Shown piece after piece: positions 1 to 64,000 of a stretch of DNA of 64,000 nucleotides (positions are counted from its first letter, which is position 1; each line of letters starts with the position of its first letter). Both the position numbers and the translations under genes were made by a program. The stretch comes from Ulva prolifera (Eukaryota; Chlorophyta; Ulvophyceae; Ulvales; Ulvaceae). The stretch covers positions 2,510,430-2,574,429 of the forward strand of contig CM041204.1 of the NCBI GenBank assembly GCA_023078555.1. The letters are read 5' to 3'. The notes beneath the pieces are model-generated. The model did no database searches and was not told the DNA's origin. It saw only the letters and a program-made list of their open reading frames with translations.

Positions 1-486
1 GCCTCCGCTGCCGCTCGTAGCCCCAGGGAGCAGCGGGTCGGGGTCCCGCGCGTCCTGGTCGCAGCGCGACGCTCGGTGCACCAAGGCGTCGTCCGCTTGC
101 GGCGGCTCGTGGCGGCAGCGGTCCTCCCGCGCGTGCTGCGCAGCGATCGCAGCTGGTGAGGAGCTTGGTGCAGACGGTCCTTGCTGGGGAAGCAGCTGAT
201 CCCTGCTCCTGCCGCGCTGCTGCAGTTGCGGCTGCCGATCGTGCGGGCAGTTCGCTGCGTGCTTCATTAGGCCCCCACTGATGGTCGAGAACGGGAGTCT
301 GCAGAATGGGCACGGCTGCCAGCTGTGCAGGGCCAGCTGATCCGTCGAGTACACATGGCCTGGATGCTGTCTACGGCAGTGATCGGGCAGGCGCCCTTTC
401 TTGACCTGCTCCTCGCACACAGGACATGGTAGCTCCTCTTCCGGTTCCTTCCTTCGCCTCCGCTGAACCTGTCGAACACTCGGCAT
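1..486 (-). CDS. Partial protein with two Cys/His zinc-finger-like motifs, running off the left edge
   Basis: An ATG at 486 opens a frame of 162 codons with no stop to the window edge, so the gene is incomplete at its 3' end. After a basic start the protein shows CPVC followed by H and H (CPVCEEQVKKGRLPDHC, then QHPGH), and about 20 residues later CPFC followed by KHAANC. This gives two CxxC...H/C metal-binding motifs in about 60 residues. The rest is rich in Gln, Arg, Pro and Ser. Paired fingers of this kind occur in N-terminal regions of non-LTR retrotransposon proteins and in nuclear C2H2 proteins; I cannot tell which. An in-frame start and Cys/His spacing support real coding, but no catalytic domain is visible inside the window. 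Confidence 0.45.
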   Translation of the reverse strand, partial: MPSVRQVQRRRRKEPEEELPCPVCEEQVKKGRLPDHCRRQHPGHVYSTDQLALHSWQPCPFCRLPFSTISGGLMKHAANCPHDRQPQLQQRGRSRDQLLPQQGPSAPSSSPAAIAAQHAREDRCRHEPPQADDALVHRASRCDQDARDPDPLLPGATSGSGG

Positions 487-2440
487 TCCTGCCTAAGCTC
501 CGTTGAGGCACGTCGACGTCGTTTGGGCAGGGCGGCAAACGATCAGTTCGCCTGGTGCATCCGCACCCACAGAAAGTATGGGCCAAGAACGAGTTCGTGA
601 CCCCGCTGTCGAGGACAAAATAAGACGTCAAATTATTTATCATACACTGTCGCAGGCTCCAGAGTAGGAGGCTGGGCCGGAGGGCGGATCAGCACTTGGC
701 TGCGCAGAGCGGAAGCACGGTGGCTGCACTAGGCGCAGGACCCGGCGCTAAAGCCGCTTCGACCTACTGCGGCTGTGTTTTACAAAAATTAATTTCTAAG
801 TTATCGTTCTGGGACCTGCCGGAGGCGGAACCGCAACGCGCGGCGAGCAGAGCGAGCCACGCATTCAGAACAAACAAAGAAGGTCACTCGACAGACGTGT
901 AGTTCATGACTTAGCCACTGTGTAAGCAAATTTTCGTGTATGCTGTACAAGTGACCCTCCTCGTCTCTTCAGCTTTCGCTCCCGTGAAGAAAGCTACGCT
1001 GGTAAGTAGCTACCTAGCTAGGTATATTGGCAGCTAGCACCTAGGGGTAGAGCTCTACCCGGGTCCCTTGGGCCCTGGAGTCAGTTACCAGGTATTCATA
1101 TTTTGACCTTCTCCAGCCGCTTTCAAATTTGAACATGCCTGTGCACGCAAATCGGCGGAATCTGTGGAATACAGGCCCAGCGCAAAGAAATGTCTGTCCA
1201 CAGCCCTGCGCTACAGAGATGTACGCTGGAGACGGCTGGAGAGCAGAATTCCAGTGTGCCGGGATACACAATGCTGGCCGGCTGCTTTGGACGAAAGCTA
1301 CTAGTGTAGTAAGGAGAAGCAAATAACTACAGCAGGGGATCGATATCCGGAGTGTGGGCCAAGACGGTGCAGCTGCCGGCAGCCGCTTTCACCTGCTGCT
1401 TTTCAGGGCAGATCTGACGGAAAGATCAGACCACAATTGAATGCGCCACCAGCAAGCCAGCATAACCATTCTGCGGCGCCGCTGATACAGGCACAGCATG
1501 TCATGCTTGAACGACGGACAGCAGATGCACGCATGCTGCACAACAACTGTCCTGAAGCCGGACCAAGACAAATTTGGTCTGAATCATCTGACTACGTACA
1601 TCACATTGTACGCCACGGCACAATCCGCTACATCTGCTAGGCTATCTTGTGTGTACTGTGACGATGTGGCCATGGCACCCGTCCAGCGCTTCGAAGAGTG
1701 ACCATGGCCTGACGACGTTGCTCAGCTGGCCTCCAGGGAGCAATGTGGCTACAAGCGTCACTTGGCAGTGATCGGCATCTCCACTGGCCGTCAAAGAAAG
1801 AGAATAGAAATGAATCTTAATCTGCTGCATCTCCAATGTGGATGCTACATCCTGCGGCCAGCAGCTATCTGTCCGGACCGCGAATGCGCCCTGCCTCTGC
1901 TTCTGATGCAGGCACATGACCGCCACTGGCTTTGGCAGCCATTTCTGACCTCAGGCTTCTGCATGCGTGACGATGTTATGTTTACTCCAGCAATGCTGTC
2001 TGCACGAGTCCGGATGTAGTGATGAAAAGGCATTTCAAATCCAACACCCGCTCTGCAGTTCAACTGCAGTTCAAGTGCACAAACCATGCATACGCATGAA
2101 TTATCGAGCCTTCAACTCATCAAAACGCCCTTATCGAATGCCTTTGACGTCGAGGGGAAGAGCATCATGTCGCATATGGCGGCCATGCATGCTACCTAGG
2201 CCTGGCCCAGCAAACAAAGACGGACAGGCGCTCCGGGTTCACCCGAGACAAAGATGTGACGTGTTTGCATCAACACCGGGTCTGCCGCTGATCCCAGAAG
2301 GGCACTGCCCTCCGTCAGTGGCTGCTAGCACGCAGGATCGATACATAGGCACCTGCTCAGCAACTCATGCGGACCAAGGTGCGCAGCTGCTGCGGCCTTC
2401 CACATGCTCTCCCGATTGGATCTGGTCCACTCAATCCCTA
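487..2440. other. Stretch without a supported gene
   Basis: Only short, mutually contradictory open frames are seen here, with no splice-linked coding pattern I can defend. Two perfect palindromes lie close together: TACCTAGCTAGGTA at 1011-1024 and GGGTAGAGCTCTACCC at 1045-1060. Confidence 0.4.
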
Positions 2441-2444
2441 CTGA

Positions 2445-3176
2445 TCATGATGCGCGGAAGCCACTGGCTGACGCTGCCGACATCTGGTCGAGGCGTTCCC
2501 GTACAGACCCCAGATGCCCCCGCTCCCCAGGACGAACGTCTAACACCTTCCTAGACTGGAGCTCACACAGCATCACCTCCTGCAGCGCCGGGAAGCCTGC
2601 GACAGCGTGGACCGACCCAGAAACGGCCCTGTCCGAGTTAATGAGAAACGGAATCAATCGCAGCGACGGCCACCCGCACTCTAGCGCATACACAAACAGA
2701 GCCATATGCACATTGAGCTTGTCATTGTCAATTCGTCTTTGGGGCACAGGGCGAGGGCACCAAGTGCTGGAAGCCCGCCGAGGCCGCGCACGCATGCGGC
2801 CTGGTTATCGGGCCACAAGCGAAACCCAACGATGCACAGGCTGCACAGCAGTGTACACATGTTGGGTCGCATAGCAGCATTTCCAGGATTGCAACCCCGA
2901 AATTAGATTTGAATATTCGGAATTGTTCTATGTGATCGGGCCCGGTGACCCAACACTGCTGCACAGCTGCGCCGTGGCGCCGGCCGCTTCGCCGTCCTTC
3001 GTGCTGCCGAGGCTGCTCAGGCACGCAGAGATGTGCAGCGACGTGACCTGAGTCAGCGAGGCCACACCGCACGCATCATGGCAGAGGGTGTCGACGTTGA
3101 CGGCAAGGTGCTGCTGCTGGGGGGCATCCTGGGTGCTGTGAAGCACAGATGCCAAGAACAAGAGACTGTCAGGCAC
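2445..3176 (-). pseudogene. Degenerate LRR relic of the array family, probably type 2
   Basis: Pieces in shifting frames match the last repeats of copies I and J. At 3100-2960 the frame reads VASLTQVTSLHISACLSSLG, like the LTHLTALHLFGW repeat of J. At 2800-2740 GGLPALGALAL corresponds to RGLPSLTQLAL, and at 2700-2560 WPSLRLIPFLI followed by VAGFPALQEVMLCEL corresponds to WPSLRWLGV and SAFPALETVVLE in I. A dispersed repeat (2882-2968) sits in the middle and breaks the frame. The SKP1-like region and the upstream repeats are missing. It is the leftmost member of the family seen here. Confidence 0.5.
2882..2968 (+). repeat. Dispersed repeat, copy 1 of 3
   Basis: About 85 bp that recur at 63155-63238 in the same orientation and at 51127-51213 inverted. 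Shared blocks are TTGTTCTATGTGATCGGGCC and CCAACACTG. This copy interrupts the LRR relic, so it looks inserted. No terminal repeats or coding potential are obvious. Confidence 0.6.
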
Positions 3177-3248
3177 ACACTGTCAGCGCTCCACCGGGCC
3201 TATTGCTCCAGCGACCGAACCGGAAACGCACCCAGATCAGACACTATA

Positions 3249-5634
3249 TCATGATGTACGTGTGGCTGAGCACCAAGTGTCTGCTGACCTCACGCTTGAG
3301 TAGTCCTTTTTGACTGATATCGCGACTCCAGCCGCAGCAGCTACGGCCCGCACCCTCATTGGCACATCCAAACCGCCTGAGCCGCAAGCGCCGCTTGAAG
3401 CTGCCTGGCGATGGTCACGACTGTCACACACAAGCACGATACGCCGGAGTGCTGAAAGGCCACACACTACTCGGACGACCTCCAGCAGCTCAGCCTCAGG
3501 CCGCAACCTGCACAACTGCATGCCGAGTTGCTGCAGCTGCGGCCAAGCATCTTCGCGCAGCTTCTGCTCCTCGCAGGCTGCGGCCAGGGCCGCAGGCACG
3601 CCCCAGCCACTCACCACCAGCCGCGTGAGGCGCCGCAGCGGCAGCAGGGCCGGCACAAGGTGCTCCTGCAGGTCCACTGGCAGTCTGCACTCATCCAGGT
3701 GGAGCCTTTGCAGCTGCGTCATCCGCGACAGCAACTCAAAGTCCGCCACGTGCCACTTAACGTCTTACTGTTATAGTCGCAGGGCGGACAAGCAGGTCAG
3801 TGGGAGCAAGGCGGACATCGCTGGCCCACAGCCACCCCTGTAGCCGAGGACAGATAGGTCCAGGTGCTGCAGGTGCAAGGCGCTGAGATGTCCGAGCACC
3901 CGCGCCCACGCTTCCGGTGCCGACTGCATCGTGGGGGAGTAGCAGTCGCAGTCGACCGCCAGCCGCCGCAGCGCCGGCATCGATATATCGCGGCAGCGAG
4001 CTGTGGTGCAATCTGGTGGAGGACCCCAAAGTCAGCTGCTATGCCAAAGTCAGCCAGTGCATGCATTGCGGTGCGGTCATGGGGGGCGTCTCGGAGCGCT
4101 CTGCGGAGCGCGCGGCTCGCCCAGGTCTCCGGCGTGCTGGTGACGTGCATGCTGCGCAGCTGCGGGAATGCGCAGAAGCTGTCGGCGACGCGCGCACGGT
4201 CCGCAAAGTGTTCGGATCGTCCGACGTCTGACTGCTCTATGACGAGGGCTGTAAGGGGGGAGGAGGAGAGGCTGCGGAGGAGGCGGGCCGCGACGGCGCA
4301 GTCGTCCACTGTGAGCGAGAGGTGGCGTAGGTGTCGCAGGGAGATGGTTGCACCGTTCGGGAGGATTTGGTCTGGGTGGCCTAGGTGCAGCGATGTGGAG
4401 GAGGGCTGCAGGCGGATGTTGAGGGAAGTGAGGGCCGGGGCTGAGGAGAGGAGGGCGGCGAGGCAGTGCCGCGTCGGCGGTGGAGCACTGGCCGCGTCAT
4501 CATCACGCTGACGCTTCAGCGTGCTCAGCTCGAATGCTGCATCCAGCGCGACGTGGAGATGGCTGAGCTGAGGCAGGCTGTGGAGGGCGGCCTGGAGGAC
4601 GGGTATGGCGTCTGCGGGGAACTGGGTGGTTGGTCCGCCGAGTTGCAGGGAGTGGAGAGCTGAGAGGTTTGAGATGGCAGGGGAGAGGAGCTCTATCTCG
4701 GCAGTGCTGGTGATCATGTTGAGGCTGAGGGTGGAGAGCATGCTGTGGTGGCGCAGTGCTATTGCGAGGGCGTGGGTCTCCTCTGGTGTGCGTTCTATGG
4801 CTGTTGAGTGGATGTGGAGCGACGCAACGGAGGGTGGAGCAGCTGGAAGTGTAGCAAGAGCATCAAAGAGCGGAAGGGGTTGGAGTTGATGGAAGTTTGC
4901 CTCGAGAGCACGTTGTGGGGATGTGATGGCTGCATCGACGATGGCTGTGTGGAGGCTCTGGGGCAGCCTTTGGAGCAGGGTGAGCATGCACGTTGAGTCC
5001 AGAGCATAACTTGCTGACAGAATTTTCCACTGAACGTGGTCTGGCAGGGCAGAAAGGCTCTGCCCTGTGGTGTGGCTGAAGAGGGTGTCGCATGCTGTGG
5101 TTGTGCTGTCTTCGGGGTGCCCCAATGGCGTGCCATCGAGCCTCCTGGCAGCTGCAGGCATCAGACACTCTGCTGCGAGCTGGGCCCATTTATCAAGCGA
5201 CTTGTCGTCTACGGCGTCTGCCACCTGCACCAGCTGCCAGCCCTCAACATGACGCTGTGATCTGAGCACACCGCACATACAACTTGAACTTCTCTTGAAG
5301 ACACGACAAGAGGTGTACTGCTTTGCAGGCATCGAGCATCACGCAGGCTACACACTTGCAACGAGATCACCTTAGCAACAGTGCATAGATCTCTGAATGG
5401 TATGCTCATTCTATCCTCCTCGCAGGCAGCGCATGCTGTGAGCCATGCCTTGAACTCTGGCACAGTCACCGCTGCGGGCAGCTTCGCGTCACCACCGGCC
5501 TCTGCGATACAAGACAGGACGCTGCTTCTCGAGACGGTCTCCGCATCTATGACATCGTAGAACACCAACTCGCCAGGCGAGATTGTGACGGGTGCAGTCT
5601 GTGGCAAGAGCACAGGACGGTCGGAAGTGTGCAT
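3249..5634 (-). pseudogene. Array copy A: SKP1-like/F-box-like/LRR gene, type 1, disrupted
   Basis: Exon 1 is 5634-5371 (88 codons, starting MHTSDRPVLLPQTAP) and exon 2 starts at 5224 after a 146-nt GT-AG intron, as in intact copies. The SKP1-like core SRSSVLSCIAEAGGDAKLPA and the F-box-like LPDHVQWKIL are intact. Two lesions break the LRR region. An 8-bp insertion at 3979-3990 (ATCG-ATAT-ATCG, a 4-bp direct repeat around ATAT) shifts the frame inside the conserved segment QLAAAMPALRRL. Two in-frame stops follow at about 3765-3771, just after CLSALRL. Downstream the frame continues well (MTQLQRLHLDECRLP, ALLPLRRLTRLVVS, AVAAAAGVAIS), so decay is recent. There is no clear copy of the upstream element shared by other type-1 genes. 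Sequencing error could explain one lesion but hardly all three. Confidence 0.75.
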
Positions 5635-6672
5635 TTGCAGCTGAGGATCACGTTCACAGAAGCCAAAAAATTTTAATGTCAAAATTCTACTAGATATCTG
5701 TACGATAGGCGAGCGATCGGTGCTTTGACTCCGTGTCATCAGCCAACGCCTGCGGAGGGCGCCTCCCCCACCTATCACTTACACACATCTCTGAACGATA
5801 TAGGCGGCCGATATGCATTAGCACAGTGTATCAGATGAATTTCTGGGCAACACTGAACGCATATTGTGTTCATGGACCAGCCTGTGCATCTCAGCTACAT
5901 AAGCACACCTGCTACCTACCTTCCGGGACAGGAACGTGCGATGGCTACAAGGCACACATCAAGCCTCGCTGGCTTTGTCCTTGGCAAAACGTCAAGCCTC
6001 GAGCTGCTCTTCGACGCGATACCAGAAGGCAGTGGTGCTGTAGCCACGGCACAGACATTGATATGATACGATACTCATTGGCCGTACATGCATTCATTCC
6101 CGCATCATGATGCCAAAGACCGGTACCGCATCGCTGTACATGTAGACATAGATGAAGAGTGTAGGTGGTCTGAGGCTGTGTTTCATGGATCAAGGAGGCG
6201 AGGCGGGCAGCACCGCGAAAGCAGCAAGCAGACCAGAACAAAATCTGAGGCTGTCCATACCTGAAATCTCCGCTACTGCGCCTGAGGTGGGTGCACGTGT
6301 GGCGCACTGAGCCGGCTGTGGTGCTGGCTACAATATGCAGCACCACCACGAAGGCGCGTGTCAGTTCACTACAGCAGTGTTTGCGGCATTACGATGATCG
6401 TGCCCAATATCATATGTTATGATTATATAGAACATTCCCGAACCTAGGCCTTTTCGTATTCTTCTGGACGGCAGCCCCACTAGTAGGAATGCTGCAAGGC
6501 GTCCCGAGGCCACGCAGCATGCTACTAGTACTCGGGTGCCTGCACAATTGTTAACGCCAGGCAGCCTGATCGGCAGCGCCACACGCTGCAGAGTATTCAT
6601 TTCTCGTGAGCAGATGCAGATGCACAGTACATAAATTCAGATTTCCTTTACTTTACATCATATGACTGTACA

Positions 6673-6708
6673 GGCACGTGCCATGTGCCTGGCACGTGCC
6701 ATGTGCCT
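6673..6708. repeat. Two perfect copies of an 18-bp unit with a G-box palindrome
   Basis: GGCACGTGCCATGTGCCT is repeated exactly at 6673-6690 and 6691-6708. Each unit contains the palindrome GGCACGTGCC with a CACGTG core, the classic binding site of bHLH and bZIP factors. Tandem sites could be regulatory, but no adjacent gene start is certain. Confidence 0.6.
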
Positions 6709-7019
6709 TGCTCCGCAGCAACAATTGAGGACATCCCACGTCACCCGTACTACTAGCAAACTACTTGTAGACTCCAGGAATTGCGGCTACGTATACATGC
6801 GCTGTTGAAGCTGCTGGCTCTGCTGCAACGATTGCCCTAGGCCTGCAATTCAGCCACACCGCATGCAGCTGCAAATCATGCTGATCCGCAGCGCACATGC
6901 TATGTATACACGTACTACGTAGCACTAGCGCTACGTAGCACACGGGCAGGTTCACAGATGTGCACAAGGCTAGCGCTCCACGAAATTCACAATTACAAGC
7001 AGCCTGTCCCCCAGCCCCA

Positions 7020-7059
7020 CCCCCCCCCCCCCCCCCCCCCCCCCCCCGGGGGGGCCCCC
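7020..7059. repeat. C28-G7-C5 homopolymer tract
   Basis: A run of 28 C is followed directly by 7 G and 5 C. The sense of the run and its length are likely to be unreliable in sequencing. The C-to-G switch could fold back or mark an assembly join. Confidence 0.8.
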
Positions 7060-7568
7060 GCCTTTCCCTAGTGTGCAACAAGCGACAGCAGGCAGCAGCT
7101 GCAAGAATGCTCGCGGGACCCCTACTCATGACCTCATAAGCTCTCTGGCTCGTACCAAGGGAATCCAGCTGCAGCATGTTCCAGACTTGTACATATCAGT
7201 AGATCTATCCCACCTACCCTAAAACTCAGGAACACTTTCCGGCTCAGCGGATTTGCCTGCCGGCTGGGCGGACAGTCTGCAACCCGCGTACTCTTCTGCA
7301 ACGTTCTCCTGCTTTGACGCGCAGCAGTGGTTGCGCCGCAAGGCCACCAGCAGCGGATGCACATGCTAGCATCCTAGTGGCGCCTAGAGACACGTCTAAA
7401 CACAATTGTTAACTAAAGTGGCAGGCCGCCATAGCCATGCATCTGGCTGCTAGCAGACCTGTGCTGGAATTTTGTAAAGGCATGGCCTGCCATGTGAGTG
7501 ACAGCATGGGCGGCCCAGCGCTGATCGTAATTATAATGGCTGCTGGCTAAGTGCCTCACAAGATGGAC

Positions 7569-7868
7569 CTACATGCATGTGGCCGCTTGCATGCTGGCCT
7601 GCAGCCAACCGTGAGCCACAGCTCTCACCACACACATTCCGCCATGCATATGGCACGCGCACAAACTGCTAGCGACCTCCGGGCTGTTGCAGCGCACCCG
7701 CACTGAAGCCCCTGCATTCCCCTTGGCATGACAAGGCGATAGGGTGAACCGGACTCCGATCAACTCCGACCCACACGCAACGTTTGCGGGGTTCCACGCC
7801 AAGGCCATGGCCGTTGCAATTGCTGGCACTTCGAAGCTGCCACGACGCGCTACCGATGTTAGGGGCAC
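7569..7868 (-). other. Coding-like open frame downstream of the glycosyltransferase
   Basis: A 99-aa frame containing WNPANVACGSELIGVRF reads more like protein than its neighbours. It lies just beyond the stop of the glycosyltransferase at 7905 and could be an extra exon or a separate small gene. I recognise no family. Confidence 0.2.
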
Positions 7869-7904
7869 AGCGTCTTCAACTTACCCATCGCTATGTACGC
7901 GCAG

Positions 7905-10900
7905 TCAACCCGCGTATGCCGACAGTTCGCCGCTGCCACGCTGCGACGTGCTGTGCTGCGTTCGCAGCAGCGCAAGGGCCAGCAGATCTGTGAGCTTGGC
8001 CTCATCCAGCAGGATGTCGGCATTACGCGCATTATGCAACGAGAGCCACGGCCGGGTGCCCTGCACCTCCGCCGCGCTCTCGACATGGTAGCGCAGCATG
8101 TTCACATACCCGATGTAGCCCCAGCACCACTCAATCTCCAGGAAGGGGCTCTCCAGCTTGTGCAGGCTGCCTCCATCCGCGACGGCGGAGCGTGGTTTGG
8201 CCCTTGTCTTGCGCGTTAATCTCGCGTTTGGGGCAAGCTCCAACGCATACCTGCGACATGGATGCCACAGCTGTCAGTAGGACGCTACAGAATCCTGAAG
8301 CCGGGCCCATGCGGCACTGGCCACGTAGACGATGTGCCGCTTGTGCAGGCCTAGCTAGGAAGTGCCAGGAGACAAAGCATGGGGGACCTGACAGCCGGCC
8401 GAGTCAGGCTTCTGCACCCTCTTAGCCTCATACGTGAGATGCCAGGGCGGGCTGTATAGCTATATATAGCGTGCCGGGTGGCCAGAGCAGAGGATTCCCG
8501 GATCTGGCCAGTTTCATTTCGGTACCAGCTGGCTGGGTCACTACCAGCTGCAGCTGCTATTCTAAGAAGCTCGAAAAAACATGTGCAGAATCCCGGGGTA
8601 CCGGTGCACCATGGGCGTCGAGGGGGTCGCATCGCGTTGACGGGATGCCTGATGTTGAGAAACACGTTCAGCATACATGCGCAGTAGTACTATCAATGCA
8701 GGGGAGGAGGGTGGGGTGTGCACTCGGGAGGTCCAACGAGGATGGTGGTGGCGCCGTTGGGTAGGTAGATGAGGCGGAAGCTGCGGCTGCCGATATTGGA
8801 CACCAGCACCGTCGCCTTGGCCAGCAGCTGCAGCTGTTCCTCTAGGGGGTGCGCCGAGATCTGCACATGCTCCATACGCACACCTGCATGCATCAGTCAC
8901 GAGGCCGTTCAGAGGCCGTTCTTGAACTTTGCGTTCATCCTTGCTCCAATGCACCACCCGATCGCAAATTTCAGTCAGGCTCTGTGTGCCGTGCTCACTT
9001 AGTGGGCATGCATGCCCACCTGCGCAGGCGGGCAGCATGATACACTTCCTTATAATGCGCACCACATGGGGCGCGCCGCCATCATCCAATATGATAGCCG
9101 AGGGCGCGGCATCCCTCATGGACATCGAGCATCAAGACAGGGAGCTGCCCATGTACGGAAATCATGCATGAGCACTGTATGGCAGATCCTGTGGATCTGA
9201 TGTCAACAGCGATTCATGAAGCGGATCCGACTGCGCACCCGGAAACGTTCGTTGTAGCTTTGGGATGAGCTCACCGGCATTATTTATGTGCCGCCTCTCA
9301 TTGCGCTGGCCGTCAATGAAGAGCACAAACGGCTCCAGCTCGTGTACATTCGCCACCTGCACCGCCGCAGTTGATGTGTCTGCGGATATACTTGCCAACT
9401 GGAACGCATGCCCTTCAAGTTGCCCGTGCCCACTTGCAAGCGGTCAGTTAGACATCTGCGCCGTTCACTGTGAGCGGCAGTGTGACAAGCCACACTGGAT
9501 GGTATTGCCACCTTGAACACACTAGGGGCTGCCGTTGCCTGTGTTGCAAGGATAAATGCAGCGAGGCGCCTCGTTGGCGGGTAGCACCGCGAAAGAAGCC
9601 AGCAGAGCAATTGGCTTAAGCACAACCCCAGACACCCACGCAACACACACAGATCTAGAACCCACCACGCGCCCAGATATCGACGCCGCACCCAGAACCT
9701 CGAGGCCTGAGACTGTCGTCTGTGTGTCTGTGTGACTCGGAGGCGGAGAGGCTACTCTGATGTGCGGCCGTGCATATATACACTGCCAGTGTACATGGCA
9801 GCAACATGCATGAAAGACAACATGCATGAAAGACATATGGCAGCAACATGCATGAAAGACAGGCCACGCACACAGGCCTACTAGCTCCTAGTAAGAAGCA
9901 CACCTCCAGGCCGAAGTTGCGGTATGCGACCTTTCGCATCGCAGCGAATGCAAAGGGGTCGCACATGTGCGCCCACGCCGCCTGCCGGGCTGCCGTCACC
10001 TCTCCCCACAGGGACCCGACCTGCGAGAAGACATCCGCGGGGCCCTGGCCGGCGATGAGCTCCGCAAAGCGCACATACTTTACACCTGCACATGGGCCTG
10101 GCTTCACTCTGGGCTACGCACATGCGCATGCGTGCGCTCACAGAACTGCCTGTGCGACAGTGCCTGCAGGCTGGCATCATCTGGGCAACATGATCGAGCG
10201 CCATCGATATCGATATCAATATCATTGGAACGATCTCCATAGATGCAGACAGATGCTTTCCAGTGGGGTGGGGAAAGCAGGCCTGCCAGCAGGTGTAGAC
10301 GAGACGGCAGTGGTAGTCTAGGAGCCAAGGAAGGTTTACAAATTGTACACATGGCATGAATGTGACGGGTGGCACACGCGGGCGGAGAGCTCTCTCTCTG
10401 GGGTGCATGATTCCGAGGCCGCGATGTTCGTGTCCCCCACTTTGATGATGTTTATCAGTGTCGACCTGGGAGGGATGGTATACATGCAAGGTATATGCGC
10501 ACACAGTGCTTCCCCATGGCGCATGCATCCCCTAAGCAAAACACGCAAGTTCAATTGCAAAATATTTTGTTAACACGCAAGTGCAATTGCAAAACACGCA
10601 AGTACCAAGCAGAGTGGCCATCCCCCCCTGCTGCAAGCACTGATCCTCCGGCACACATGTAATAGATTTACAAAAGAGTGTACGGAAGAAGGCAATTGTT
10701 GTTTAAACACCGAGACCGAATCTCACCCGATTCAACAGCAACACAATCACAGTACAACCGCGCCAACACCTCAGTCCGGCAGGATCGTGGGCACATATGC
10801 ATGTACACCTGTGCATCGTGTACATGCACCGCGTGACCACAAATGTAAAGCAGATCTAGATGCACAACATCCAATGCTGCTCAACATGTACACCTCCTAC

Positions 10901-11917
10901 ATGGCACACACAAAACACATATCACATCGCTTGTTAGAATTGACGTGGTGCGCAGAAATGAGGTGGTGGGCAGAAAGAGCTCCGCTAGCGAGCTGGCTCA
11001 GTTTTGGGGCGGAGAACGCACTGCCACGGTCCCTGCCCTGGAGGGCCGAGTCGAGGGTGTCCTGGAAGGTGAGGGAGGGGCGATTGTTGAGGAGGCCGCG
11101 GTAGTGCTGCGCCGTCGGGCTCTCCTCCTGCCACGCCGAATATGACATGGAGGACTGCCACCGCACCTGCAACCGCGGCGCCCTGCTGAAAACCGCGGCA
11201 TCGATACGTATACCACACTGAGAGTGATGCGCAGTGCTTGGCTGGGCTGACTCAACAAGTGCGAGCCACCTTCAGGTTAGTGATATCCGGCCGGCGTAGG
11301 GAGCTCTCGGGTTCTAGAACCAGGACTGACTCGCAGCGCTCCCAACTTTGCGTGCGAGTTGCAGAAGACATGCAGTGATGAAACCGTTCCAGTGTTGAGT
11401 CACAGCCGCGGCGAGGAGTCACAGACACACTGGCAGCGCACCTGTGCCTGACCAGTGCTGTCACAGCATACGGTGTGTCACAGCATCATGATACGGTATC
11501 AGCGGCGGAAGGGTCCTGGGCACCGGCATGGAGGGGGAAATTGCAACACACGGTGCACTATGCATGACACGCACAGTGTGGCCAAGCCGGCGCCGCACCC
11601 AGTCGAAGGCGGTGGGGTCGCGGCCGAAGCGGAGGGGGAGATCAACGAGGAACTGCAGGTTGTCGCGCAGCAGGTGGCCAAAGCTTTTCGTGTTGAAGGG
11701 GGCGCGCAGATGCACGGGCTGTGCATATTCTGCCACATCCTCCGGCGCTGGCAGCACCTCGCCCGGCCGCCAGTCCAGGTAGAATTGGGATTTCGCCTCG
11801 CGCTTTCCCGGCCGCCATGCGATCAGCCCGCTGCACGAACATGCATGCATGCGTCAGTGGAAGATGGATTCGCGAGCTGCCAGTGGGGTGTTTGCGGGAC
11901 TGTCACCTGAGGTTCAT
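7905..11917 (-). CDS. Glycosyltransferase family 61/EOGT-like enzyme, catalytic exons
   Basis: At least six exons on the minus strand: about 11830-11575, 11166 to about 10950, 10085-9904, 9356-9239, 8883-8724 and about 8243-7905, all with GT/AG borders; a short exon may lie near 9110-9030. The first carries FNTKSFGHLLRDNLQFLVDL, the GT61-type segment in which the protein approaches its acceptor site. Exon 9356-9239 reads VLFIDGQRNERRHINNAGEL, matching the family's R...R.I.N..EL block. Exon 8883-8724 reads ATVLVSNIGSRSFRLIYLPN then GATTILVGP, at the place of the usual HGAGLTN..FLPPGA loop, but the HGA is replaced. GT61/EOGT enzymes work in the ER or Golgi, adding xylose, arabinose or GlcNAc. 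An 11-nt mini-exon with ATG (11917-11907) could start it; otherwise it joins the exon at 21.4-21.8 kb. Exon limits are approximate. Confidence 0.6.
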
Positions 11918-11983
11918 GGTCAGAATTGTTTTTTAAAGATCTAGACAGCCCCTTCATGTAGCTATAGCGTCTGTACCTACCCC

Positions 11984-12153
11984 CGCCCTTATTTTGCCCT
12001 TGGAAAGTGACATGTCGCCCTTACTGTCGCCCTTAGATTTCGCCCTTATTTGGGGTGGCACTTTTTGAAGCCTAATTAAGGGCGGCATGATTTAACGAAT
12101 GGCAAAAGTAAGGGCGACATGTGAATCATTATTCCGGCAATACTGTAAGGGCG
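11984..12153. repeat. Foldback repeat built from CGCCCTTA octamers
   Basis: Four CGCCCTTA copies (11984, 12017, 12028, 12041 region) face three TAAGGGCG copies (12077, 12109, 12146). The best arm pair is ACATGTCGCCCTTAC at 12010-12024 against GTAAGGGCGACATGT at 12108-12122, 15 bp perfect. About 170 bp long and non-coding, it resembles a miniature foldback element at the border of the island. Confidence 0.65.
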
Positions 12154-12304
12154 GAGCCCCCTTAATTGACCATTTTATTTATTAACATAATCGGGCGCCC
12201 GCCCTTCTGAGGCAGGTACGCTGAACCAGATATGCTACGGCGGATCCGCTCTACCCACAAGGGCGGGGAGCATCCGCCGTAAAAAAAAAGTGCCCACGCA
12301 CAGC

Positions 12305-12555
12305 TGATGCGGATTGGCTGCACGGTCTGCACCATCCGCATCAACCAGCAGTGTGGTGCACCTGCGTGTGGCATGATGCTGCAACGAGCGGGATGCAATC
12401 GAGGCCGTTGGCTTGTGCGTGACGAGGGATGTGCTGCACCACATCCCACGACACGCACGAGCCTGCGGACATGATTAATGCAATCGAATCCGCTGGCTTC
12501 TGCGTGACGAGGGATGTGCTGCAGCACATCCCTCGTCACGCACAAGCCAACGGCC
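12305..12555. repeat. Cluster of long palindromes and an 85-bp tandem unit
   Basis: A 36-bp perfect inverted repeat pairs 12403-12438 with 12520-12555 (arm core TGCGTGACGAGGGATGTGCT). Each end is itself a near-perfect hairpin: 12410-12462 and 12495-12547, the latter centred on CTGCAG at 12521. The two hairpins are also direct repeats with an 85-bp offset (TGCAATCGA at 12394 and 12479). A third hairpin, TGATGCGGAT against ATCCGCATCA, lies at 12305-12343. Such structures are typical of transposon ends or of regulatory hairpins. Confidence 0.75.
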
Positions 12556-12581
12556 ATGGTTGCTGCACGTCCATGTGACGG

Positions 12582-13700
12582 TTGATCCGCCTCGTTGAAT
12601 TGCATGCCGAAACAAGGTCAAGAGTCATCAAGGTCAAGAGTCTGTCAATAAACACAGGCTTCGCTTCTTGTTGCATCGTTAGGCTCCAGTCCGATGACAG
12701 CGTCTTGCAACTCGCTGACGTTGTGTGTCTCAATGGCCATGTCAGCGCGTTTTGCCACTTGTACCCGTTCTATGAACCTGCAGTACGGATGTATTGTCAG
12801 ACTGAAGGATAGAATGCAACGAAATCATGGCACGTGACTCAGTTGTGACAGTGGTGAACCTCGTTCCGCATTCACGACATGACAGGTTACTTGACGTGAG
12901 AATATGCGTTGATGGTGGCTCGCACCATCCTTGAATCGTTGAATGCCTCTTCCTGTCTCACGCTTCGTACAGTTCGTGCCTGTTCTCCTGTCGGTTCTGG
13001 TACCTGCGGTCCACCGCGCAATCAAACCAGTCGCCACTGTTACAACGCTGCAGCGATCATCCACGGTCTGGTCACGTTGGACGGTGTAGGTTACATATGT
13101 GTTTGACTGTCCCAGGCACTATGGTATTGTGGCCTGCGGCAACTACAAGCCACCATCAACGAAACTAACACCGTGCAACCTCGCATCCAACGTCGAATTG
13201 CCGGCAGTCAGCGCTGGCGAGACTTACAAAAGCCTGCAGGTGCTTTTGTGCGTGGTCTCAACAGGCAGATCGACTGTGGATGTGGCGTGTCAGGAACAAC
13301 AACGGGGTCGGCATTGTGTTCCTACCTCGGTCAGACACACCTGCACCGGCAGCATGGAAATGTAGGTACTGTACCTTGCTTGTGTGTTGATTGGCCGACG
13401 TCTCTCGGGCTAGCATCTGCGCCGTTTTAGTTACCGAACGCGCAGGTCCGTTGACCGTGGAGACGCTGACGAGAATTGATGCGGTTCGATATACGTGAAA
13501 CTCAAGAGCCATTACAAGCAGACAAAGTGACAGGCTTGCCGGATAGGCGTGCATGATGAACCTATAACATGACACTGCGAGCGGGGCCACAACGGTGCAG
13601 TACACTGTCGCGCTTTGGAGGTCCAAGCCACCCTCGATACGTCGTGCGCGTGCACCGAACATCCATCAAGCTGCCGGCGATCGCACGCACACGATCATCG
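12582..13700 (+). other. Coding-like but fragmentary region upstream of the unknown + strand gene
   Basis: The frame 12582-12812 contains VKSLSINTGFASCCIVRLQS followed by ADVVCLNGHVSAFCHLYPFY, which looks like real protein. A second piece, VVTVVNLVPHSRHDRLLDVR, follows in another frame at about 12835-12910. No clean splice joins them, so this may be a decayed gene of a mobile element or the 5' exons of the next gene. The family is not recognised. Confidence 0.3.
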
Positions 13701-13821
13701 ACCTAAAAATCGAGTTGGTTGATGTGTATGAGTGGACATGTCATTCATTGCTGATTTTGGGGACCTCCGTTACTGCTCAACGCTGATTCCAGTGCCTCGC
13801 GCCTGCTTGCTGTTCCTGATT

Positions 13822-16800
13822 ATGGCTTCGATAGTGTTCTCCTCACCAGGTCGCCCTGGTAGTCGGGGCGATTTTTCAAATGACAGTGGCTCGGACGGAG
13901 AAGACGATGTGGCTCCTGCGACTGGCACTGCGGATCAAGGGTTCACGGCTGCAGCCATGTACAAGTTGTGGACAGAGGACGTCTGCACGATATTGCTCGA
14001 GTTAGGTCTTAACACGGATGATATGCCTATGATGATAGAGGCAGCTCAATCTGTGTGTCACCGCATGATTCACTGGATTGAAACCTCACCCCAGGTACCT
14101 GTACTTGCCTTGTCACTCTCGCCATCCCCCTGTGTGGCCCACTGCTTTGCAGAAGACAGTTGACAAGTGTCTCAATTAGCTCAGTCATTGCAGTCGATGA
14201 GGTGCTAATCTAGGGTGTCTGCCGGCGCAGGGAGTTCCGCGTGAAGACGTCATGCGCCAAAAGTTCAAGGTAGTGATCAACAGTTGCAGCACTAGGCAGC
14301 ATATGTATGTGGGTGCCTTTTCGGCGCCAACGCCAGCATCCCTCTTGGCGGGCTGTGACAAACTGCTGCGTGGGTTGTGCGAGCCTGGTGGATTTTTCGA
14401 GGACCTCACAAAACGCCTGTTTGGTGTGTCCGCCACTGATGTTTTGCGTGTTATTCCAAGCGTTGCTCCCACCGGTGCTTCCACCCATGCGTCCCTACCG
14501 CTTTGTGGTGGGGGGGGGGGGGGGGGGGGGGGGGTGATTCTGCGGCAACTGCTGGCGACACCTTCACCACTGGAGCTGCTGCCCCTCCACTTGACACATG
14601 CCTAGGTCCGATGCGGTCTCTTCCGACTGGGCTGTCCATCGTTCAAAAGGCAGGTTGTCACGGGCACATTCAGTTTGGATTCAGTGATCCGACTCAGCTC
14701 GGGCTTCTCCTTGCATCGGTCGTGAATGTCAACTTGACCTGGGAAGAGAAGAAGCCCAACACGTCCCCTGTCATACTGAGTGCGATCAATGAGATCAAAC
14801 GGCACCCGCTGTTCTCGCTGCGCCGGACTTACAATGACAAAGTCGAACCCGCTGCATGGTGCGGGATTGCAGCTTGTTACGTGACTGGATATTGTTGCTG
14901 CCGACTGGAGTATGTCCACTTCCCCTCTAATGAGCTGTCGCCGAACATAGTAAACCGTGTTTCCAGGTTCAGGTCATCTGCGCAGATTTCCCTGGCTGTG
15001 GTGTACCTTATTGGACAGCGTCAGTTGTTCACACATGGCGTGTGCTCGCAGCTGCCACCTGTCGTGTGGGCCATATTATTCGGTGCCATGACAGATTCCT
15101 CCGGTTTGTGTCCAGAGACAAAGTTCTACCCTCAAATGGTGCGTCATAGCTTCATGATTAAGATGCACCGGCATCAATGCGTCACCAGCCAACCTTCCTG
15201 TACTGAATGTGTAGGTACACCGGCTTTCAGCAGAGGACATTGGTATGCTGACTGCATCTACTCTGTCTAAATCATTGCGAGCCGCACAGGGTGTGGTCCC
15301 AGATGGTTGTAAGACCCAATTTCCAGATTATTTCAAATACTTGCTTTTTACGAGTGTCAAGACTACTCCAGTGGAACATTTGTTCGACAGGTTGAAGGAG
15401 CAACTCCAGAGTAATATTCTCTTTCCTTGGCTGTGCAATGTTGCGCTGCTGTGGGTGACATGAACTAGAAACTAACGAAAATGTTGTGCCTGTATAGATC
15501 TAACCCACAATTTCAAGGAATATGCTTGCCAACAGGTGATGCGCCAGGCTCCAATCGCTACGGTTCGCAATGCGCTGAATGAGAAGGGTGCGGGGGGACC
15601 AGTCACTATCCCCGAGATGCTGGACGCCATGGAAACCAAGGCTGTGGCTGATCGCGAGAAGCAAAGCAAGGATCCCATCCTGAAGTTGGCCTCAAGAGTG
15701 TACCCTGAGGCCGAGCTTCGAGCAGCTGGTGTGCGGCCATTCTGGTGTTGGCACTGCCTCATGATTTTGGTCTCAGACTGTACATGCGCTCCAACGGCTC
15801 TATACCTGGTCCAGCAGTGTTCGGTTTCATGTAGACCACTGCATGCTCGAGGCCGACCTCCTCGCTCAGGCTTTGCACGGGATTTTCTCCAACGGTGACG
15901 ATGGTATCTTGGCCGGGCCCATGGTCCTGCTCATGCTTGCGTGGCTGACCAAACAAACTGACAAGATTCAGGTGGTGACTACACTTGATGAAGGCGGTCA
16001 CCAGCCGGTCCGTGCTATCCTAGCTACTGGTCGTGATGGGTGGTGCCCACCCACACTATCATTCTCAGTGCTGTGTTGGGGTCTGACGCAGGTGCGGCAC
16101 TCATGGATGCTGAGTACTGTTTGTGGCGATAAACGTGCAAACTACAGCAAACTACATGCAATGGATTTCTTGCAGGTAGTCAAGATTGTGTGTGGGGGGG
16201 GGTGCCCAGAATAACTCAGATGTTCCCTTGCAGAACGGGGTGATTTGTTATGCCTATGCTGTCCTTCGCGGGGCTGATCCCCGAACGAAGGATTCAATCG
16301 CGCAGACGCTGATTCCCGAGTGGGACCCAGATGCTGAGATATTATCAGACGTTGGCCGACTGTTATATGCCCATGCTCTGGATGGCAGGCACACAAACGC
16401 AATCCAGCTTCTGCCAATGCCAGCGGACTTCTCCTGTTGGTGTGCAGAGGCGTTGCATCCTGACACTTACACTGGCGTCTTGCAGATCAAGCTGTCAGCC
16501 TCATCAAATGACTCCACCGCGCCGGCCAATGACAATTCTACCGAAGTGACGTGTCCAGCCACGACCTCTCATAGGGATTCTACCAGCCCGTTGGCTCTGG
16601 TCAACGCTCCCCCGCCAACCGGAGACTCCGACAACATGGTGGCGGCTTCCGTTGCTGCCCCTGCCGCACAGTTCGTGAAGATGGCGCTCAGTGGTACGCC
16701 CTTGACATCAGCTCAGCACACTGTCCATGTCTCACTCCAGTCACCTGGTGGTGTACGGCAGCTGTTGTCGAATGTGCTTCTTCTTTGAACTTCTGCAGTG

Positions 16801-17324
16801 CGTTTGACTGCCACGTACATACATCAGTATTGTATTGGCCTGACTCGACCTCTGTCATGGCGAGCCTTCCGGGGTATTGATCGCTTCGCACTGTTGCGAC
16901 AAGAGGCGCTTACTAGCAGTCATATCAAGTTTTGATAGCTTTTGCAGACATCCTAGACCTTCAACCCGGCGATGGTGACAGTGGCGATGAGGCCGACCAA
17001 GGTCCTCGCAAGACCAAGACCCTGAAGACAATGGCCTCTGTTCTGCGTGGCCGCTTTGGACGCAATAGCCGTCATCGCAGTACACGGGCTCTGCATGCTC
17101 ACACCAATTACCTCAGGAAGTCAGTGAAGAAATTGATGACGCAGGCGAAAGGAGCTACTGGCCCCGACGAGCGGGAGAGGATCCTGAAAAGAGCTCAAAG
17201 CATCACCCAGGGATGTGATGCGATGACAGCCTATCACGCTAGTAGGGGAGGGGCGTCCATTGCCTTCCTGGAGTGGATCCGGGCAGCCAAGGCCAGTTGG
17301 CCGTGGCCAGGATACGGACCGTGA
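13822..17324 (+). CDS. Intron-rich gene of unknown family
   Basis: Exon 1 is 13822-14094 (91 codons, phase 0 end, acidic SNDSGSDGEDDV near the start). Exon 2 opens at 14231 (GVPREDVMRQKFKVV) and continues past a G25 tract to about 15207. Further exons: about 15292-15408 (FPDYFKYLLFTSVKTTPVEH), about 15498-15728 (VTIPEMLDAMETKAVADREK), 15777 to about 16037 (LLAQALHGIFSNGDDGILAG), about 16092-16176, about 16234-16770, and about 16945-17324, which ends in a basic region (LRGRFGRNSRHRSTRALHAH) and a stop. Introns are short, about 80-170 nt. The frame changes by one across the G tract, so its length may be wrong. No known domain is apparent. It is on the opposite strand to everything else in the island and is flanked by foldback repeats, which suggests a mobile-element gene, though a host gene remains possible. 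Confidence 0.55.
14510..14534. repeat. G25 homopolymer within a coding exon
   Basis: Twenty-five G in a row encode poly-Gly in the unknown gene. The upstream and downstream coding frames differ by one base across it, so the true length probably differs by one or two bases, or the allele is frameshifted. Confidence 0.8.
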
Positions 17325-17399
17325 TTTGGCTCAGCGGTTCTGCTTTAATGTTAGAATGGTGACTGTACTGCCGATGGCTGGTGACTGTTGTACCGCTTT

Positions 17400-18520
17400 C
17401 AAAATGTTTGTAATGCTATTTTGCAGTGTCAATGTCAAAAGAGGATGAGCCTTCTCTACTCCATGAACCTGATGATAGTATTATCCAGCGTGCACAGTTA
17501 GATTCACGACATATTAGTGCTGTTTATCTGACTCGAGTTTTACAGTGAGTATTACAAGTGACATCAGCCTGGGGCGTGGCTCCCTCGTAGCCACATGGCG
17601 AGTTTTGCGCCTATGCTGCCCATGAAGTGGAAAGGACCAAATATTAGATCGGTGTCCGGGTATTCGTCAATCCGAGATGACAAAATAATATATTCTGATC
17701 ACTATGGGATGACGCGATTTCCGGACAGCATTATATTATTTGGTCATTTACGTGCTTGACAGCACCTTCAGGTAGTGGCTACGAGGGTACATGTCGAGGC
17801 AGGCTGCTCTACTGCACGGTCTGCACGATCGTCGAGTATCAGCAACGATCAAGCTCTGGCAAGCGGGAGATAATCAGATGATGTCTACTCTTGAATAGGC
17901 AATCGTCAGCAGCAGGCGAAGAGCGCCTTGGTGATTGTGGCTGCCATGTGCTGCATAGCAGCCTGTGGACTCTAGCTCGCATCCCACTGCTATATCCGCC
18001 AAAGCCAACCTCACAAAACTTTGCATGGTTAATTTGAGAATTTTTGGAGTGGTTCTCCCGGCTTTTCATGACTTGAACGAGAATAAACAGAAATGCCAGT
18101 GAAAGCCCAGATCTCTGCACAGTGCCCAGAATCCCGAAACAGCCGCGAATCTCATTCGTCAGGTCACAAATTAAGGGGATGCCGGGGAGTAAGTTTGGCT
18201 GTCCCCATTTTCTTTTTCAACTTAGATCAACTCAGACCCGAGGCCAATGCATCTACAGTCTCTTCCAGACCACAGTTGTTCTGCAAAAATGCACCAGCGA
18301 TATACACGAGACATGGTGGGGTAGGCGGAGACGTTGTCCTTGAAGATGCCAGTGTGCGCTATCACGTGTTGGTGCGGCAGCAAGAGTGAATGGTATTGGT
18401 CGACACAATGCAAACCCACTTGAGTGTGTGCAGAACGAGATACATCAAGTAGCAATCTGCCCGTTCACAAGACCAGACCTCCTCCAATATCACTAGCCTT
18501 GGAGGCTGACCCTGTTTACA
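17400..18520. other. Stretch without a supported gene apart from a MITE-like repeat
   Basis: Downstream of the unknown gene only short frames remain. One minus-strand frame (18455-18222) contains HVIAHTGIFKDNVSAYPTMS and reads protein-like, but it has no recognised homology and no clear partner exons. Confidence 0.3.
17582..17787. repeat. 206-bp MITE-like element with nested inverted repeats
   Basis: Terminal arms CCCTCGTAGCCAC (17582-17594) and GTGGCTACGAGGG (17775-17787) are perfect inverted repeats of 13 bp. Inside, 17635-17659 (starting GACCAAATA, ending TGTCCGG) pairs with 17721-17745 at 20 of 25 positions. The interior is AT-rich, unlike the surroundings, and non-coding. No clear target-site duplication is seen. 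Confidence 0.65.
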
Positions 18521-18526
18521 CAAACA

Positions 18527-19147
18527 CTAGCCTACAGCACCAGCATCATCATCCTCATCATCGATATCTAGTTGTCCAGGATTCACTAGGAGATTCAATC
18601 GAAATTGATGGAAGCCAGACAGTAGATGACCCTGGCTACGAGCGAATCGTGCCCAAAGGCCCCTGGTCTGGCTTGACCTACTGCTGCTGGCAGGCTCCCA
18701 ACCTGCCTTTCGCCTGGAGCACGCGAAATCTGGCATGACAGACACCGGTGTTGCAGACACCAGAGTCGATAGCACCTCGCAGTATGCCCGCCCAGCATAA
18801 GCGTCATCACTTCTGAATCGCCCAGCAGTGAACGCTCGCAAAGCAGCTCTAGCTCCACTCACGGCACGTGCACGAACAGCACGTTGGTGGGCCTTTCCCT
18901 GCTCTTGGGGACCATTGCCACCAGGGCGTGCCGCTCTGAAGGCACTGATCTTAGAACGGATTGAACTGTTCAGTGCACCATACCCTTCCGGGTCCCCCCC
19001 CTCCCCAACACGGGCCCACGCCAGGCGGTCGCATCCAGCTACAGCAGCTAGGGGATCAATCCTTTTGGCAGCTTTGGTAGGGGTGGAACCTGTTGCCGGA
19101 TACAGAGCACTCGGGCATAGGCGATGACACCACCTGATGAAGGACAC
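18527..19147 (-). CDS. Hypothetical protein, weak candidate
   Basis: A 206-codon frame on the minus strand, longer than other frames around it. It is rich in Ala, Arg and Ser and ends with an acidic tail (DIDDEDDD). A shorter frame lies opposite. No domain, signal peptide or membrane segment is apparent. It may be a real gene, an exon, or chance in GC-rich DNA. Confidence 0.25.
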   Translation of the reverse strand: MSFIRWCHRLCPSALYPATGSTPTKAAKRIDPLAAVAGCDRLAWARVGEGGDPEGYGALNSSIRSKISAFRAARPGGNGPQEQGKAHQRAVRARAVSGARAALRAFTAGRFRSDDAYAGRAYCEVLSTLVSATPVSVMPDFACSRRKAGWEPASSSRSSQTRGLWARFARSQGHLLSGFHQFRLNLLVNPGQLDIDDEDDDAGAVG

Positions 19148-19461
19148 AGTGGATGACTTTACGTAGATTGGAGAGCCTTCCGTTCCAACATTTTCCGGTA
19201 TGTAGTACGGCTGGAACGCATGATCCTCCTGTTGTTAAGTAATGATGCATCCCTGCTAGCACAGCTGCGTATTGCTTGCGAACGATTGTGTTGCGCTGAT
19301 CTCAAGGCGCCAATGTAGGGGACAATGAACCGATGTCTGTCAAGGTTATACATCCAAAGCAGTACTGAAAACTGAGACTCATGAACATGCCGTTTGTATC
19401 CTGCGATGTGCTTCTGTTCTTACACGAGCCTATGGACTCCAGTTAGCGGAGGCCAGTTAGC

Positions 19462-20045
19462 GGCTGCATGTGATCACATCACTAACATCCACATGAGGGC
19501 TATCTCAGCACACCGACAGGCACGAGCACTGGCATCACCAGCCCAGCTGTATTCGTGGCCAGTTAGCGTGACAGCCCATTTGCAAAGAGGCTGGTGAATA
19601 GTTTGATGTATCTCTGCTGGCCATAATACCAGTGGCTGCATGTGATCACATCACTGCCATCCACAGGAGGGCTATCTCAGCACACCGTCAGGCACGAGCA
19701 CTGGCATCACCAGCCCAGCTGAATTCGTGGCCAGTTAGAGTGACAACCCCTTTGCAAAGACACTGGTGAATAGTTTGATGTATCTCTGCTGGCCAGAATA
19801 CCAGTGGCTGCATGTGATCACATCACTGCCATCCACAGGAGGGCTGTCTCAGCACACCGTCAGGCACGAGCACTTGCATCACCAGCCCAGCTGTACTCGT
19901 GGCCAGTTAGCGTGACAACCCCTTTGCAAAGAGGCTGGTAAATCGTGTGAAGCATCTCTGCTGGCCAGAATACCAGCGGCTGCATGTGATCACATCACTG
20001 ACATCCACAGGAGGGCTATCTCAGCACACCGACAAGCACTTGCAT
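19462..20045. repeat. 172-bp tandem repeat, about 3.4 copies
   Basis: Unit starts (GGCTGCATGTGATCACATCA) are at 19462, 19634, 19806 and 19978, an exact 172-bp period. The last copy is partial. Units differ by scattered substitutions and contain the palindrome TGTGATCACA. The preceding 30 bp repeat the GGCCAGTTAGCG segment of the unit. There is no coding potential. Confidence 0.9.
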
Positions 20046-21400
20046 CATCTGCACAGCCGTCCTCGTGTCCATCCGGTGTTTCCATAACCACATGGCCAGG
20101 GGGACTGATCTCCAAAGCGCCCGCAGTGGCACTCTCATTTAGTACGAAGAGCACAGGCATCACTTGCCGCAAGCAGTGTCGTAAGATGTCTGCAACTGTC
20201 CGTAGCCGTAGACGCTCGCGCCTGTGGTTCATACAGTTTCCAAAATCTCCATTGCAGATTGGTGAAGCATGATGTGCCCGAGCTTCCAAATGGCTATGCC
20301 GCAGCGATGGTTTGCCCTGCTCGTCCCTGAACACCGTTGCAGCCGTATATTGCCGATTTTAACATACATATAATTTGCGCTGTATAATCAGATCGTGGCG
20401 CGATCTGTGCGTGTGGGGCCTGTTCATAGACCAGATGCTCCAGTAGCCCGCTTCGCGATGGCGCATGATGAGCTCCGCTAGAGACAACACGTCATAAAAC
20501 TTTGAGCAAATTGGTAAACATGTTCATAGTAGGTTTAATTTTGTATCACTGACGGATTAGCTTCTAGCGGTGACACGCAGCCGTCCTAAGCTCTGCCCAA
20601 GTGTGTCCTCAGGCTGATTGACCTCCAGAAATGCCGCGAGTCTCCAGAGCCCAAGTTAAGCCTGAATGAAACCAAATATGTTCCCATGAAAGGATATACA
20701 CGCTTTGATCGCGCTGTTCGTGAGCATCGTAACAGCGCCGGCCGACCGAGTCATCCTCGAAGACAGGCACAGTGCAACTGCGTCCGTAGACCACAACGAA
20801 CCGGATAAAGCATATCATGCGTCAATATCATATTGAACATGGTCATTTCGGTTGAAATCACATCAAAAGGCGACTGTTTCTGCTCCGACCTATCCGCCCT
20901 TGTCAGGCCCGCCCTTGTAACATGAGCCAGGACGTGTACAGACGAGGTTCAGATTACCGCTGGAGTGTTGTCCCAGCTCGACTGAGTTGCTGGCCCGCAC
21001 AGTCCCGGCGCAGACGAAAATCACCACCATGGCCAAAGAAATGATGGCAGTGGTGTCATGTTGCGTCAGTGAACAGTGCCGCGGTGCCGTTGATGGCAAC
21101 AGCACAGACCCTACTTCGAAATTGGAATTCAGGCTGCGGAAGACTCTCGGAGCTGTGCGTGCGCGGGCTACAGGCTGTGGTGTGCACGATGTGTTGCAGG
21201 GACACAGTCGGAGAGGCTGTCACAGGCTGCAAGCTATCTCTTTGGGACATATGTTCATCACACAGATACATGTAACTTTCTGATGTACCGAGGCTTGTGT
21301 AACCTGCGCCTGTCCGCTGGCTATATGGGCTTGCATACAGGCCGCAAAGGCACGCAAGCAGGTGAAGGAAATTTTGCTGCTTCCGCATACAGCACCAGCG
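20046..21400 (-). other. Region with isolated coding-like frames
   Basis: Two minus-strand frames read protein-like: 20818-20609 (ICFIRFVVVYGRSCTVPVFE, then VYILSWEHIWFHSGL) and 20334-20040 (VADILRHCLRQVMPVLFVLN). They could be exons of an unrecognised gene downstream of the N-terminal glycosyltransferase exon. At 21040-20890 a short frame has a hydrophobic start (MVVIFVCAGTV). I cannot join them by convincing splice sites. Confidence 0.25.
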
Positions 21401-21412
21401 AAGGACACTCAC

Positions 21413-21798
21413 CGCACCAGTCGCAGCCACGGCTCGTTCTGTCGGTGGGCGTCTCCGAACACGCTGGGCCTCGCACCAGCGACACCGTAGTGCACGAACC
21501 TCGAGGTCTTCAATTCATAGTAGACGTTCTGAAAATGACAAGCTCGAGTCATCGTCTGTGTGCCGAGGCACTGCATGTACGTCCGATTGACGTCTCGGAC
21601 AGCCTGCGCTCTGAAACCATCGGCTGGCCCTGCAGCGCTTGCCATTGCCACGCCTTGACCATCGGATTCAAAGCCGAGCTCGAGGCTCGTAGCCACCGCC
21701 ACTTGTAGGCACAGCGCTGCGACTAGTCCAGCGCAGAACGTCCACAGTAGGGCTGGCAGCGCGGATGGCATATCTAGCATGGCCATTGTCCACTGCAA
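21413..21798 (-). CDS. N-terminal exon of a GT61/EOGT-like glycosyltransferase
   Basis: The exon encodes a type II signal anchor (PALLWTFCAGLVAALCLQVA) followed by a luminal stem and MTRACHFQNVYYELKTSRFV, which matches the C.F.N.YY block that opens GT61/DUF563-type catalytic regions. It ends in WLRLVR with a GTGAGT donor at 21412, leaving two bases of an Arg codon (phase 2). The catalytic exon at 11830 begins in the same phase, so direct splicing would give ...WLRLVR-GLIAW... in frame. The intervening 9.6 kb contains the unknown + strand gene and repeats. Either this is one gene with a huge interrupted intron, or a truncated second copy. The start could be the ATG at 21798 or one of the following two. 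Confidence 0.55.
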
Positions 21799-23600
21799 CG
21801 TATGCTGGACGGATGTTGCAGAAGATCAACCACCGGAATGAATAACGGCAGGGGAATGAGCATGTGTGCACACAAGGGTGCTGTAGCCGGAATACATGCT
21901 GTGGCAGAGAAGCAGCGCTGGACCTCCCGGAAGCTGACCTTGGCCCGGCCTCAGCTGCAGCTCCTCATGATGTGGGTGCGTATTTGTTTTCTCCCGTTCA
22001 CTCTTTTGTAATATGCCTCATGATGTGGGTGCGTCGCGCTTTTCCTCCGCAGCCCTCGCATACACACATACTCTCAGACGCAACATGATGTTGTCTATCG
22101 GAATATGAATTGACTATCTAACGATCTCGGCGAGGTAGATGTCGGACGCGTTTTGATCTGTAACGTCAGACATTCATGACACCTAGATGCTCCGTGAGAG
22201 TACATCCGTGAGAGCTGAGCATGCGTGCAAGGTTTTACCTAACGTCCCATGATGTGCATGTTCTCTTGAGAGTTCTCACACAATCTTCTGAAGTACTCTT
22301 CTGTGGTGCTGCGCATGCTGAGCTGCAGGCGCGCATCCAGGTGTAAGAGCTGTCAAAAGCGATTGCAAAGCGTGTTGTCGAGTCATTGCCGAGCATTGCG
22401 AGGTAATATCACGACGTCTTCCCTGCGGCACGTTCCACTGTACACTGGGCCAATGCTGCAAGCTTGCAAGCTTGCACGCGGCTGCTGTCCGCGGCTATAG
22501 TCACAAATAGAACGATTCTATCCACGCCCACCGCGTCGCGTGCACAGTCAAGGGCAGACGGGACGAGGCGGGCAGACGGGTGTGGCTACGGGGCCCCGTG
22601 CCGCCCCGCCTCGCTGACTAGCTCGAGATGCGCTGGTGCACCGAAGTGAGAACCGCTCGTGCCGCCGCGGACACTGCGCCGTGCTAAGAAGACCCAGCAC
22701 ACACTCACCGGCCATCTAGCCTGATCATGAGAAGCAGGCCGCCCGACGCATCCCCGCTCCACCTCCTCTCCCTTTGGAGGCCTTTGGATCCGCGGCGCCA
22801 CTGGTTTGCCGGCTGCCGCGCGTCGGCGTGGTGGCAGCCGGCTTTGCCTGACGTGCTGGATGGTGACAGCATGGCTGCGTTGATGTGCCGCACAGAGGCG
22901 GCCCTGTCTGTGGGTATGTATTGGCTGTAGGCGACGTTGGGGGGCCCCCTGGCTGTTTGGGGTGCCAGCGGCAGCCAGGCGATCAGCTGGGGCCACCTCG
23001 GCCGCGCAGGGGTTGTCCTATGCACGTGCCCGAGGCAGCGTGTGATTGGGACATGTGGACTGGGGTGCGTGGGTGAGTGGGTGTCGTTGTGTGAGTGTGC
23101 ACATGCGCGCTGGTGTGTGGTGCACATGTGTGTGGCCGCCTTGCCGTGCACGGAAGCCGCGGACAGGCTCATACTTTTTGATGGACCCGTCGGCATCTAT
23201 TTAACCGGCTAAGAAAGCACCAAATTCCGCTTTTGTTTCACGCCCCTCCTTTTTTCTCTGATGATTAAAAAGTGCTTGACGTGCGGTGGCATCCGCTATT
23301 CACGGTGGAGTGAATGTGTGTGGCCCGGCAGTGCTACTAGCCTCCCTGAACGTGTCCTTGTAAGGCGCAGCACATACTCTGCTGATGTGCGCATGTTGTG
23401 CAGTACACTGTAGAGCCTAGCTGTGTGGCACAAATCCAAAATGCATGTGCTCCTGAGTCCAACTGGTGCAAAGCCTGCAACAATTGATCCACCAGAAAAA
23501 TAAAAAGCCCGCAGCACAATGCGGTTTCCTTACAGTAAGCACCAGCATCGCAAAAAATGTACAGCATATGCGTGCGGACGCAGGCTACGTATCTGCAAAC
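21799..23600. other. Intergenic stretch without a supported gene
   Basis: Short overlapping frames occur on both strands, longest in the GC-rich part 22.5-23.2 kb. None shows a domain or a consistent exon pattern. It separates the island from copy B. Confidence 0.35.
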
Positions 23601-23612
23601 ACGACACTTGTG

Positions 23613-26001
23613 TTACAAACCAGCATCTATCCAGGTTCTGCTGATTACCAAATCGACACCGGCGGCGTCAGCAGCAGCCTGCAGGCTCACAGGCACCTTG
23701 AAGTCCCCTTCGCACGGCTCAGACCCATCGTCGATGTCAATGTCATAGCTCTCTGGACCGCCAGAATAGCTTCTGCGTTCATTAAGCACGTACACGATCT
23801 GCTGAAGGGCTGGAAGACCACACAGGCCCTGGATGACCAGTAGCACCTCCGCTTTGGGGTGGCGCCGGTAAAGCGACATGCCAAGGTGCCGCAGCTCCGG
23901 CCACGCGCCACACAGTTGCTGCGCCTGACAGGCCGCCACGAGAGCCTCGTGCACGCCGTCGCCACTCACCACAAGCCGTGTGAGGCGCCGGAGAGGCAAC
24001 AGGGCCGGCACGAGGCTTGTGTCCAGCTCTCCGGAATCAGGCAGGTCGAAGTCATTGAGGTGCAGGCCGCGCAGCTGCGTCATCTTGGACAGGGCTTCAA
24101 GGTCCGCCTCAACCCGCACAACGTGCAGGTCGTATCCTTCCAGCCGCAGGGCACTCAAGCAGGTGAGTGAGCTAAGGGAGGGTAGCTGCGGCCCAGGGTG
24201 GTCATCACGGCCGCACACCGAAAGATCCAGGCACTGCAGCTGTAGACGGCCAAGGTGCTCAAGCACCTTCACCCACAAGGACTGCTGTCGAGCGCAGAGG
24301 CAGTCACAGTCGATTGTCAGCTGCTGCAGCGAAGGCATGGCGGCAGCAAGCTGTGGCACCACCAGGTGGAGGGTCCACAAGTCAACGTCGATGTTGAGCT
24401 CTGATATTCCTCGCAGGCCGGTGAGGGCAGCCGGGGTATCGCGGAGCGCGCTGCAAAACGCACGGCTGACCCAGGTCTCGCGGGTGCTGTCGTTGATGTG
24501 CATGCTGCGGACCTCCGAGAACGTGCAGAGGCTTTCTGCGATGCTGGCACGGTCAGGAAAGTGCCCCAGTCCACCCCAATTTGACTGATTCAGAACGAGG
24601 CTTGTGACGGGGCAGGCGTGGAGGCTGTGGAGGAGGCGGGCCGCGGTGGTGCAGTTCTCCGATTTGAGCACGAGGTGGCGCAGGTGTCGCAGAGAGGCGG
24701 TGGCGCCCTCGGAAACTATCATTGGGGCGACACGAGATGTCCATGTCGTAGGCTGGAGGCACATGCTCAGAGAAGTGAGGCCGGACGCGGCGGAGAGCAT
24801 GGCGGCAAGGCAGTACTGTGACTGTGGTGGAGCATCAGGCATGTATGAATCGCGCCGCCGCTTCCGTGTTGGCAGCTCGGGAGATGTGTTCAGTGAGATA
24901 TGGAGACAGCTGAGGTGAGGCAGGCTGTTGAAGGTGGACCGGAGGGCGGGTATGACGTCTGCGGAGCAGCTGGTGTAGCATGTGTCTCGTCCGCCGAGGT
25001 ACAGTGAATGGAGGTGCAAGAGGCTGGAGATTGCTGGACAGAGGACCTTGGCTGCGGCAGCATCGGTCAGCATGCTGATGCTGAGGGTGGAGAGCATGGA
25101 GTGGTGTCGCAGTGCTTTGGCAAGGTGTGTTGCTGTGCGTGTGGAGGGTGGCGTCATGTCAAAGTCTTCAAAGTAGAGGTAGAGCGATGTAATGGATGGA
25201 GGCGAAGTTGGAAGTGTCGTCAGTGCATTGAAGAATGGCAGAGGGTTGTGGCTATGCCCGATACATGCCTTGAGAGTCTGGTGTGGGATCTGGATGGCTG
25301 CATCGACAATGGCTACATGGAGGGTCTTTGGCAGCCACTCAAGCATGGTGTGCACACATGTGAATCCTTGCGCAAGGGCTGCTGACAGGATTTCTCTCTG
25401 GATGTGGTGCGGCAGCGCAAGCAATGTCGTTTCTGCGGTGTTGCTGCCATGGGCGTTGCATAAGGTGGTTCCGCAATCCGAAGCTTCCTTGGACAGCCTG
25501 CTGTTGGGCTTTCCAACAGCTATAGACAGGAGAGACTTTGCTGCGAGCTGAATCCATTCGTCCGCAGAGTGGTCGCCTATAGCGTCTGCCACCTGCACCA
25601 TCTCACACCCTTCACCATTTCTCCAACATGTCTTCCTGTTCCATGTGAAGACCAGGAAAGGTATGAGAAGAGGGATAACGTCGATACGAGGCAGAATCGC
25701 GCCCCCCCAACGTAGTCGCAAGAGGGCAAACCTTGACGATGGTGCAGAGCGTTGAGAATGGCGTGTGTTTCACGTGTTGTTTGCTCGCTGCACCAGCTGC
25801 GACCCATGCCTTGAACTCGGCGACAGTTACCGCTTCGGGCAGCCTCGCGTCACCGCCGGCCTCGGCGATGCAAGACAGCACACTGCTCCTAGATACAGTG
25901 TCCGCGTCTACAATATTGCAGGAAATCAGATCATCATGTGATGTTGTCAAGGGCGCTGTTTGCGTCAAGTGCACAGGACACTGACTGTCACAGTTTTGCA
26001 T
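23613..26001 (-). CDS. Array copy B: SKP1/POZ-like, F-box-like, LRR protein, type 1
   Basis: Exon 1 is 26001-25732 and exon 2 is 25592-23613, joined by a 139-nt GT-AG intron in phase 0; the product is 749 aa. Residues about 10-110 resemble SKP1/POZ: SRSSVLSCIAEAGGDARLPE matches the strand-helix part ending in LP, then TLCTIVK joins VADAIGDHSADEWIQLAAKS across the intron, like TLF.LI.AANYL.I..LL.L. At about 148-195 LPHHIQREIL begins an F-box-like helix, followed by WLPKTLHVAIVDAAI. From about 215 to the end come ribonuclease-inhibitor-type LRRs (LPHLSCLHISL, SGLTSLSMCL, MTQLRGLHLNDFDLP, ALLPLRRLTRLVVS), closing with AAADAAGVDLVI. No signal peptide or membrane segment, so it is probably cytosolic or nuclear. 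A role as E3 substrate receptor is inferred. I chose the ATG whose context and following MQ match other copies. Confidence 0.8.
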
Positions 26002-26131
26002 CGCTAGGTACATCGGGTGGCCCAGCATTCCGCAGGAGTTTGGGGAGTAGCTACTCAGATCTACGTCAATGTGTCTACGATGAAGGACATGCAGGCGGTT
26101 GGCAGAAGTGGCAATCACTCCGGGATGCGCT

Positions 26132-26149
26132 GAGCCTGCAGTGTCCTCA
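26132..26149 (-). promoter_or_regulatory. Shared upstream element of type-1 array genes, copy B
   Basis: On the + strand GAGCCTGCAGTGTCCTCA, 131 bp upstream of the start codon. It differs from the D/G form (GACCCTGCAGTGACCTCG) at three positions. It could be a core promoter or activator site, or part of a conserved 5' leader. Confidence 0.45.
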
Positions 26150-26992
26150 AGACTGCATGTATCACCTGAAAATCTACTTCATTGCGTTCTGTGTATTCAG
26201 ATGCTGAACGCTATATAGCGCTGGGGGTCAACGAGTTGGCCAAGCTTGGGGCAAGTCAAGTCGACTCTGCAGACGTTAGCACGCCCCTGTGGCCACAAAG
26301 ACTCTGGTAGTAAAGTGCCACTCACGGGTGGGAAAGGCCAGTCCAGGCTTGAGCTAACTCTTGGCTGCAGCTATTTCATGCGGACATGATGCGTGACAGC
26401 CCCATGCGGACGCCGACAGTAATGTGCGGATGCCGTTGCTGCATGCAGTGCTTGTAGTTGCAGCCATGGGCATTCCTGTTACTCACTGACAGTATTGGCA
26501 AGTGTACATTGAATAACAAGTACACATATGTGATCCAGCCTAGGCAAGCCTCCGACCTATGCACTTCGCAAACGCAGGCGAAGAAGTAAACAGTGCACAT
26601 GAAGCCAAGGCGACGGACTGATTCCACATCGAGGTGCATTCACACTTGCAGAGCGCACGCAATCAGATAGAATTTTGGGCCTCATTATTGAGGGCTGCGA
26701 AGGTATGCACGTAGAAGCTACCACAGCCGCCAAGGCGCCCCCAGCTCGCACTCGGGTTATAGACAGGCCATACGAAGTGGACCCAAGGACCCAACAACGA
26801 TGCCTGTCAATGCTGCATATCTGGAAACTGCAGCACAGACCTCTCGTATGAATATGTGACTGGAAGAAACACACTCGCTCAAGCTTGTACATATATGCTC
26901 GTCATTCTGTTTGTTGGAAAGCAGTCATTCATGCTTGATTACACACACCAGTTCCACAGGGACATACAAACATCCGATTCGTCATCAACTCG

Positions 26993-29318
26993 CTATGAAT
27001 CCATGAACGTGAAGTCACCAAAGAACTCCACCTTAACTCCAGCTGCAGCGGCGACGTCCCACAGGCTCCCCGGAACATCAGCGATGTCCTCTCCATCGCC
27101 GCCCCTGCGGCCCACATCACCACTGGCACAACCGCACTGAGCAAACAACTCGAGCTGCTGCAGGGCCGGAAGGCCGCACATCGCCCGGAACACCGCCCGA
27201 AGTTCGACGCTAGGGCGTGAAGCATCAAGTGACACGCCGAGGTGCTCCAGCTCTGGCCACACACCTTGCAGCTGCTTCGCCTCGTAGGCCACATGCACCC
27301 CCTCGCCGACCACGAGGAGCTCTGTGAGGCGCCGCAGCGGCAGCAGGGCCAGCATGAGGCGTGCCTGAAACTCTGCTGGCAAGATGAAATCATCCAGGTT
27401 CAGGCTACGCAGCTGCGTCATCCTTGCAAGCGCCTCGACGTCTGCCGCAACCCGCACCATGTTGTAACTGCGCAGCTGCAGAGCAGAGAAGCAGGTCAGT
27501 GGGACCAGGGAGGACGGCCCCGGGCCGGAGTCCTCCCCTTGGCCCTCCACAGTCAGGTCCAGACTCAGCTGCAACGGGCTGAGGTGCCCAAGCACGTCTG
27601 CCCACCGCTCTGGCAGTGAGTCAGGTGTGGTGCCGAGACTGCAGGTGCAGCGGATGGTCAGCTTCCGCAGCGCCGGCATCACGGTAGCAAGCTGCGGCGC
27701 GGCCATGTGAAGGGTCACAAAGTCACCAAACAGCTGGAGCTCGGACAGCTGTTGCAGGGCTGTGAGGGCGGTCGGGGAGAAGTGGAGCAGGACTTCGAGT
27801 GAGCGGGCAGCCCAGGTCCCAGCAGTGCATGTGAGGTGCATGCTACGCAGCTGCGGGAACGCGCACAAGCTGTGCGCGAATTCAGTGCGTATGGCACTGT
27901 TATCGGGTTGCGTGAATTCTGACTGCGTAATCACCAGGCTTGTGAGGGGGGAGGCATCGAGGCTGCGGAGGAGGCGGGCCGCAACGGTGCAGTCATCCAC
28001 CATGAGCGCAGCGTGGCGTAGGTGTGGCAAGGATACGCTCACGCCATCTGGGAAAATGGCGTCGGGGGCGTCAGATTGTAGTGCTGCCAGGGAGTTGCGT
28101 TCCGGCTGGAGGCGGACGTGGAGGGAGGTGAGGCCAGGGGCTGAGGACAGCATGGTAGCGAGGGAATGGTGTGATGGTGGTGGAGCCTCAGGAGTGTCAG
28201 CATCGCGCTGCCGCTTCAGCGCGGGCAGCTGGGATGTCACGTCCAGTGACAGATGGAGACAGTCAAGTTGAGGCAGGCTGCGGAGGACAGACTGGATGTC
28301 GTGTATCGCGTCTGCCGGGAAAAGGGTGTAAAAATCGCCGAGGTTCAGGGAACGGAGGGACGAGAGGCTGCTGATGGCTGGGGCAAGGCGCTGGACTTCG
28401 GCTGCGGTTGCGGCCATGCTGAGTTTGAGGGTGGACAGAGCTGAGTGGTGGCGGAGAGCCGTGGCGATGAGCGATGCTCTATCTGTCGAGCTTGCTGTGG
28501 CTTTCCAGTTCGTGAAGTTGATGTGGAGCGATGCAATGGACGGAGGATCAGCGGGAAGCGTAGCAAGGGCATCGAGGAACGGCAGAGGTTGATGATGTTC
28601 TTCGAAGCATGCCTTTAAACTTCGGTGTGGCGACTTGATGGCTGCATCGACGATGGCTGTGTGGAGGCTCTGTGGCAACCACTGGAGCAGGTTGAGCATG
28701 CATGACCGGTCTGGGGCGCAAGCTGCTGACAGGATCATGCTGCGGGAGTGGTCCTGCAGCGAAGCAAGGCTGAGTGCCGCGGTGCAGCTGGAGAGAGCGC
28801 TGCTGGCTGATGGTTGATCCGTTGGTGTTGTGTCGCGCTCCGGAGCTGCTGCACATGTCAGGCACTCTGCTGCGAGTTGGACCCATTCATCGAGTTTTTG
28901 GTCATCAACGACAACTGCCACCTGCACCAGCTTGCAGCCTCGACAACACGCGCGAAGGCGCCTTCTTCGAAATGCAGATACGGACAATGGTGATGGTGCA
29001 ACGCAAGCACTGAACGATACCGTGCTGCTGAAACAATGTTGCGGCGAAAGTTACCTTGAGAATAGTGCAGAGGGTCGGAAACGGCGTGAGCATCCTCTCC
29101 TCCTCGCTGGCAGCGCACGCTGTGAGCCATGCCCTGAACTCTGGCACGGTCACCGCTTCAGGCAGCCTCGCGTCCCCGCCGGCGTCAGAAATGCAGGATA
29201 GGACACTGCTTCTGGAGACAGTGTTCGCATCTACGACGTCGTAGACGATCAGTTCGCCAGGCGAGATTGTGAAGGGCGCCGTTTGCGTCAAGTGCACAGG
29301 AAGCGATCGCTCTTGCAT
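26993..29318 (-). CDS. Array copy C: SKP1/POZ-like, F-box-like, LRR protein, type 1
   Basis: Exon 1 29318-29055 (88 codons, MQERSLPVHLTQTAP), intron 133 nt, exon 2 28921-26993; 730 aa. The intron joins TLCTILK to VAVVVDDQKLDEWVQLAAEC. The F-box-like segment is less canonical here (LQDHSRSMIL in place of LPxH). The LRR region is full-length, with SSLRSLNLGDF, LPQLDCLHLSLDV, PGLTSLHVRLQ and MTQLRSLNLDDFILP, and the tail SLWDVAAAAGVKVEFFGDF is shared with E and F, marking a subgroup within type 1. The reading frame is open throughout. Spacing to copy B is about 1 kb, the tightest in the array. Confidence 0.8.
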
Positions 29319-29420
29319 CGTGCGATTGAGAATTCGATATGCCTGCTACAACTCCAAAAACAGACGATATGTGTACATATGCGATCAAAAGCAAACAACC
29401 CGGTATGTGCAGTGGGCACG

Positions 29421-29444
29421 GACCCTGCAGATCTAGAGACCTCG
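29421..29444 (-). promoter_or_regulatory. Shared upstream element, copy C
   Basis: GACCCTGCAG then ATCTAGA then GACCTCG, 103 bp upstream of the ATG: the same two half blocks as in D and G, split by a short insertion. Confidence 0.4.
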
Positions 29445-29449
29445 CAACG

Positions 29450-30440
29450 ACAGCCACTGCCTGATCACAATACTGCCTGACCACAACACCTAACATTACC
29501 GAAAAATGTAATTACGCAGAGGTCATCGGCGACGTCTCCGATATAGTGTGCCGGCGTACTGAGTGGGTGATGTGGCGTGTAGCAGCGGACGGGCAGGCCA
29601 CTGTTGAGGCACCTGTGACCACCCACGCGCGTGCATGCACGCCCTCCCCAGACCCACTGGGGTCTACCTGTTTCCGCAAATTTTGTACGCACATGGCCGC
29701 GACTTGAAATTGGCCTTCGTCACGCAGTTTTCGCAGTGGGCGCAGCGGGAACAACATTGCGGCTGTACAGCGCTATATATAGCGAAAAAGATCTAGATCC
29801 CGAGTCATTGCATTCGGTCGAACTTCTAAGTTGAATAACGCTATAGATTTCGATCGGCGCCGCAACGTTTGTTGACTCCGATCAACATGTGGATCCAGCT
29901 GGTAGTAGCTCCACCTGGTAGTGCGACGCCACCAGGCGGGCCATGGCCGCACTCAAGTGTGTTCATCTTACAATTGGGTCTGGAGTAATCAAGGACTCGA
30001 ATAACAACTACGAGATGCTCGCGGTAGTGCACTTGTCCTTGCTGTTGTACCAAATGCATTCACTTCGGTGGACGTATGCTGTGCACATGCTTGCAATGGT
30101 TTTGATCCACTTTCCATGCGTCTTGAGCGGCACTGGCAGCGCAGCTACTGAGTCGCCGTGCATGTTCAGAATTTGTTACATGTCATGTTTGTTACATGTC
30201 ATGATCAGGCTAGCATGACAACATCGCATCCCGCCCGAGAGCACACAGGCCGGTCCTTAAATGTTGGTGAGGCCTCACAGAATGGACTTCAGCTTCGTGC
30301 GTTATTTTTTTTTGAGCCTCGGCAATCTCGTGCGCGATATGGAAGACTGGCTGAGTGCTAGGCAGGTGAAAGCACGCCGACGACAGACACCCTGTCGGTA
30401 AAACGAAACACCTGGAAACACTGTGGCATGCATACGTGTA
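29450..30440. other. Spacer between copies C and D
   Basis: About 1 kb between the upstream element of C and the stop of D. Only short frames are visible; I see no further gene. Confidence 0.4.
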
Positions 30441-30442
30441 TG

Positions 30443-32829
30443 TCAGACACCTACATTCGCATAGTCTCTCTCGATTGTCAATCTGACTGCGGCGGCGGCG
30501 GCAGCAATCTGCAGGCACGCAGGAACTTCAAAACCGCACCTGCATCCCGCCGAACCATCGCCACTCTCGGACCCAATTGCAAGCCTCTCTGGACCGTCAG
30601 AACCGCTGTCTTCTGTGAAAAGCATGACGACAATCTGCTGAAGGACTGGAAGGCCGCACATGGCCCGGACGACCGGCAGCAAGGCAGCTTTGGGCCAACC
30701 CTGGTCAAGGCCCATGCCGAGGTGCCGCAGCTCCGGCCATGCGCCACGCAGCTGATGCGACTCAGAGGCCGCCACGAGAGCCTCATGTACACGGTAACCA
30801 CTCACCACAAGCCGCGTGAGGCGGCGCAATGGCAGCAGGGCCGGCACGAGGAGTGCGTCCAGGTGTCCGCAGAAAGGCAGGTCACAGCCATCCAGGTGCA
30901 GGGCGCGCAGCTGCGTCATCTGTGACAGCGCCTCGAGATCCTCCGCGTTCTGCACAAGACTGTATCCTTCCAGCCGCAGGGCGGTCAAGCAGGTGAGTGC
31001 GAGAAGGGCGGGCAGCGCCGGCCCGGGCTGGTCTTCATCGCCAGTCACGGAGAGATCCAGGCACTGCAGCGCACGCAGCTGCAGACGGCTGAGGTGCCCA
31101 AGCACCTCTGGCCACAAAGACTCCATTCCATCCGAGTAGCAGTCACACTTGACTGTCAGCCGCTGCAGCGAAGGCATGAAGAATGCAAGCGGTGCCGTAG
31201 CCTGGTGGAGGGTCCGCAGGTCCACGGTGATGTTGACATCGGAGACGCCACCCAGCGCGTCAAGGGCGCCCGTATTGCTGAGCTCCCTGCAGAGCGCACG
31301 GCTCACCCAGGTCTCGCACATGCTGGTGATGTGCATGCTGCGCAGCTGCGTGAATGCGCTCAGGCATCCCGCGATGCTTTCACTGTCAGCAGTGTGCGTC
31401 GACCCCACTGAGGCTGGCTGATTCAAATCGAGATCTGTGATGGGAGAAGCGTGGAGGCTGTGGAGGAGGCGGATTGCGACGGTCCAGTCATCTCCCCTGA
31501 GTACAAGATGGCGCAGCTGTTGCAGGCAAATGGTGGCGCCATCGGGAAGTAGTTTGTTCTGATCTGAAGGGGGCAGCTCCCCGGAGATGAGCCGGAGGCG
31601 GAGGGTAAGGGAGGTGAGGCCGGGAGCTGAGGAGAGGAGGGTGGCGAGGCCAGGTCGTAACTGTAATGAAGAGTAACGCGTGTCAGGGTCACGCTGCCGC
31701 TTCAGCGAAGGCAGCTGGGAAGTCACGTCGAGAGAGAGATGGAGACAGCTGAGCTGAGGCAGGCTGCTGAAGGTTGATTGGAGGTTAGGTATGGCGCCTG
31801 CAGGGAAGTGCTTGTGTGGACCGCCAAGGTGCAGTGAGTGGAGGGACGAGAGGCTGGCGATGGCTGGGAGAAGTAATTCGGCTGTGTCAGGGCAGGCAGA
31901 CATGTCGAGGGTGAGGGTGGAGAGCATGGAGTGGTGTCGCAGTGCTGTGGCAAGGTGCGTAGCTGTCCTTGGGGAGGGCGTCTTTGTGCAGGAGCCTGCG
32001 GGATTGTGACAGATCTTGAGCGAAGCAATGGATGGAGGAGAAGCTGGAAGAGTAGCAAGTGCACAGAGGAATGGCAAAGGGTCACGGCGATTCTTGAACT
32101 GTGCCTTGAGAGTTCGGTGTGGGGTCTGAATGGCTGCATGGACGATTGTTTTGTGGAGGCTCTGTGGCGGCCATGCAAGCAAGCCATTCACACATGTCAA
32201 GTCCTGAGATGCGGCTGCTGACAGAACTTCTTGCTGAATGTGATGTGGCAGTGCAGAGAGCGCCAACGGTTCTGCGGTTCCGCTGCCATGGGTGTTGTAT
32301 AAGCTACCTCCACGGTCCAAGGCTTCCGCACAGAGCACACTGTCAGGCTTTCTGACAGCTGTAGACCGCAAAGACCTTGCTGCGAGATGCACCCACTCGT
32401 CCAGAAAAAGGTCGCCAACAACATCTGCCACCTGCACCATCTGACAGCCTTCACCAACACGTCCTGTTCCATGTGCAGGCATGAGGAGGCATGAGAAGAG
32501 AGACTGCTTCGACGTAGTGTAGCACCTCGCCTGCCCAACAGTCTTGAAAGCAAACATACCTTGAGAATGGTGCAGAGCGTCGTAAACGGCATGTGTTTCC
32601 TGTCCTCCTTGCTAGCTGCGCAAGCTGTAACCCATGCCCTGAACTCTGAGACAGCTATCGCTTCGGGCAGCCTCGCGTCACCGCCCGCCTCGGCGATGCA
32701 AGACAAGACGCTACTCCTAGACACAGTCTTCGCATCTACAACGTCGTGAAACATCAATTCGCCGGGTGAGATTGCCACGTGCGCTGTTTGCGTCAAGTGC
32801 ACAGGACGTGGACTTTCGGAGTGTTGCAT
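30443..32829 (-). CDS. Array copy D: SKP1/POZ-like, F-box-like, LRR protein, type 1
   Basis: Exon 1 32829-32560 (90 codons, MQHSESPRPVHLTQTAH), intron 128 nt, exon 2 32431-30443; 752 aa. The SKP1-like core is KTVSRSSVLSCIAEAGGDAR, then FTTLCTILK joined to VADVVGDLFLDEWVHLAARS. The F-box-like helix is LPHHIQQEVLSAAASQD. LRRs run to the end, including ALQCLDLSVTGDEDQ, MTQLRALHLDGCDLP and ALLPLRRLTRLVVS. The C-terminus (IAAAAAAVRLTIERDY) groups with A, B and L rather than C, E, F. A second in-frame ATG lies four codons upstream; the chosen one matches the other copies. Confidence 0.8.
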
Positions 32830-32966
32830 CGCTGGACTCATCGAGCCTGGCGCTACGTTTAGCTACGAGAACCGATTTTTTCCTGCGATTTGTGTCAACT
32901 TTTCAAAGGAGAAGAACACGCAGGCTGCATGGCGCAAAAGGTGTCAGTCGCTTCGGGATACACACT

Positions 32967-32984
32967 GACCCTGCAGTGACCTCG
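32967..32984 (-). promoter_or_regulatory. Shared upstream element, copy D (reference form)
   Basis: GACCCTGCAGTGACCTCG on the + strand, 138 bp upstream of the ATG and identical at all 18 positions to the element of copy G. The centre is the palindrome CTGCAG. Confidence 0.55.
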
Positions 32985-32989
32985 ATACT

Positions 32990-34150
32990 TTATGTTCTGT
33001 CTGATGACATACCTCAGCACCACTGCGACCTCATGCCCGGGTGATGCAGATTATATGACGCTCGGGATCAACGACTTGACTCTACAGAGAAACTTGAGAG
33101 ATTCCTGTGGCCACGAACACCACCGGTACGGTGGACGGCGGCAGCATTGTGAGAGATTCCCAACGTGTCCAAACAATGCTGATGAATACCAAGCACACGC
33201 AGATATGAGTACGCATGCTGCGTTCTGATTCATCGGCTGCATCGTATTCTACTTTGGCAGTCTAGCCTGCACAAAGCCTTGGAGAGGCTTAAGCCTTTAA
33301 GAAGCTTCTTGGAGGCGTACACCATATATACCATGCGGGAGGTACATGTGCGACCAGAAGTAGCCTACTAGGCGCCCAAGATAGAGGTCGAGGTGGTGGG
33401 CAGGCCAGCAGTATGTGGCTACGAGGACTGGACATTCACAAAACAGCTGTTGAAACTGCATAGCATCTACCTGCGTCTGTGACTGGCATGAGCAGCGTGC
33501 TGCGATCAGCTGATCAGACAAGAAATTGAATCATGTTGTGGAATATGCTACTCAGATTTCATGTGCTGCTTGGATTCCGATGGCAACAACGATTGTATGA
33601 TATCAACACGCAGTGGATCAGCACAAGTGCAGATGGGTCCTGCATCAGCGGCAGTGTGCAAACACGTCCTGACGCTCCTGAAACTGATCTGTGCATTCAT
33701 GGTGACAGGGAAAATAGCCTACATAGATGGTCAGAGTTGCAATGCCGGTACATATATCCTCCAGAGCACTTTCAGCGCTGCAGGTGCACCGGCGGCGTAA
33801 CTGTCACATGTATGTTTCTGTGACATGTGGCTGCAACCAAAGAACTCGCTCATGCACTACATGCACTGCAGCTCAAGCTCGTGAGTGTATTTGCAAAGGA
33901 CAGAGGCAGGGCGTGCAGCCGGTGCTCAGAGTCCACTCACAAACCCATTCACTCATTCATGGCACAAGGCCCGGATCGAGCTCGCACCACAGCAATACGC
34001 GAAAATCTGCCGAAGATTGCAATCCCGCACGTAAGCAATCGTGAATGTATGGGTGCATGTTTCTGAACCTGTGGATTCATTTGCAATCATGCAAAACGCG
34101 CTTCCATGTGTCATTCTCACTGCAGACGTAAGAATTGAACGCAATATGAA
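32990..34150. other. Spacer between copies D and E
   Basis: No gene is supported. A segment at about 33.63-33.70 kb (CAGCGGCAGTGTGCAA and onward) resembles the duplicated spacer parts at 35.9 and 40.56 kb, so this spacer is probably a diverged member of the same duplication unit. Confidence 0.35.
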
Positions 34151-34154
34151 CAAG

Positions 34155-34881
34155 CTACGAATACATGAAAGGGAAGTCCCCGTACGCCTCCACCTCAACT
34201 CCGGCTGCGGCGGCAACGTCCCACAGGCTCCCCGGCTCGTCATCGCTGCCCTCCGCCCCTGCACACCCGAGATTGCTGCCCTCCCCTGCCACCCCTGTTG
34301 GGTCCACCGCATCCCTTAAAACTGCTGCCATGCTCAAACAACTCAAGCTGCTGCAGGGCCGGCAGGCGAAACATGGCCCGCACCAGCGCCCGCAGTTCCA
34401 ACCTGGGCCACGAAGCGTCAAGCGACACGCCGAGGCGCCTCAGCTCAGGCCACGCGCCACGCAGCTGCTCCGCTCGACCGGCCACATGCACGCCCCGGCC
34501 GTTCACCACAAGCTGCGTGAGGCGCCGTAGCTGCAGCAAGGCCGGCAGCAGGCGCATCTGCAGCTCCGCAGGCAGAGTGAACTGATCAAGGCAGAGGTGG
34601 CGCAGCTGCGTCGTCCGTGATATCGACTCGAGATCTGCGGACGTACGCACCATGTTGTACCGCCGCAGCTGCAGGGCAGACATGCAGGTCAGCAGGCGCA
34701 GCGCGGATAGCTCCGGGCCGGCATCATTTCCTCCTGTGATGCACAGATGGAGGTACTGCAGAGCCACCTGTGGCCACCACCGCACATGCTTGCACGTCAT
34801 CCCCCCAGCTTCCGCACAGCTTGTACACACAGAGATGCGGCTTCCATGAGACGTAAAGTCAATCCTAACCTTCGGAGCCAT
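34155..34881 (-). pseudogene. Array copy E: C-terminal LRR fragment, type 1
   Basis: Only the last quarter of the gene is present: MSALQLRRYNMVRTSADLES, then TTQLRHLCLDQFTLP, LLQLRRLTQLVVNGRGVH and ALQQLELFEHG, ending in SLWDVAAAAGVEVEAYGDF at 34155. The reading frame shifts near 34300 between the last LRR and the tail. Upstream of about 34810 the sequence switches to the spacer-type segment found again at 39.2 kb, so the 5' part was lost by deletion or rearrangement. No SKP1-like exon is found. Confidence 0.75.
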
Positions 34882-36000
34882 ATCCTATTGCATTGCACAT
34901 TCCACATCGAATGATCATGCCATTGACATTGACAATGCCGAATTAACGGGCCCGCATGTGCCGTGTGGTGAAGGCGCGCCACTCACAGGGCAGAGGGATC
35001 AGCACGCCGGCGGGGATCGGGGGGGACGCTCACTTTCATCATGGGTGAAGGGTCCCTGTGGCCGCCGCCGGGACTGCAGCCCGTAGACAGCGTCCGGGTG
35101 TGTGGGCGCACCCGTGCGAGCGCGTAGCAGACCTCCAGATCCATAGCCACATCACACGCATGGATGTGGACGGCCGGGACATGCGCAGCCGCAAACGCGG
35201 GGAGTGTACGTGCACGCACATGCATGGAGCCACCGGGCGGGGCGCCATGGACCACCCCGGGGCGGCCGTGCCCTCCCTGCCAGGAATAATCGTGGCGGCA
35301 CTGACCTCACTGTTACTGAGCATTGCACAGCCATGCGGCTGACCCATCAGGTTGCTCGCACACAGTCTCCGCAAGCTTGAGCGCGTGGACATGCATGTCA
35401 CCGTGACGTAATCTAGAAAATCAATACGCGTGCGCGCCTTCGATCCAGCACTGCTGATAGACGACTGAGAAGAGCACATCAGCACCGACACGCTGCCACA
35501 GGCGCCTGTGCTAGACGCCAGACTCACAGGCGGGCCAGATCAGGGCTGTAGTATATGTGGAGTGAACGCCCGCCGGTGGTGGACAGTCACGGATGCAGGA
35601 CACTGAGACTGCTCGGTTCAGCTGTGAAATTGGCTTCCAGAAAATGCAAACGGCACGATGTCTTGCTTAGGTGCGGATGGGGGAGTCTCTCAGTGCAGGC
35701 GCAGCATGTGATCAACATGTGCAACCTCAATCAGCATCATGTGGATCTGTGTTACAAGGACAGATTTACGGAGGCAGGGAGCACCTCAAGGACAAGGTGC
35801 AAGGACAGGCACATCAACGTCATCATCAGTGGACGTGCAGACACGGTGCAGACACGTCCACCGCAACCGCGCAGAGCAGGGCCGCCACACGCTGCTGCAG
35901 AGGATCCATGCTGGTGGCATGGGCGCTGGCTGCGGTGTTCTGCCCATGATGCCGCTCTGGCTTCTGCCTTATTAAAGACTGAAGTGACATTTAAGAGGTG
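34790..36000. repeat. Segmental duplication, copy 1 (spacer upstream of E, downstream of F)
   Basis: Collinear with 39180-40625. Shared blocks include GTGTGGTGAAGGCGC, GATCAGCACGCCGGCGGG (GACCAGCACGCCGGCGGG in copy 2), GAGCGCGTAGCAGAC, CGCAGCCATGCGG-type sequence and ATGTGATCAACATGTG. Some minus-strand frames are conserved: HALKLAETVCEQPDGSAAWL near 35390-35330 and MDLEVCYALARV near 35145-35100, the latter followed by a GTGAGT donor at about 34990. This suggests remnants of a second, non-LRR gene co-duplicated with the array. Confidence 0.55.
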
Positions 36001-36268
36001 ACAGCACAGCAGGCAAGCCGAGCTAGTTACCGCCGCTGTGAAGGTGGGCGTTCGGTCAAGGGCAACACCAGCAACGCTAGAGCACAGAAATTTCATGAAT
36101 GTGTCGCTGCATCGGAGGGACCTGCTCGGCTCATGCCTGTATATGCCTGTGTATGATTCATGGCCTGTGCGTTGTCGATTTTCTTGCATGATTCCATAAA
36201 CCACAGACCACACACGATTCTGCAGATCTGGATCTAGATCGAGCACACCAGCCAGCCAGCCAGCCACG

Positions 36269-38587
36269 CTACCAGTCCACGAATGTGAACTTCCCATCTG
36301 CACCTGCCCGTACCCCAGCTGCGTCGGCGACGTCCCACATGCTCCCCGGCATATCAACGCAGCACTCACCCCCTGCACTCGCAGCTCTGCGGCCCCGCTC
36401 ACCTCCGCCACGGCAGTCTTCGGCACACAGTTCAAGCTTCTGCAGGGCCGGAAGGCCGCACATGGCCCGAAACAACGCCCGCAGCTCCACTCGGGGCCGC
36501 ATACTGTCAAGCGACACGGTAAGGTGCCGCACCTCTGGCCACGCTCCGTGCAGCTGCGCCCCGCAGGTCACATGCACTCCCTGGCGATCAGTCACGAAGA
36601 GCTCTGTTAGGCGCCGCAGCGGCAGCAGCGCCGGCACGAGGCGTGGCCCCAGTTCTGCAGGCAGGGTGAACTTCACCAGGTGCAGGCATCGCAGCTGCGT
36701 CATCCGTGGTAGTGCCTCAACATCCGCCGCCGCCCGCATCATGTCGTAATGTCGCAGCCGCAGAGCGGACAAGCCCGTCAGTGGGACCAGGGCGGACAGC
36801 CCCGGGCCGGTATCGTCCCCGCCGTCCGTGACAGACAGCTCGAGGTGCAGCTGCAAGCAGCCGAGGTGCTCAAGGACCTGCCCCCACCCCTCCCGCGATG
36901 ACCTGATCCCAGTTGTGAACCCGCTGTTGCAGGCGATGGTCAGTTGCCGCAGCGCCGGCATCGCGGCAGCAAGCTGCGGCGCAGCCATGTGGAGGTTCCC
37001 GAAGTCAACTTCAATCTGAAGCTCCGACAGACGTCGCAAGGCAGTGAGGGCGGTCGGGGGGGTCTGGAGGAGGATGCGGAACGCTTGCGCAGCCCAAGTC
37101 TCGGGATTGCTGTTGACATGCATGCTGCGCAGCTGCGGGAACGCGCACAGGCTCCTCGCGATGTCTTTGCATTCGGCGACGTCTTGGACATGCCTCCAGG
37201 CTGACTGTTCAACTACAAGGCTCGTGAGGGGGGAGGCGTCGAGGCTGCGGAGGAGGCGGGCTGCAATGGGGCAGGCATCCACAAGCAGCACGAGGTGGTG
37301 TAGGTGCGGAAGCGACACGCTCGCGCCGTCCGTGAGAAGGTCGTCTGGGGCGACGAACTGCGGCACTTCAAGTGACGGCTGGTGTGGAGATCCGAGGCAG
37401 ATGTGGAGGGAGGTGAGGCCGGGGGCTGAGGCGAGGAGGGTGGCGAGGCAGTGCCGTGGCTGCGGTGGATCACCAGGCATGTCGGCATCGCGCTGCCGCT
37501 TCAGCGTAAGCTGCTGGGTTGTAACATCCAGGGAGATGAGGAGGCTGTCTAACTGAGGCAGGCTGTGGAGGGCGGCCTGGAGGGCGGGCATGGCGTCTGC
37601 GGGGAAGCGGGTGTCAGGACAGCCGATATGCAGGGAGTGGAGGGATGAAAGGGAGGCGATCGCTGGGGCCAGAAGCTCCGCTTGGGCAGTCGTGGCGTCC
37701 ATGCTGAGTCGGAGAGCGGCGAGCGCGGAGTGGTGGCGCAAGGCCATGGCGACGCGCGCAGCTAAACCTGACGTGTCGTGCGTTTCCGCAAAGTCGAATT
37801 CGAGCGATGCAATGGGGGGGGGGGGACAGCTGGGAGTGCAGCAAGGGCATCGAGGAACAGCAGAGGTTGGGGGTGATTTTCAAAGCACGCCTCCAGAGTT
37901 CGGTCTGGTGCTTCTATGGATGCATGGACGATGGCTGTGTGGAGGCTCTGTGGCAGCCACTGGAGCAGGCAAAACATGAATGACGAGTCCCGGCTACAAG
38001 CTTTTGATAGAATCATGCTCTGGGCGTGCTGGTGCAGCGAGGCAAGGCTCTGCGCTGCGGTGGATGCGGGGCTTGAGGGTCCGTCCACTGGTGCTCCGTC
38101 ATGCTCCTGCTCACCCATATACATCAGGCAATCTACTGCGAGCTCGAGCCATTCATCCAGGGACTGGTCGTCTACGGCAATTGCCGCCTGCACCAGCTGA
38201 TGTCTTTGACAACGCGCCTTCTTCGATGTGCTGATACGGGAAAGAATGGCCAGCAGAACGTGAGTGTATGCAGCCAGTACTCAGCACCATGCCTCCCTTA
38301 GACGAGCTTACGACAAACGTTACCTTGACAATGGTGCAGAGGTTCGGAAACCGAAAGAACTCTCTGTCCTCTCGGCTGGCTGCGCAAGCTGTGATCCATG
38401 CTCTAAACTCTGAGACGGACAAAGCTTCCGGCAGCCTCGCGTCACCGCCGGCCTCGGCCACGCATGATAGCACGCTACTTCTTGCCACAATTTCTTCATC
38501 TATGACGTCATAGAAAATCAACTGGCCGGGCGAGATCGTAACAGGTGCCGTCTGTGTCAAGTGCACAGGATGCAGACACTCTTGCAT
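36269..38587 (-). pseudogene. Array copy F: SKP1/POZ-like, F-box-like, LRR gene, type 1, one homopolymer frameshift
   Basis: Exon 1 38587-38324 (88 codons, MQECLHPVHLTQTAP), intron 136 nt, exon 2 38187-36269. Exon 2 starts AAIAVDDQSLDEWLELAVDC. The frame is open except at the G12 tract 37814-37825, where PADPPSIASLHI of other copies becomes a poly-Pro shift; exon 2 is 1919 nt, so one more or two fewer bases there would restore it. LRRs downstream are complete, ending SMWDVADAAGVRAGADGKF. The single lesion in a homopolymer makes sequencing error or a very young mutation likely, so this may be a functional gene. Confidence 0.65.
37814..37825. repeat. G12 homopolymer at the copy F frameshift
   Basis: Twelve G (C on the gene strand) occupy the site where copies C and G read CCTCCSTCCATTG-type codons. 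The run explains the frame change in copy F. Confidence 0.8.
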
Positions 38588-38709
38588 CGAGAGACTGCGG
38601 TTCTGATACATCTACTACACTAAACAAGTGATATCTGAAGCTAAACGCTGCGATCAATTCGTCTGCGATCGATGATACGCAGGTTGGCAGACATCCCCGA
38701 ATGAGCTCG

Positions 38710-38731
38710 GACCCTGCATGCAGTGACCTCG
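38710..38731 (-). promoter_or_regulatory. Shared upstream element, copy F
   Basis: GACCCTGCATGCAGTGACCTCG, 123 bp upstream of the ATG; it equals the D/G form with a 4-bp CATG-type expansion at the centre. Flanking sequence is also conserved with copy G. Confidence 0.5.
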
Positions 38732-39179
38732 CAACGATACACACCACCAGATGTCAGCATCGGCATACTTGTGCCTATTGTCTCCACGAGACTCATTTGT
38801 ACACGAAAGCCGGCCACCACTTGAGGCTATAGGTACCTGTGTTCTTTCAGCAGGTGTGTCGTGAGGTGGAGTTACGCTGTCGAGGTGCCTGTGGCCACGC
38901 GAGTACAGGTTGACCCCTGCCAGGTTGACTGGAGAATCTCCAGTGGAGATACATGAGCGTGTCATGGTGCTTCTGCTGCTGTTCTGATGCTCGTACATGG
39001 AGTTTAGACGTGACCGCACGCTAGCGAGGGTGGCGTGGTGACCACTTTGGTGTGTAAAAAACACGGGGGCTTGTGTGCTCTTCTGGACGTCTGCATGGCA
39101 GTGCTCTACAATTGATTTCTTGTCGGCAGACCGCTCCTTGTGTAGAGCACTGCTGCAAGGTCTGGCCCGGCATGGTGGA

Positions 39180-40625
39180 AGGGCATGCTCTGCAGTGCTA
39201 CCTGTGGCCGCATCCATACATACATGCACGTCATGATCATCCACAGATCCACCATCTAGCATCTTGTACGCACAGAAATGTGGCTTCCGTGTGGTGAAGG
39301 CGCTTCACTTACGTGGCGGAGGGACCAGCACGCCGGCGGGTGTTGGTGGGGAATCTTTCTTCCATCATGGATGAAGATATCTCATCGATGTCCACTGGGG
39401 CTGGCAGCCGGATGTGTGGGGGTGTCCCGCGGGAGCGCGTAGCAGACGTCCATAGCCACCGCACACGCAGGACTCAGAGCGAGGAGGGCCGCGACGGTCG
39501 CAGTCGCAGCCGCGGGATGTGGAGCCATCGGCGCGCCGTGGGCGGCCATATGGGACGCCCCTGATCATGAGGCCGCAGTGGCCACTGCCGTGGCAGTGAC
39601 CCCTCTGTCAGCCATCGCCGTGCTCGCCATGCATGCACACCATGCACGCCATGTGTCAGCACCGCCCTCACTGTTGTTCAGCAGTGAACAGCGCAAGGAA
39701 ACCATCCAGCTGTACAGCACTGCTAGTAGTGCTGTACAGGTGGATTTTTGCCTTGCGGGAAAACCGATGACTCACATTGCTCGCCTTTGGTATTGTGCCG
39801 AGTCCGATATCTGATGGGATTACAATTGGTTTAGACAACTTTGCACCGCAAGTCCCCTCCGTCGGCGGGAAAACCGACGACTTGCTTCGCCGGCCGTCGA
39901 CGTGATCCCATTTCCCCCACAGTTTCCGGGAAAGCGATCGGTTTGTAGAGCACTAGTGCGCAGCCATGCGGCCGATCCGTCAGACTGCTCATACACAGCC
40001 TCGCCGAGCTTGAGCATGTGGTCATGCATGTGGTCACACAAGATAGCATATCAGAACACACCTGCGCCTTGGTGGTGTAGAGGACTGGAAACAACACACC
40101 AGCACTGCTATGCTACCACCGGCTCCCATGGTGGAGATCAAATTTCTTAGGGAGGTCAGATTATGGCTGTAGTGTGTGTGGAGCTGATCCCAGATGCGTT
40201 TACCAGTCAGGGGCGCAGGACACTGAACGCTGATGGAAGCAGCTATGCCACTGGCTCCCAGAATGCATCTCAGCATGATGTGCTGAGATGCAGACGGTCG
40301 TTGAATACACAGGTAGAATGTGATCAACATGTGGACGCGCTCATCCGGCTACAGTGGGTCAGTGTTACAAGGACGGAGTGATTGGGGCATGGAGCACCGC
40401 CGGGTCACCGACTTGACTCACCGTGTACGGTATATATACAAGAACAGAAGCAGTAACGCCATGAGGTGCAGGCACCGCAGCGCCGACACGCCCACAGCAC
40501 ACGCGTGTTACATGGCCGCAACACACTGTTACACTAGATTTCCACAGGTTGCGCTGGCATCGGCTGCAGTGTGCAATACCATGAGAAGGCTCTGGAGTCT
40601 GACTTGGGAATTCAGGAGGTGACAA
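39180..40625. repeat. Segmental duplication, copy 2 (spacer between F and G)
   Basis: Collinear with 34790-36000. The frame giving HMLKLGEAVYEQSDGSAAWL (about 40020-39960, minus strand) corresponds to HALKLAETVCEQPDGSAAWL in copy 1. Conservation of this frame with synonymous-looking differences suggests a former or present coding exon. Together with F and G this defines a duplicated unit of about 4.3 kb. A hairpin, CTGTACAGCACT and its inverse (39710-39739), lies within it. Confidence 0.55.
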
Positions 40626-40880
40626 CAAAGCAGCCATGCACACATGGGAAGCACTGCTGCGAAGCTAGACGTGGTGGTCGCGGCTACATCAGCAGCACTA
40701 GCGCACAGATGTCTCATGTATCTGTGGCTGAATACCAAGCATCCTCTCAGCTCATGCATGTACGTGCATGGATGACATCCTCCCTGCGTGTCTACAATTA
40801 TGCATGCGTGCTTTAACGGACCACAGACCACATGCACTGTTACCAGTGACACTTCATTGAAACGCTCTTACAAAATTCTC

Positions 40881-43174
40881 TTAAATGAAGAGCCCATCGA
40901 CATGCAACGCCACCCCTGCTGCGGCGGCAACCTGTAACATGCTCGCCGGTATAACATCGCAGCCCTCACCCCCTACAGCTTTGCGGTCCCCCTCACCCCA
41001 GCCATGGCCGCCGTTGTAACACAATTCAAGTTTTCGCAGGGCCCGAAGGCCGCACATGGCCCGAACGATTGCCCGTAAAACCACTCGAGGCCGCGTACTG
41101 TCAAGCGACACCCTGAGGTGTCGCACCTCGGGCCACGCACCGTGCAGCTGCTCCCCGCAGGCCACATGCACGCCCACACAATCAATCACGACGAGCTCTG
41201 TCAAGCGCTGCAGCGACAGCAGGGCCGGCACGAGGCGTGCCTGCAGCTCTGCCGGCAGGGAGAACCCTACCAGGTGCAGGCTATGCATTTGAGTCATCCG
41301 TGAAAGTGCCTCAACATCTGCGGGAGCCCGCATCATGTCGTAATGTCGTAGCCGCAAGGCAGACAAGCCCGGCACTGGGACCAGGGCGGACAGCCCCGGG
41401 CCTGTCTGGTTCGAGCCTGGCGTGATAGACAGGTCCAAATGCAGCTGCAAGCTGCTGAGGTGCTCGAGCACCTGCGCCCAGCCCTCCGGTGATGACTTAA
41501 CCCCAACGCCGCATGTTTCTCTACAGATGGTGGTCACCTGCCGCAGCGCCGGCATTGCGGCAGCAAGGTGCGGCGCAGCCATGTGAAGGTTGTCAAATTC
41601 GAGCTCAATCTTAAGCTCCGAGAGGCGCTGCAGTGCAGTGAGGGCGGTTGGGGGGGTCTGGAGGAGGATACAGAGTGCTCGGGCCGCCCAAGTGTCAGGC
41701 TCACTGTCTAAGTGCATGCTGCGCAGGTGCGGAAACGCATACACCTCGCGCGCGACTTCAGCGCGTGCGGCATCGTCTTCCTCGTTCCTGTCATCTGTCT
41801 GCTCGATGACAAGGCTTGTGAGGGGGGAGGCGTTGAGGCTGCGGAGGAGGCGGGCCGCGATGGTGCAGTCATCCACGTTGAGCACGAGGTGGCGTAGGTG
41901 CCGCAGGGATACGCTCGCACCGTCCGGGAACAGTTCATCTGGGGCGAGCAATTGCGGCGCTACGGGCTGTTCGTAGCCACCCCCAAGCTCTATGTGGAGG
42001 GAGGTGAGGCCGGGGGCTGAGGCGAGCATGGTGGCAAGGCAGTGCTGTGCCGGTGGGGGAGCACCAGGTGGGTCAGCGTCGCGCTGCCGCTTCAGCGTGG
42101 GCTGCTGGGACGTCACGTCCAGTGAGATCAGGAGGGAGTCCAGCTGAGGCAGGCTGTGGAGGGCGACCTGGAGGGCGGGTATGGCGTCTGCCGGGAAGTG
42201 GGTGTGATGACAGCCGAGGTGCAGGGACTGGAGGGATGAGAGGGAGGCGATCGCTGGGGCAAGTAGCTCCGCTTGGGCAGTCGTGGCGCCAATGACGAGT
42301 CGGAGAGCCGCAAGCGCGGAGTGGTGGCGCAAGGCTGTGGCGACGTGCGAAACGACGCCTGACGCGTCGTACGTGCTTCTGAAGTTGATGTGGAGCGATA
42401 CAATGGAGGGAGGATCAGCTGGGAGCGCAGCAAGGGCATCGAGGAAAGGCAGAGGCTGGTACTGTTGAAAGCATGCCTCAAGAGTTCGGTCTGGGGTTTT
42501 GATGGCTGCATCGACAATGGCTGTGTGGAGGCTCTGTGGCGACCGTTCGAGGAGGTCGAACATGCATGTCGGGACTCGAGCGCAAGCTTGTGACAGAATC
42601 ATGCTCTGGGCGTGCTGGTGTAGCGAGGCAAGGCTCTGCGCGACAGTGCGGCGCGTGGAGGGTGTACCGCTGGCCGCCTGTTGCTCCGATGGTGGCTCAT
42701 CCTCCGCCACAAACATCACAAAATTTGCTGCGAGCTGGATCCATTCATCGAGAAATTGGTCGTCTACAGCGATTGCCGCCTGCACCAGCAACCATCTTTG
42801 GCAACGTGCCTTCTGCGACGTACTGATACGAGGAAGGTCCGGCAGAAGGTGATTGTGCGAAGCAAGTGCTCAGCACCATGCTCTGTGGAAACGCTTATGG
42901 CGGACATCACCTTGACAATGGTGCAAATGACCGGAAATAGAATCAGATATCTGTCCTCCTCGCTGGTTGCGCAAGCTGTGATCCATGACCTGAACTCTGA
43001 GACGGACAAATCTTCCGGCAGCCTCGCGTCACCGCCGGCCTCGGCGATGCCTGACAGCACGCTGCTTCTGGCTACAGTCTTTTCATCTATGACGTCATAG
43101 AAAATCAACTGACCGGGCGAGATCGAGACAGGAGCCGTATGTGTCAAGTGCACACGATGCCGAGATTCTTGCAT
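40881..43174 (-). CDS. Array copy G: SKP1/POZ-like, F-box-like, LRR protein, type 1
   Basis: Exon 1 43174-42911 (88 codons, MQESRHRVHLTHTAP), intron 131 nt, exon 2 42779-40881; 720 aa. The junction joins ICTIVK to AAIAVDDQFLDEWIQLAANF. The F-box-like helix is diverged (SLHQHAQSMILSQACAR), as in F. LRRs are closest to copy F along the whole length (for example LDSLLISLDVTSQQPTLKRQ), consistent with a recent tandem duplication. The C-terminus is shorter than in F, ending AAAAGVALHVDGLFI. The frame is fully open. Confidence 0.8.
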
Positions 43175-43306
43175 CGAGAGAATTCAATTTGAATGCATGT
43201 ACTTCAGCAGATAGGAGAGATATGATTCTGGACGCTGCGATCAATTCATCTGCGATGGAGGATACGCAGGTTGGCAGACACCCCTGTGTGCACACACGTG
43301 AGCTCG

Positions 43307-43324
43307 GACCCTGCAGTGACCTCG
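43307..43324 (-). promoter_or_regulatory. Shared upstream element, copy G (reference form)
   Basis: GACCCTGCAGTGACCTCG, 133 bp upstream of the ATG, identical to copy D although the two genes are 10 kb apart. Confidence 0.55.
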
Positions 43325-43672
43325 CGCCGATATGCACCACCTGATCACAGCTTAGGCGCACAATCCTCCGTGGGATTTAATTTCTGCTCGAACGCTGGCG
43401 ACCACTCGAGCCTACAGGTACCTGCGCGCAGGTACGCAGCTGCGTACTGTCTGCAGGTGTGTCGTGAGGTGGCATCCCGCTGCAGAGGTACCTGAGGCCA
43501 TGAGCACACATGCATGCATGCCCTCCGTTCACCGCATCACAGGTCTCACTGGGTCGCAAAATAGCGATCCTATGCCTGCAGTCGACAGGTCAAACTCAAT
43601 CCACCTGTCTGTGGCGGTGCCATGAGTTCGCCTGGGACTGGACTGGCGCCAGTGCGCTCTCAGCTGGCACAC

Positions 43673-43696
43673 AATGCGATCAGATCTGATCGCATT
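43673..43696. repeat. 24-bp perfect palindrome
   Basis: AATGCGATCAGA joined to its exact reverse complement, with no loop. It lies in the spacer between H and G and could be a dimeric factor site or a structure-prone site. Confidence 0.8.
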
Positions 43697-43995
43697 CATC
43701 GATCTCACAGGTAGCTACGTAGAGTGTCTGAATGTGTTCAGCTGCCACACACTTGTCCAGATGGGCAGGTACACGATGTACATATGATCGCGTTCAGCCC
43801 GCGCACTGTTGGTCCGATCGGTGGGGAACCGGCTTGCAAGAAAGAGAACAAAACATATGTTTGCATGTACATCTGTGGTCTCGGACACACCGATGGACCT
43901 GTGCACGAATACGCTTCACGGCATGAACCAGATCTACTGCGACACTGACAGCTCCAACACGCTGCACGCCCTCGCCCATGGAGCCCCAACGATTG

Positions 43996-44480
43996 TCACC
44001 GGTCCTTGGGCCCAAGGATAGTCACCGCAACTCCGGCGGCTGAGGCAACGTCCCGCAGGCTCTCCGGCGCAGCATGGTGGCCAGCACCATCCCCGCCCCC
44101 TGCCCCTGTCGGGACCCCACTCATAGATATCGTCGTTGTGACACAGAAGCTGCAGGGAGCGCAGGGCACACATGGCACGCACAACCGCCTGCAGCTCCCC
44201 ACGAGGCCGCAAACCGTCCAACTCCAGGCTTCGGAGCCGCAGCTGCGGCCACGCGCCGTTAAGCTGCTGCGCCTCGGTAGGCCGCCGTCAGCACTGCATG
44301 CATGCCCGGCCCGTATATCAAGAGCTGCGTGAGGCGCTGCAGCGGCAGCAGGGCCGGCACGAGGCGTGCCTGCAGCTCTGCTGGCGGACCTGATGTCGTC
44401 CAGCTGCAGTTTTCACAGATGCGTCATCCGCGAAAGAGCTTCAAAGTCAACCGCAGACCGCACGATCTTGACACACAACT
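43996..44480 (-). pseudogene. Array copy H: C-terminal LRR fragment, type 1
   Basis: Frames shift repeatedly but follow the last part of type-1 proteins: FEALSRMTHL-like sequence near 44440, the RLTxL region near 44330, GELQAVVRAMCALRSLQLLC at about 44190-44130, and SLRDVASAAGVAVTILGP before the stop at 43996. The upstream three quarters and exon 1 are absent. It lies just 3' of copy I. Confidence 0.65.
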
Positions 44481-44508
44481 GAATGCTGTTAATTGATCAA
44501 AACATCCT

Positions 44509-45123
44509 GTGTCACCATTGGTGCTGCATTACACAAGGCTGCATGGGTACACAGATCTACACGTGTACGCTCCAAATGCTGGAGTAGACTATAAACAGCG
44601 GCTAGAGGTGGGAGGCGCCTTCAGTGTGAACACGCATGATGGCCGCCTTGGAGATGAACATCCTGGTCCACCGTGGCTGGCGGCGCATGAGACCCTACAT
44701 ACACGCAACACAGGCCACAGAGCTGAACCCCCTGGTCAGCTGACACCATCTGCACAGCATCGAGGGCGAGCTGAGGCTGCAGGCTCCATTCAGTGCTGCA
44801 CCTCGTTGAATCTCATACCGATCACCCTCTGGAGCGTTCAACAGAGTCGGCCTGCATGGTGTGATGCCCTATTGAACATATACAGGAAATATACAGGCCA
44901 TGGCCACTGCAGCGACGACTGTGCCTACACTAATGCTCGCAAACGGCGGCACCAAAAAGAGCCCATGCAACACAACACAACGGCAGGCAACATACATTAC
45001 ACACTTTCAAATCAAGCTACCTCAGGGTTGATGCTGATCACTGATCCGGTAAGTGTTTCATACAGACCATCAGGCAGCAGCATCACAAGGCAGTATGGAG
45101 GGGTGCGCACCGAGACACCATGA
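44509..45123 (+). other. Open frame opposite to the array, doubtful
   Basis: A 204-codon frame in the spacer between H and I. Composition is unremarkable and no domain is visible. It is the longest + strand frame that is not a shadow of an LRR exon in this part, but I would not call it a gene without transcript evidence. Confidence 0.15.
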
Positions 45124-45152
45124 TCAGGGCAATGAACCAGCAGGGCTGCAGG

Positions 45153-47465
45153 CTACGCCCATGCACTCTTCCATGCAAAGCGCTCTCTGTCCACATGCCA
45201 TTCAAGACACACGCCGGCACCTGAGGCCACGCGGTCCAGGTGCCCGCGAGTCTGGATCTCAGGTTCCCAGTGCCGATGGGTCGGCTCGAGCACGACCGTC
45301 TCAAGAGCAGGGAAAGCCGACACCGCTGCCACGAGCGCTTCAGCTTGCTCCCTGCTTAGAACAGTCACCCCAAGCCATCGCAGGCTCGGCCATGCCGCAG
45401 CGTGCGCATGTTGCGCGAAGTCACTGTTCCACCGCTCGCTCTGCCTCAGGATGAAATCGAGCCTGTCGGCACCAACTCGCACTGCGAGCTGAGTCAGCTT
45501 CGGCAGAGCCCCGAGAGCACGCGACAGGTGCGGCTGCACTTCGGGACCCACCGCAGCGCCTTGAAAGCACAGGCTCTGCAGCGCCTGCAGGCTCGCGAGC
45601 GCCTCACAGTCTTGCTGCGACCCGACACATCGCTCCCAGCCAGACACATGTAGGGCCGTGAGATGAGTCAGCTGCTGCGCGCCCGCACGCATGCCGGGCA
45701 GAACATCCCAGGCCAGTGCATTGCACACATGTATGTCCAAGTGCCGAAGCTCGACGCGGCGTAGGCGCGAGAACAAGGCCCGCCACGAGGATGCAACTGC
45801 AGCTCTCAGGAGTGAAGGCGGGCGGGTGCGTGCGTGCCAGCCGCAGGACACCCGCAGCCGCTGCAAGCCCGCCGCATTGGCAGCTACGCTGATGACCGCG
45901 CGGACGAGCACAAACACATCGGAGCTGATGCTGAGCTCTTGCAGGGTGGACAGAGACCCTAACGCTGCAGAGGCACCTCTGAGCGCTGCCCGCCGGTGGC
46001 GACCCTCTCCCTGGACGTCTAGATTGATGGCGAGGCTCCTCAGCTGCTGGAACCGCGGGAGGCTGTGCAGCAGCTGCTGAGTGTGATCGACGTCACCCGG
46101 CTGCCACGCTGCTGACGCGATGTCAGTGATTTGGAGGGTAGAGAGAGGTGCCGTGAGGTGGCGAAGGAGGGCGCTGGCGACGCTGTGGCGGGAGCCGGTC
46201 ACATGCACGTGGCTGAGGCAGGGCAGGCGAAGAGGGGTGCTGGCTGTGAATTTTCCATCCTGGCTTACGAGCTTCAGGCTGGTGAGGGCCGTGGAAGAAG
46301 AAAATATATCGCTGAGGCAGTGTTGCGGCACCTCTCCTGGCATACCACCTTCGCGGCCACGCTTTAGAGAGTGCAGCATGGAGTCTGCGGAATGGAGCGA
46401 CAAGCTCAGGTCCTGGAGGAGTGACAGCGGCGTCAGGACTGCCTTCAGCACATCCCCTGCCTCGGCAGTGAACGTGTTGTGGAGGTCGAGCGCCTGCAGG
46501 GACGTGAGCGTGGCAATCGCTTGGGCAACAGGCTGGAGTGCCGCAGATGCCCGGAGACCAGGTATTGCGATGCTCAGGCTGGTCATGCTGGAGTGATGGC
46601 GAATAGCCTCGGCTATGCGGAGAGTTGGTGTGGAGTCTGCGCAAGATGTGCGGGCCTCCATGCCCCGATCGCCGTATCGCATGTCACAGTGAAGCTCAAG
46701 GGACAGGATTGCAGGAGGCGATGCTGGCAGCTGTGCGAGGGTCTCAATGACGGACGGCAGCCAGTGGTTTCGCTGATCCGGGATGAGGAGGGCTTTGTCA
46801 GTTGTGATGGCTGCTGCGACAAGCGCGTCATGGTGGTGCACTGGCAAGAGCTCGAGCATCATGTCCAGGCGCATCTTCTGAGGGAACTCTTCGTCGTCTT
46901 CGCTGCTCATGATGCTTTCGAGGACGCGCTGCTGCAGGTGCACAGGTAGCTTGGCCAGGGCCTCAGACATCTCGGGATCAGGATCAGCACCATTGCTGCG
47001 GTGGACGGCCTCCGCCTGTAGCGAGTATGCGATGCTTCCCAGCATTTCATCAAAGTCCACAGCGTCCAGAGCATCAGCGACCTGTACAACAAGTCTTGCT
47101 CGCAACACTGCAGGTACCGATCGATGAAACGCTTCCACACGACTTGACCGACACGTGCAGGTGACGTGCTGGGTCAGCGGTCTCGCTCTGCAGATACACA
47201 CCTTCAGAAGGGTGCACCGCTGGTCCATGTGCTCCCAACTGTGCAGTATGGCAGGATCGGTGATGGACTGAACCCAGGTCCTGAACTCGGATAGAGACAC
47301 AACCTCGGGCAGTCTTGCATCGCCTCCCGCTTCCACGATTGATGATAGAACGCTGGACTGGGACACCACAACGTCTGGAATAGGGATATACATCATGAGC
47401 TGTCCTGCATAGGCCTCGGCTGGTGCCGAGTGCGTCAAGCACACCGGCCCGTCAATCTCCGCCAT
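45153..47465 (-). CDS. Array copy I: SKP1/POZ-like, F-box-like, LRR protein, type 2
   Basis: Exon 1 47465-47202 (88 codons, MAEIDGPVCLTHSAPAEAYA), intron 47201-47082, exon 2 47081-45153; 730 aa when spliced. The intron is 120 nt and has no in-frame stop, so unspliced RNA would encode a 770-aa protein with 40 extra residues inside the SKP1-like domain. The core is VSQSSVLSSIVEAGGDARLP, then CTLLK joined to VADALDAVDFDEMLGSIAYS. The F-box-like helix is LPVHLQQRVLESIM. LRRs differ from type 1 (LTHLTALHVSGWERC, LGALPKLTQLAVRVG), and the tail is GVCLEWHVDRERFAWKSAWA, shared with J. No copy of the type-1 upstream element is recognised. Confidence 0.8.
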   Translation of the reverse strand: MAEIDGPVCLTHSAPAEAYAGQLMMYIPIPDVVVSQSSVLSSIVEAGGDARLPEVVSLSEFRTWVQSITDPAILHSWEHMDQRCTLLKVCICRARPLTQHVTCTCRSSRVEAFHRSVPAVLRARLVVQVADALDAVDFDEMLGSIAYSLQAEAVHRSNGADPDPEMSEALAKLPVHLQQRVLESIMSSEDDEEFPQKMRLDMMLELLPVHHHDALVAAAITTDKALLIPDQRNHWLPSVIETLAQLPASPPAILSLELHCDMRYGDRGMEARTSCADSTPTLRIAEAIRHHSSMTSLSIAIPGLRASAALQPVAQAIATLTSLQALDLHNTFTAEAGDVLKAVLTPLSLLQDLSLSLHSADSMLHSLKRGREGGMPGEVPQHCLSDIFSSSTALTSLKLVSQDGKFTASTPLRLPCLSHVHVTGSRHSVASALLRHLTAPLSTLQITDIASAAWQPGDVDHTQQLLHSLPRFQQLRSLAINLDVQGEGRHRRAALRGASAALGSLSTLQELSISSDVFVLVRAVISVAANAAGLQRLRVSCGWHARTRPPSLLRAAVASSWRALFSRLRRVELRHLDIHVCNALAWDVLPGMRAGAQQLTHLTALHVSGWERCVGSQQDCEALASLQALQSLCFQGAAVGPEVQPHLSRALGALPKLTQLAVRVGADRLDFILRQSERWNSDFAQHAHAAAWPSLRWLGVTVLSREQAEALVAAVSAFPALETVVLEPTHRHWEPEIQTRGHLDRVASGAGVCLEWHVDRERFAWKSAWA

Positions 47466-47803
47466 GTCAATCTGTAGTCGGCGGTGTCACCGGCCTCGCG
47501 CAGGTCTGCACACGCGTTTTTCCGTCCACCTTTTGAAGAATGAAAATCTACGACAGCAAGTGCGATAATGATCGGTCGATACGGACACTGTCCGCTGCAG
47601 AACTTGGCGTCCGCGCCAGGAGCTGCAGGAATGACCGATCTGACAGTTCGAAGACGCTTCTTTTTGTGAGCTGTCGAATCTTGAGGTGCGCCAGCGTGGT
47701 GGCACTGCCAGGTAGTGCGTCAGCGCGGATTGAGCAGCGCAGATTGCTATCAACTTGTCACGAGCAATGTCAGTGGCTGCCGGGGTCCCGGGATGCTGGC
47801 TTG

Positions 47804-47873
47804 GCAAAAGCAGCACCTGTGCACCAGTGCTGCAAGGCTACCCATCACTGGTGCACAGGTATTACTTTTGCTG
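47804..47873. repeat. Hairpin-forming inverted repeat
   Basis: ACCTGTGCACCAGTG (47815-47829) and CACTGGTGCACAGGT (47846-47860) are perfect inverted arms of 15 bp with a 16-nt loop, extended imperfectly by AGCAAAAG-type flanks to about 47804-47873. It may be a small foldback element or a small-RNA-type hairpin in the spacer upstream of copy I. Confidence 0.6.
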
Positions 47874-48039
47874 GGTTGGAGCTGGAGATTCTGCAGGTAC
47901 AGAGAAGGTTATCTCCCTTTGAAGTCCGACTCGCCGCTGTGGCATGAGAGTATTCCATATGGACATGGACAGCCACCCCGAGCCTCCGCAGAGACAACCA
48001 CACCGCAGCGGCCGCAACTCACGCCGAACGCATGCAGTC

Positions 48040-48330
48040 CCCCACTGCATCCCCGAGGCAGCTGGGGCGCCACCATCACCATGCCGCAGCGGAAGGTGGG
48101 CCAGGCGCGACGGCACCTCGAGGCCGGATGCCCCACTGGCTGGTCCGGCTGCACTACAAGCGACAGTGCGGGTGTCTTGTGGGTACGGCGTCCGCAGATA
48201 CTGCAAGCTAGTGAGCGCCTGGAAGTCGTGTGTGGGCCAGAGACAGTCAATCCAGCCAAACAAGTGCAGCGCTGTTAAGTTTGTCAGGTGCTACATCCGC
48301 ACATGCGTGCCAGGCAGCAGCCAACACAAG
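48040..48330 (-). pseudogene. Small LRR relic of the type-2 subfamily
   Basis: The frame 48290-48170 reads LTNLTALHLFGWIDCLWPTH, almost the same as LTHLTALHLFGWRDCLWDPR in J. A stop and frame changes flank it (WLLPGTHADVAP in a second frame at 48330). The remaining repeats and both ends are missing. Confidence 0.6.
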
Positions 48331-48724
48331 CAAGGCATGTAGCACCGCGAGCAACAACCAGAGGAACCCACACCACGCAACGAGCCACACGTAACGAGCC
48401 ACACGCAGCACACACCAACACACCCACGCAACGGCAGCACCCGCGCCGGCCACAGCCACACAGTTGATCGCTGCTGTGTGGCATGCATATGGACGTGCGC
48501 TTCACGGAAACACGAACTACCAGCCTCTTGCGAGCTGTTGCTGTGCCACACGATCATGCGGTCTGCATGAGTGCGTCGGCATCAAAGGGTATCGTTCAGA
48601 CGACGTCGACATGCTGAAAAGAACCCGGAAATACAAGGACAGAGCCCCATCAGCCCCTAGCTCCACGCCTGACGCCGTGACTGCGGAATCACCAAGTGCA
48701 GACTCGCAGAGACTCGTGGCTATG

Positions 48725-50403
48725 TTACTGTCGCACGTTGGTGTAGTCACCCTCAATTGTTATGACGACTCCGGCGGCGGCGGCACTGCTTCGCAGACTG
48801 TCTGGCACAGCAGGCAGATCTTCGCGGTCGACGTGCCTTCGGCCTCCAACACGACGCCCGCGGCTGTAGAGCACATACACGATCTGCCGAAGGGAGGACA
48901 GGCTACACATACCCTGGACGACTGGCAGCAGCGCATCCAAGCTTAAGGGCCGGGATGATCCGAGCCACATGCGTGAGTTGCGTGCGGTTGCCTGGAGGGG
49001 CACGGGTTTCCAGGTGGTTTACCCCTTCAGCATATGTGGTCCCGTTAAGTCGGATCCGGAGTCGTCAATGTCCAATAGCTATAGGATACGGCTCAGTAAC
49101 TTATTTGAAATCTAGATTTACTTTACCTTACATGCCGAGGCCAAGTGCCCAAGGCCACGCGCCCAGCAGCTGCTGCGCCTGGCAGGCCGCCGCAAAAGCG
49201 TAGTGCTCGCCCGCGGCACTTAGCACGAGGCGCGTGAGGCACCGCAGTGGCAGCAGGGCCGCCACGAAGCTCACGTCCAGCTCAGATCTAGAGCGAGGCA
49301 GGTCAACGTCGTCCAGGTGCAGGTCACACAGCTGCGTCATCCCTGATAGCGTCTCGAAATCCCCTCACTTCGCATAGAGGCCTAGGTGTGACCTTCCAGC
49401 CGCAGGGCAGACAAGTTTGTCAGTGGCGATATGGCAAACAGTGGCAGCGCAGTTGAGGAACACATGTTGAGGCTGAAGCTGGAAAGCTTTGAGTGGTGGA
49501 GAAGTGCAGTGAAGAGGTCCAATGTTATGTTCCAATATTGGAACAGGAATAGCTACAGCTATATACATTTCGCCTCTGATCTGCTTTGGCGGTGGGTGAA
49601 ACTGATACGGAGCGATGCGGTGGATGGAGGCAAAGCTGGGACCTGACAAAGAGCATTGAAATACAACCTACGTCGGGGGTACCACTTGAAGCATGCCTCG
49701 AGAGTTTTGTGCGGAGGCTGGATGGCTGCATGGAGGCTCTCTGACAAAAATGCGAGAAGGTCATTTATAGATCTGGCGTTCGGCGTCAAAGCTGCTAGAA
49801 AATTTCTCTTTGGATGGGGTGTGGCAGTGCATCAAGAATCTTCCGTGCTCTGTAGCTGCAGAGCTCTCTCAGCCCTAGGGTTTCGCATGAGCTGCTCCCA
49901 CTCTCTAGGGCTTGCACCGAAGGAAATTGTTCGACAGCTGCTGACCTCAGACACGCTGCTGCAACCTGGACCCACCCATCGCCGGAGTGGTCGCCTACAG
50001 CGTCTGCCACCTGCACCAGCCTTCGCCAAAACATGTTCTGCCACGGTCAGCTATGAGCAGACATGGGAATCGGAATCGATATCACATGGAGCAGACCCAT
50101 GCCTGCTCAAATCGTTGCGGTGAGACATATATATACCTTGACGATGGTGCAGAGCGTTGAAAATGGTGTGCGCTTCATGTCCTTGCTGCCTGCACCAGCT
50201 GCGAGCCATGCCCTGAACTCCGATGCATTCACCGCTTCTGGCAGCCTCGCGTTACCACCGGCCTCAGCGATGCATGCTAGAACGCTTCTCCTAGAGCCCG
50301 TCTTCGTATCTACGACGTCGTAAAGTACAAGTTCGCCAGATGAGATTGGCACGGGCGCTACTTGCGTGAAGTGCACAGGGCATGAAGCGTTGCAGTCGTG
50401 CAT
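48725..50403 (-). pseudogene. Array copy L: type-1 gene with internal deletion and frameshifts
   Basis: Exon 1 (50403-50137, 89 codons, MHDCNASCPVHFTQVAP) and its donor are intact, and exon 2 begins at 50010 with VADAVGDHSGDGWVQVAAAC, followed by LPHPIQREIF and then a stop near 49797. A second frame continues with SLHAAIQPPHKTLEACF at 49740. Most central LRRs are deleted. At 49340-49128 MTQLCDLHLDDVDLP and ALLPLRCLTRLVLS reappear, and the tail SAAAAGVVITIEGDY ends at 48725. The intact promoter-side element and exon 1 suggest that decay is young or that a short protein is still made. Confidence 0.75.
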
Positions 50404-50537
50404 CGTGATGCTGATTGGCTACTTCAAGAGCTATAATCATTTAAGAGAAGCAAAATTTGCGGATGTCTGCGTTGAATCGTCTGCGAAGCAGCACAGGCTC
50501 TGACACACTGAGTGATTGCCGTTGCGACGTATGCATC

Positions 50538-50556
50538 AAGCCTGCAGTGACTTTCG
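50538..50556 (-). promoter_or_regulatory. Shared upstream element, copy L
   Basis: AAGCCTGCAGTGACTTTCG, 135 bp upstream of the ATG; CCTGCAGTGAC is exact and the flanks have drifted, as expected if the gene no longer needs it. Confidence 0.4.
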
Positions 50557-51126
50557 AGACTGCATCCGACAAGTGACAACGCGGCTGCAACCTGTGTACT
50601 CCGATGGTGCAACTACGCGATGGCGATGCTCATTGGCAACGACTTTGAGCAGTCCCGATGGTTGCCTGTCGCCACTACGTAGTGGCGTACGCGTACGTAC
50701 GTGCAGGTAGCCACCATGATGTCAGGTCAACAGCCGCACTTCGGAAACACCCAAACATGCCCCGATGACGCTGAAAAGATACTACATCACAAATGCATGT
50801 AGCCAGCCACAGGCATGCGTGCAGGCCACCCTTCGCTAGACCTGGGCAACATGCACATGCTGCAGGCCTGCGGCAGTACACCCTGTCGTACGACGTGGCC
50901 TTCTGGAGAGGGGGTTTGCAGGGGAGCGCGTACACGGCATGCATGGGACCAACAGAGGCATCAGATTAACAACATGCAGGAGCTTTGCGCGACGGCAGTG
51001 GGACAAACTTTTATGCATGTGACGTCCCTTATGCGCCGTGCTTTGTTCCTGTGCAGCTGAGTATGCAGACTGGCCAGCTGGTTAGCAGCAACAGCTCACC
51101 GAGGCCTCATGTGCATGCCGCTGTCC

Positions 51127-51213
51127 TACACCAGTGTTGGGTTGTCTGGCCACCCTTAATAGGTAACAATTCCGACCTTTCAGGTCTAATTTCTGGGTGG
51201 CAGCCCTGAAAAT
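51127..51213 (-). repeat. Dispersed repeat, copy 2 of 3 (inverted)
   Basis: Read on the minus strand it starts TTTTCAGGGCTGCCACCCAG and ends CCAACACTGGTGTAGG, matching the repeat at 63155-63238 and, less closely, at 2882-2968. The middle differs (GTTACCTATTAAGGG in place of GTTCTATGTGATCGG). It lies 140 bp beyond the end of copy M. Confidence 0.6.
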
Positions 51214-51349
51214 GTTGCAAAGCGACGCAACACTGTTCTACACACCCGTAAAAACCCCATGCGGCCCGCGCTTATGTATGCCAGCATATCTGATCGCATG
51301 CTTGTATGCGTTGTTACACAGCCATGTCCGGAAGCACACTGGCAACTCA

Positions 51350-53171
51350 TCACGGTGACCCAGTCATGCACACATCTTCGCAGTCGGGCAGCGCATCGGC
51401 TGCCATGACAACCCCTGCCGCGGCGGCAATCTCCCGCAGACTCACCAGCACATCAAAGCTGCGTTTTGCCTCTACTTCACTCGTGTCAAAGCTGTCACAC
51501 ACAAGCATGAGCTGCCGCAGGTCCGGAAGGGCACACAGCGACTGCACGAGTGGCTGTAACTCAGCCGCCGACCGCGGCCTGGCGACCTGCACGCCAGATC
51601 GCGCAGCTCTGGCCACGCGCCGCGCAGCTGCTGCGCCTTGCAGGCCGCGGTGAAAGCCTCATGCATGCCCGCGGCGTTCAGCACGAGCTGCGTGAGGCGC
51701 CGCAGCGGCAGCAGGGCGGGCACGAGGCGCGGCCGCAGCTCCGCGGGCAGGGTGAATTCATTGAGGTGCAGCCCGCGCAGCTGCGTCATCCGCGACAGCG
51801 CCTCGAGGTCCTCTGCGGCACGCACAAGGTTGCGCCCTGCAAGGCGCAGGGCCGACATGCAGGTCAGTGGGACCAGGGCGGACAGCTCCCGCCCGCTGAT
51901 TCCCCTATTGCCGATGACCGCCAGGTCCAGGTTCTGCAGCTGCAAGCCACCGAGGTGGCTGAGCACCTGCGACCAGCCCTCTGGCGACGATTCATACGAA
52001 CCGTCGTCACAACGGCAGAAGATCGTCAAGTGCTGCAGCGCCGGCAGCGCGGTAGAGAGCTGCGGCGCAGCCTTGAAGAGGGCCCAGAAGTCAACTCTCA
52101 GCCTTAGATCGGAGAGTTCGCGGAGCGCGGTGAGGGCACCTCTGGGGGTGTGCAGGACGAGACGGAGCGCACGAGCCGCCCAGGTCTCGGGGACGCTAGC
52201 GAGGTACAGCGTCCGCAGCTGCGGGAACGCGTACATGCTGCGCGCGACGTCCGTGCATTCCGCCACGTCTTCTGCTTGCCAGGGCACTGACTGCTCGAAA
52301 GCGAGGCTTGTGAGGGGGGAGGTGCGGAGGATGTGGAGGAGGCGGGCTGCAGCGGTGCAATCATCCATGCGCAGCGCGAGGTGGCGTAGGTGCTGCAGGG
52401 AGGCGTCCGCAACGTCCGGGAAGAGTTCACCTGCGTCGCCAAGGCGTTGACGCGCGCGCTAGCCCCGGAGCCAGATTCTGAGGGAGGTGAGGCCAAGGGC
52501 TGAGGAGAGGAGGGTGGCGAGGCAGTGCCGTGGCTGTGGTGGAGCATCAGGCGTACCAGCGTCGCGCTGCCGCTTCAACATAGACAGCACAGACTTGACC
52601 TCCAGTGAGATGTGGAGGCAGTCAAGCTGAGGCAGGCTGTGGAGGGCGGCCTGGAGGGCGGGTATGGCGTCTGAGGGGAAGTGGGCTTCGGGATCGCCGA
52701 GGTGCAGAGACTGGAGGGACGACAAGGCTTCGGCAAGAATATTTGCTTCTGTGGTCGTTGGATTCATGCTGAGTTGGAGGGTGGAGAGCATCGAGTGGTG
52801 GCTCAGTGCTGCTGCGAGGTGCGACGCTGTGCTTGTCCTCTCTTCAGTGTTAACACTGAACGTTATGCCAGGTTGCGAAGTCGATGTGGAGCGATGCAAT
52901 GGATGGAGGAGAAGCTGGGAGCGCAGCGAGGGCGTCGAAGAATGGCAGAGGATGATGGTGGGGTAGAAAGGATGCCTTCATAGATCGTTGTGGAGGCTTG
53001 ATGGCTGCGTCGATGATGGCTGCGTGGAGGCTCTGTGGCAGCCACTGGATCAGGTCGAGAGAGCATGTCGAGTCGCGGGCATGAGCTGCTGACAGAATGT
53101 GTCTCTGGGCGTCATCTGGCAGCGAGGAAAGGCTCTGTGCTAGCACCGCTCGCTCAGCCATGCATTCACGA
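51350..53171 (-). pseudogene. Array copy M: type-1 gene lacking the SKP1-like exon, several frameshifts
   Basis: The recognisable sequence starts at about 53171 with SLSSLPDDAQRHILSAAHAR, the F-box-like segment, so exon 1 and the start of exon 2 are gone. Frame changes occur near 52870 (after SIASLHIDFATW), at a stop near 52459, and near 51610 (after LRGAWPELRDL). Between them the LRRs are well preserved (HLRHLALRMDDCTAAARLLH, ALPALQHLTIFCR, MTQLRGLHLNEFTLP, ALLPLRRLTQLVLN) and the tail is EIAAAAGVVMAADALP. Preservation of long LRR stretches indicates recent decay or use as a gene-conversion donor. Confidence 0.75.
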
Positions 53172-53299
53172 AAGGTACTAAAGAGCGCATGTGTGAGGAT
53201 GCCGATTTGGGTCCAGTGCGCATCCGCTTGCCCACACGCAGGCACACTGACCAGCGGCAGTGTACCCGAGCTACTAGCACATCCCGCAATCACAAAGTG

Positions 53300-54370
53300 G
53301 TTCTGCGCATGCAGGCCCTGCTGCAGTGCTCAGCTGGGGGGTCGAATTACCCTGTGACATGCTTGGCAGGTCACAGTGCATCCAAGCTTCCAGACTGCAT
53401 CAAGCAATGTCAGTGGACATTGCATACATGATACGGGAATGTAAAAAGTGCACCGCGTGACGGAAACGTTAGCGCACATCGACTGCTTTTTTTGCATACA
53501 AACTCACAGATGCAATTGGAAATGCGCAGTCTATCTCACCGAATGTAGAAGGGGACGTGAATGGATGCAATCAAGTGTGGGCGTCCCATACGGTCACGTC
53601 GACCCTTTGCACGTACATCCACACTGAATTTCACTGGCACAGCAGAGCATGGCTGCAGCCTTGGGCCCCGCATGCATACAGTCGATGGCGACGAGTGTGG
53701 CATTGCCGGCCGGCCCATCTTTGTTGCTGCACTACGTGGACACTAGCACATTATCTAGATCCACCGGTGTGTCAGCAGTGCTGACTCAGCACTGGCGAGA
53801 GGTTCTAGAGGTGCGAGGTGATACGCATCAGCACACACTGTCTCCTCAGAAATGAACAGACTACTAGTAGTCTACATCGCCTGACATTAGAACCCGGCTC
53901 TGTGACCAGACAAACCTGACTGCAGGAACAATGATCACTGTGCCGGGAGGCCAAGCACAAGCACCAGTGAAGGTGGCTGCAGAGCTCGCCCCTTAGTCGC
54001 CAACTACGCAAGACTGAGGACTAGAGAGGCCGATGGCACTCGACAGCGCGCTGCAGCGCTCTAGCTGCTGGGAGATGGAGAGTTCGAGACGAAGAGAGCC
54101 TTGTGTTCCTGCACAAAAAAGACAACCATGATGCAGTGCAGCACACTGACCTGTGGCCAGTACGTCGTCCAAGATGACGATCTCAGCACAGCTGACTGCG
54201 CAAGGCAGCACCGACCCTGTGCAGCACACGACATGAAACTGTGAACCGGAGCATGCAGCTCGCGACTGGCGGCCACATGGATCCAGTGACTGATCTAGAC
54301 ACTAACAGGCAGCAGCATCACGCAGCGGACAGCAGCAGATGCATGCAGGACGCACCAACAGGGCTCCGGT
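53300..54370. other. Spacer between copies M and J
   Basis: No gene is supported. Short palindromes occur, for example AGACTACTAGTAGTCT at 53858-53873. Upstream of M there is no SKP1-like exon before 54.3 kb, confirming its 5' truncation. Confidence 0.4.
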
Positions 54371-56678
54371 CTACGCCCAAGCACTCTTCCACGCAAAGCG
54401 CTCCCAGTCCAGGCTGTACTTCAGGCACACGCCGGCGTCCGAGGCCAGGCTGTCCATGCGGGCGCGATTCAGAGCCCGCCAGCGCCGCTGGTTCGTCTGG
54501 AGCTCGAGCGTCCGCACAGACGAGAAGCCCGACATGCGCCCCGACACGGCCTCCACGGCTGATTCTGCGTCAGCCTGGAGGGTGACAGCGACCCCAAGCC
54601 ACCGCAGGGACCGCCACGCCGCAGCGGGCGCATGCCACGGAAATGTGATTTTCCACCGCTCTGACTCCCGTGGTGCGCTGCGATCACCCGGCCGCAGCGC
54701 GAGCTGAGTCAGGCTCGGCAGCCCACGGAGGGCACGCATCACGTCCAGCTGCACGACAGGCGTCACTGCAACGTCTTGCAGGCACAGGCTCTGCAGCTGC
54801 TGCAAGCTGGTGAGCGCCACAGAGTCTCGCGGGTCCCAGAGACAGTCCCTCCAGCCAAACAGGTGCAGGGCTGTGAGGTGAGTGAGATGGTGCACGCCCT
54901 CACGCATTCCGGGCAGCAGCCAGCACAGCGCATCACTCGAGCGATTTGGATGCACGCGGACATCGAGATGCCGGAGCGTCACCCGGCTCAAGCTCGTGAG
55001 CAGGGCGCTCCACCAGATTCGCACGTCATCGAGCGTCGGTTCGTCTCCGTGCAGGCCACAAATCAACTGCAGCCGCTGCAAGCCGTCCGCGCTGGCCGCT
55101 ACGCTCGTCACCGCCGGAACGAGCACAGAGACGTCGGCGCTGATGCTGAGTTCCTGCAGAGAAGAGAAAGATGCGAGCGCTTGAGAGGCACCGGAGAGCG
55201 CCTCCGCCCGGTGATCCGCCTCTCCCTTGACGTCCAGGTCGATGGCGAGGCTGCTCAGCTGCTCAAATCGCGGGAGGCTGGACAGCAACTGCTGAGTATG
55301 ACTCACGTTACGCGGCCTCCAGGAAGATGAAGCGTGGTCGCTGATCTGGAGGGTGGAGAGAGGAGCAGTGAGGTGGCTGAGGAGGGCGCTGGCGAGGTTG
55401 TGGTGGGTGCCGGTGACCTTAAGGTGGCTGAGGCACGGAAGATGCAGCGGAGCGCTGGCTGTGAAGCGCTGGTGACCATTCCGACTAGCGACCTCGAGCC
55501 TTGTGAGGGATGTTATGGAAGAGAGCAGGCTGCTGATGCAGAGCTGGGGGGTCTCTGGAGGCGTGCCATTCTCTCGCGCCCGCTTCTGAGGGCGCGACGC
55601 GGTGGCTGAGGGGTCCATCAACAAGCTCAGCTCTTGAAGAGAATGCAGCGGCATCAGGATAGCTTCCAGGAAGCGCCATGCCTGGACAGTGAACGTACTG
55701 CACAGGTGGAGCGCCTGGAGGGAGGTGAGTGTGGCAATCACCTCAGCCAGAGGCTGGAGTGACACCGGCACCTGGGCACTGAGAGACGCGATGCGGAGGC
55801 TGGTGAGCCTAGAATGATGACGCAGCGCTGCGGCAATGCCTGCAGCTGCTGTAGACTCCACAGACTCGGACTTGCAGGCCCCGTTCTTCCATTGCCCATG
55901 GCTCATGTCACAGTGAAGCTCGAGAGATAGGATAGACGGCGGCGACGCTTGGAGCTGTGCTAGAGCTCGGATGATTGAAGGCAGCCACTGGCACCGCTGT
56001 TGTGGGGTGACGAGTGCTTTGTCTGGAGTGATGGCTGCTGCAAGAACCGCATCATGGTGGTGCACGGGCAAGAGCTCGAGCATGGTGTCCAGGCGGGTCT
56101 TACGGGGAAACTCGTCTTCGTCTTCGATACTCATGACGTGTTCTAGCACGCGGTGCTGCAGGTGCACGGGCAGCTTGGACAGGCCCTCAGACATTGCCAG
56201 ACGATCAGCATCAGCACCGCTGCTGTGCTTGATGGCCTCCGCTTGCAGCAGGAACGCTACCGACCGTAGCATCTCCTCGAAATGAACATCGTCCAGAGCA
56301 TCTGCGACCTGCACAGAGCGCCGGTGTCGCAACACGGCAGGTACCAAAGACAGGGACGTGGCCTGCACTTTACACATTGCGTGCGGGACCAGCAGCATAT
56401 ACTGAAAGACCTACCTTCAGGACGGTGCATTGCTGCGCCATTATCAAATTGGGCCGTGTGGTAGGATCAGTGATGGATTGAGACCAAGTCCTGAATTCGG
56501 ACACTGACACGACTTCCGGCAGTCTTGCATCACCTCCCGCTTCCACGATCGCTGATAAGACGCCAGATCGAGACACCACGACGTCTGGAATAGCAGCATA
56601 CATCATGAGCTGTCCTGCGTAGGCCTCGGCTGGAGCCGAGTGCGTCAAGCACACCGGTCCATCGGTCTCTGCCATCAT
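54371..56678 (-). CDS. Array copy J: SKP1/POZ-like, F-box-like, LRR protein, type 2
   Basis: Exon 1 56678-56415 (88 codons, MMAETDGPVCLTHSAP), intron 106 nt, exon 2 56308-54371; 733 aa. The core is VSRSGVLSAIVEAGGDARLP, then CTVLK joined to VADALDDVHFEEMLRSVAFL. The F-box-like helix is LSKLPVHLQHRVLEHVMS, and an acidic IEDEDEF follows. LRRs include LTSLQALHLCSTF, LTRLEVASRNG, LTHLTALHLFGWRDC and LRGLPSLTQLALRPG, ending CLKYSLDWERFAWKSAWA. It is about 9 kb from copy I but clearly its closest intact relative here; copy K shares long nearly identical DNA with its middle. Confidence 0.8.
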
Positions 56679-56699
56679 GAGCCGTAGACTGCAGAATCA

Positions 56700-58950
56700 C
56701 GAGGCACAAACGGAAGTAGAGCTACACGCTGGCATCTGATGTATAGAACTACTAAAGGCGACTTGTGTTCATTGCAGGCGTATTGATCGATGGGAACGCT
56801 GTTCTATTCAGACTGAACCAATTCCGCTCTGGCGCAAAGAGCAGCAATTTATCCGTGCGATCGCTATTTCTTCGGCATCGTAGCAAAATGTTCACATGAG
56901 TATCGTCTGAAGCTTTGTCAGGCGTGAGAGGTACAGACTGGCAGATCGCTGACCTTCGTGAGATCCGATGTCTGTGGCTGCCGGACACAACGGGAAAGAC
57001 AAATTGGCAAACGTTGTCGCAGATCGCACTGACTGCCCCGGAAGTGGAACTCTCAGCAAGCGTGGCCACATGCAATGGTGATAATGCAATGGTGATATTC
57101 AACCAAGCTGGTGACATCGCTGCAACCAATGCATTCGTACGTCCGGAAAGTGCGGTCTTTCGGATATCTTTGTACGCACAGACCTAGCTATAGCATACGC
57201 GTGTTTCCGTCCCTGCATGTGCTGCAAATGCATCATGGCTGATCAGGCAGTCAGCTATCGATTGTTCGACAAAATCGGTGCCGCAGCCTGCATCCATCTC
57301 CAGATTCTCCACGCCTCGTCACCTCACTGGCTGCTGGCTCTTGCCTCCTGAGATAACCCAAATTACTATCATCAATCAAGTCGATCGCTGCGCTATTCAA
57401 TTCTCGCTTGCTGAGCTCCCTCGGCATGTGCTCCAAGTTCTCCCCGCATTGCCGAAAGGAGCACAATGCAGCATGAGATTGACAGCTCAGGCAAGCTCAG
57501 CGAAGACACCAGGTCTCCTGCCATATGTCCATAGGGCAAACTCTGTGAGGTTAGATTTGTGAGTGTACTGATCGCGAGGCAGCGCATGCAGGTCACCCGT
57601 TCGCAGCGCGGCACAAAAGGTTCCTCAATGTATGGCTCTGCAGCTGCTGCATGCCCTGCAGCGCGGAGCGGTCTTCCTGGCTTGCCAAACACCTGTTCGA
57701 TTCTGCGAGGTGCAGGGTGGTCATGGCAGTCCAGTGATATCGCCGCTATACCACTGGACCCTTGCGCCGTGCAAGGGTCAAGTGTTGTAGCGGTCATACC
57801 ACTGGAACGCCACAGTCTTGAGCTGTCTCAGCGGCTGCAGTGCTGCTATGCCGCCCACTGCCGCCGGCAGGGCTGCCGGGCATGTATGTGGCGGGGCGAT
57901 CGTGCCTGCGGTGGGAGACTGATCCTAGAGCAGACGCGGCTGTGAGTGGTCACGCTGTGCATGCATGTGCGGATCGATGCAGCGACCGGTGCATGTCTAG
58001 ACTTGTGGGAGAGCGCGAGTCCAGGTGTCCGGGAGTAGGTGTATGGAGGTGTCGATGTCTGCAGGTGGCCTCCACAGGCTGCTGTGCATGGAATGTGCAA
58101 CAACAGGCGGTCATGCACAGCACGGCATGGGTTCTTGATCTCGGGTGGTGTGGACCCTGCGGTGCTTCCTGTCTGCTTGACTTGGTCTTGGCTACACCTA
58201 GGGGCGCGTTGGGTGCTCTGATGGCGGCCATGGCGTGGGTGCTTTGGGCTGGGGTCGGTGGCTGTGTTGTTGCGATGCTCGCTTGGCGGCGGTGCACCTG
58301 TCCTTCCAACACAGCAGCTGGATGCAGCTGCGCATCGATCCGACCGTGGAGGTAGCTATACTTGCTATGAATACCTGCTGGCCCCTTAGTCCAGACCAAT
58401 CACTTAGCCACTGGATCCTTGCTTCACTGATCATGAGCTCAAGCTGGCTGGGGGAGACTGAGCCTGGGCGGGGAAGTGCAGCGCATTATGTCGCCACTGC
58501 AGCTTTTAAGAGTTCCGCAGGTGCAGTGCACACTGCTTGGGGTTCATGAGCTAGAGAGCTGTCTGTGCCGGCCATTGGTGCTCGAGAAGTCTACCAATTT
58601 CTGAGCAGGCCTCACGCCGCGGCGCTCGCAGCACCTCACAGCGGCTCGCAGCGCCTCACAGCCGTTCCCTTCACTGTAAGCCTTCAAGTATGTACACGTT
58701 ACGCAAAAGGGAACTCGGAAGTGATATATACGTGAGAGCAGCCGTAGTTACAGGCCAAGTGTAGTGTCCCAGCCCCATCTGCACGCATACTGACCGTCAC
58801 AACGCCGATACCCCTGATGAGTGCCTAGCCAGAGTAGATCAGGCTTATCTCCAGATCTCGAGACGCCGGGGGTGCTCCGTCTTAGCTGCTGGCCTGCGGG
58901 TGTACGACGTCGACAGCACGTCGACTGTACGTGAGCGACCGTCGAGACTG
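56700..58950 (+). other. Region with coding-like fragments, no assembled gene
   Basis: After an acceptor-like TTGCAG at 56779 a frame reads RIDRWERCSIQTEPIPLWRK and stops at about 56885. The frame 56915-57187 contains EIRCLWLPDTTGKTNWQTLS and 57278-57562 contains FSLAELPRHVLQVLPALP. These may be exons or remnants of one + strand gene, but I could not link them. At 57760-57780 ACCCTTGC and GCAAGGGT form a short hairpin. A 171-codon frame at 57840-58355 is Cys- and Trp-rich with a hydrophobic stretch, and is doubtful. Confidence 0.25.
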
Positions 58951-58958
58951 CTACCGCA

Positions 58959-59285
58959 ATGGTCGAGGCATCGCTCATAGTCAGTGCTGTCAGTGCAATC
59001 ATAGCTTTCGTAGGCTTTGTGGTGTCTGCCTGGACATTTGACCGCAGCTCGCCCTCGAAAGTACACAAGCGCGAACAAGACAAGACGATGCGAAAGCTTG
59101 CCACCCAAGCTGTGCTGATGAACCACAATCTATCAAATGTTGTGTCAGCGGCTCAAGCGGCGGAGCTCATGAATGTAAAATATAAAGTGGGCAAACTAGA
59201 CCAACAAAGTGTCTCTCGACTGGGCCGCAATGGGTATAAAGAAGCGGACACTTGGTGCGACAGCCATCACCGGATGTACTGTTAG
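58959..59285 (+). CDS. Small membrane-anchored protein of unknown function
   Basis: A 108-aa frame. Residues 5-26 (SLIVSAVSAIIAFVGFVVSA) form one hydrophobic helix, followed by a basic, hydrophilic segment (SSPSKVHKREQDKTMRKLA) and a likely helical stretch up to HNLSNVVSAAQAAELMNVKY. This is typical of a single-pass protein with the long part in the cytosol, or of an N-terminal anchor of a longer protein. No family recognised. The next gene starts 180 bp downstream on the same strand. Confidence 0.45.
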   Translation: MVEASLIVSAVSAIIAFVGFVVSAWTFDRSSPSKVHKREQDKTMRKLATQAVLMNHNLSNVVSAAQAAELMNVKYKVGKLDQQSVSRLGRNGYKEADTWCDSHHRMYC

Positions 59286-59465
59286 ATTGACCTGTACTGT
59301 GCTGTCATCGCTCCACGCAAGCGACAACATTACATGCACGTGTCTGTTTGGAGCTCCGTCGACCACACAACCTCTTGATTGCGATTAGCATCTATGCATC
59401 CCTTGCTTCTGCCAAGCATCAAAGCCGCTCGGAGCCTGACATAGCTTGCAATTGTGGACGCGAAC

Positions 59466-61175
59466 ATGGCCCGAGCAACTGGCCCTCCTGCAGTGGTACC
59501 GGTAGTCCGAAGATGCTCTGCGCCACGTGTCGTACACGTTGCGCGTTCACGCTGTTCGGTGGCGAAGATTAATATCCGCGTGGAAGCTGATTCGGGAGAT
59601 TTTCTTGTGCTGCGTTCGTGTACAGGTCCCGTTAACGAGATCTACAGCGTCTTGGCAATGCACTTGCAGAACCACAACTTTGTCATTGTTGTTGATTCGC
59701 AATATACTATTTCATCGCAACTTGATTTGAAAGCGACACGCATTATTGGCTCGAGTTCCGGTGCAAGCGCTTTGAATTCCGGTGCAAGCTCTTGTCTTGT
59801 TGATGTCATGGCAGCGCACCATATGTTTATAGAAGGGTGAACGGGATGAGTCCGACGCAGCACACACACGATAACGGTGAGTGAGACCAGACTAATAGCT
59901 GGACAGCTTGTCTCGTGATGTGCAAGGAAATTTGACTTCGCTGAGCCGTATCCTATCGGACATTGACATATCCGAGAGAACGAGGACCACATATGTGTCC
60001 TTATATGTCCTGCCGTGGTCACTCCCCAGCAGGCTACTGTGACGAAGTCACCGTCCCGTGCTGGAGAATTATGGTCTAGGTGAACTGGGTGAAACGATAC
60101 CTGACTAAATTCAATCAATCGGCATTGCAGGCTGAAAAAGGAGCGGTGCCTTCTTGCCGTGAGGTACGAGGAGGGATTTTCGGAGTCTTTGCTTCGCAAC
60201 TGTCAAGCCCTTGCTAATCAATTGAATGACGCCATCGAAGAGGCCCTGGCCCTCGATTTGTGGAGTGTCATTGTGCAGCTTCCATCCGGGCTCCGCAAAC
60301 ATGCAAAAGACAACCGTCTAGAGGTGCCATCGGATACGTTCACATTCCGTCTATTTGCCACGTTCCGACAGGCTTTGCTTGAAATTGCCTCGCTTGATGG
60401 CGCGGCTCTGTGCACTCGCAGCTTCACCAAGAATCACTTCATGAATGGCGTAATAAGAATGGTCACCATTTGCAAAGAATATCACGAGGACGTGGCGTCG
60501 ACTCCATCAAAATCCCTTGTAGCCGCGCTAAGCGACAGCAATGAGTATCACGTGCCCAGTCCGGAGGCAAAGATCCAACAGGCGTGGAGCCTTGTGAAGC
60601 ACTCTAGTGCGAATGCATCACAGTCGGACGACATCGAGGATGCCAGACATGACGGAGACGAAGGGAAAGCAGAACAGGTGCTTGTCCACGCTGGTGCTGG
60701 TCAACCTCATGCAACGGGCAGGACTTCAACAGCGTCCCAAGAAGCAGGCTTACCCCATGACTCCAGCAAGAACTCAGGCAACAGCGGAGGAACCGGGTCC
60801 GTACATGTGGACATGAGGGATGATGCGCAACCGCTGAGTGACAGCTGCATTGACCGGCCACAAGCAAGTCCTTCTGCTGCTTCTACAAGCAGAGCTACTC
60901 AACATGCAAATTCCGAAATCCAGAGTCTCTCTCCCAATCAGAGCCAACCGTACGTGCCCGCGAGTGTCAGCGCTGCACCAGCCCAGAGTCTGGGCACGAG
61001 ACCCATGCAGCCAGGTCTCCTGCCCATCCCCCACGCCAATGCCAGCGCACGGAGTGTGCACGTGCAAGTGGCCGCGCCCCCGTCGATCTCAGAATCGCCG
61101 TGCGCGGAAGCAGACTCGGAAGGAGCCACTCCATTGATGTCTACAAGCTCACGATCAGACGCTGCCGTGAGTTAA
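59466..61175 (+). CDS. Two-exon gene, unknown family, disordered C-terminus
   Basis: Exon 1 59466-59836 and exon 2 60131-61175 are joined by a 294-nt GT-AG intron (GG|GTGAAC ... TTGCAG|G, phase 2), giving about 471 aa through ...MFIEG-LKKERCLLAV... Exon 1 contains KINIRVEADSGDFLVLRSCT and NFVIVVDSQYTISSQL, which look like beta-rich folded sequence. Exon 2 begins with helices (ESLLRNCQALANQLNDAIEE, TFRLFATFRQALLEIASLDG) and after about residue 300 becomes rich in Ser, Ala, Gln and Pro, typical of disorder. I recognise no domain. An upstream anchor (the 108-aa frame at 58959) might belong to the same transcript, but a stop separates them. Confidence 0.5.
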
Positions 61176-62510
61176 AGGTGGCTTCCCGCTCAAACTGCCA
61201 AGGCCCTCAAACCGGGTGGCTGTGTGCGCGCACTGCTGCTGTGTGTTCCACATGTACAGTGTTCCACGTGTACAGTGCGCGCGCACACTGCTGCTGCCGT
61301 TTGCATCTTTCGCAGTGCTGCCCGCCTTGCTGCCTTTGTCCTTGTAACACACTGCTGCTGCCGCTTCCTGTTATCGCGAGTGCTTCGATCGTTCGCTGAC
61401 CTGCTCAGTGCCTGCATATGCGGTGTGCACTTGTGCCGAGCAAGCATGCATGGCAGGCTCCCCGCTGGGTACCCACGGTGAAAAATGTCGAACGTGCCTG
61501 CGATGCCTGCTGCAGAGCTGCTATCGCAGGCACGTCGGACATGCATTAGACAGTTGTGATCGCAGCTATTCATGCAGTTTGAACAGGCTGTGTGACTCGA
61601 GTACAAACAGTGGTACTGAAGCTGGGTTGATGTTGATGCCTGTGTGCAGGTGCATGCGTGTGTTACAAGGACAAAGCAAGCACGGCAGGTGCATGCGTGG
61701 ATGTGAAGTTCCAGGAGAATCAAAGACACATGCATGTGCTTCTGCTGAAGTGACTGGCCAGCCACAGGCACAACCGCTGTGACCTGCTCCTTGACTTGTG
61801 AACTGGCAGTGCCATGGTGTTCAAATGTCTTGAAGCTAGATGCTTGTTTTGTGAAATGAAGGTACACTGAACAGCGATATCGATGGTCTTGCGTACATCA
61901 TGATGCCCGAAAAGATGCAAATGGAGATGGTGCAATTGTGAACAATGTAAATGCTAGATAGAAGTACAAGGCGTGCAGGTCGCTCTAGGACATGGAAGTT
62001 CAAGTCATGAAGGTAGCCATAGGCTGAAAATGCAATATGCAGAGGTATAGTGTAACTCGCTCACTGGAAGACTGAGCTGCAGTTGGGTGTACCTTGGAGC
62101 TAGTCATGCATATGTGCACACGTACAGAACACTGCAGTATGAGCGCTCGCCAACCACCCGCACCTTGCTTGGTCATGGACTGTCATGCTGGTAGGTTTTC
62201 AAGACAATTACGATATGCTGGACAACTTATGAGGCCAGCAAGAGCCGCCCAGGGCGGCCGGGTGATTATTTGTTGCAGGCAACCACGCTAAAAGGCACCT
62301 GGCAAGCCCGGACTGTACACGTGCATCTTCCGTGCATCTCTGATGGCTTGTAGACAGCCTCGTGACGTACGGCCGTTGCCGACATGGACGGGGCTCGAAC
62401 CTGCCAGACAGGACTGCTCACTATTGTGATGGAATAGAAGCACTTCACTTTGACCGTGTCCTGCACTATACCAACTGACTCAGAGACACACACTGCGCAG
62501 CAGAGGTTTT
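61176..62510. other. Intergenic stretch with GC-rich short repeats
   Basis: At 61225-61310 GCGCGCACTGCTGCTG occurs twice around two tandem copies of TGTTCCAC(A/G)TGTACAG. Open frames here are low-complexity (Cys, His, Thr rich) and not convincing. Confidence 0.35.
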
Positions 62511-62588
62511 GCGGCTGTGGGTGCGCGGCTGTGTGAGTGGGTGGGTGGCCGTGGGCATGCGTGTTCGGCGTGGGTAGGATCTGCTGCC

Positions 62589-63092
62589 ATGAGTGCGCTC
62601 GCACTGGTGGCTTTGGCGTGCTTGTTCTTCGCACTGGCAGTGCTACGCAGGTATACCGGCCCGTCCGGATTGGTCCATTTAATCGCGCACAGCGCAGCAG
62701 ATCTTGTGCAACCATACAACCCCACCATGCATGCGCTTCAGAGATACGGCTCTTTAGCACAATCAGCACAAACTAGTCTGGGTGCGATGACCCCTACGCA
62801 GTGCCCGGAAGATACCACTGGCACCCATTACCCTGATAGAGAGACACATGCACACGTCACACGTGCAGGCTCCGCAGAGGTAATGCTGTGCTGTGAAACC
62901 GGCAAATTCATCCGCGCAAAAGCAGATGAGCGCTCCTGCTTACGCACATCGGCCGTGCACTGCACAGACAGCAAGAAGAGCACAGGCACAGTTCTGTACA
63001 TGTGCACATCTGCTTGCAACTTGAAGGGTGGCATCATGATGCTGGAGGATCTCCATCTATCGTCTCCAGCATGCACATGCCAGCTAGTTTGA
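62589..63092 (+). CDS. Hypothetical protein with an N-terminal hydrophobic segment, weak candidate
   Basis: From the ATG at 62589 a 168-codon frame starts with SALALVALACLFFALAVLRR, a good signal anchor, followed by YNPTMHALQRYGSLAQSAQT. The second half has several Cys and low similarity to anything I know. A minus-strand frame of similar length overlaps. It may be a small membrane protein or chance. Confidence 0.3.
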   Translation: MSALALVALACLFFALAVLRRYTGPSGLVHLIAHSAADLVQPYNPTMHALQRYGSLAQSAQTSLGAMTPTQCPEDTTGTHYPDRETHAHVTRAGSAEVMLCCETGKFIRAKADERSCLRTSAVHCTDSKKSTGTVLYMCTSACNLKGGIMMLEDLHLSSPACTCQLV

Positions 63093-63154
63093 AGTGCCAG
63101 AGCAGGGCACACCGCCAACGGGTCACAGGCATGCACGTGTAAATTATAGCTTTT

Positions 63155-63238
63155 TCAGGGTTGCCACCCAAAAGCTAGACCTGAATTATCGGATTTGTTC
63201 TATGTGATCGGGCCCGATGTCGCAACACTGGTGTACAA
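63155..63238 (+). repeat. Dispersed repeat, copy 3 of 3
   Basis: TTCAGGGTTGCCACCC through CGCAACACTGGTGTACA. It ends 50 bp before the stop codon of copy K, so all three copies lie in or beside degenerate array members. Confidence 0.6.
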
Positions 63239-63287
63239 CAGCAGGCCGAGAAGCGGGGGCCGCACCCACAGCAGCGCTGGCGGCGGA

Positions 63288-64000
63288 CTACGCCACAGCA
63301 CGCCTCCGCGAAAATTGCTCCCGGTCCAGCTTGCAATTGCAGTTCACGTGTGCCGCATCGTCTGGCCCATGGATGTCAAGGGCTTCTATAGAAGGGTGCA
63401 GAGGCGTTGGCTGCCACGCATGATGTTCCAGCCCCAGCGGTAGCGGCTTCAAGCAGGGAAATCTGCCACGGACGCCAGGATCGCTTTTCGGTCACAGTGA
63501 CCTGTGGCATGCACAGCAATGCCGAGCCACATCACCTAGCTTCAGCCACGTCGCATCCGGCGCAAACTCTGCAAATGCAGCTTCGAAGCTGCCGTGTCGA
63601 AGCTGGAGGCGGACGTCACACCCGTCTGCAGGGAGCCTGGGCGGCTGAAAAAGGCGTGAGGTGAGGCTGGAGAGGGTCCAAGGGAACTCACAAATCCGGG
63701 GTGCACCTCCTAGGCTGCCAAATGCGACCTCGAGCCTTGTGAGGGATATTGTGGGGGAGAGCAGGCTGCTGATGCATGCAGAGCTGGGCGGTCTATGGAG
63801 GCGTGCCATTCTCCCGCGCCCGCTTCTGAGTGCGCGGCGCGGTGGCTGAGGGGTCCATCAACAAGCTCAGCTCTTCAAGGAAACGCAGCGGCGTCAGGAT
63901 TGTTTCCAGGAAGCGCCATGCCTGGGCAGTGAACGTACTGCAGAGGTGGAGCGCCTGGAGGGATCTCAGTGTGGCAATCACCGCAGCTACACACTGGAGT
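63288..64000 (-). pseudogene. Array copy K: degenerate type-2 gene, cut by the window edge
   Basis: The part 64000-63790 is nearly identical to 55750-55560 of copy J (LRSLQALHLCSTFTAQAWRF, then SLLMDPSATAPRTQKRAREN). A frame change follows, then SLTRLEVAF at 63740. The next several LRRs are missing, and HVNCNCKLDREQF at about 63340 corresponds to the final segment of J (DWERFAWKSAWA), with the stop at 63288. The 5' part lies outside the window. A large internal deletion and frameshifts make it non-functional as read. Confidence 0.65.

What the first reader, a model, noticed from the sequence alone, without database searches (positions are those of the whole stretch)
23613..56678. A natural SKP1-like + F-box-like + LRR fusion in one polypeptide
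Seen: every intact copy reads a strand/helix block ending in LP (AGGDARLPE...), then TLCTI(V/L)K plus VADA(V/I)xDxxxDEWxxLAA across the intron, then LPxHxQxxIL followed by a (W)LPxxLHxAIVDAAI helix, then 500 residues of LRR. Known: in SCF ligases SKP1 (pattern LP...TLF.LI.AANYL.I..LL.L) binds a separate F-box protein whose motif begins LPxELxxxIL, and LRRs bind substrate. Inference: this family fuses adaptor, F-box-like element and receptor into one chain, giving a self-contained cullin substrate receptor. I know of no described family with this order.
Basis: partly seen in the sequence, partly recalled or inferred. Interest (0 to 1): 0.85.

Follow-up and report, generated by a model that had tools for sequence, protein, structure and literature searches.

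The report
Huge BTB-like/LRR receptor gene family
The window holds part of a very large family of genes, spread mostly along one chromosome of an unidentified eukaryote, whose proteins seem to join a BTB-like adaptor-type domain, a short helix like the start of an F-box, and a long leucine-rich-repeat sensor in one chain, possibly to choose proteins for destruction.

Summary
The repeated two-exon genes are real: nine window copies carry exon 1, a phase-0 intron of 106-146 bp and exon 2. One exon-1 query gives 98 matches at E<=0.001 in the 88.9-Mb genome, 87 on this contig.

The N-terminal domain is not recognisably SKP1 (79 of 1000 shuffles reach the real score). It fits a BTB domain better: 5 of 1000, plausible register, and a same-phase intron at the matching point of a real BTB gene here. 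But no Pfam BTB match exists and AlphaFold left the domain unresolved, so "BTB-like" is inference.

LPxHxQxxIL does resemble F-box helix 1 (0 of 500 shuffles; second LP motif 52 of 500), but helices 2-3 are missing and the strict motif fails in 4 of 9 window copies.

Best reading: single-chain cullin-type receptors with a constant adaptor end and a faster-evolving LRR. BTB proteins merging adaptor and receptor are known, as is a bacterial BTB-LRR family; this order and expansion in a eukaryote look new.

The parts
54371..56678 (-). copy K: exon 1 56678-56415, intron 56414-56309 (106 bp), exon 2 56308-54371; 733 aa, open
   Evidence: exon 2 modelled
49795..50403 (-). copy J: exon 1 50403-50137, intron 126 bp, exon 2 begins 50010 and stops after 71 codons (pseudogene-like)
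51472..53329 (-). exon-2 fragments of a further copy, no exon 1 found
   Evidence: not among the exon-1 matches
45153..47465 (-). copy H: exon 1 47465-47202, intron 47201-47082 (120 bp, open in frame), exon 2 47081-45153; 730 aa spliced
40881..43174 (-). copy G: exon 1 43174-42911, intron 131 bp, exon 2 42779-40881; 720 aa
36269..38587 (-). copy F: exon 1 38587-38324, intron 136 bp, exon 2 from 38187, reading frame broken near 37.8 kb
30443..32841 (-). copy D: exon 1 32841-32560, intron 128 bp, exon 2 32431-30443; 756 aa
26993..29318 (-). copy C: exon 1 29318-29055, intron 133 bp, exon 2 28921-26993; 730 aa
23613..26013 (-). copy B: exon 1 26013-25732, intron 139 bp, exon 2 25592-23613; 753 aa
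34240..36001 (-). LRR fragments of decayed copies
   Evidence: open frames, read by eye only
63492..63857 (-). LRR fragment at the window's edge; a K-like copy continues beyond the window (L020)
   Evidence: by eye

Best explanation
These are members of a large, fast-turning-over family of single-chain substrate receptors for a cullin-RING ubiquitin ligase, most likely CUL3. Exon 1 plus the first ~40 residues of exon 2 form a BTB-like (SKP1/BTB superfamily) adaptor domain. The next ~90 residues form helical hairpins, the first of which resembles F-box helix 1 and may extend the cullin-facing surface as the 3-box does in BTB proteins. The remaining ~500 residues form a ribonuclease-inhibitor-type LRR that selects targets. 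Shown: gene structure, family size, predicted LRR fold, predicted helical middle, conserved N-terminal end against a faster-evolving LRR, a CUL3 gene in the genome. Inferred: the BTB fold, cullin binding, target degradation.
Against: No Pfam BTB, Skp1 or F-box match in 23 members or 19 trimmed cores; the genome searches with those models list no place in this window. A calmodulin-like chain (6tj7) beats BACH1 in two of three searches, and a search with the longer alignment A1 lists no BTB or F-box chain at all. Against the genome's own four BTB domains alone the match is weak (score 11.3, E 0.38). Exon 1 has block pLDDT 29-50. A BTB 3-box comparison aligned out of register. The matching intron is in one of four own BTB genes and needs a GC donor. 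No cullin-contact residue was tested.
Confidence: 0.5

Rival explanations
1. An immune- or recognition-type LRR receptor family: the BTB-like domain only mediates oligomerisation or signalling, the LRR senses foreign or self/non-self molecules, and no ubiquitin ligase is involved.
For: 98 exon-1 matches at E<=0.001, mostly on one contig; decayed copies in the window; LRR less constrained than the N-terminus; LRR fold hits include NLRC4 and other NLRs.
Against: No nucleotide-binding domain was found in the two full-length proteins scanned; the F-box-helix-like element and the TIR1/COI1/D3 hits point to ligase receptors. Site-level positive selection was not tested.
Confidence: 0.25
2. One reading: the N-terminal domain works as a built-in SKP1, clasping the F-box-like helix within the same chain and binding CUL1.
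For: The N-terminal domain is plausibly of the SKP1/BTB superfamily; the LPxHLQxRVL helix matches F-box helix 1 while the second LP motif does not; the genome has SKP1 and a CUL1-like gene, the latter by eye.
Against: SKP1 profile near chance (79 of 1000) and out of register; only helix 1 of the F-box is seen; none of 48 entries has the D[LIV]xx[LF]SxVC-type helix-2 pattern that 7 of the 10 fetched F-boxes fit by eye.
Confidence: 0.12
3. The N-terminal exon encodes an unrelated new domain; the BTB resemblance is chance.
For: No library match at threshold; weak E-values; unresolved model.
Against: Profile register and shuffle test, and the intron position, agree on BTB.
Confidence: 0.13

Closest known systems
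Protochlamydia PEX1 family, 73 proteins, BTB in all but three, with LRRs (PMC4209131, passages read)
   Same: N-terminal BTB coupled to C-terminal LRRs; large family expansion
   Different: Bacterial, with a BTB found by profile; here a eukaryotic, intron-bearing, Pfam-invisible BTB-like domain plus an F-box-helix-like middle. No direct sequence comparison was made.
BTB-BACK-Kelch and MATH-BTB receptors of CUL3 ligases (PMC3935762, PMC3616122, PMC4403949; passages read)
   Same: Adaptor and receptor merged in one chain; BTB followed by helical hairpins and a target-binding domain
   Different: LRR in place of Kelch or MATH; Pfam does not recognise the BTB-like domain; 3-box not detected
F-box/LRR proteins such as TIR1, COI1 and D3
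   Same: LP helix followed by an LRR solenoid; among the top Foldseek hits
   Different: F-box helices 2-3 missing; an extra BTB-like domain in front
SKP1 / Elongin C
   Different: Profile match near chance; no Pfam Skp1 match; the genome has a separate true SKP1 gene
Own BTB gene on C7 (L057), ARIA/ABAP1-like (name recalled)
   Same: Phase-0 intron at the matching codon boundary in BTB helix 3
   Different: Clear Pfam BTB match; no LRR in the short part read

Membership tests
SKP1 family | Pfam Skp1_POZ / Skp1 match | tested here: not met
   None in 23 of 23 members; genome searches find only the true SKP1 gene
SKP1 family | Profile similarity in register across the POZ core | tested here: not met
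   Score 14.7, 79 of 1000 shuffles reach it, 10 columns out of register; only six SKP1/Elongin C sequences used
BTB family | Pfam BTB (PF00651) match | tested here: not met
   None in 23 members or 19 trimmed cores; the genome search finds 4 other places
BTB family | Profile similarity in register from helix 1 to helix 3 | tested here: inconclusive
   5 of 1000 shuffles, P 0.019, but Prob only 2.5 and weak against own-genome BTBs alone
BTB family | BTB fold in a confident model | tested here: inconclusive
   Exon 1 block pLDDT 29-50; the query carried an in-frame intron and a shallow alignment
BTB family | CUL3 contact residues / 3-box | tested here: inconclusive
   3-box comparison aligned out of register, 11 of 500 shuffles; contact residues not tested
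F-box family | Pfam F-box match | tested here: not met
   None in 23 members; 11 F-box places elsewhere in the genome
F-box family | Helix 1, LPxxxxxxI/V | tested here: met
   16-17 columns, P 0.0008-0.0091 depending on the stretch given, 0 of 500 shuffles; second LP motif as control 52 of 500
F-box family | Helices 2-3 | tested here: not met
   Profile alignment ends after helix 1; 0 of 48 entries hold the D[LIV]xx[LF]SxVC-type pattern
LRR, ribonuclease-inhibitor type | Alternating strand/helix solenoid | tested here: met
Protochlamydia PEX1 | Sequence homology to PEX1 | not tested
   Only the architecture was compared, from the paper; a motif scan of genome contigs with A1 confirmed no relative

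The most novel reading that the evidence does not exclude
A eukaryote has built a self-contained SCF-like receptor: an SKP1/BTB-superfamily domain that clasps an F-box helix in its own chain and carries the LRR receptor, amplified to nearly a hundred gene places as a variable target-recognition system whose adaptor end stays constant.
Probability: 0.12. Interest if true: 0.8.

Novelty: new variant of a known kind. Interest (0 to 1): 0.5.

Why it matters
If right, one lineage holds nearly a hundred related gene places for ligase receptors, decayed ones included, against 4 BTB and 11 F-box places that Pfam models find in its genome (lower bounds, since genes were searched exon by exon). Standard annotation would miss the ligase link because neither Pfam nor NCBIfam recognises the N-terminal domain. 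The family would let one test directly whether a eukaryote uses a large, variable set of LRR ubiquitin-ligase receptors for recognition, and it bears on how BTB, SKP1 and F-box modules recombine.

Tried and rejected

Limits of the shuffle tests: columns were shuffled, so the local order that any helical protein has is lost, and this may flatter the F-box and BTB results; the first-motif stretch was cut out after I knew where the match lay. The first F-box set (6 of 10 loci) was picked with an LP filter; one search used all ten. Several alignments for the structure job were tried and dropped because exon-2 rows misaligned (A3 to A7). In A1, one of 24 chosen sequences (L042) was left out for an insertion.

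Full report
What is there. The window is G000:C9:2510430-2574429 of an 88.9-Mb, 44-contig genome, eukaryotic by its introns, SKP1 and cullins. On the minus strand it holds nine copies with a recognisable exon 1 (A, B, C, D, F, G, H, J, K) of 88-94 codons, a phase-0 GT-AG intron of 106-146 bp, and exon 2; six copies (B, C, D, G, H, K) are open for 632-662 further codons. A and F have frame breaks, J stops after 71 exon-2 codons, and more fragments lie at 34-36, 51.5-53.3 and 63.5-63.9 kb.

Family size. A search with the exon 2 of copy K gives 53 matches. A search with the exon 1 of the paralog at C3:4934164 gives 116 matches at E<=1, of which 98 are at E<=0.001 and 87 of these on contig C9, between 1.47 and 4.03 Mb; a few matches may be pieces of one place, and decayed copies are included. 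Of 30 fetched exon-2 loci, window copies H and K among them, 28 could be spliced, 28 of 28 with donor and acceptor at the expected place and phase; a second set of 20, partly overlapping, gave 19. Distant kin on contig C5 (L080, L081) share the exon-1 motif and donor position, and LPKHLRRVVL follows downstream of L081.

N-terminal part. Neither BTB, Skp1 nor F-box of Pfam is matched in 23 members, and the genome searches with those models find 1 SKP1 gene, 4 BTB places and 11 F-box places, none in this window. Searching solved structures, the core profile gives the BACH1 BTB domain at E 0.16, 0.54 and 0.12, not significant and beaten in the last two by a calmodulin-like chain over 21-22 residues; the longer profile A1 lists no BTB chain. 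Profile-profile comparison of 38 family sequences with nine BTB sequences scores 19.5, P 0.019, along the BTB core, and 5 of 1000 column shuffles reach it; with six SKP1/Elongin C sequences 79 of 1000 reach it and the 10-column alignment is out of register. In 9 of 9 leave-one-out runs the same stretches align (P 0.018-0.12), but with the four own-genome BTB domains alone the score is weak. Independently, the genome's BTB gene L057 is interrupted by a phase-0 GC-AG intron at LLQ|AADQYLL, the counterpart of the family's VLK|VADALDD in the alignment made without intron knowledge; one of four own BTB genes has it. I therefore call the domain BTB-like, at about 0.7, not SKP1-like. The model of exon 1 is unresolved (block pLDDT 29-50).

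F-box-like part. The first LP motif matches helix 1 of the genome's own F-boxes over 16-17 columns. With six F-boxes that I had picked by an LP filter, 0 of 500 shuffles reach the score, whether the family or the F-box columns are shuffled; with all ten fetched F-boxes and no filter, still 0 of 500, while the second LP motif is at chance, 52 of 500. The match ends there: helices 2 and 3 are not seen. The region is predicted as consecutive helices. A comparison with five BTB 3-box sequences did not align in register.

Function. A review states that BTB proteins merge adaptor and receptor in one chain (PMC4403949, passages); another that BTB shares a fold with SKP1 and Elongin C and that the 3-box after BTB has a role analogous to the F-box (PMC3935762, passages). 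A BTB-LRR family of 73 proteins is described in Protochlamydia (PMC4209131, passages). This genome has a CUL3 (one 71-residue exon tested) and two other cullins, CUL1-like and CUL4-like by eye. Between window copies, dN/dS is 0.21-0.46 in the N-terminal domain (8 of 15 pairs measurable) and 0.41-0.67 in the LRR (15 of 15), the LRR value being higher in 8 of 8 comparable pairs: a kept adaptor and a changing receptor. Cullin binding and degradation are inferred.

Verdict. It is a new variant of a known kind, single-chain cullin receptors, notable for its order and for its nearly one hundred gene places.

Noticed in passing
window 5371-56678 and G000:C9:2427241-2498448: The A-K block appears duplicated 69-98 kb upstream: eight of its nine exon-1 places have a partner of near-equal score, and the exon-2 protein of K is 100% identical (rounded) to that of a copy at C9:2496156.
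   Followed up: partly
window 47082-47201: The 120-bp intron of copy H is open in frame, so the gene reads as one 777-codon frame; its duplicate L018 and loci L032 and L035 also read through. Optional intron retention is possible.
   Followed up: no
G000:C5:8.95-9.10 Mb (L080, L081, L084): A second cluster of distant relatives with the same exon-1 end and, at L081, an LPKHLRRVVL motif downstream.
   Followed up: partly
L082 (C9:2033070) and L083 (C3:2204522): A divergent exon-1 subfamily (EAVSEEVIARSAVLTSI.EAGGDAMLPGSVTLA.FRIW).
   Followed up: no
window 16917-17324: ORF with a weak Pfam DUF6381 match, E 0.00018, below its cut-off.
   Followed up: no
window 60105-61175: 356-codon plus-strand ORF without a Pfam match at E<=0.01.
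   Followed up: no
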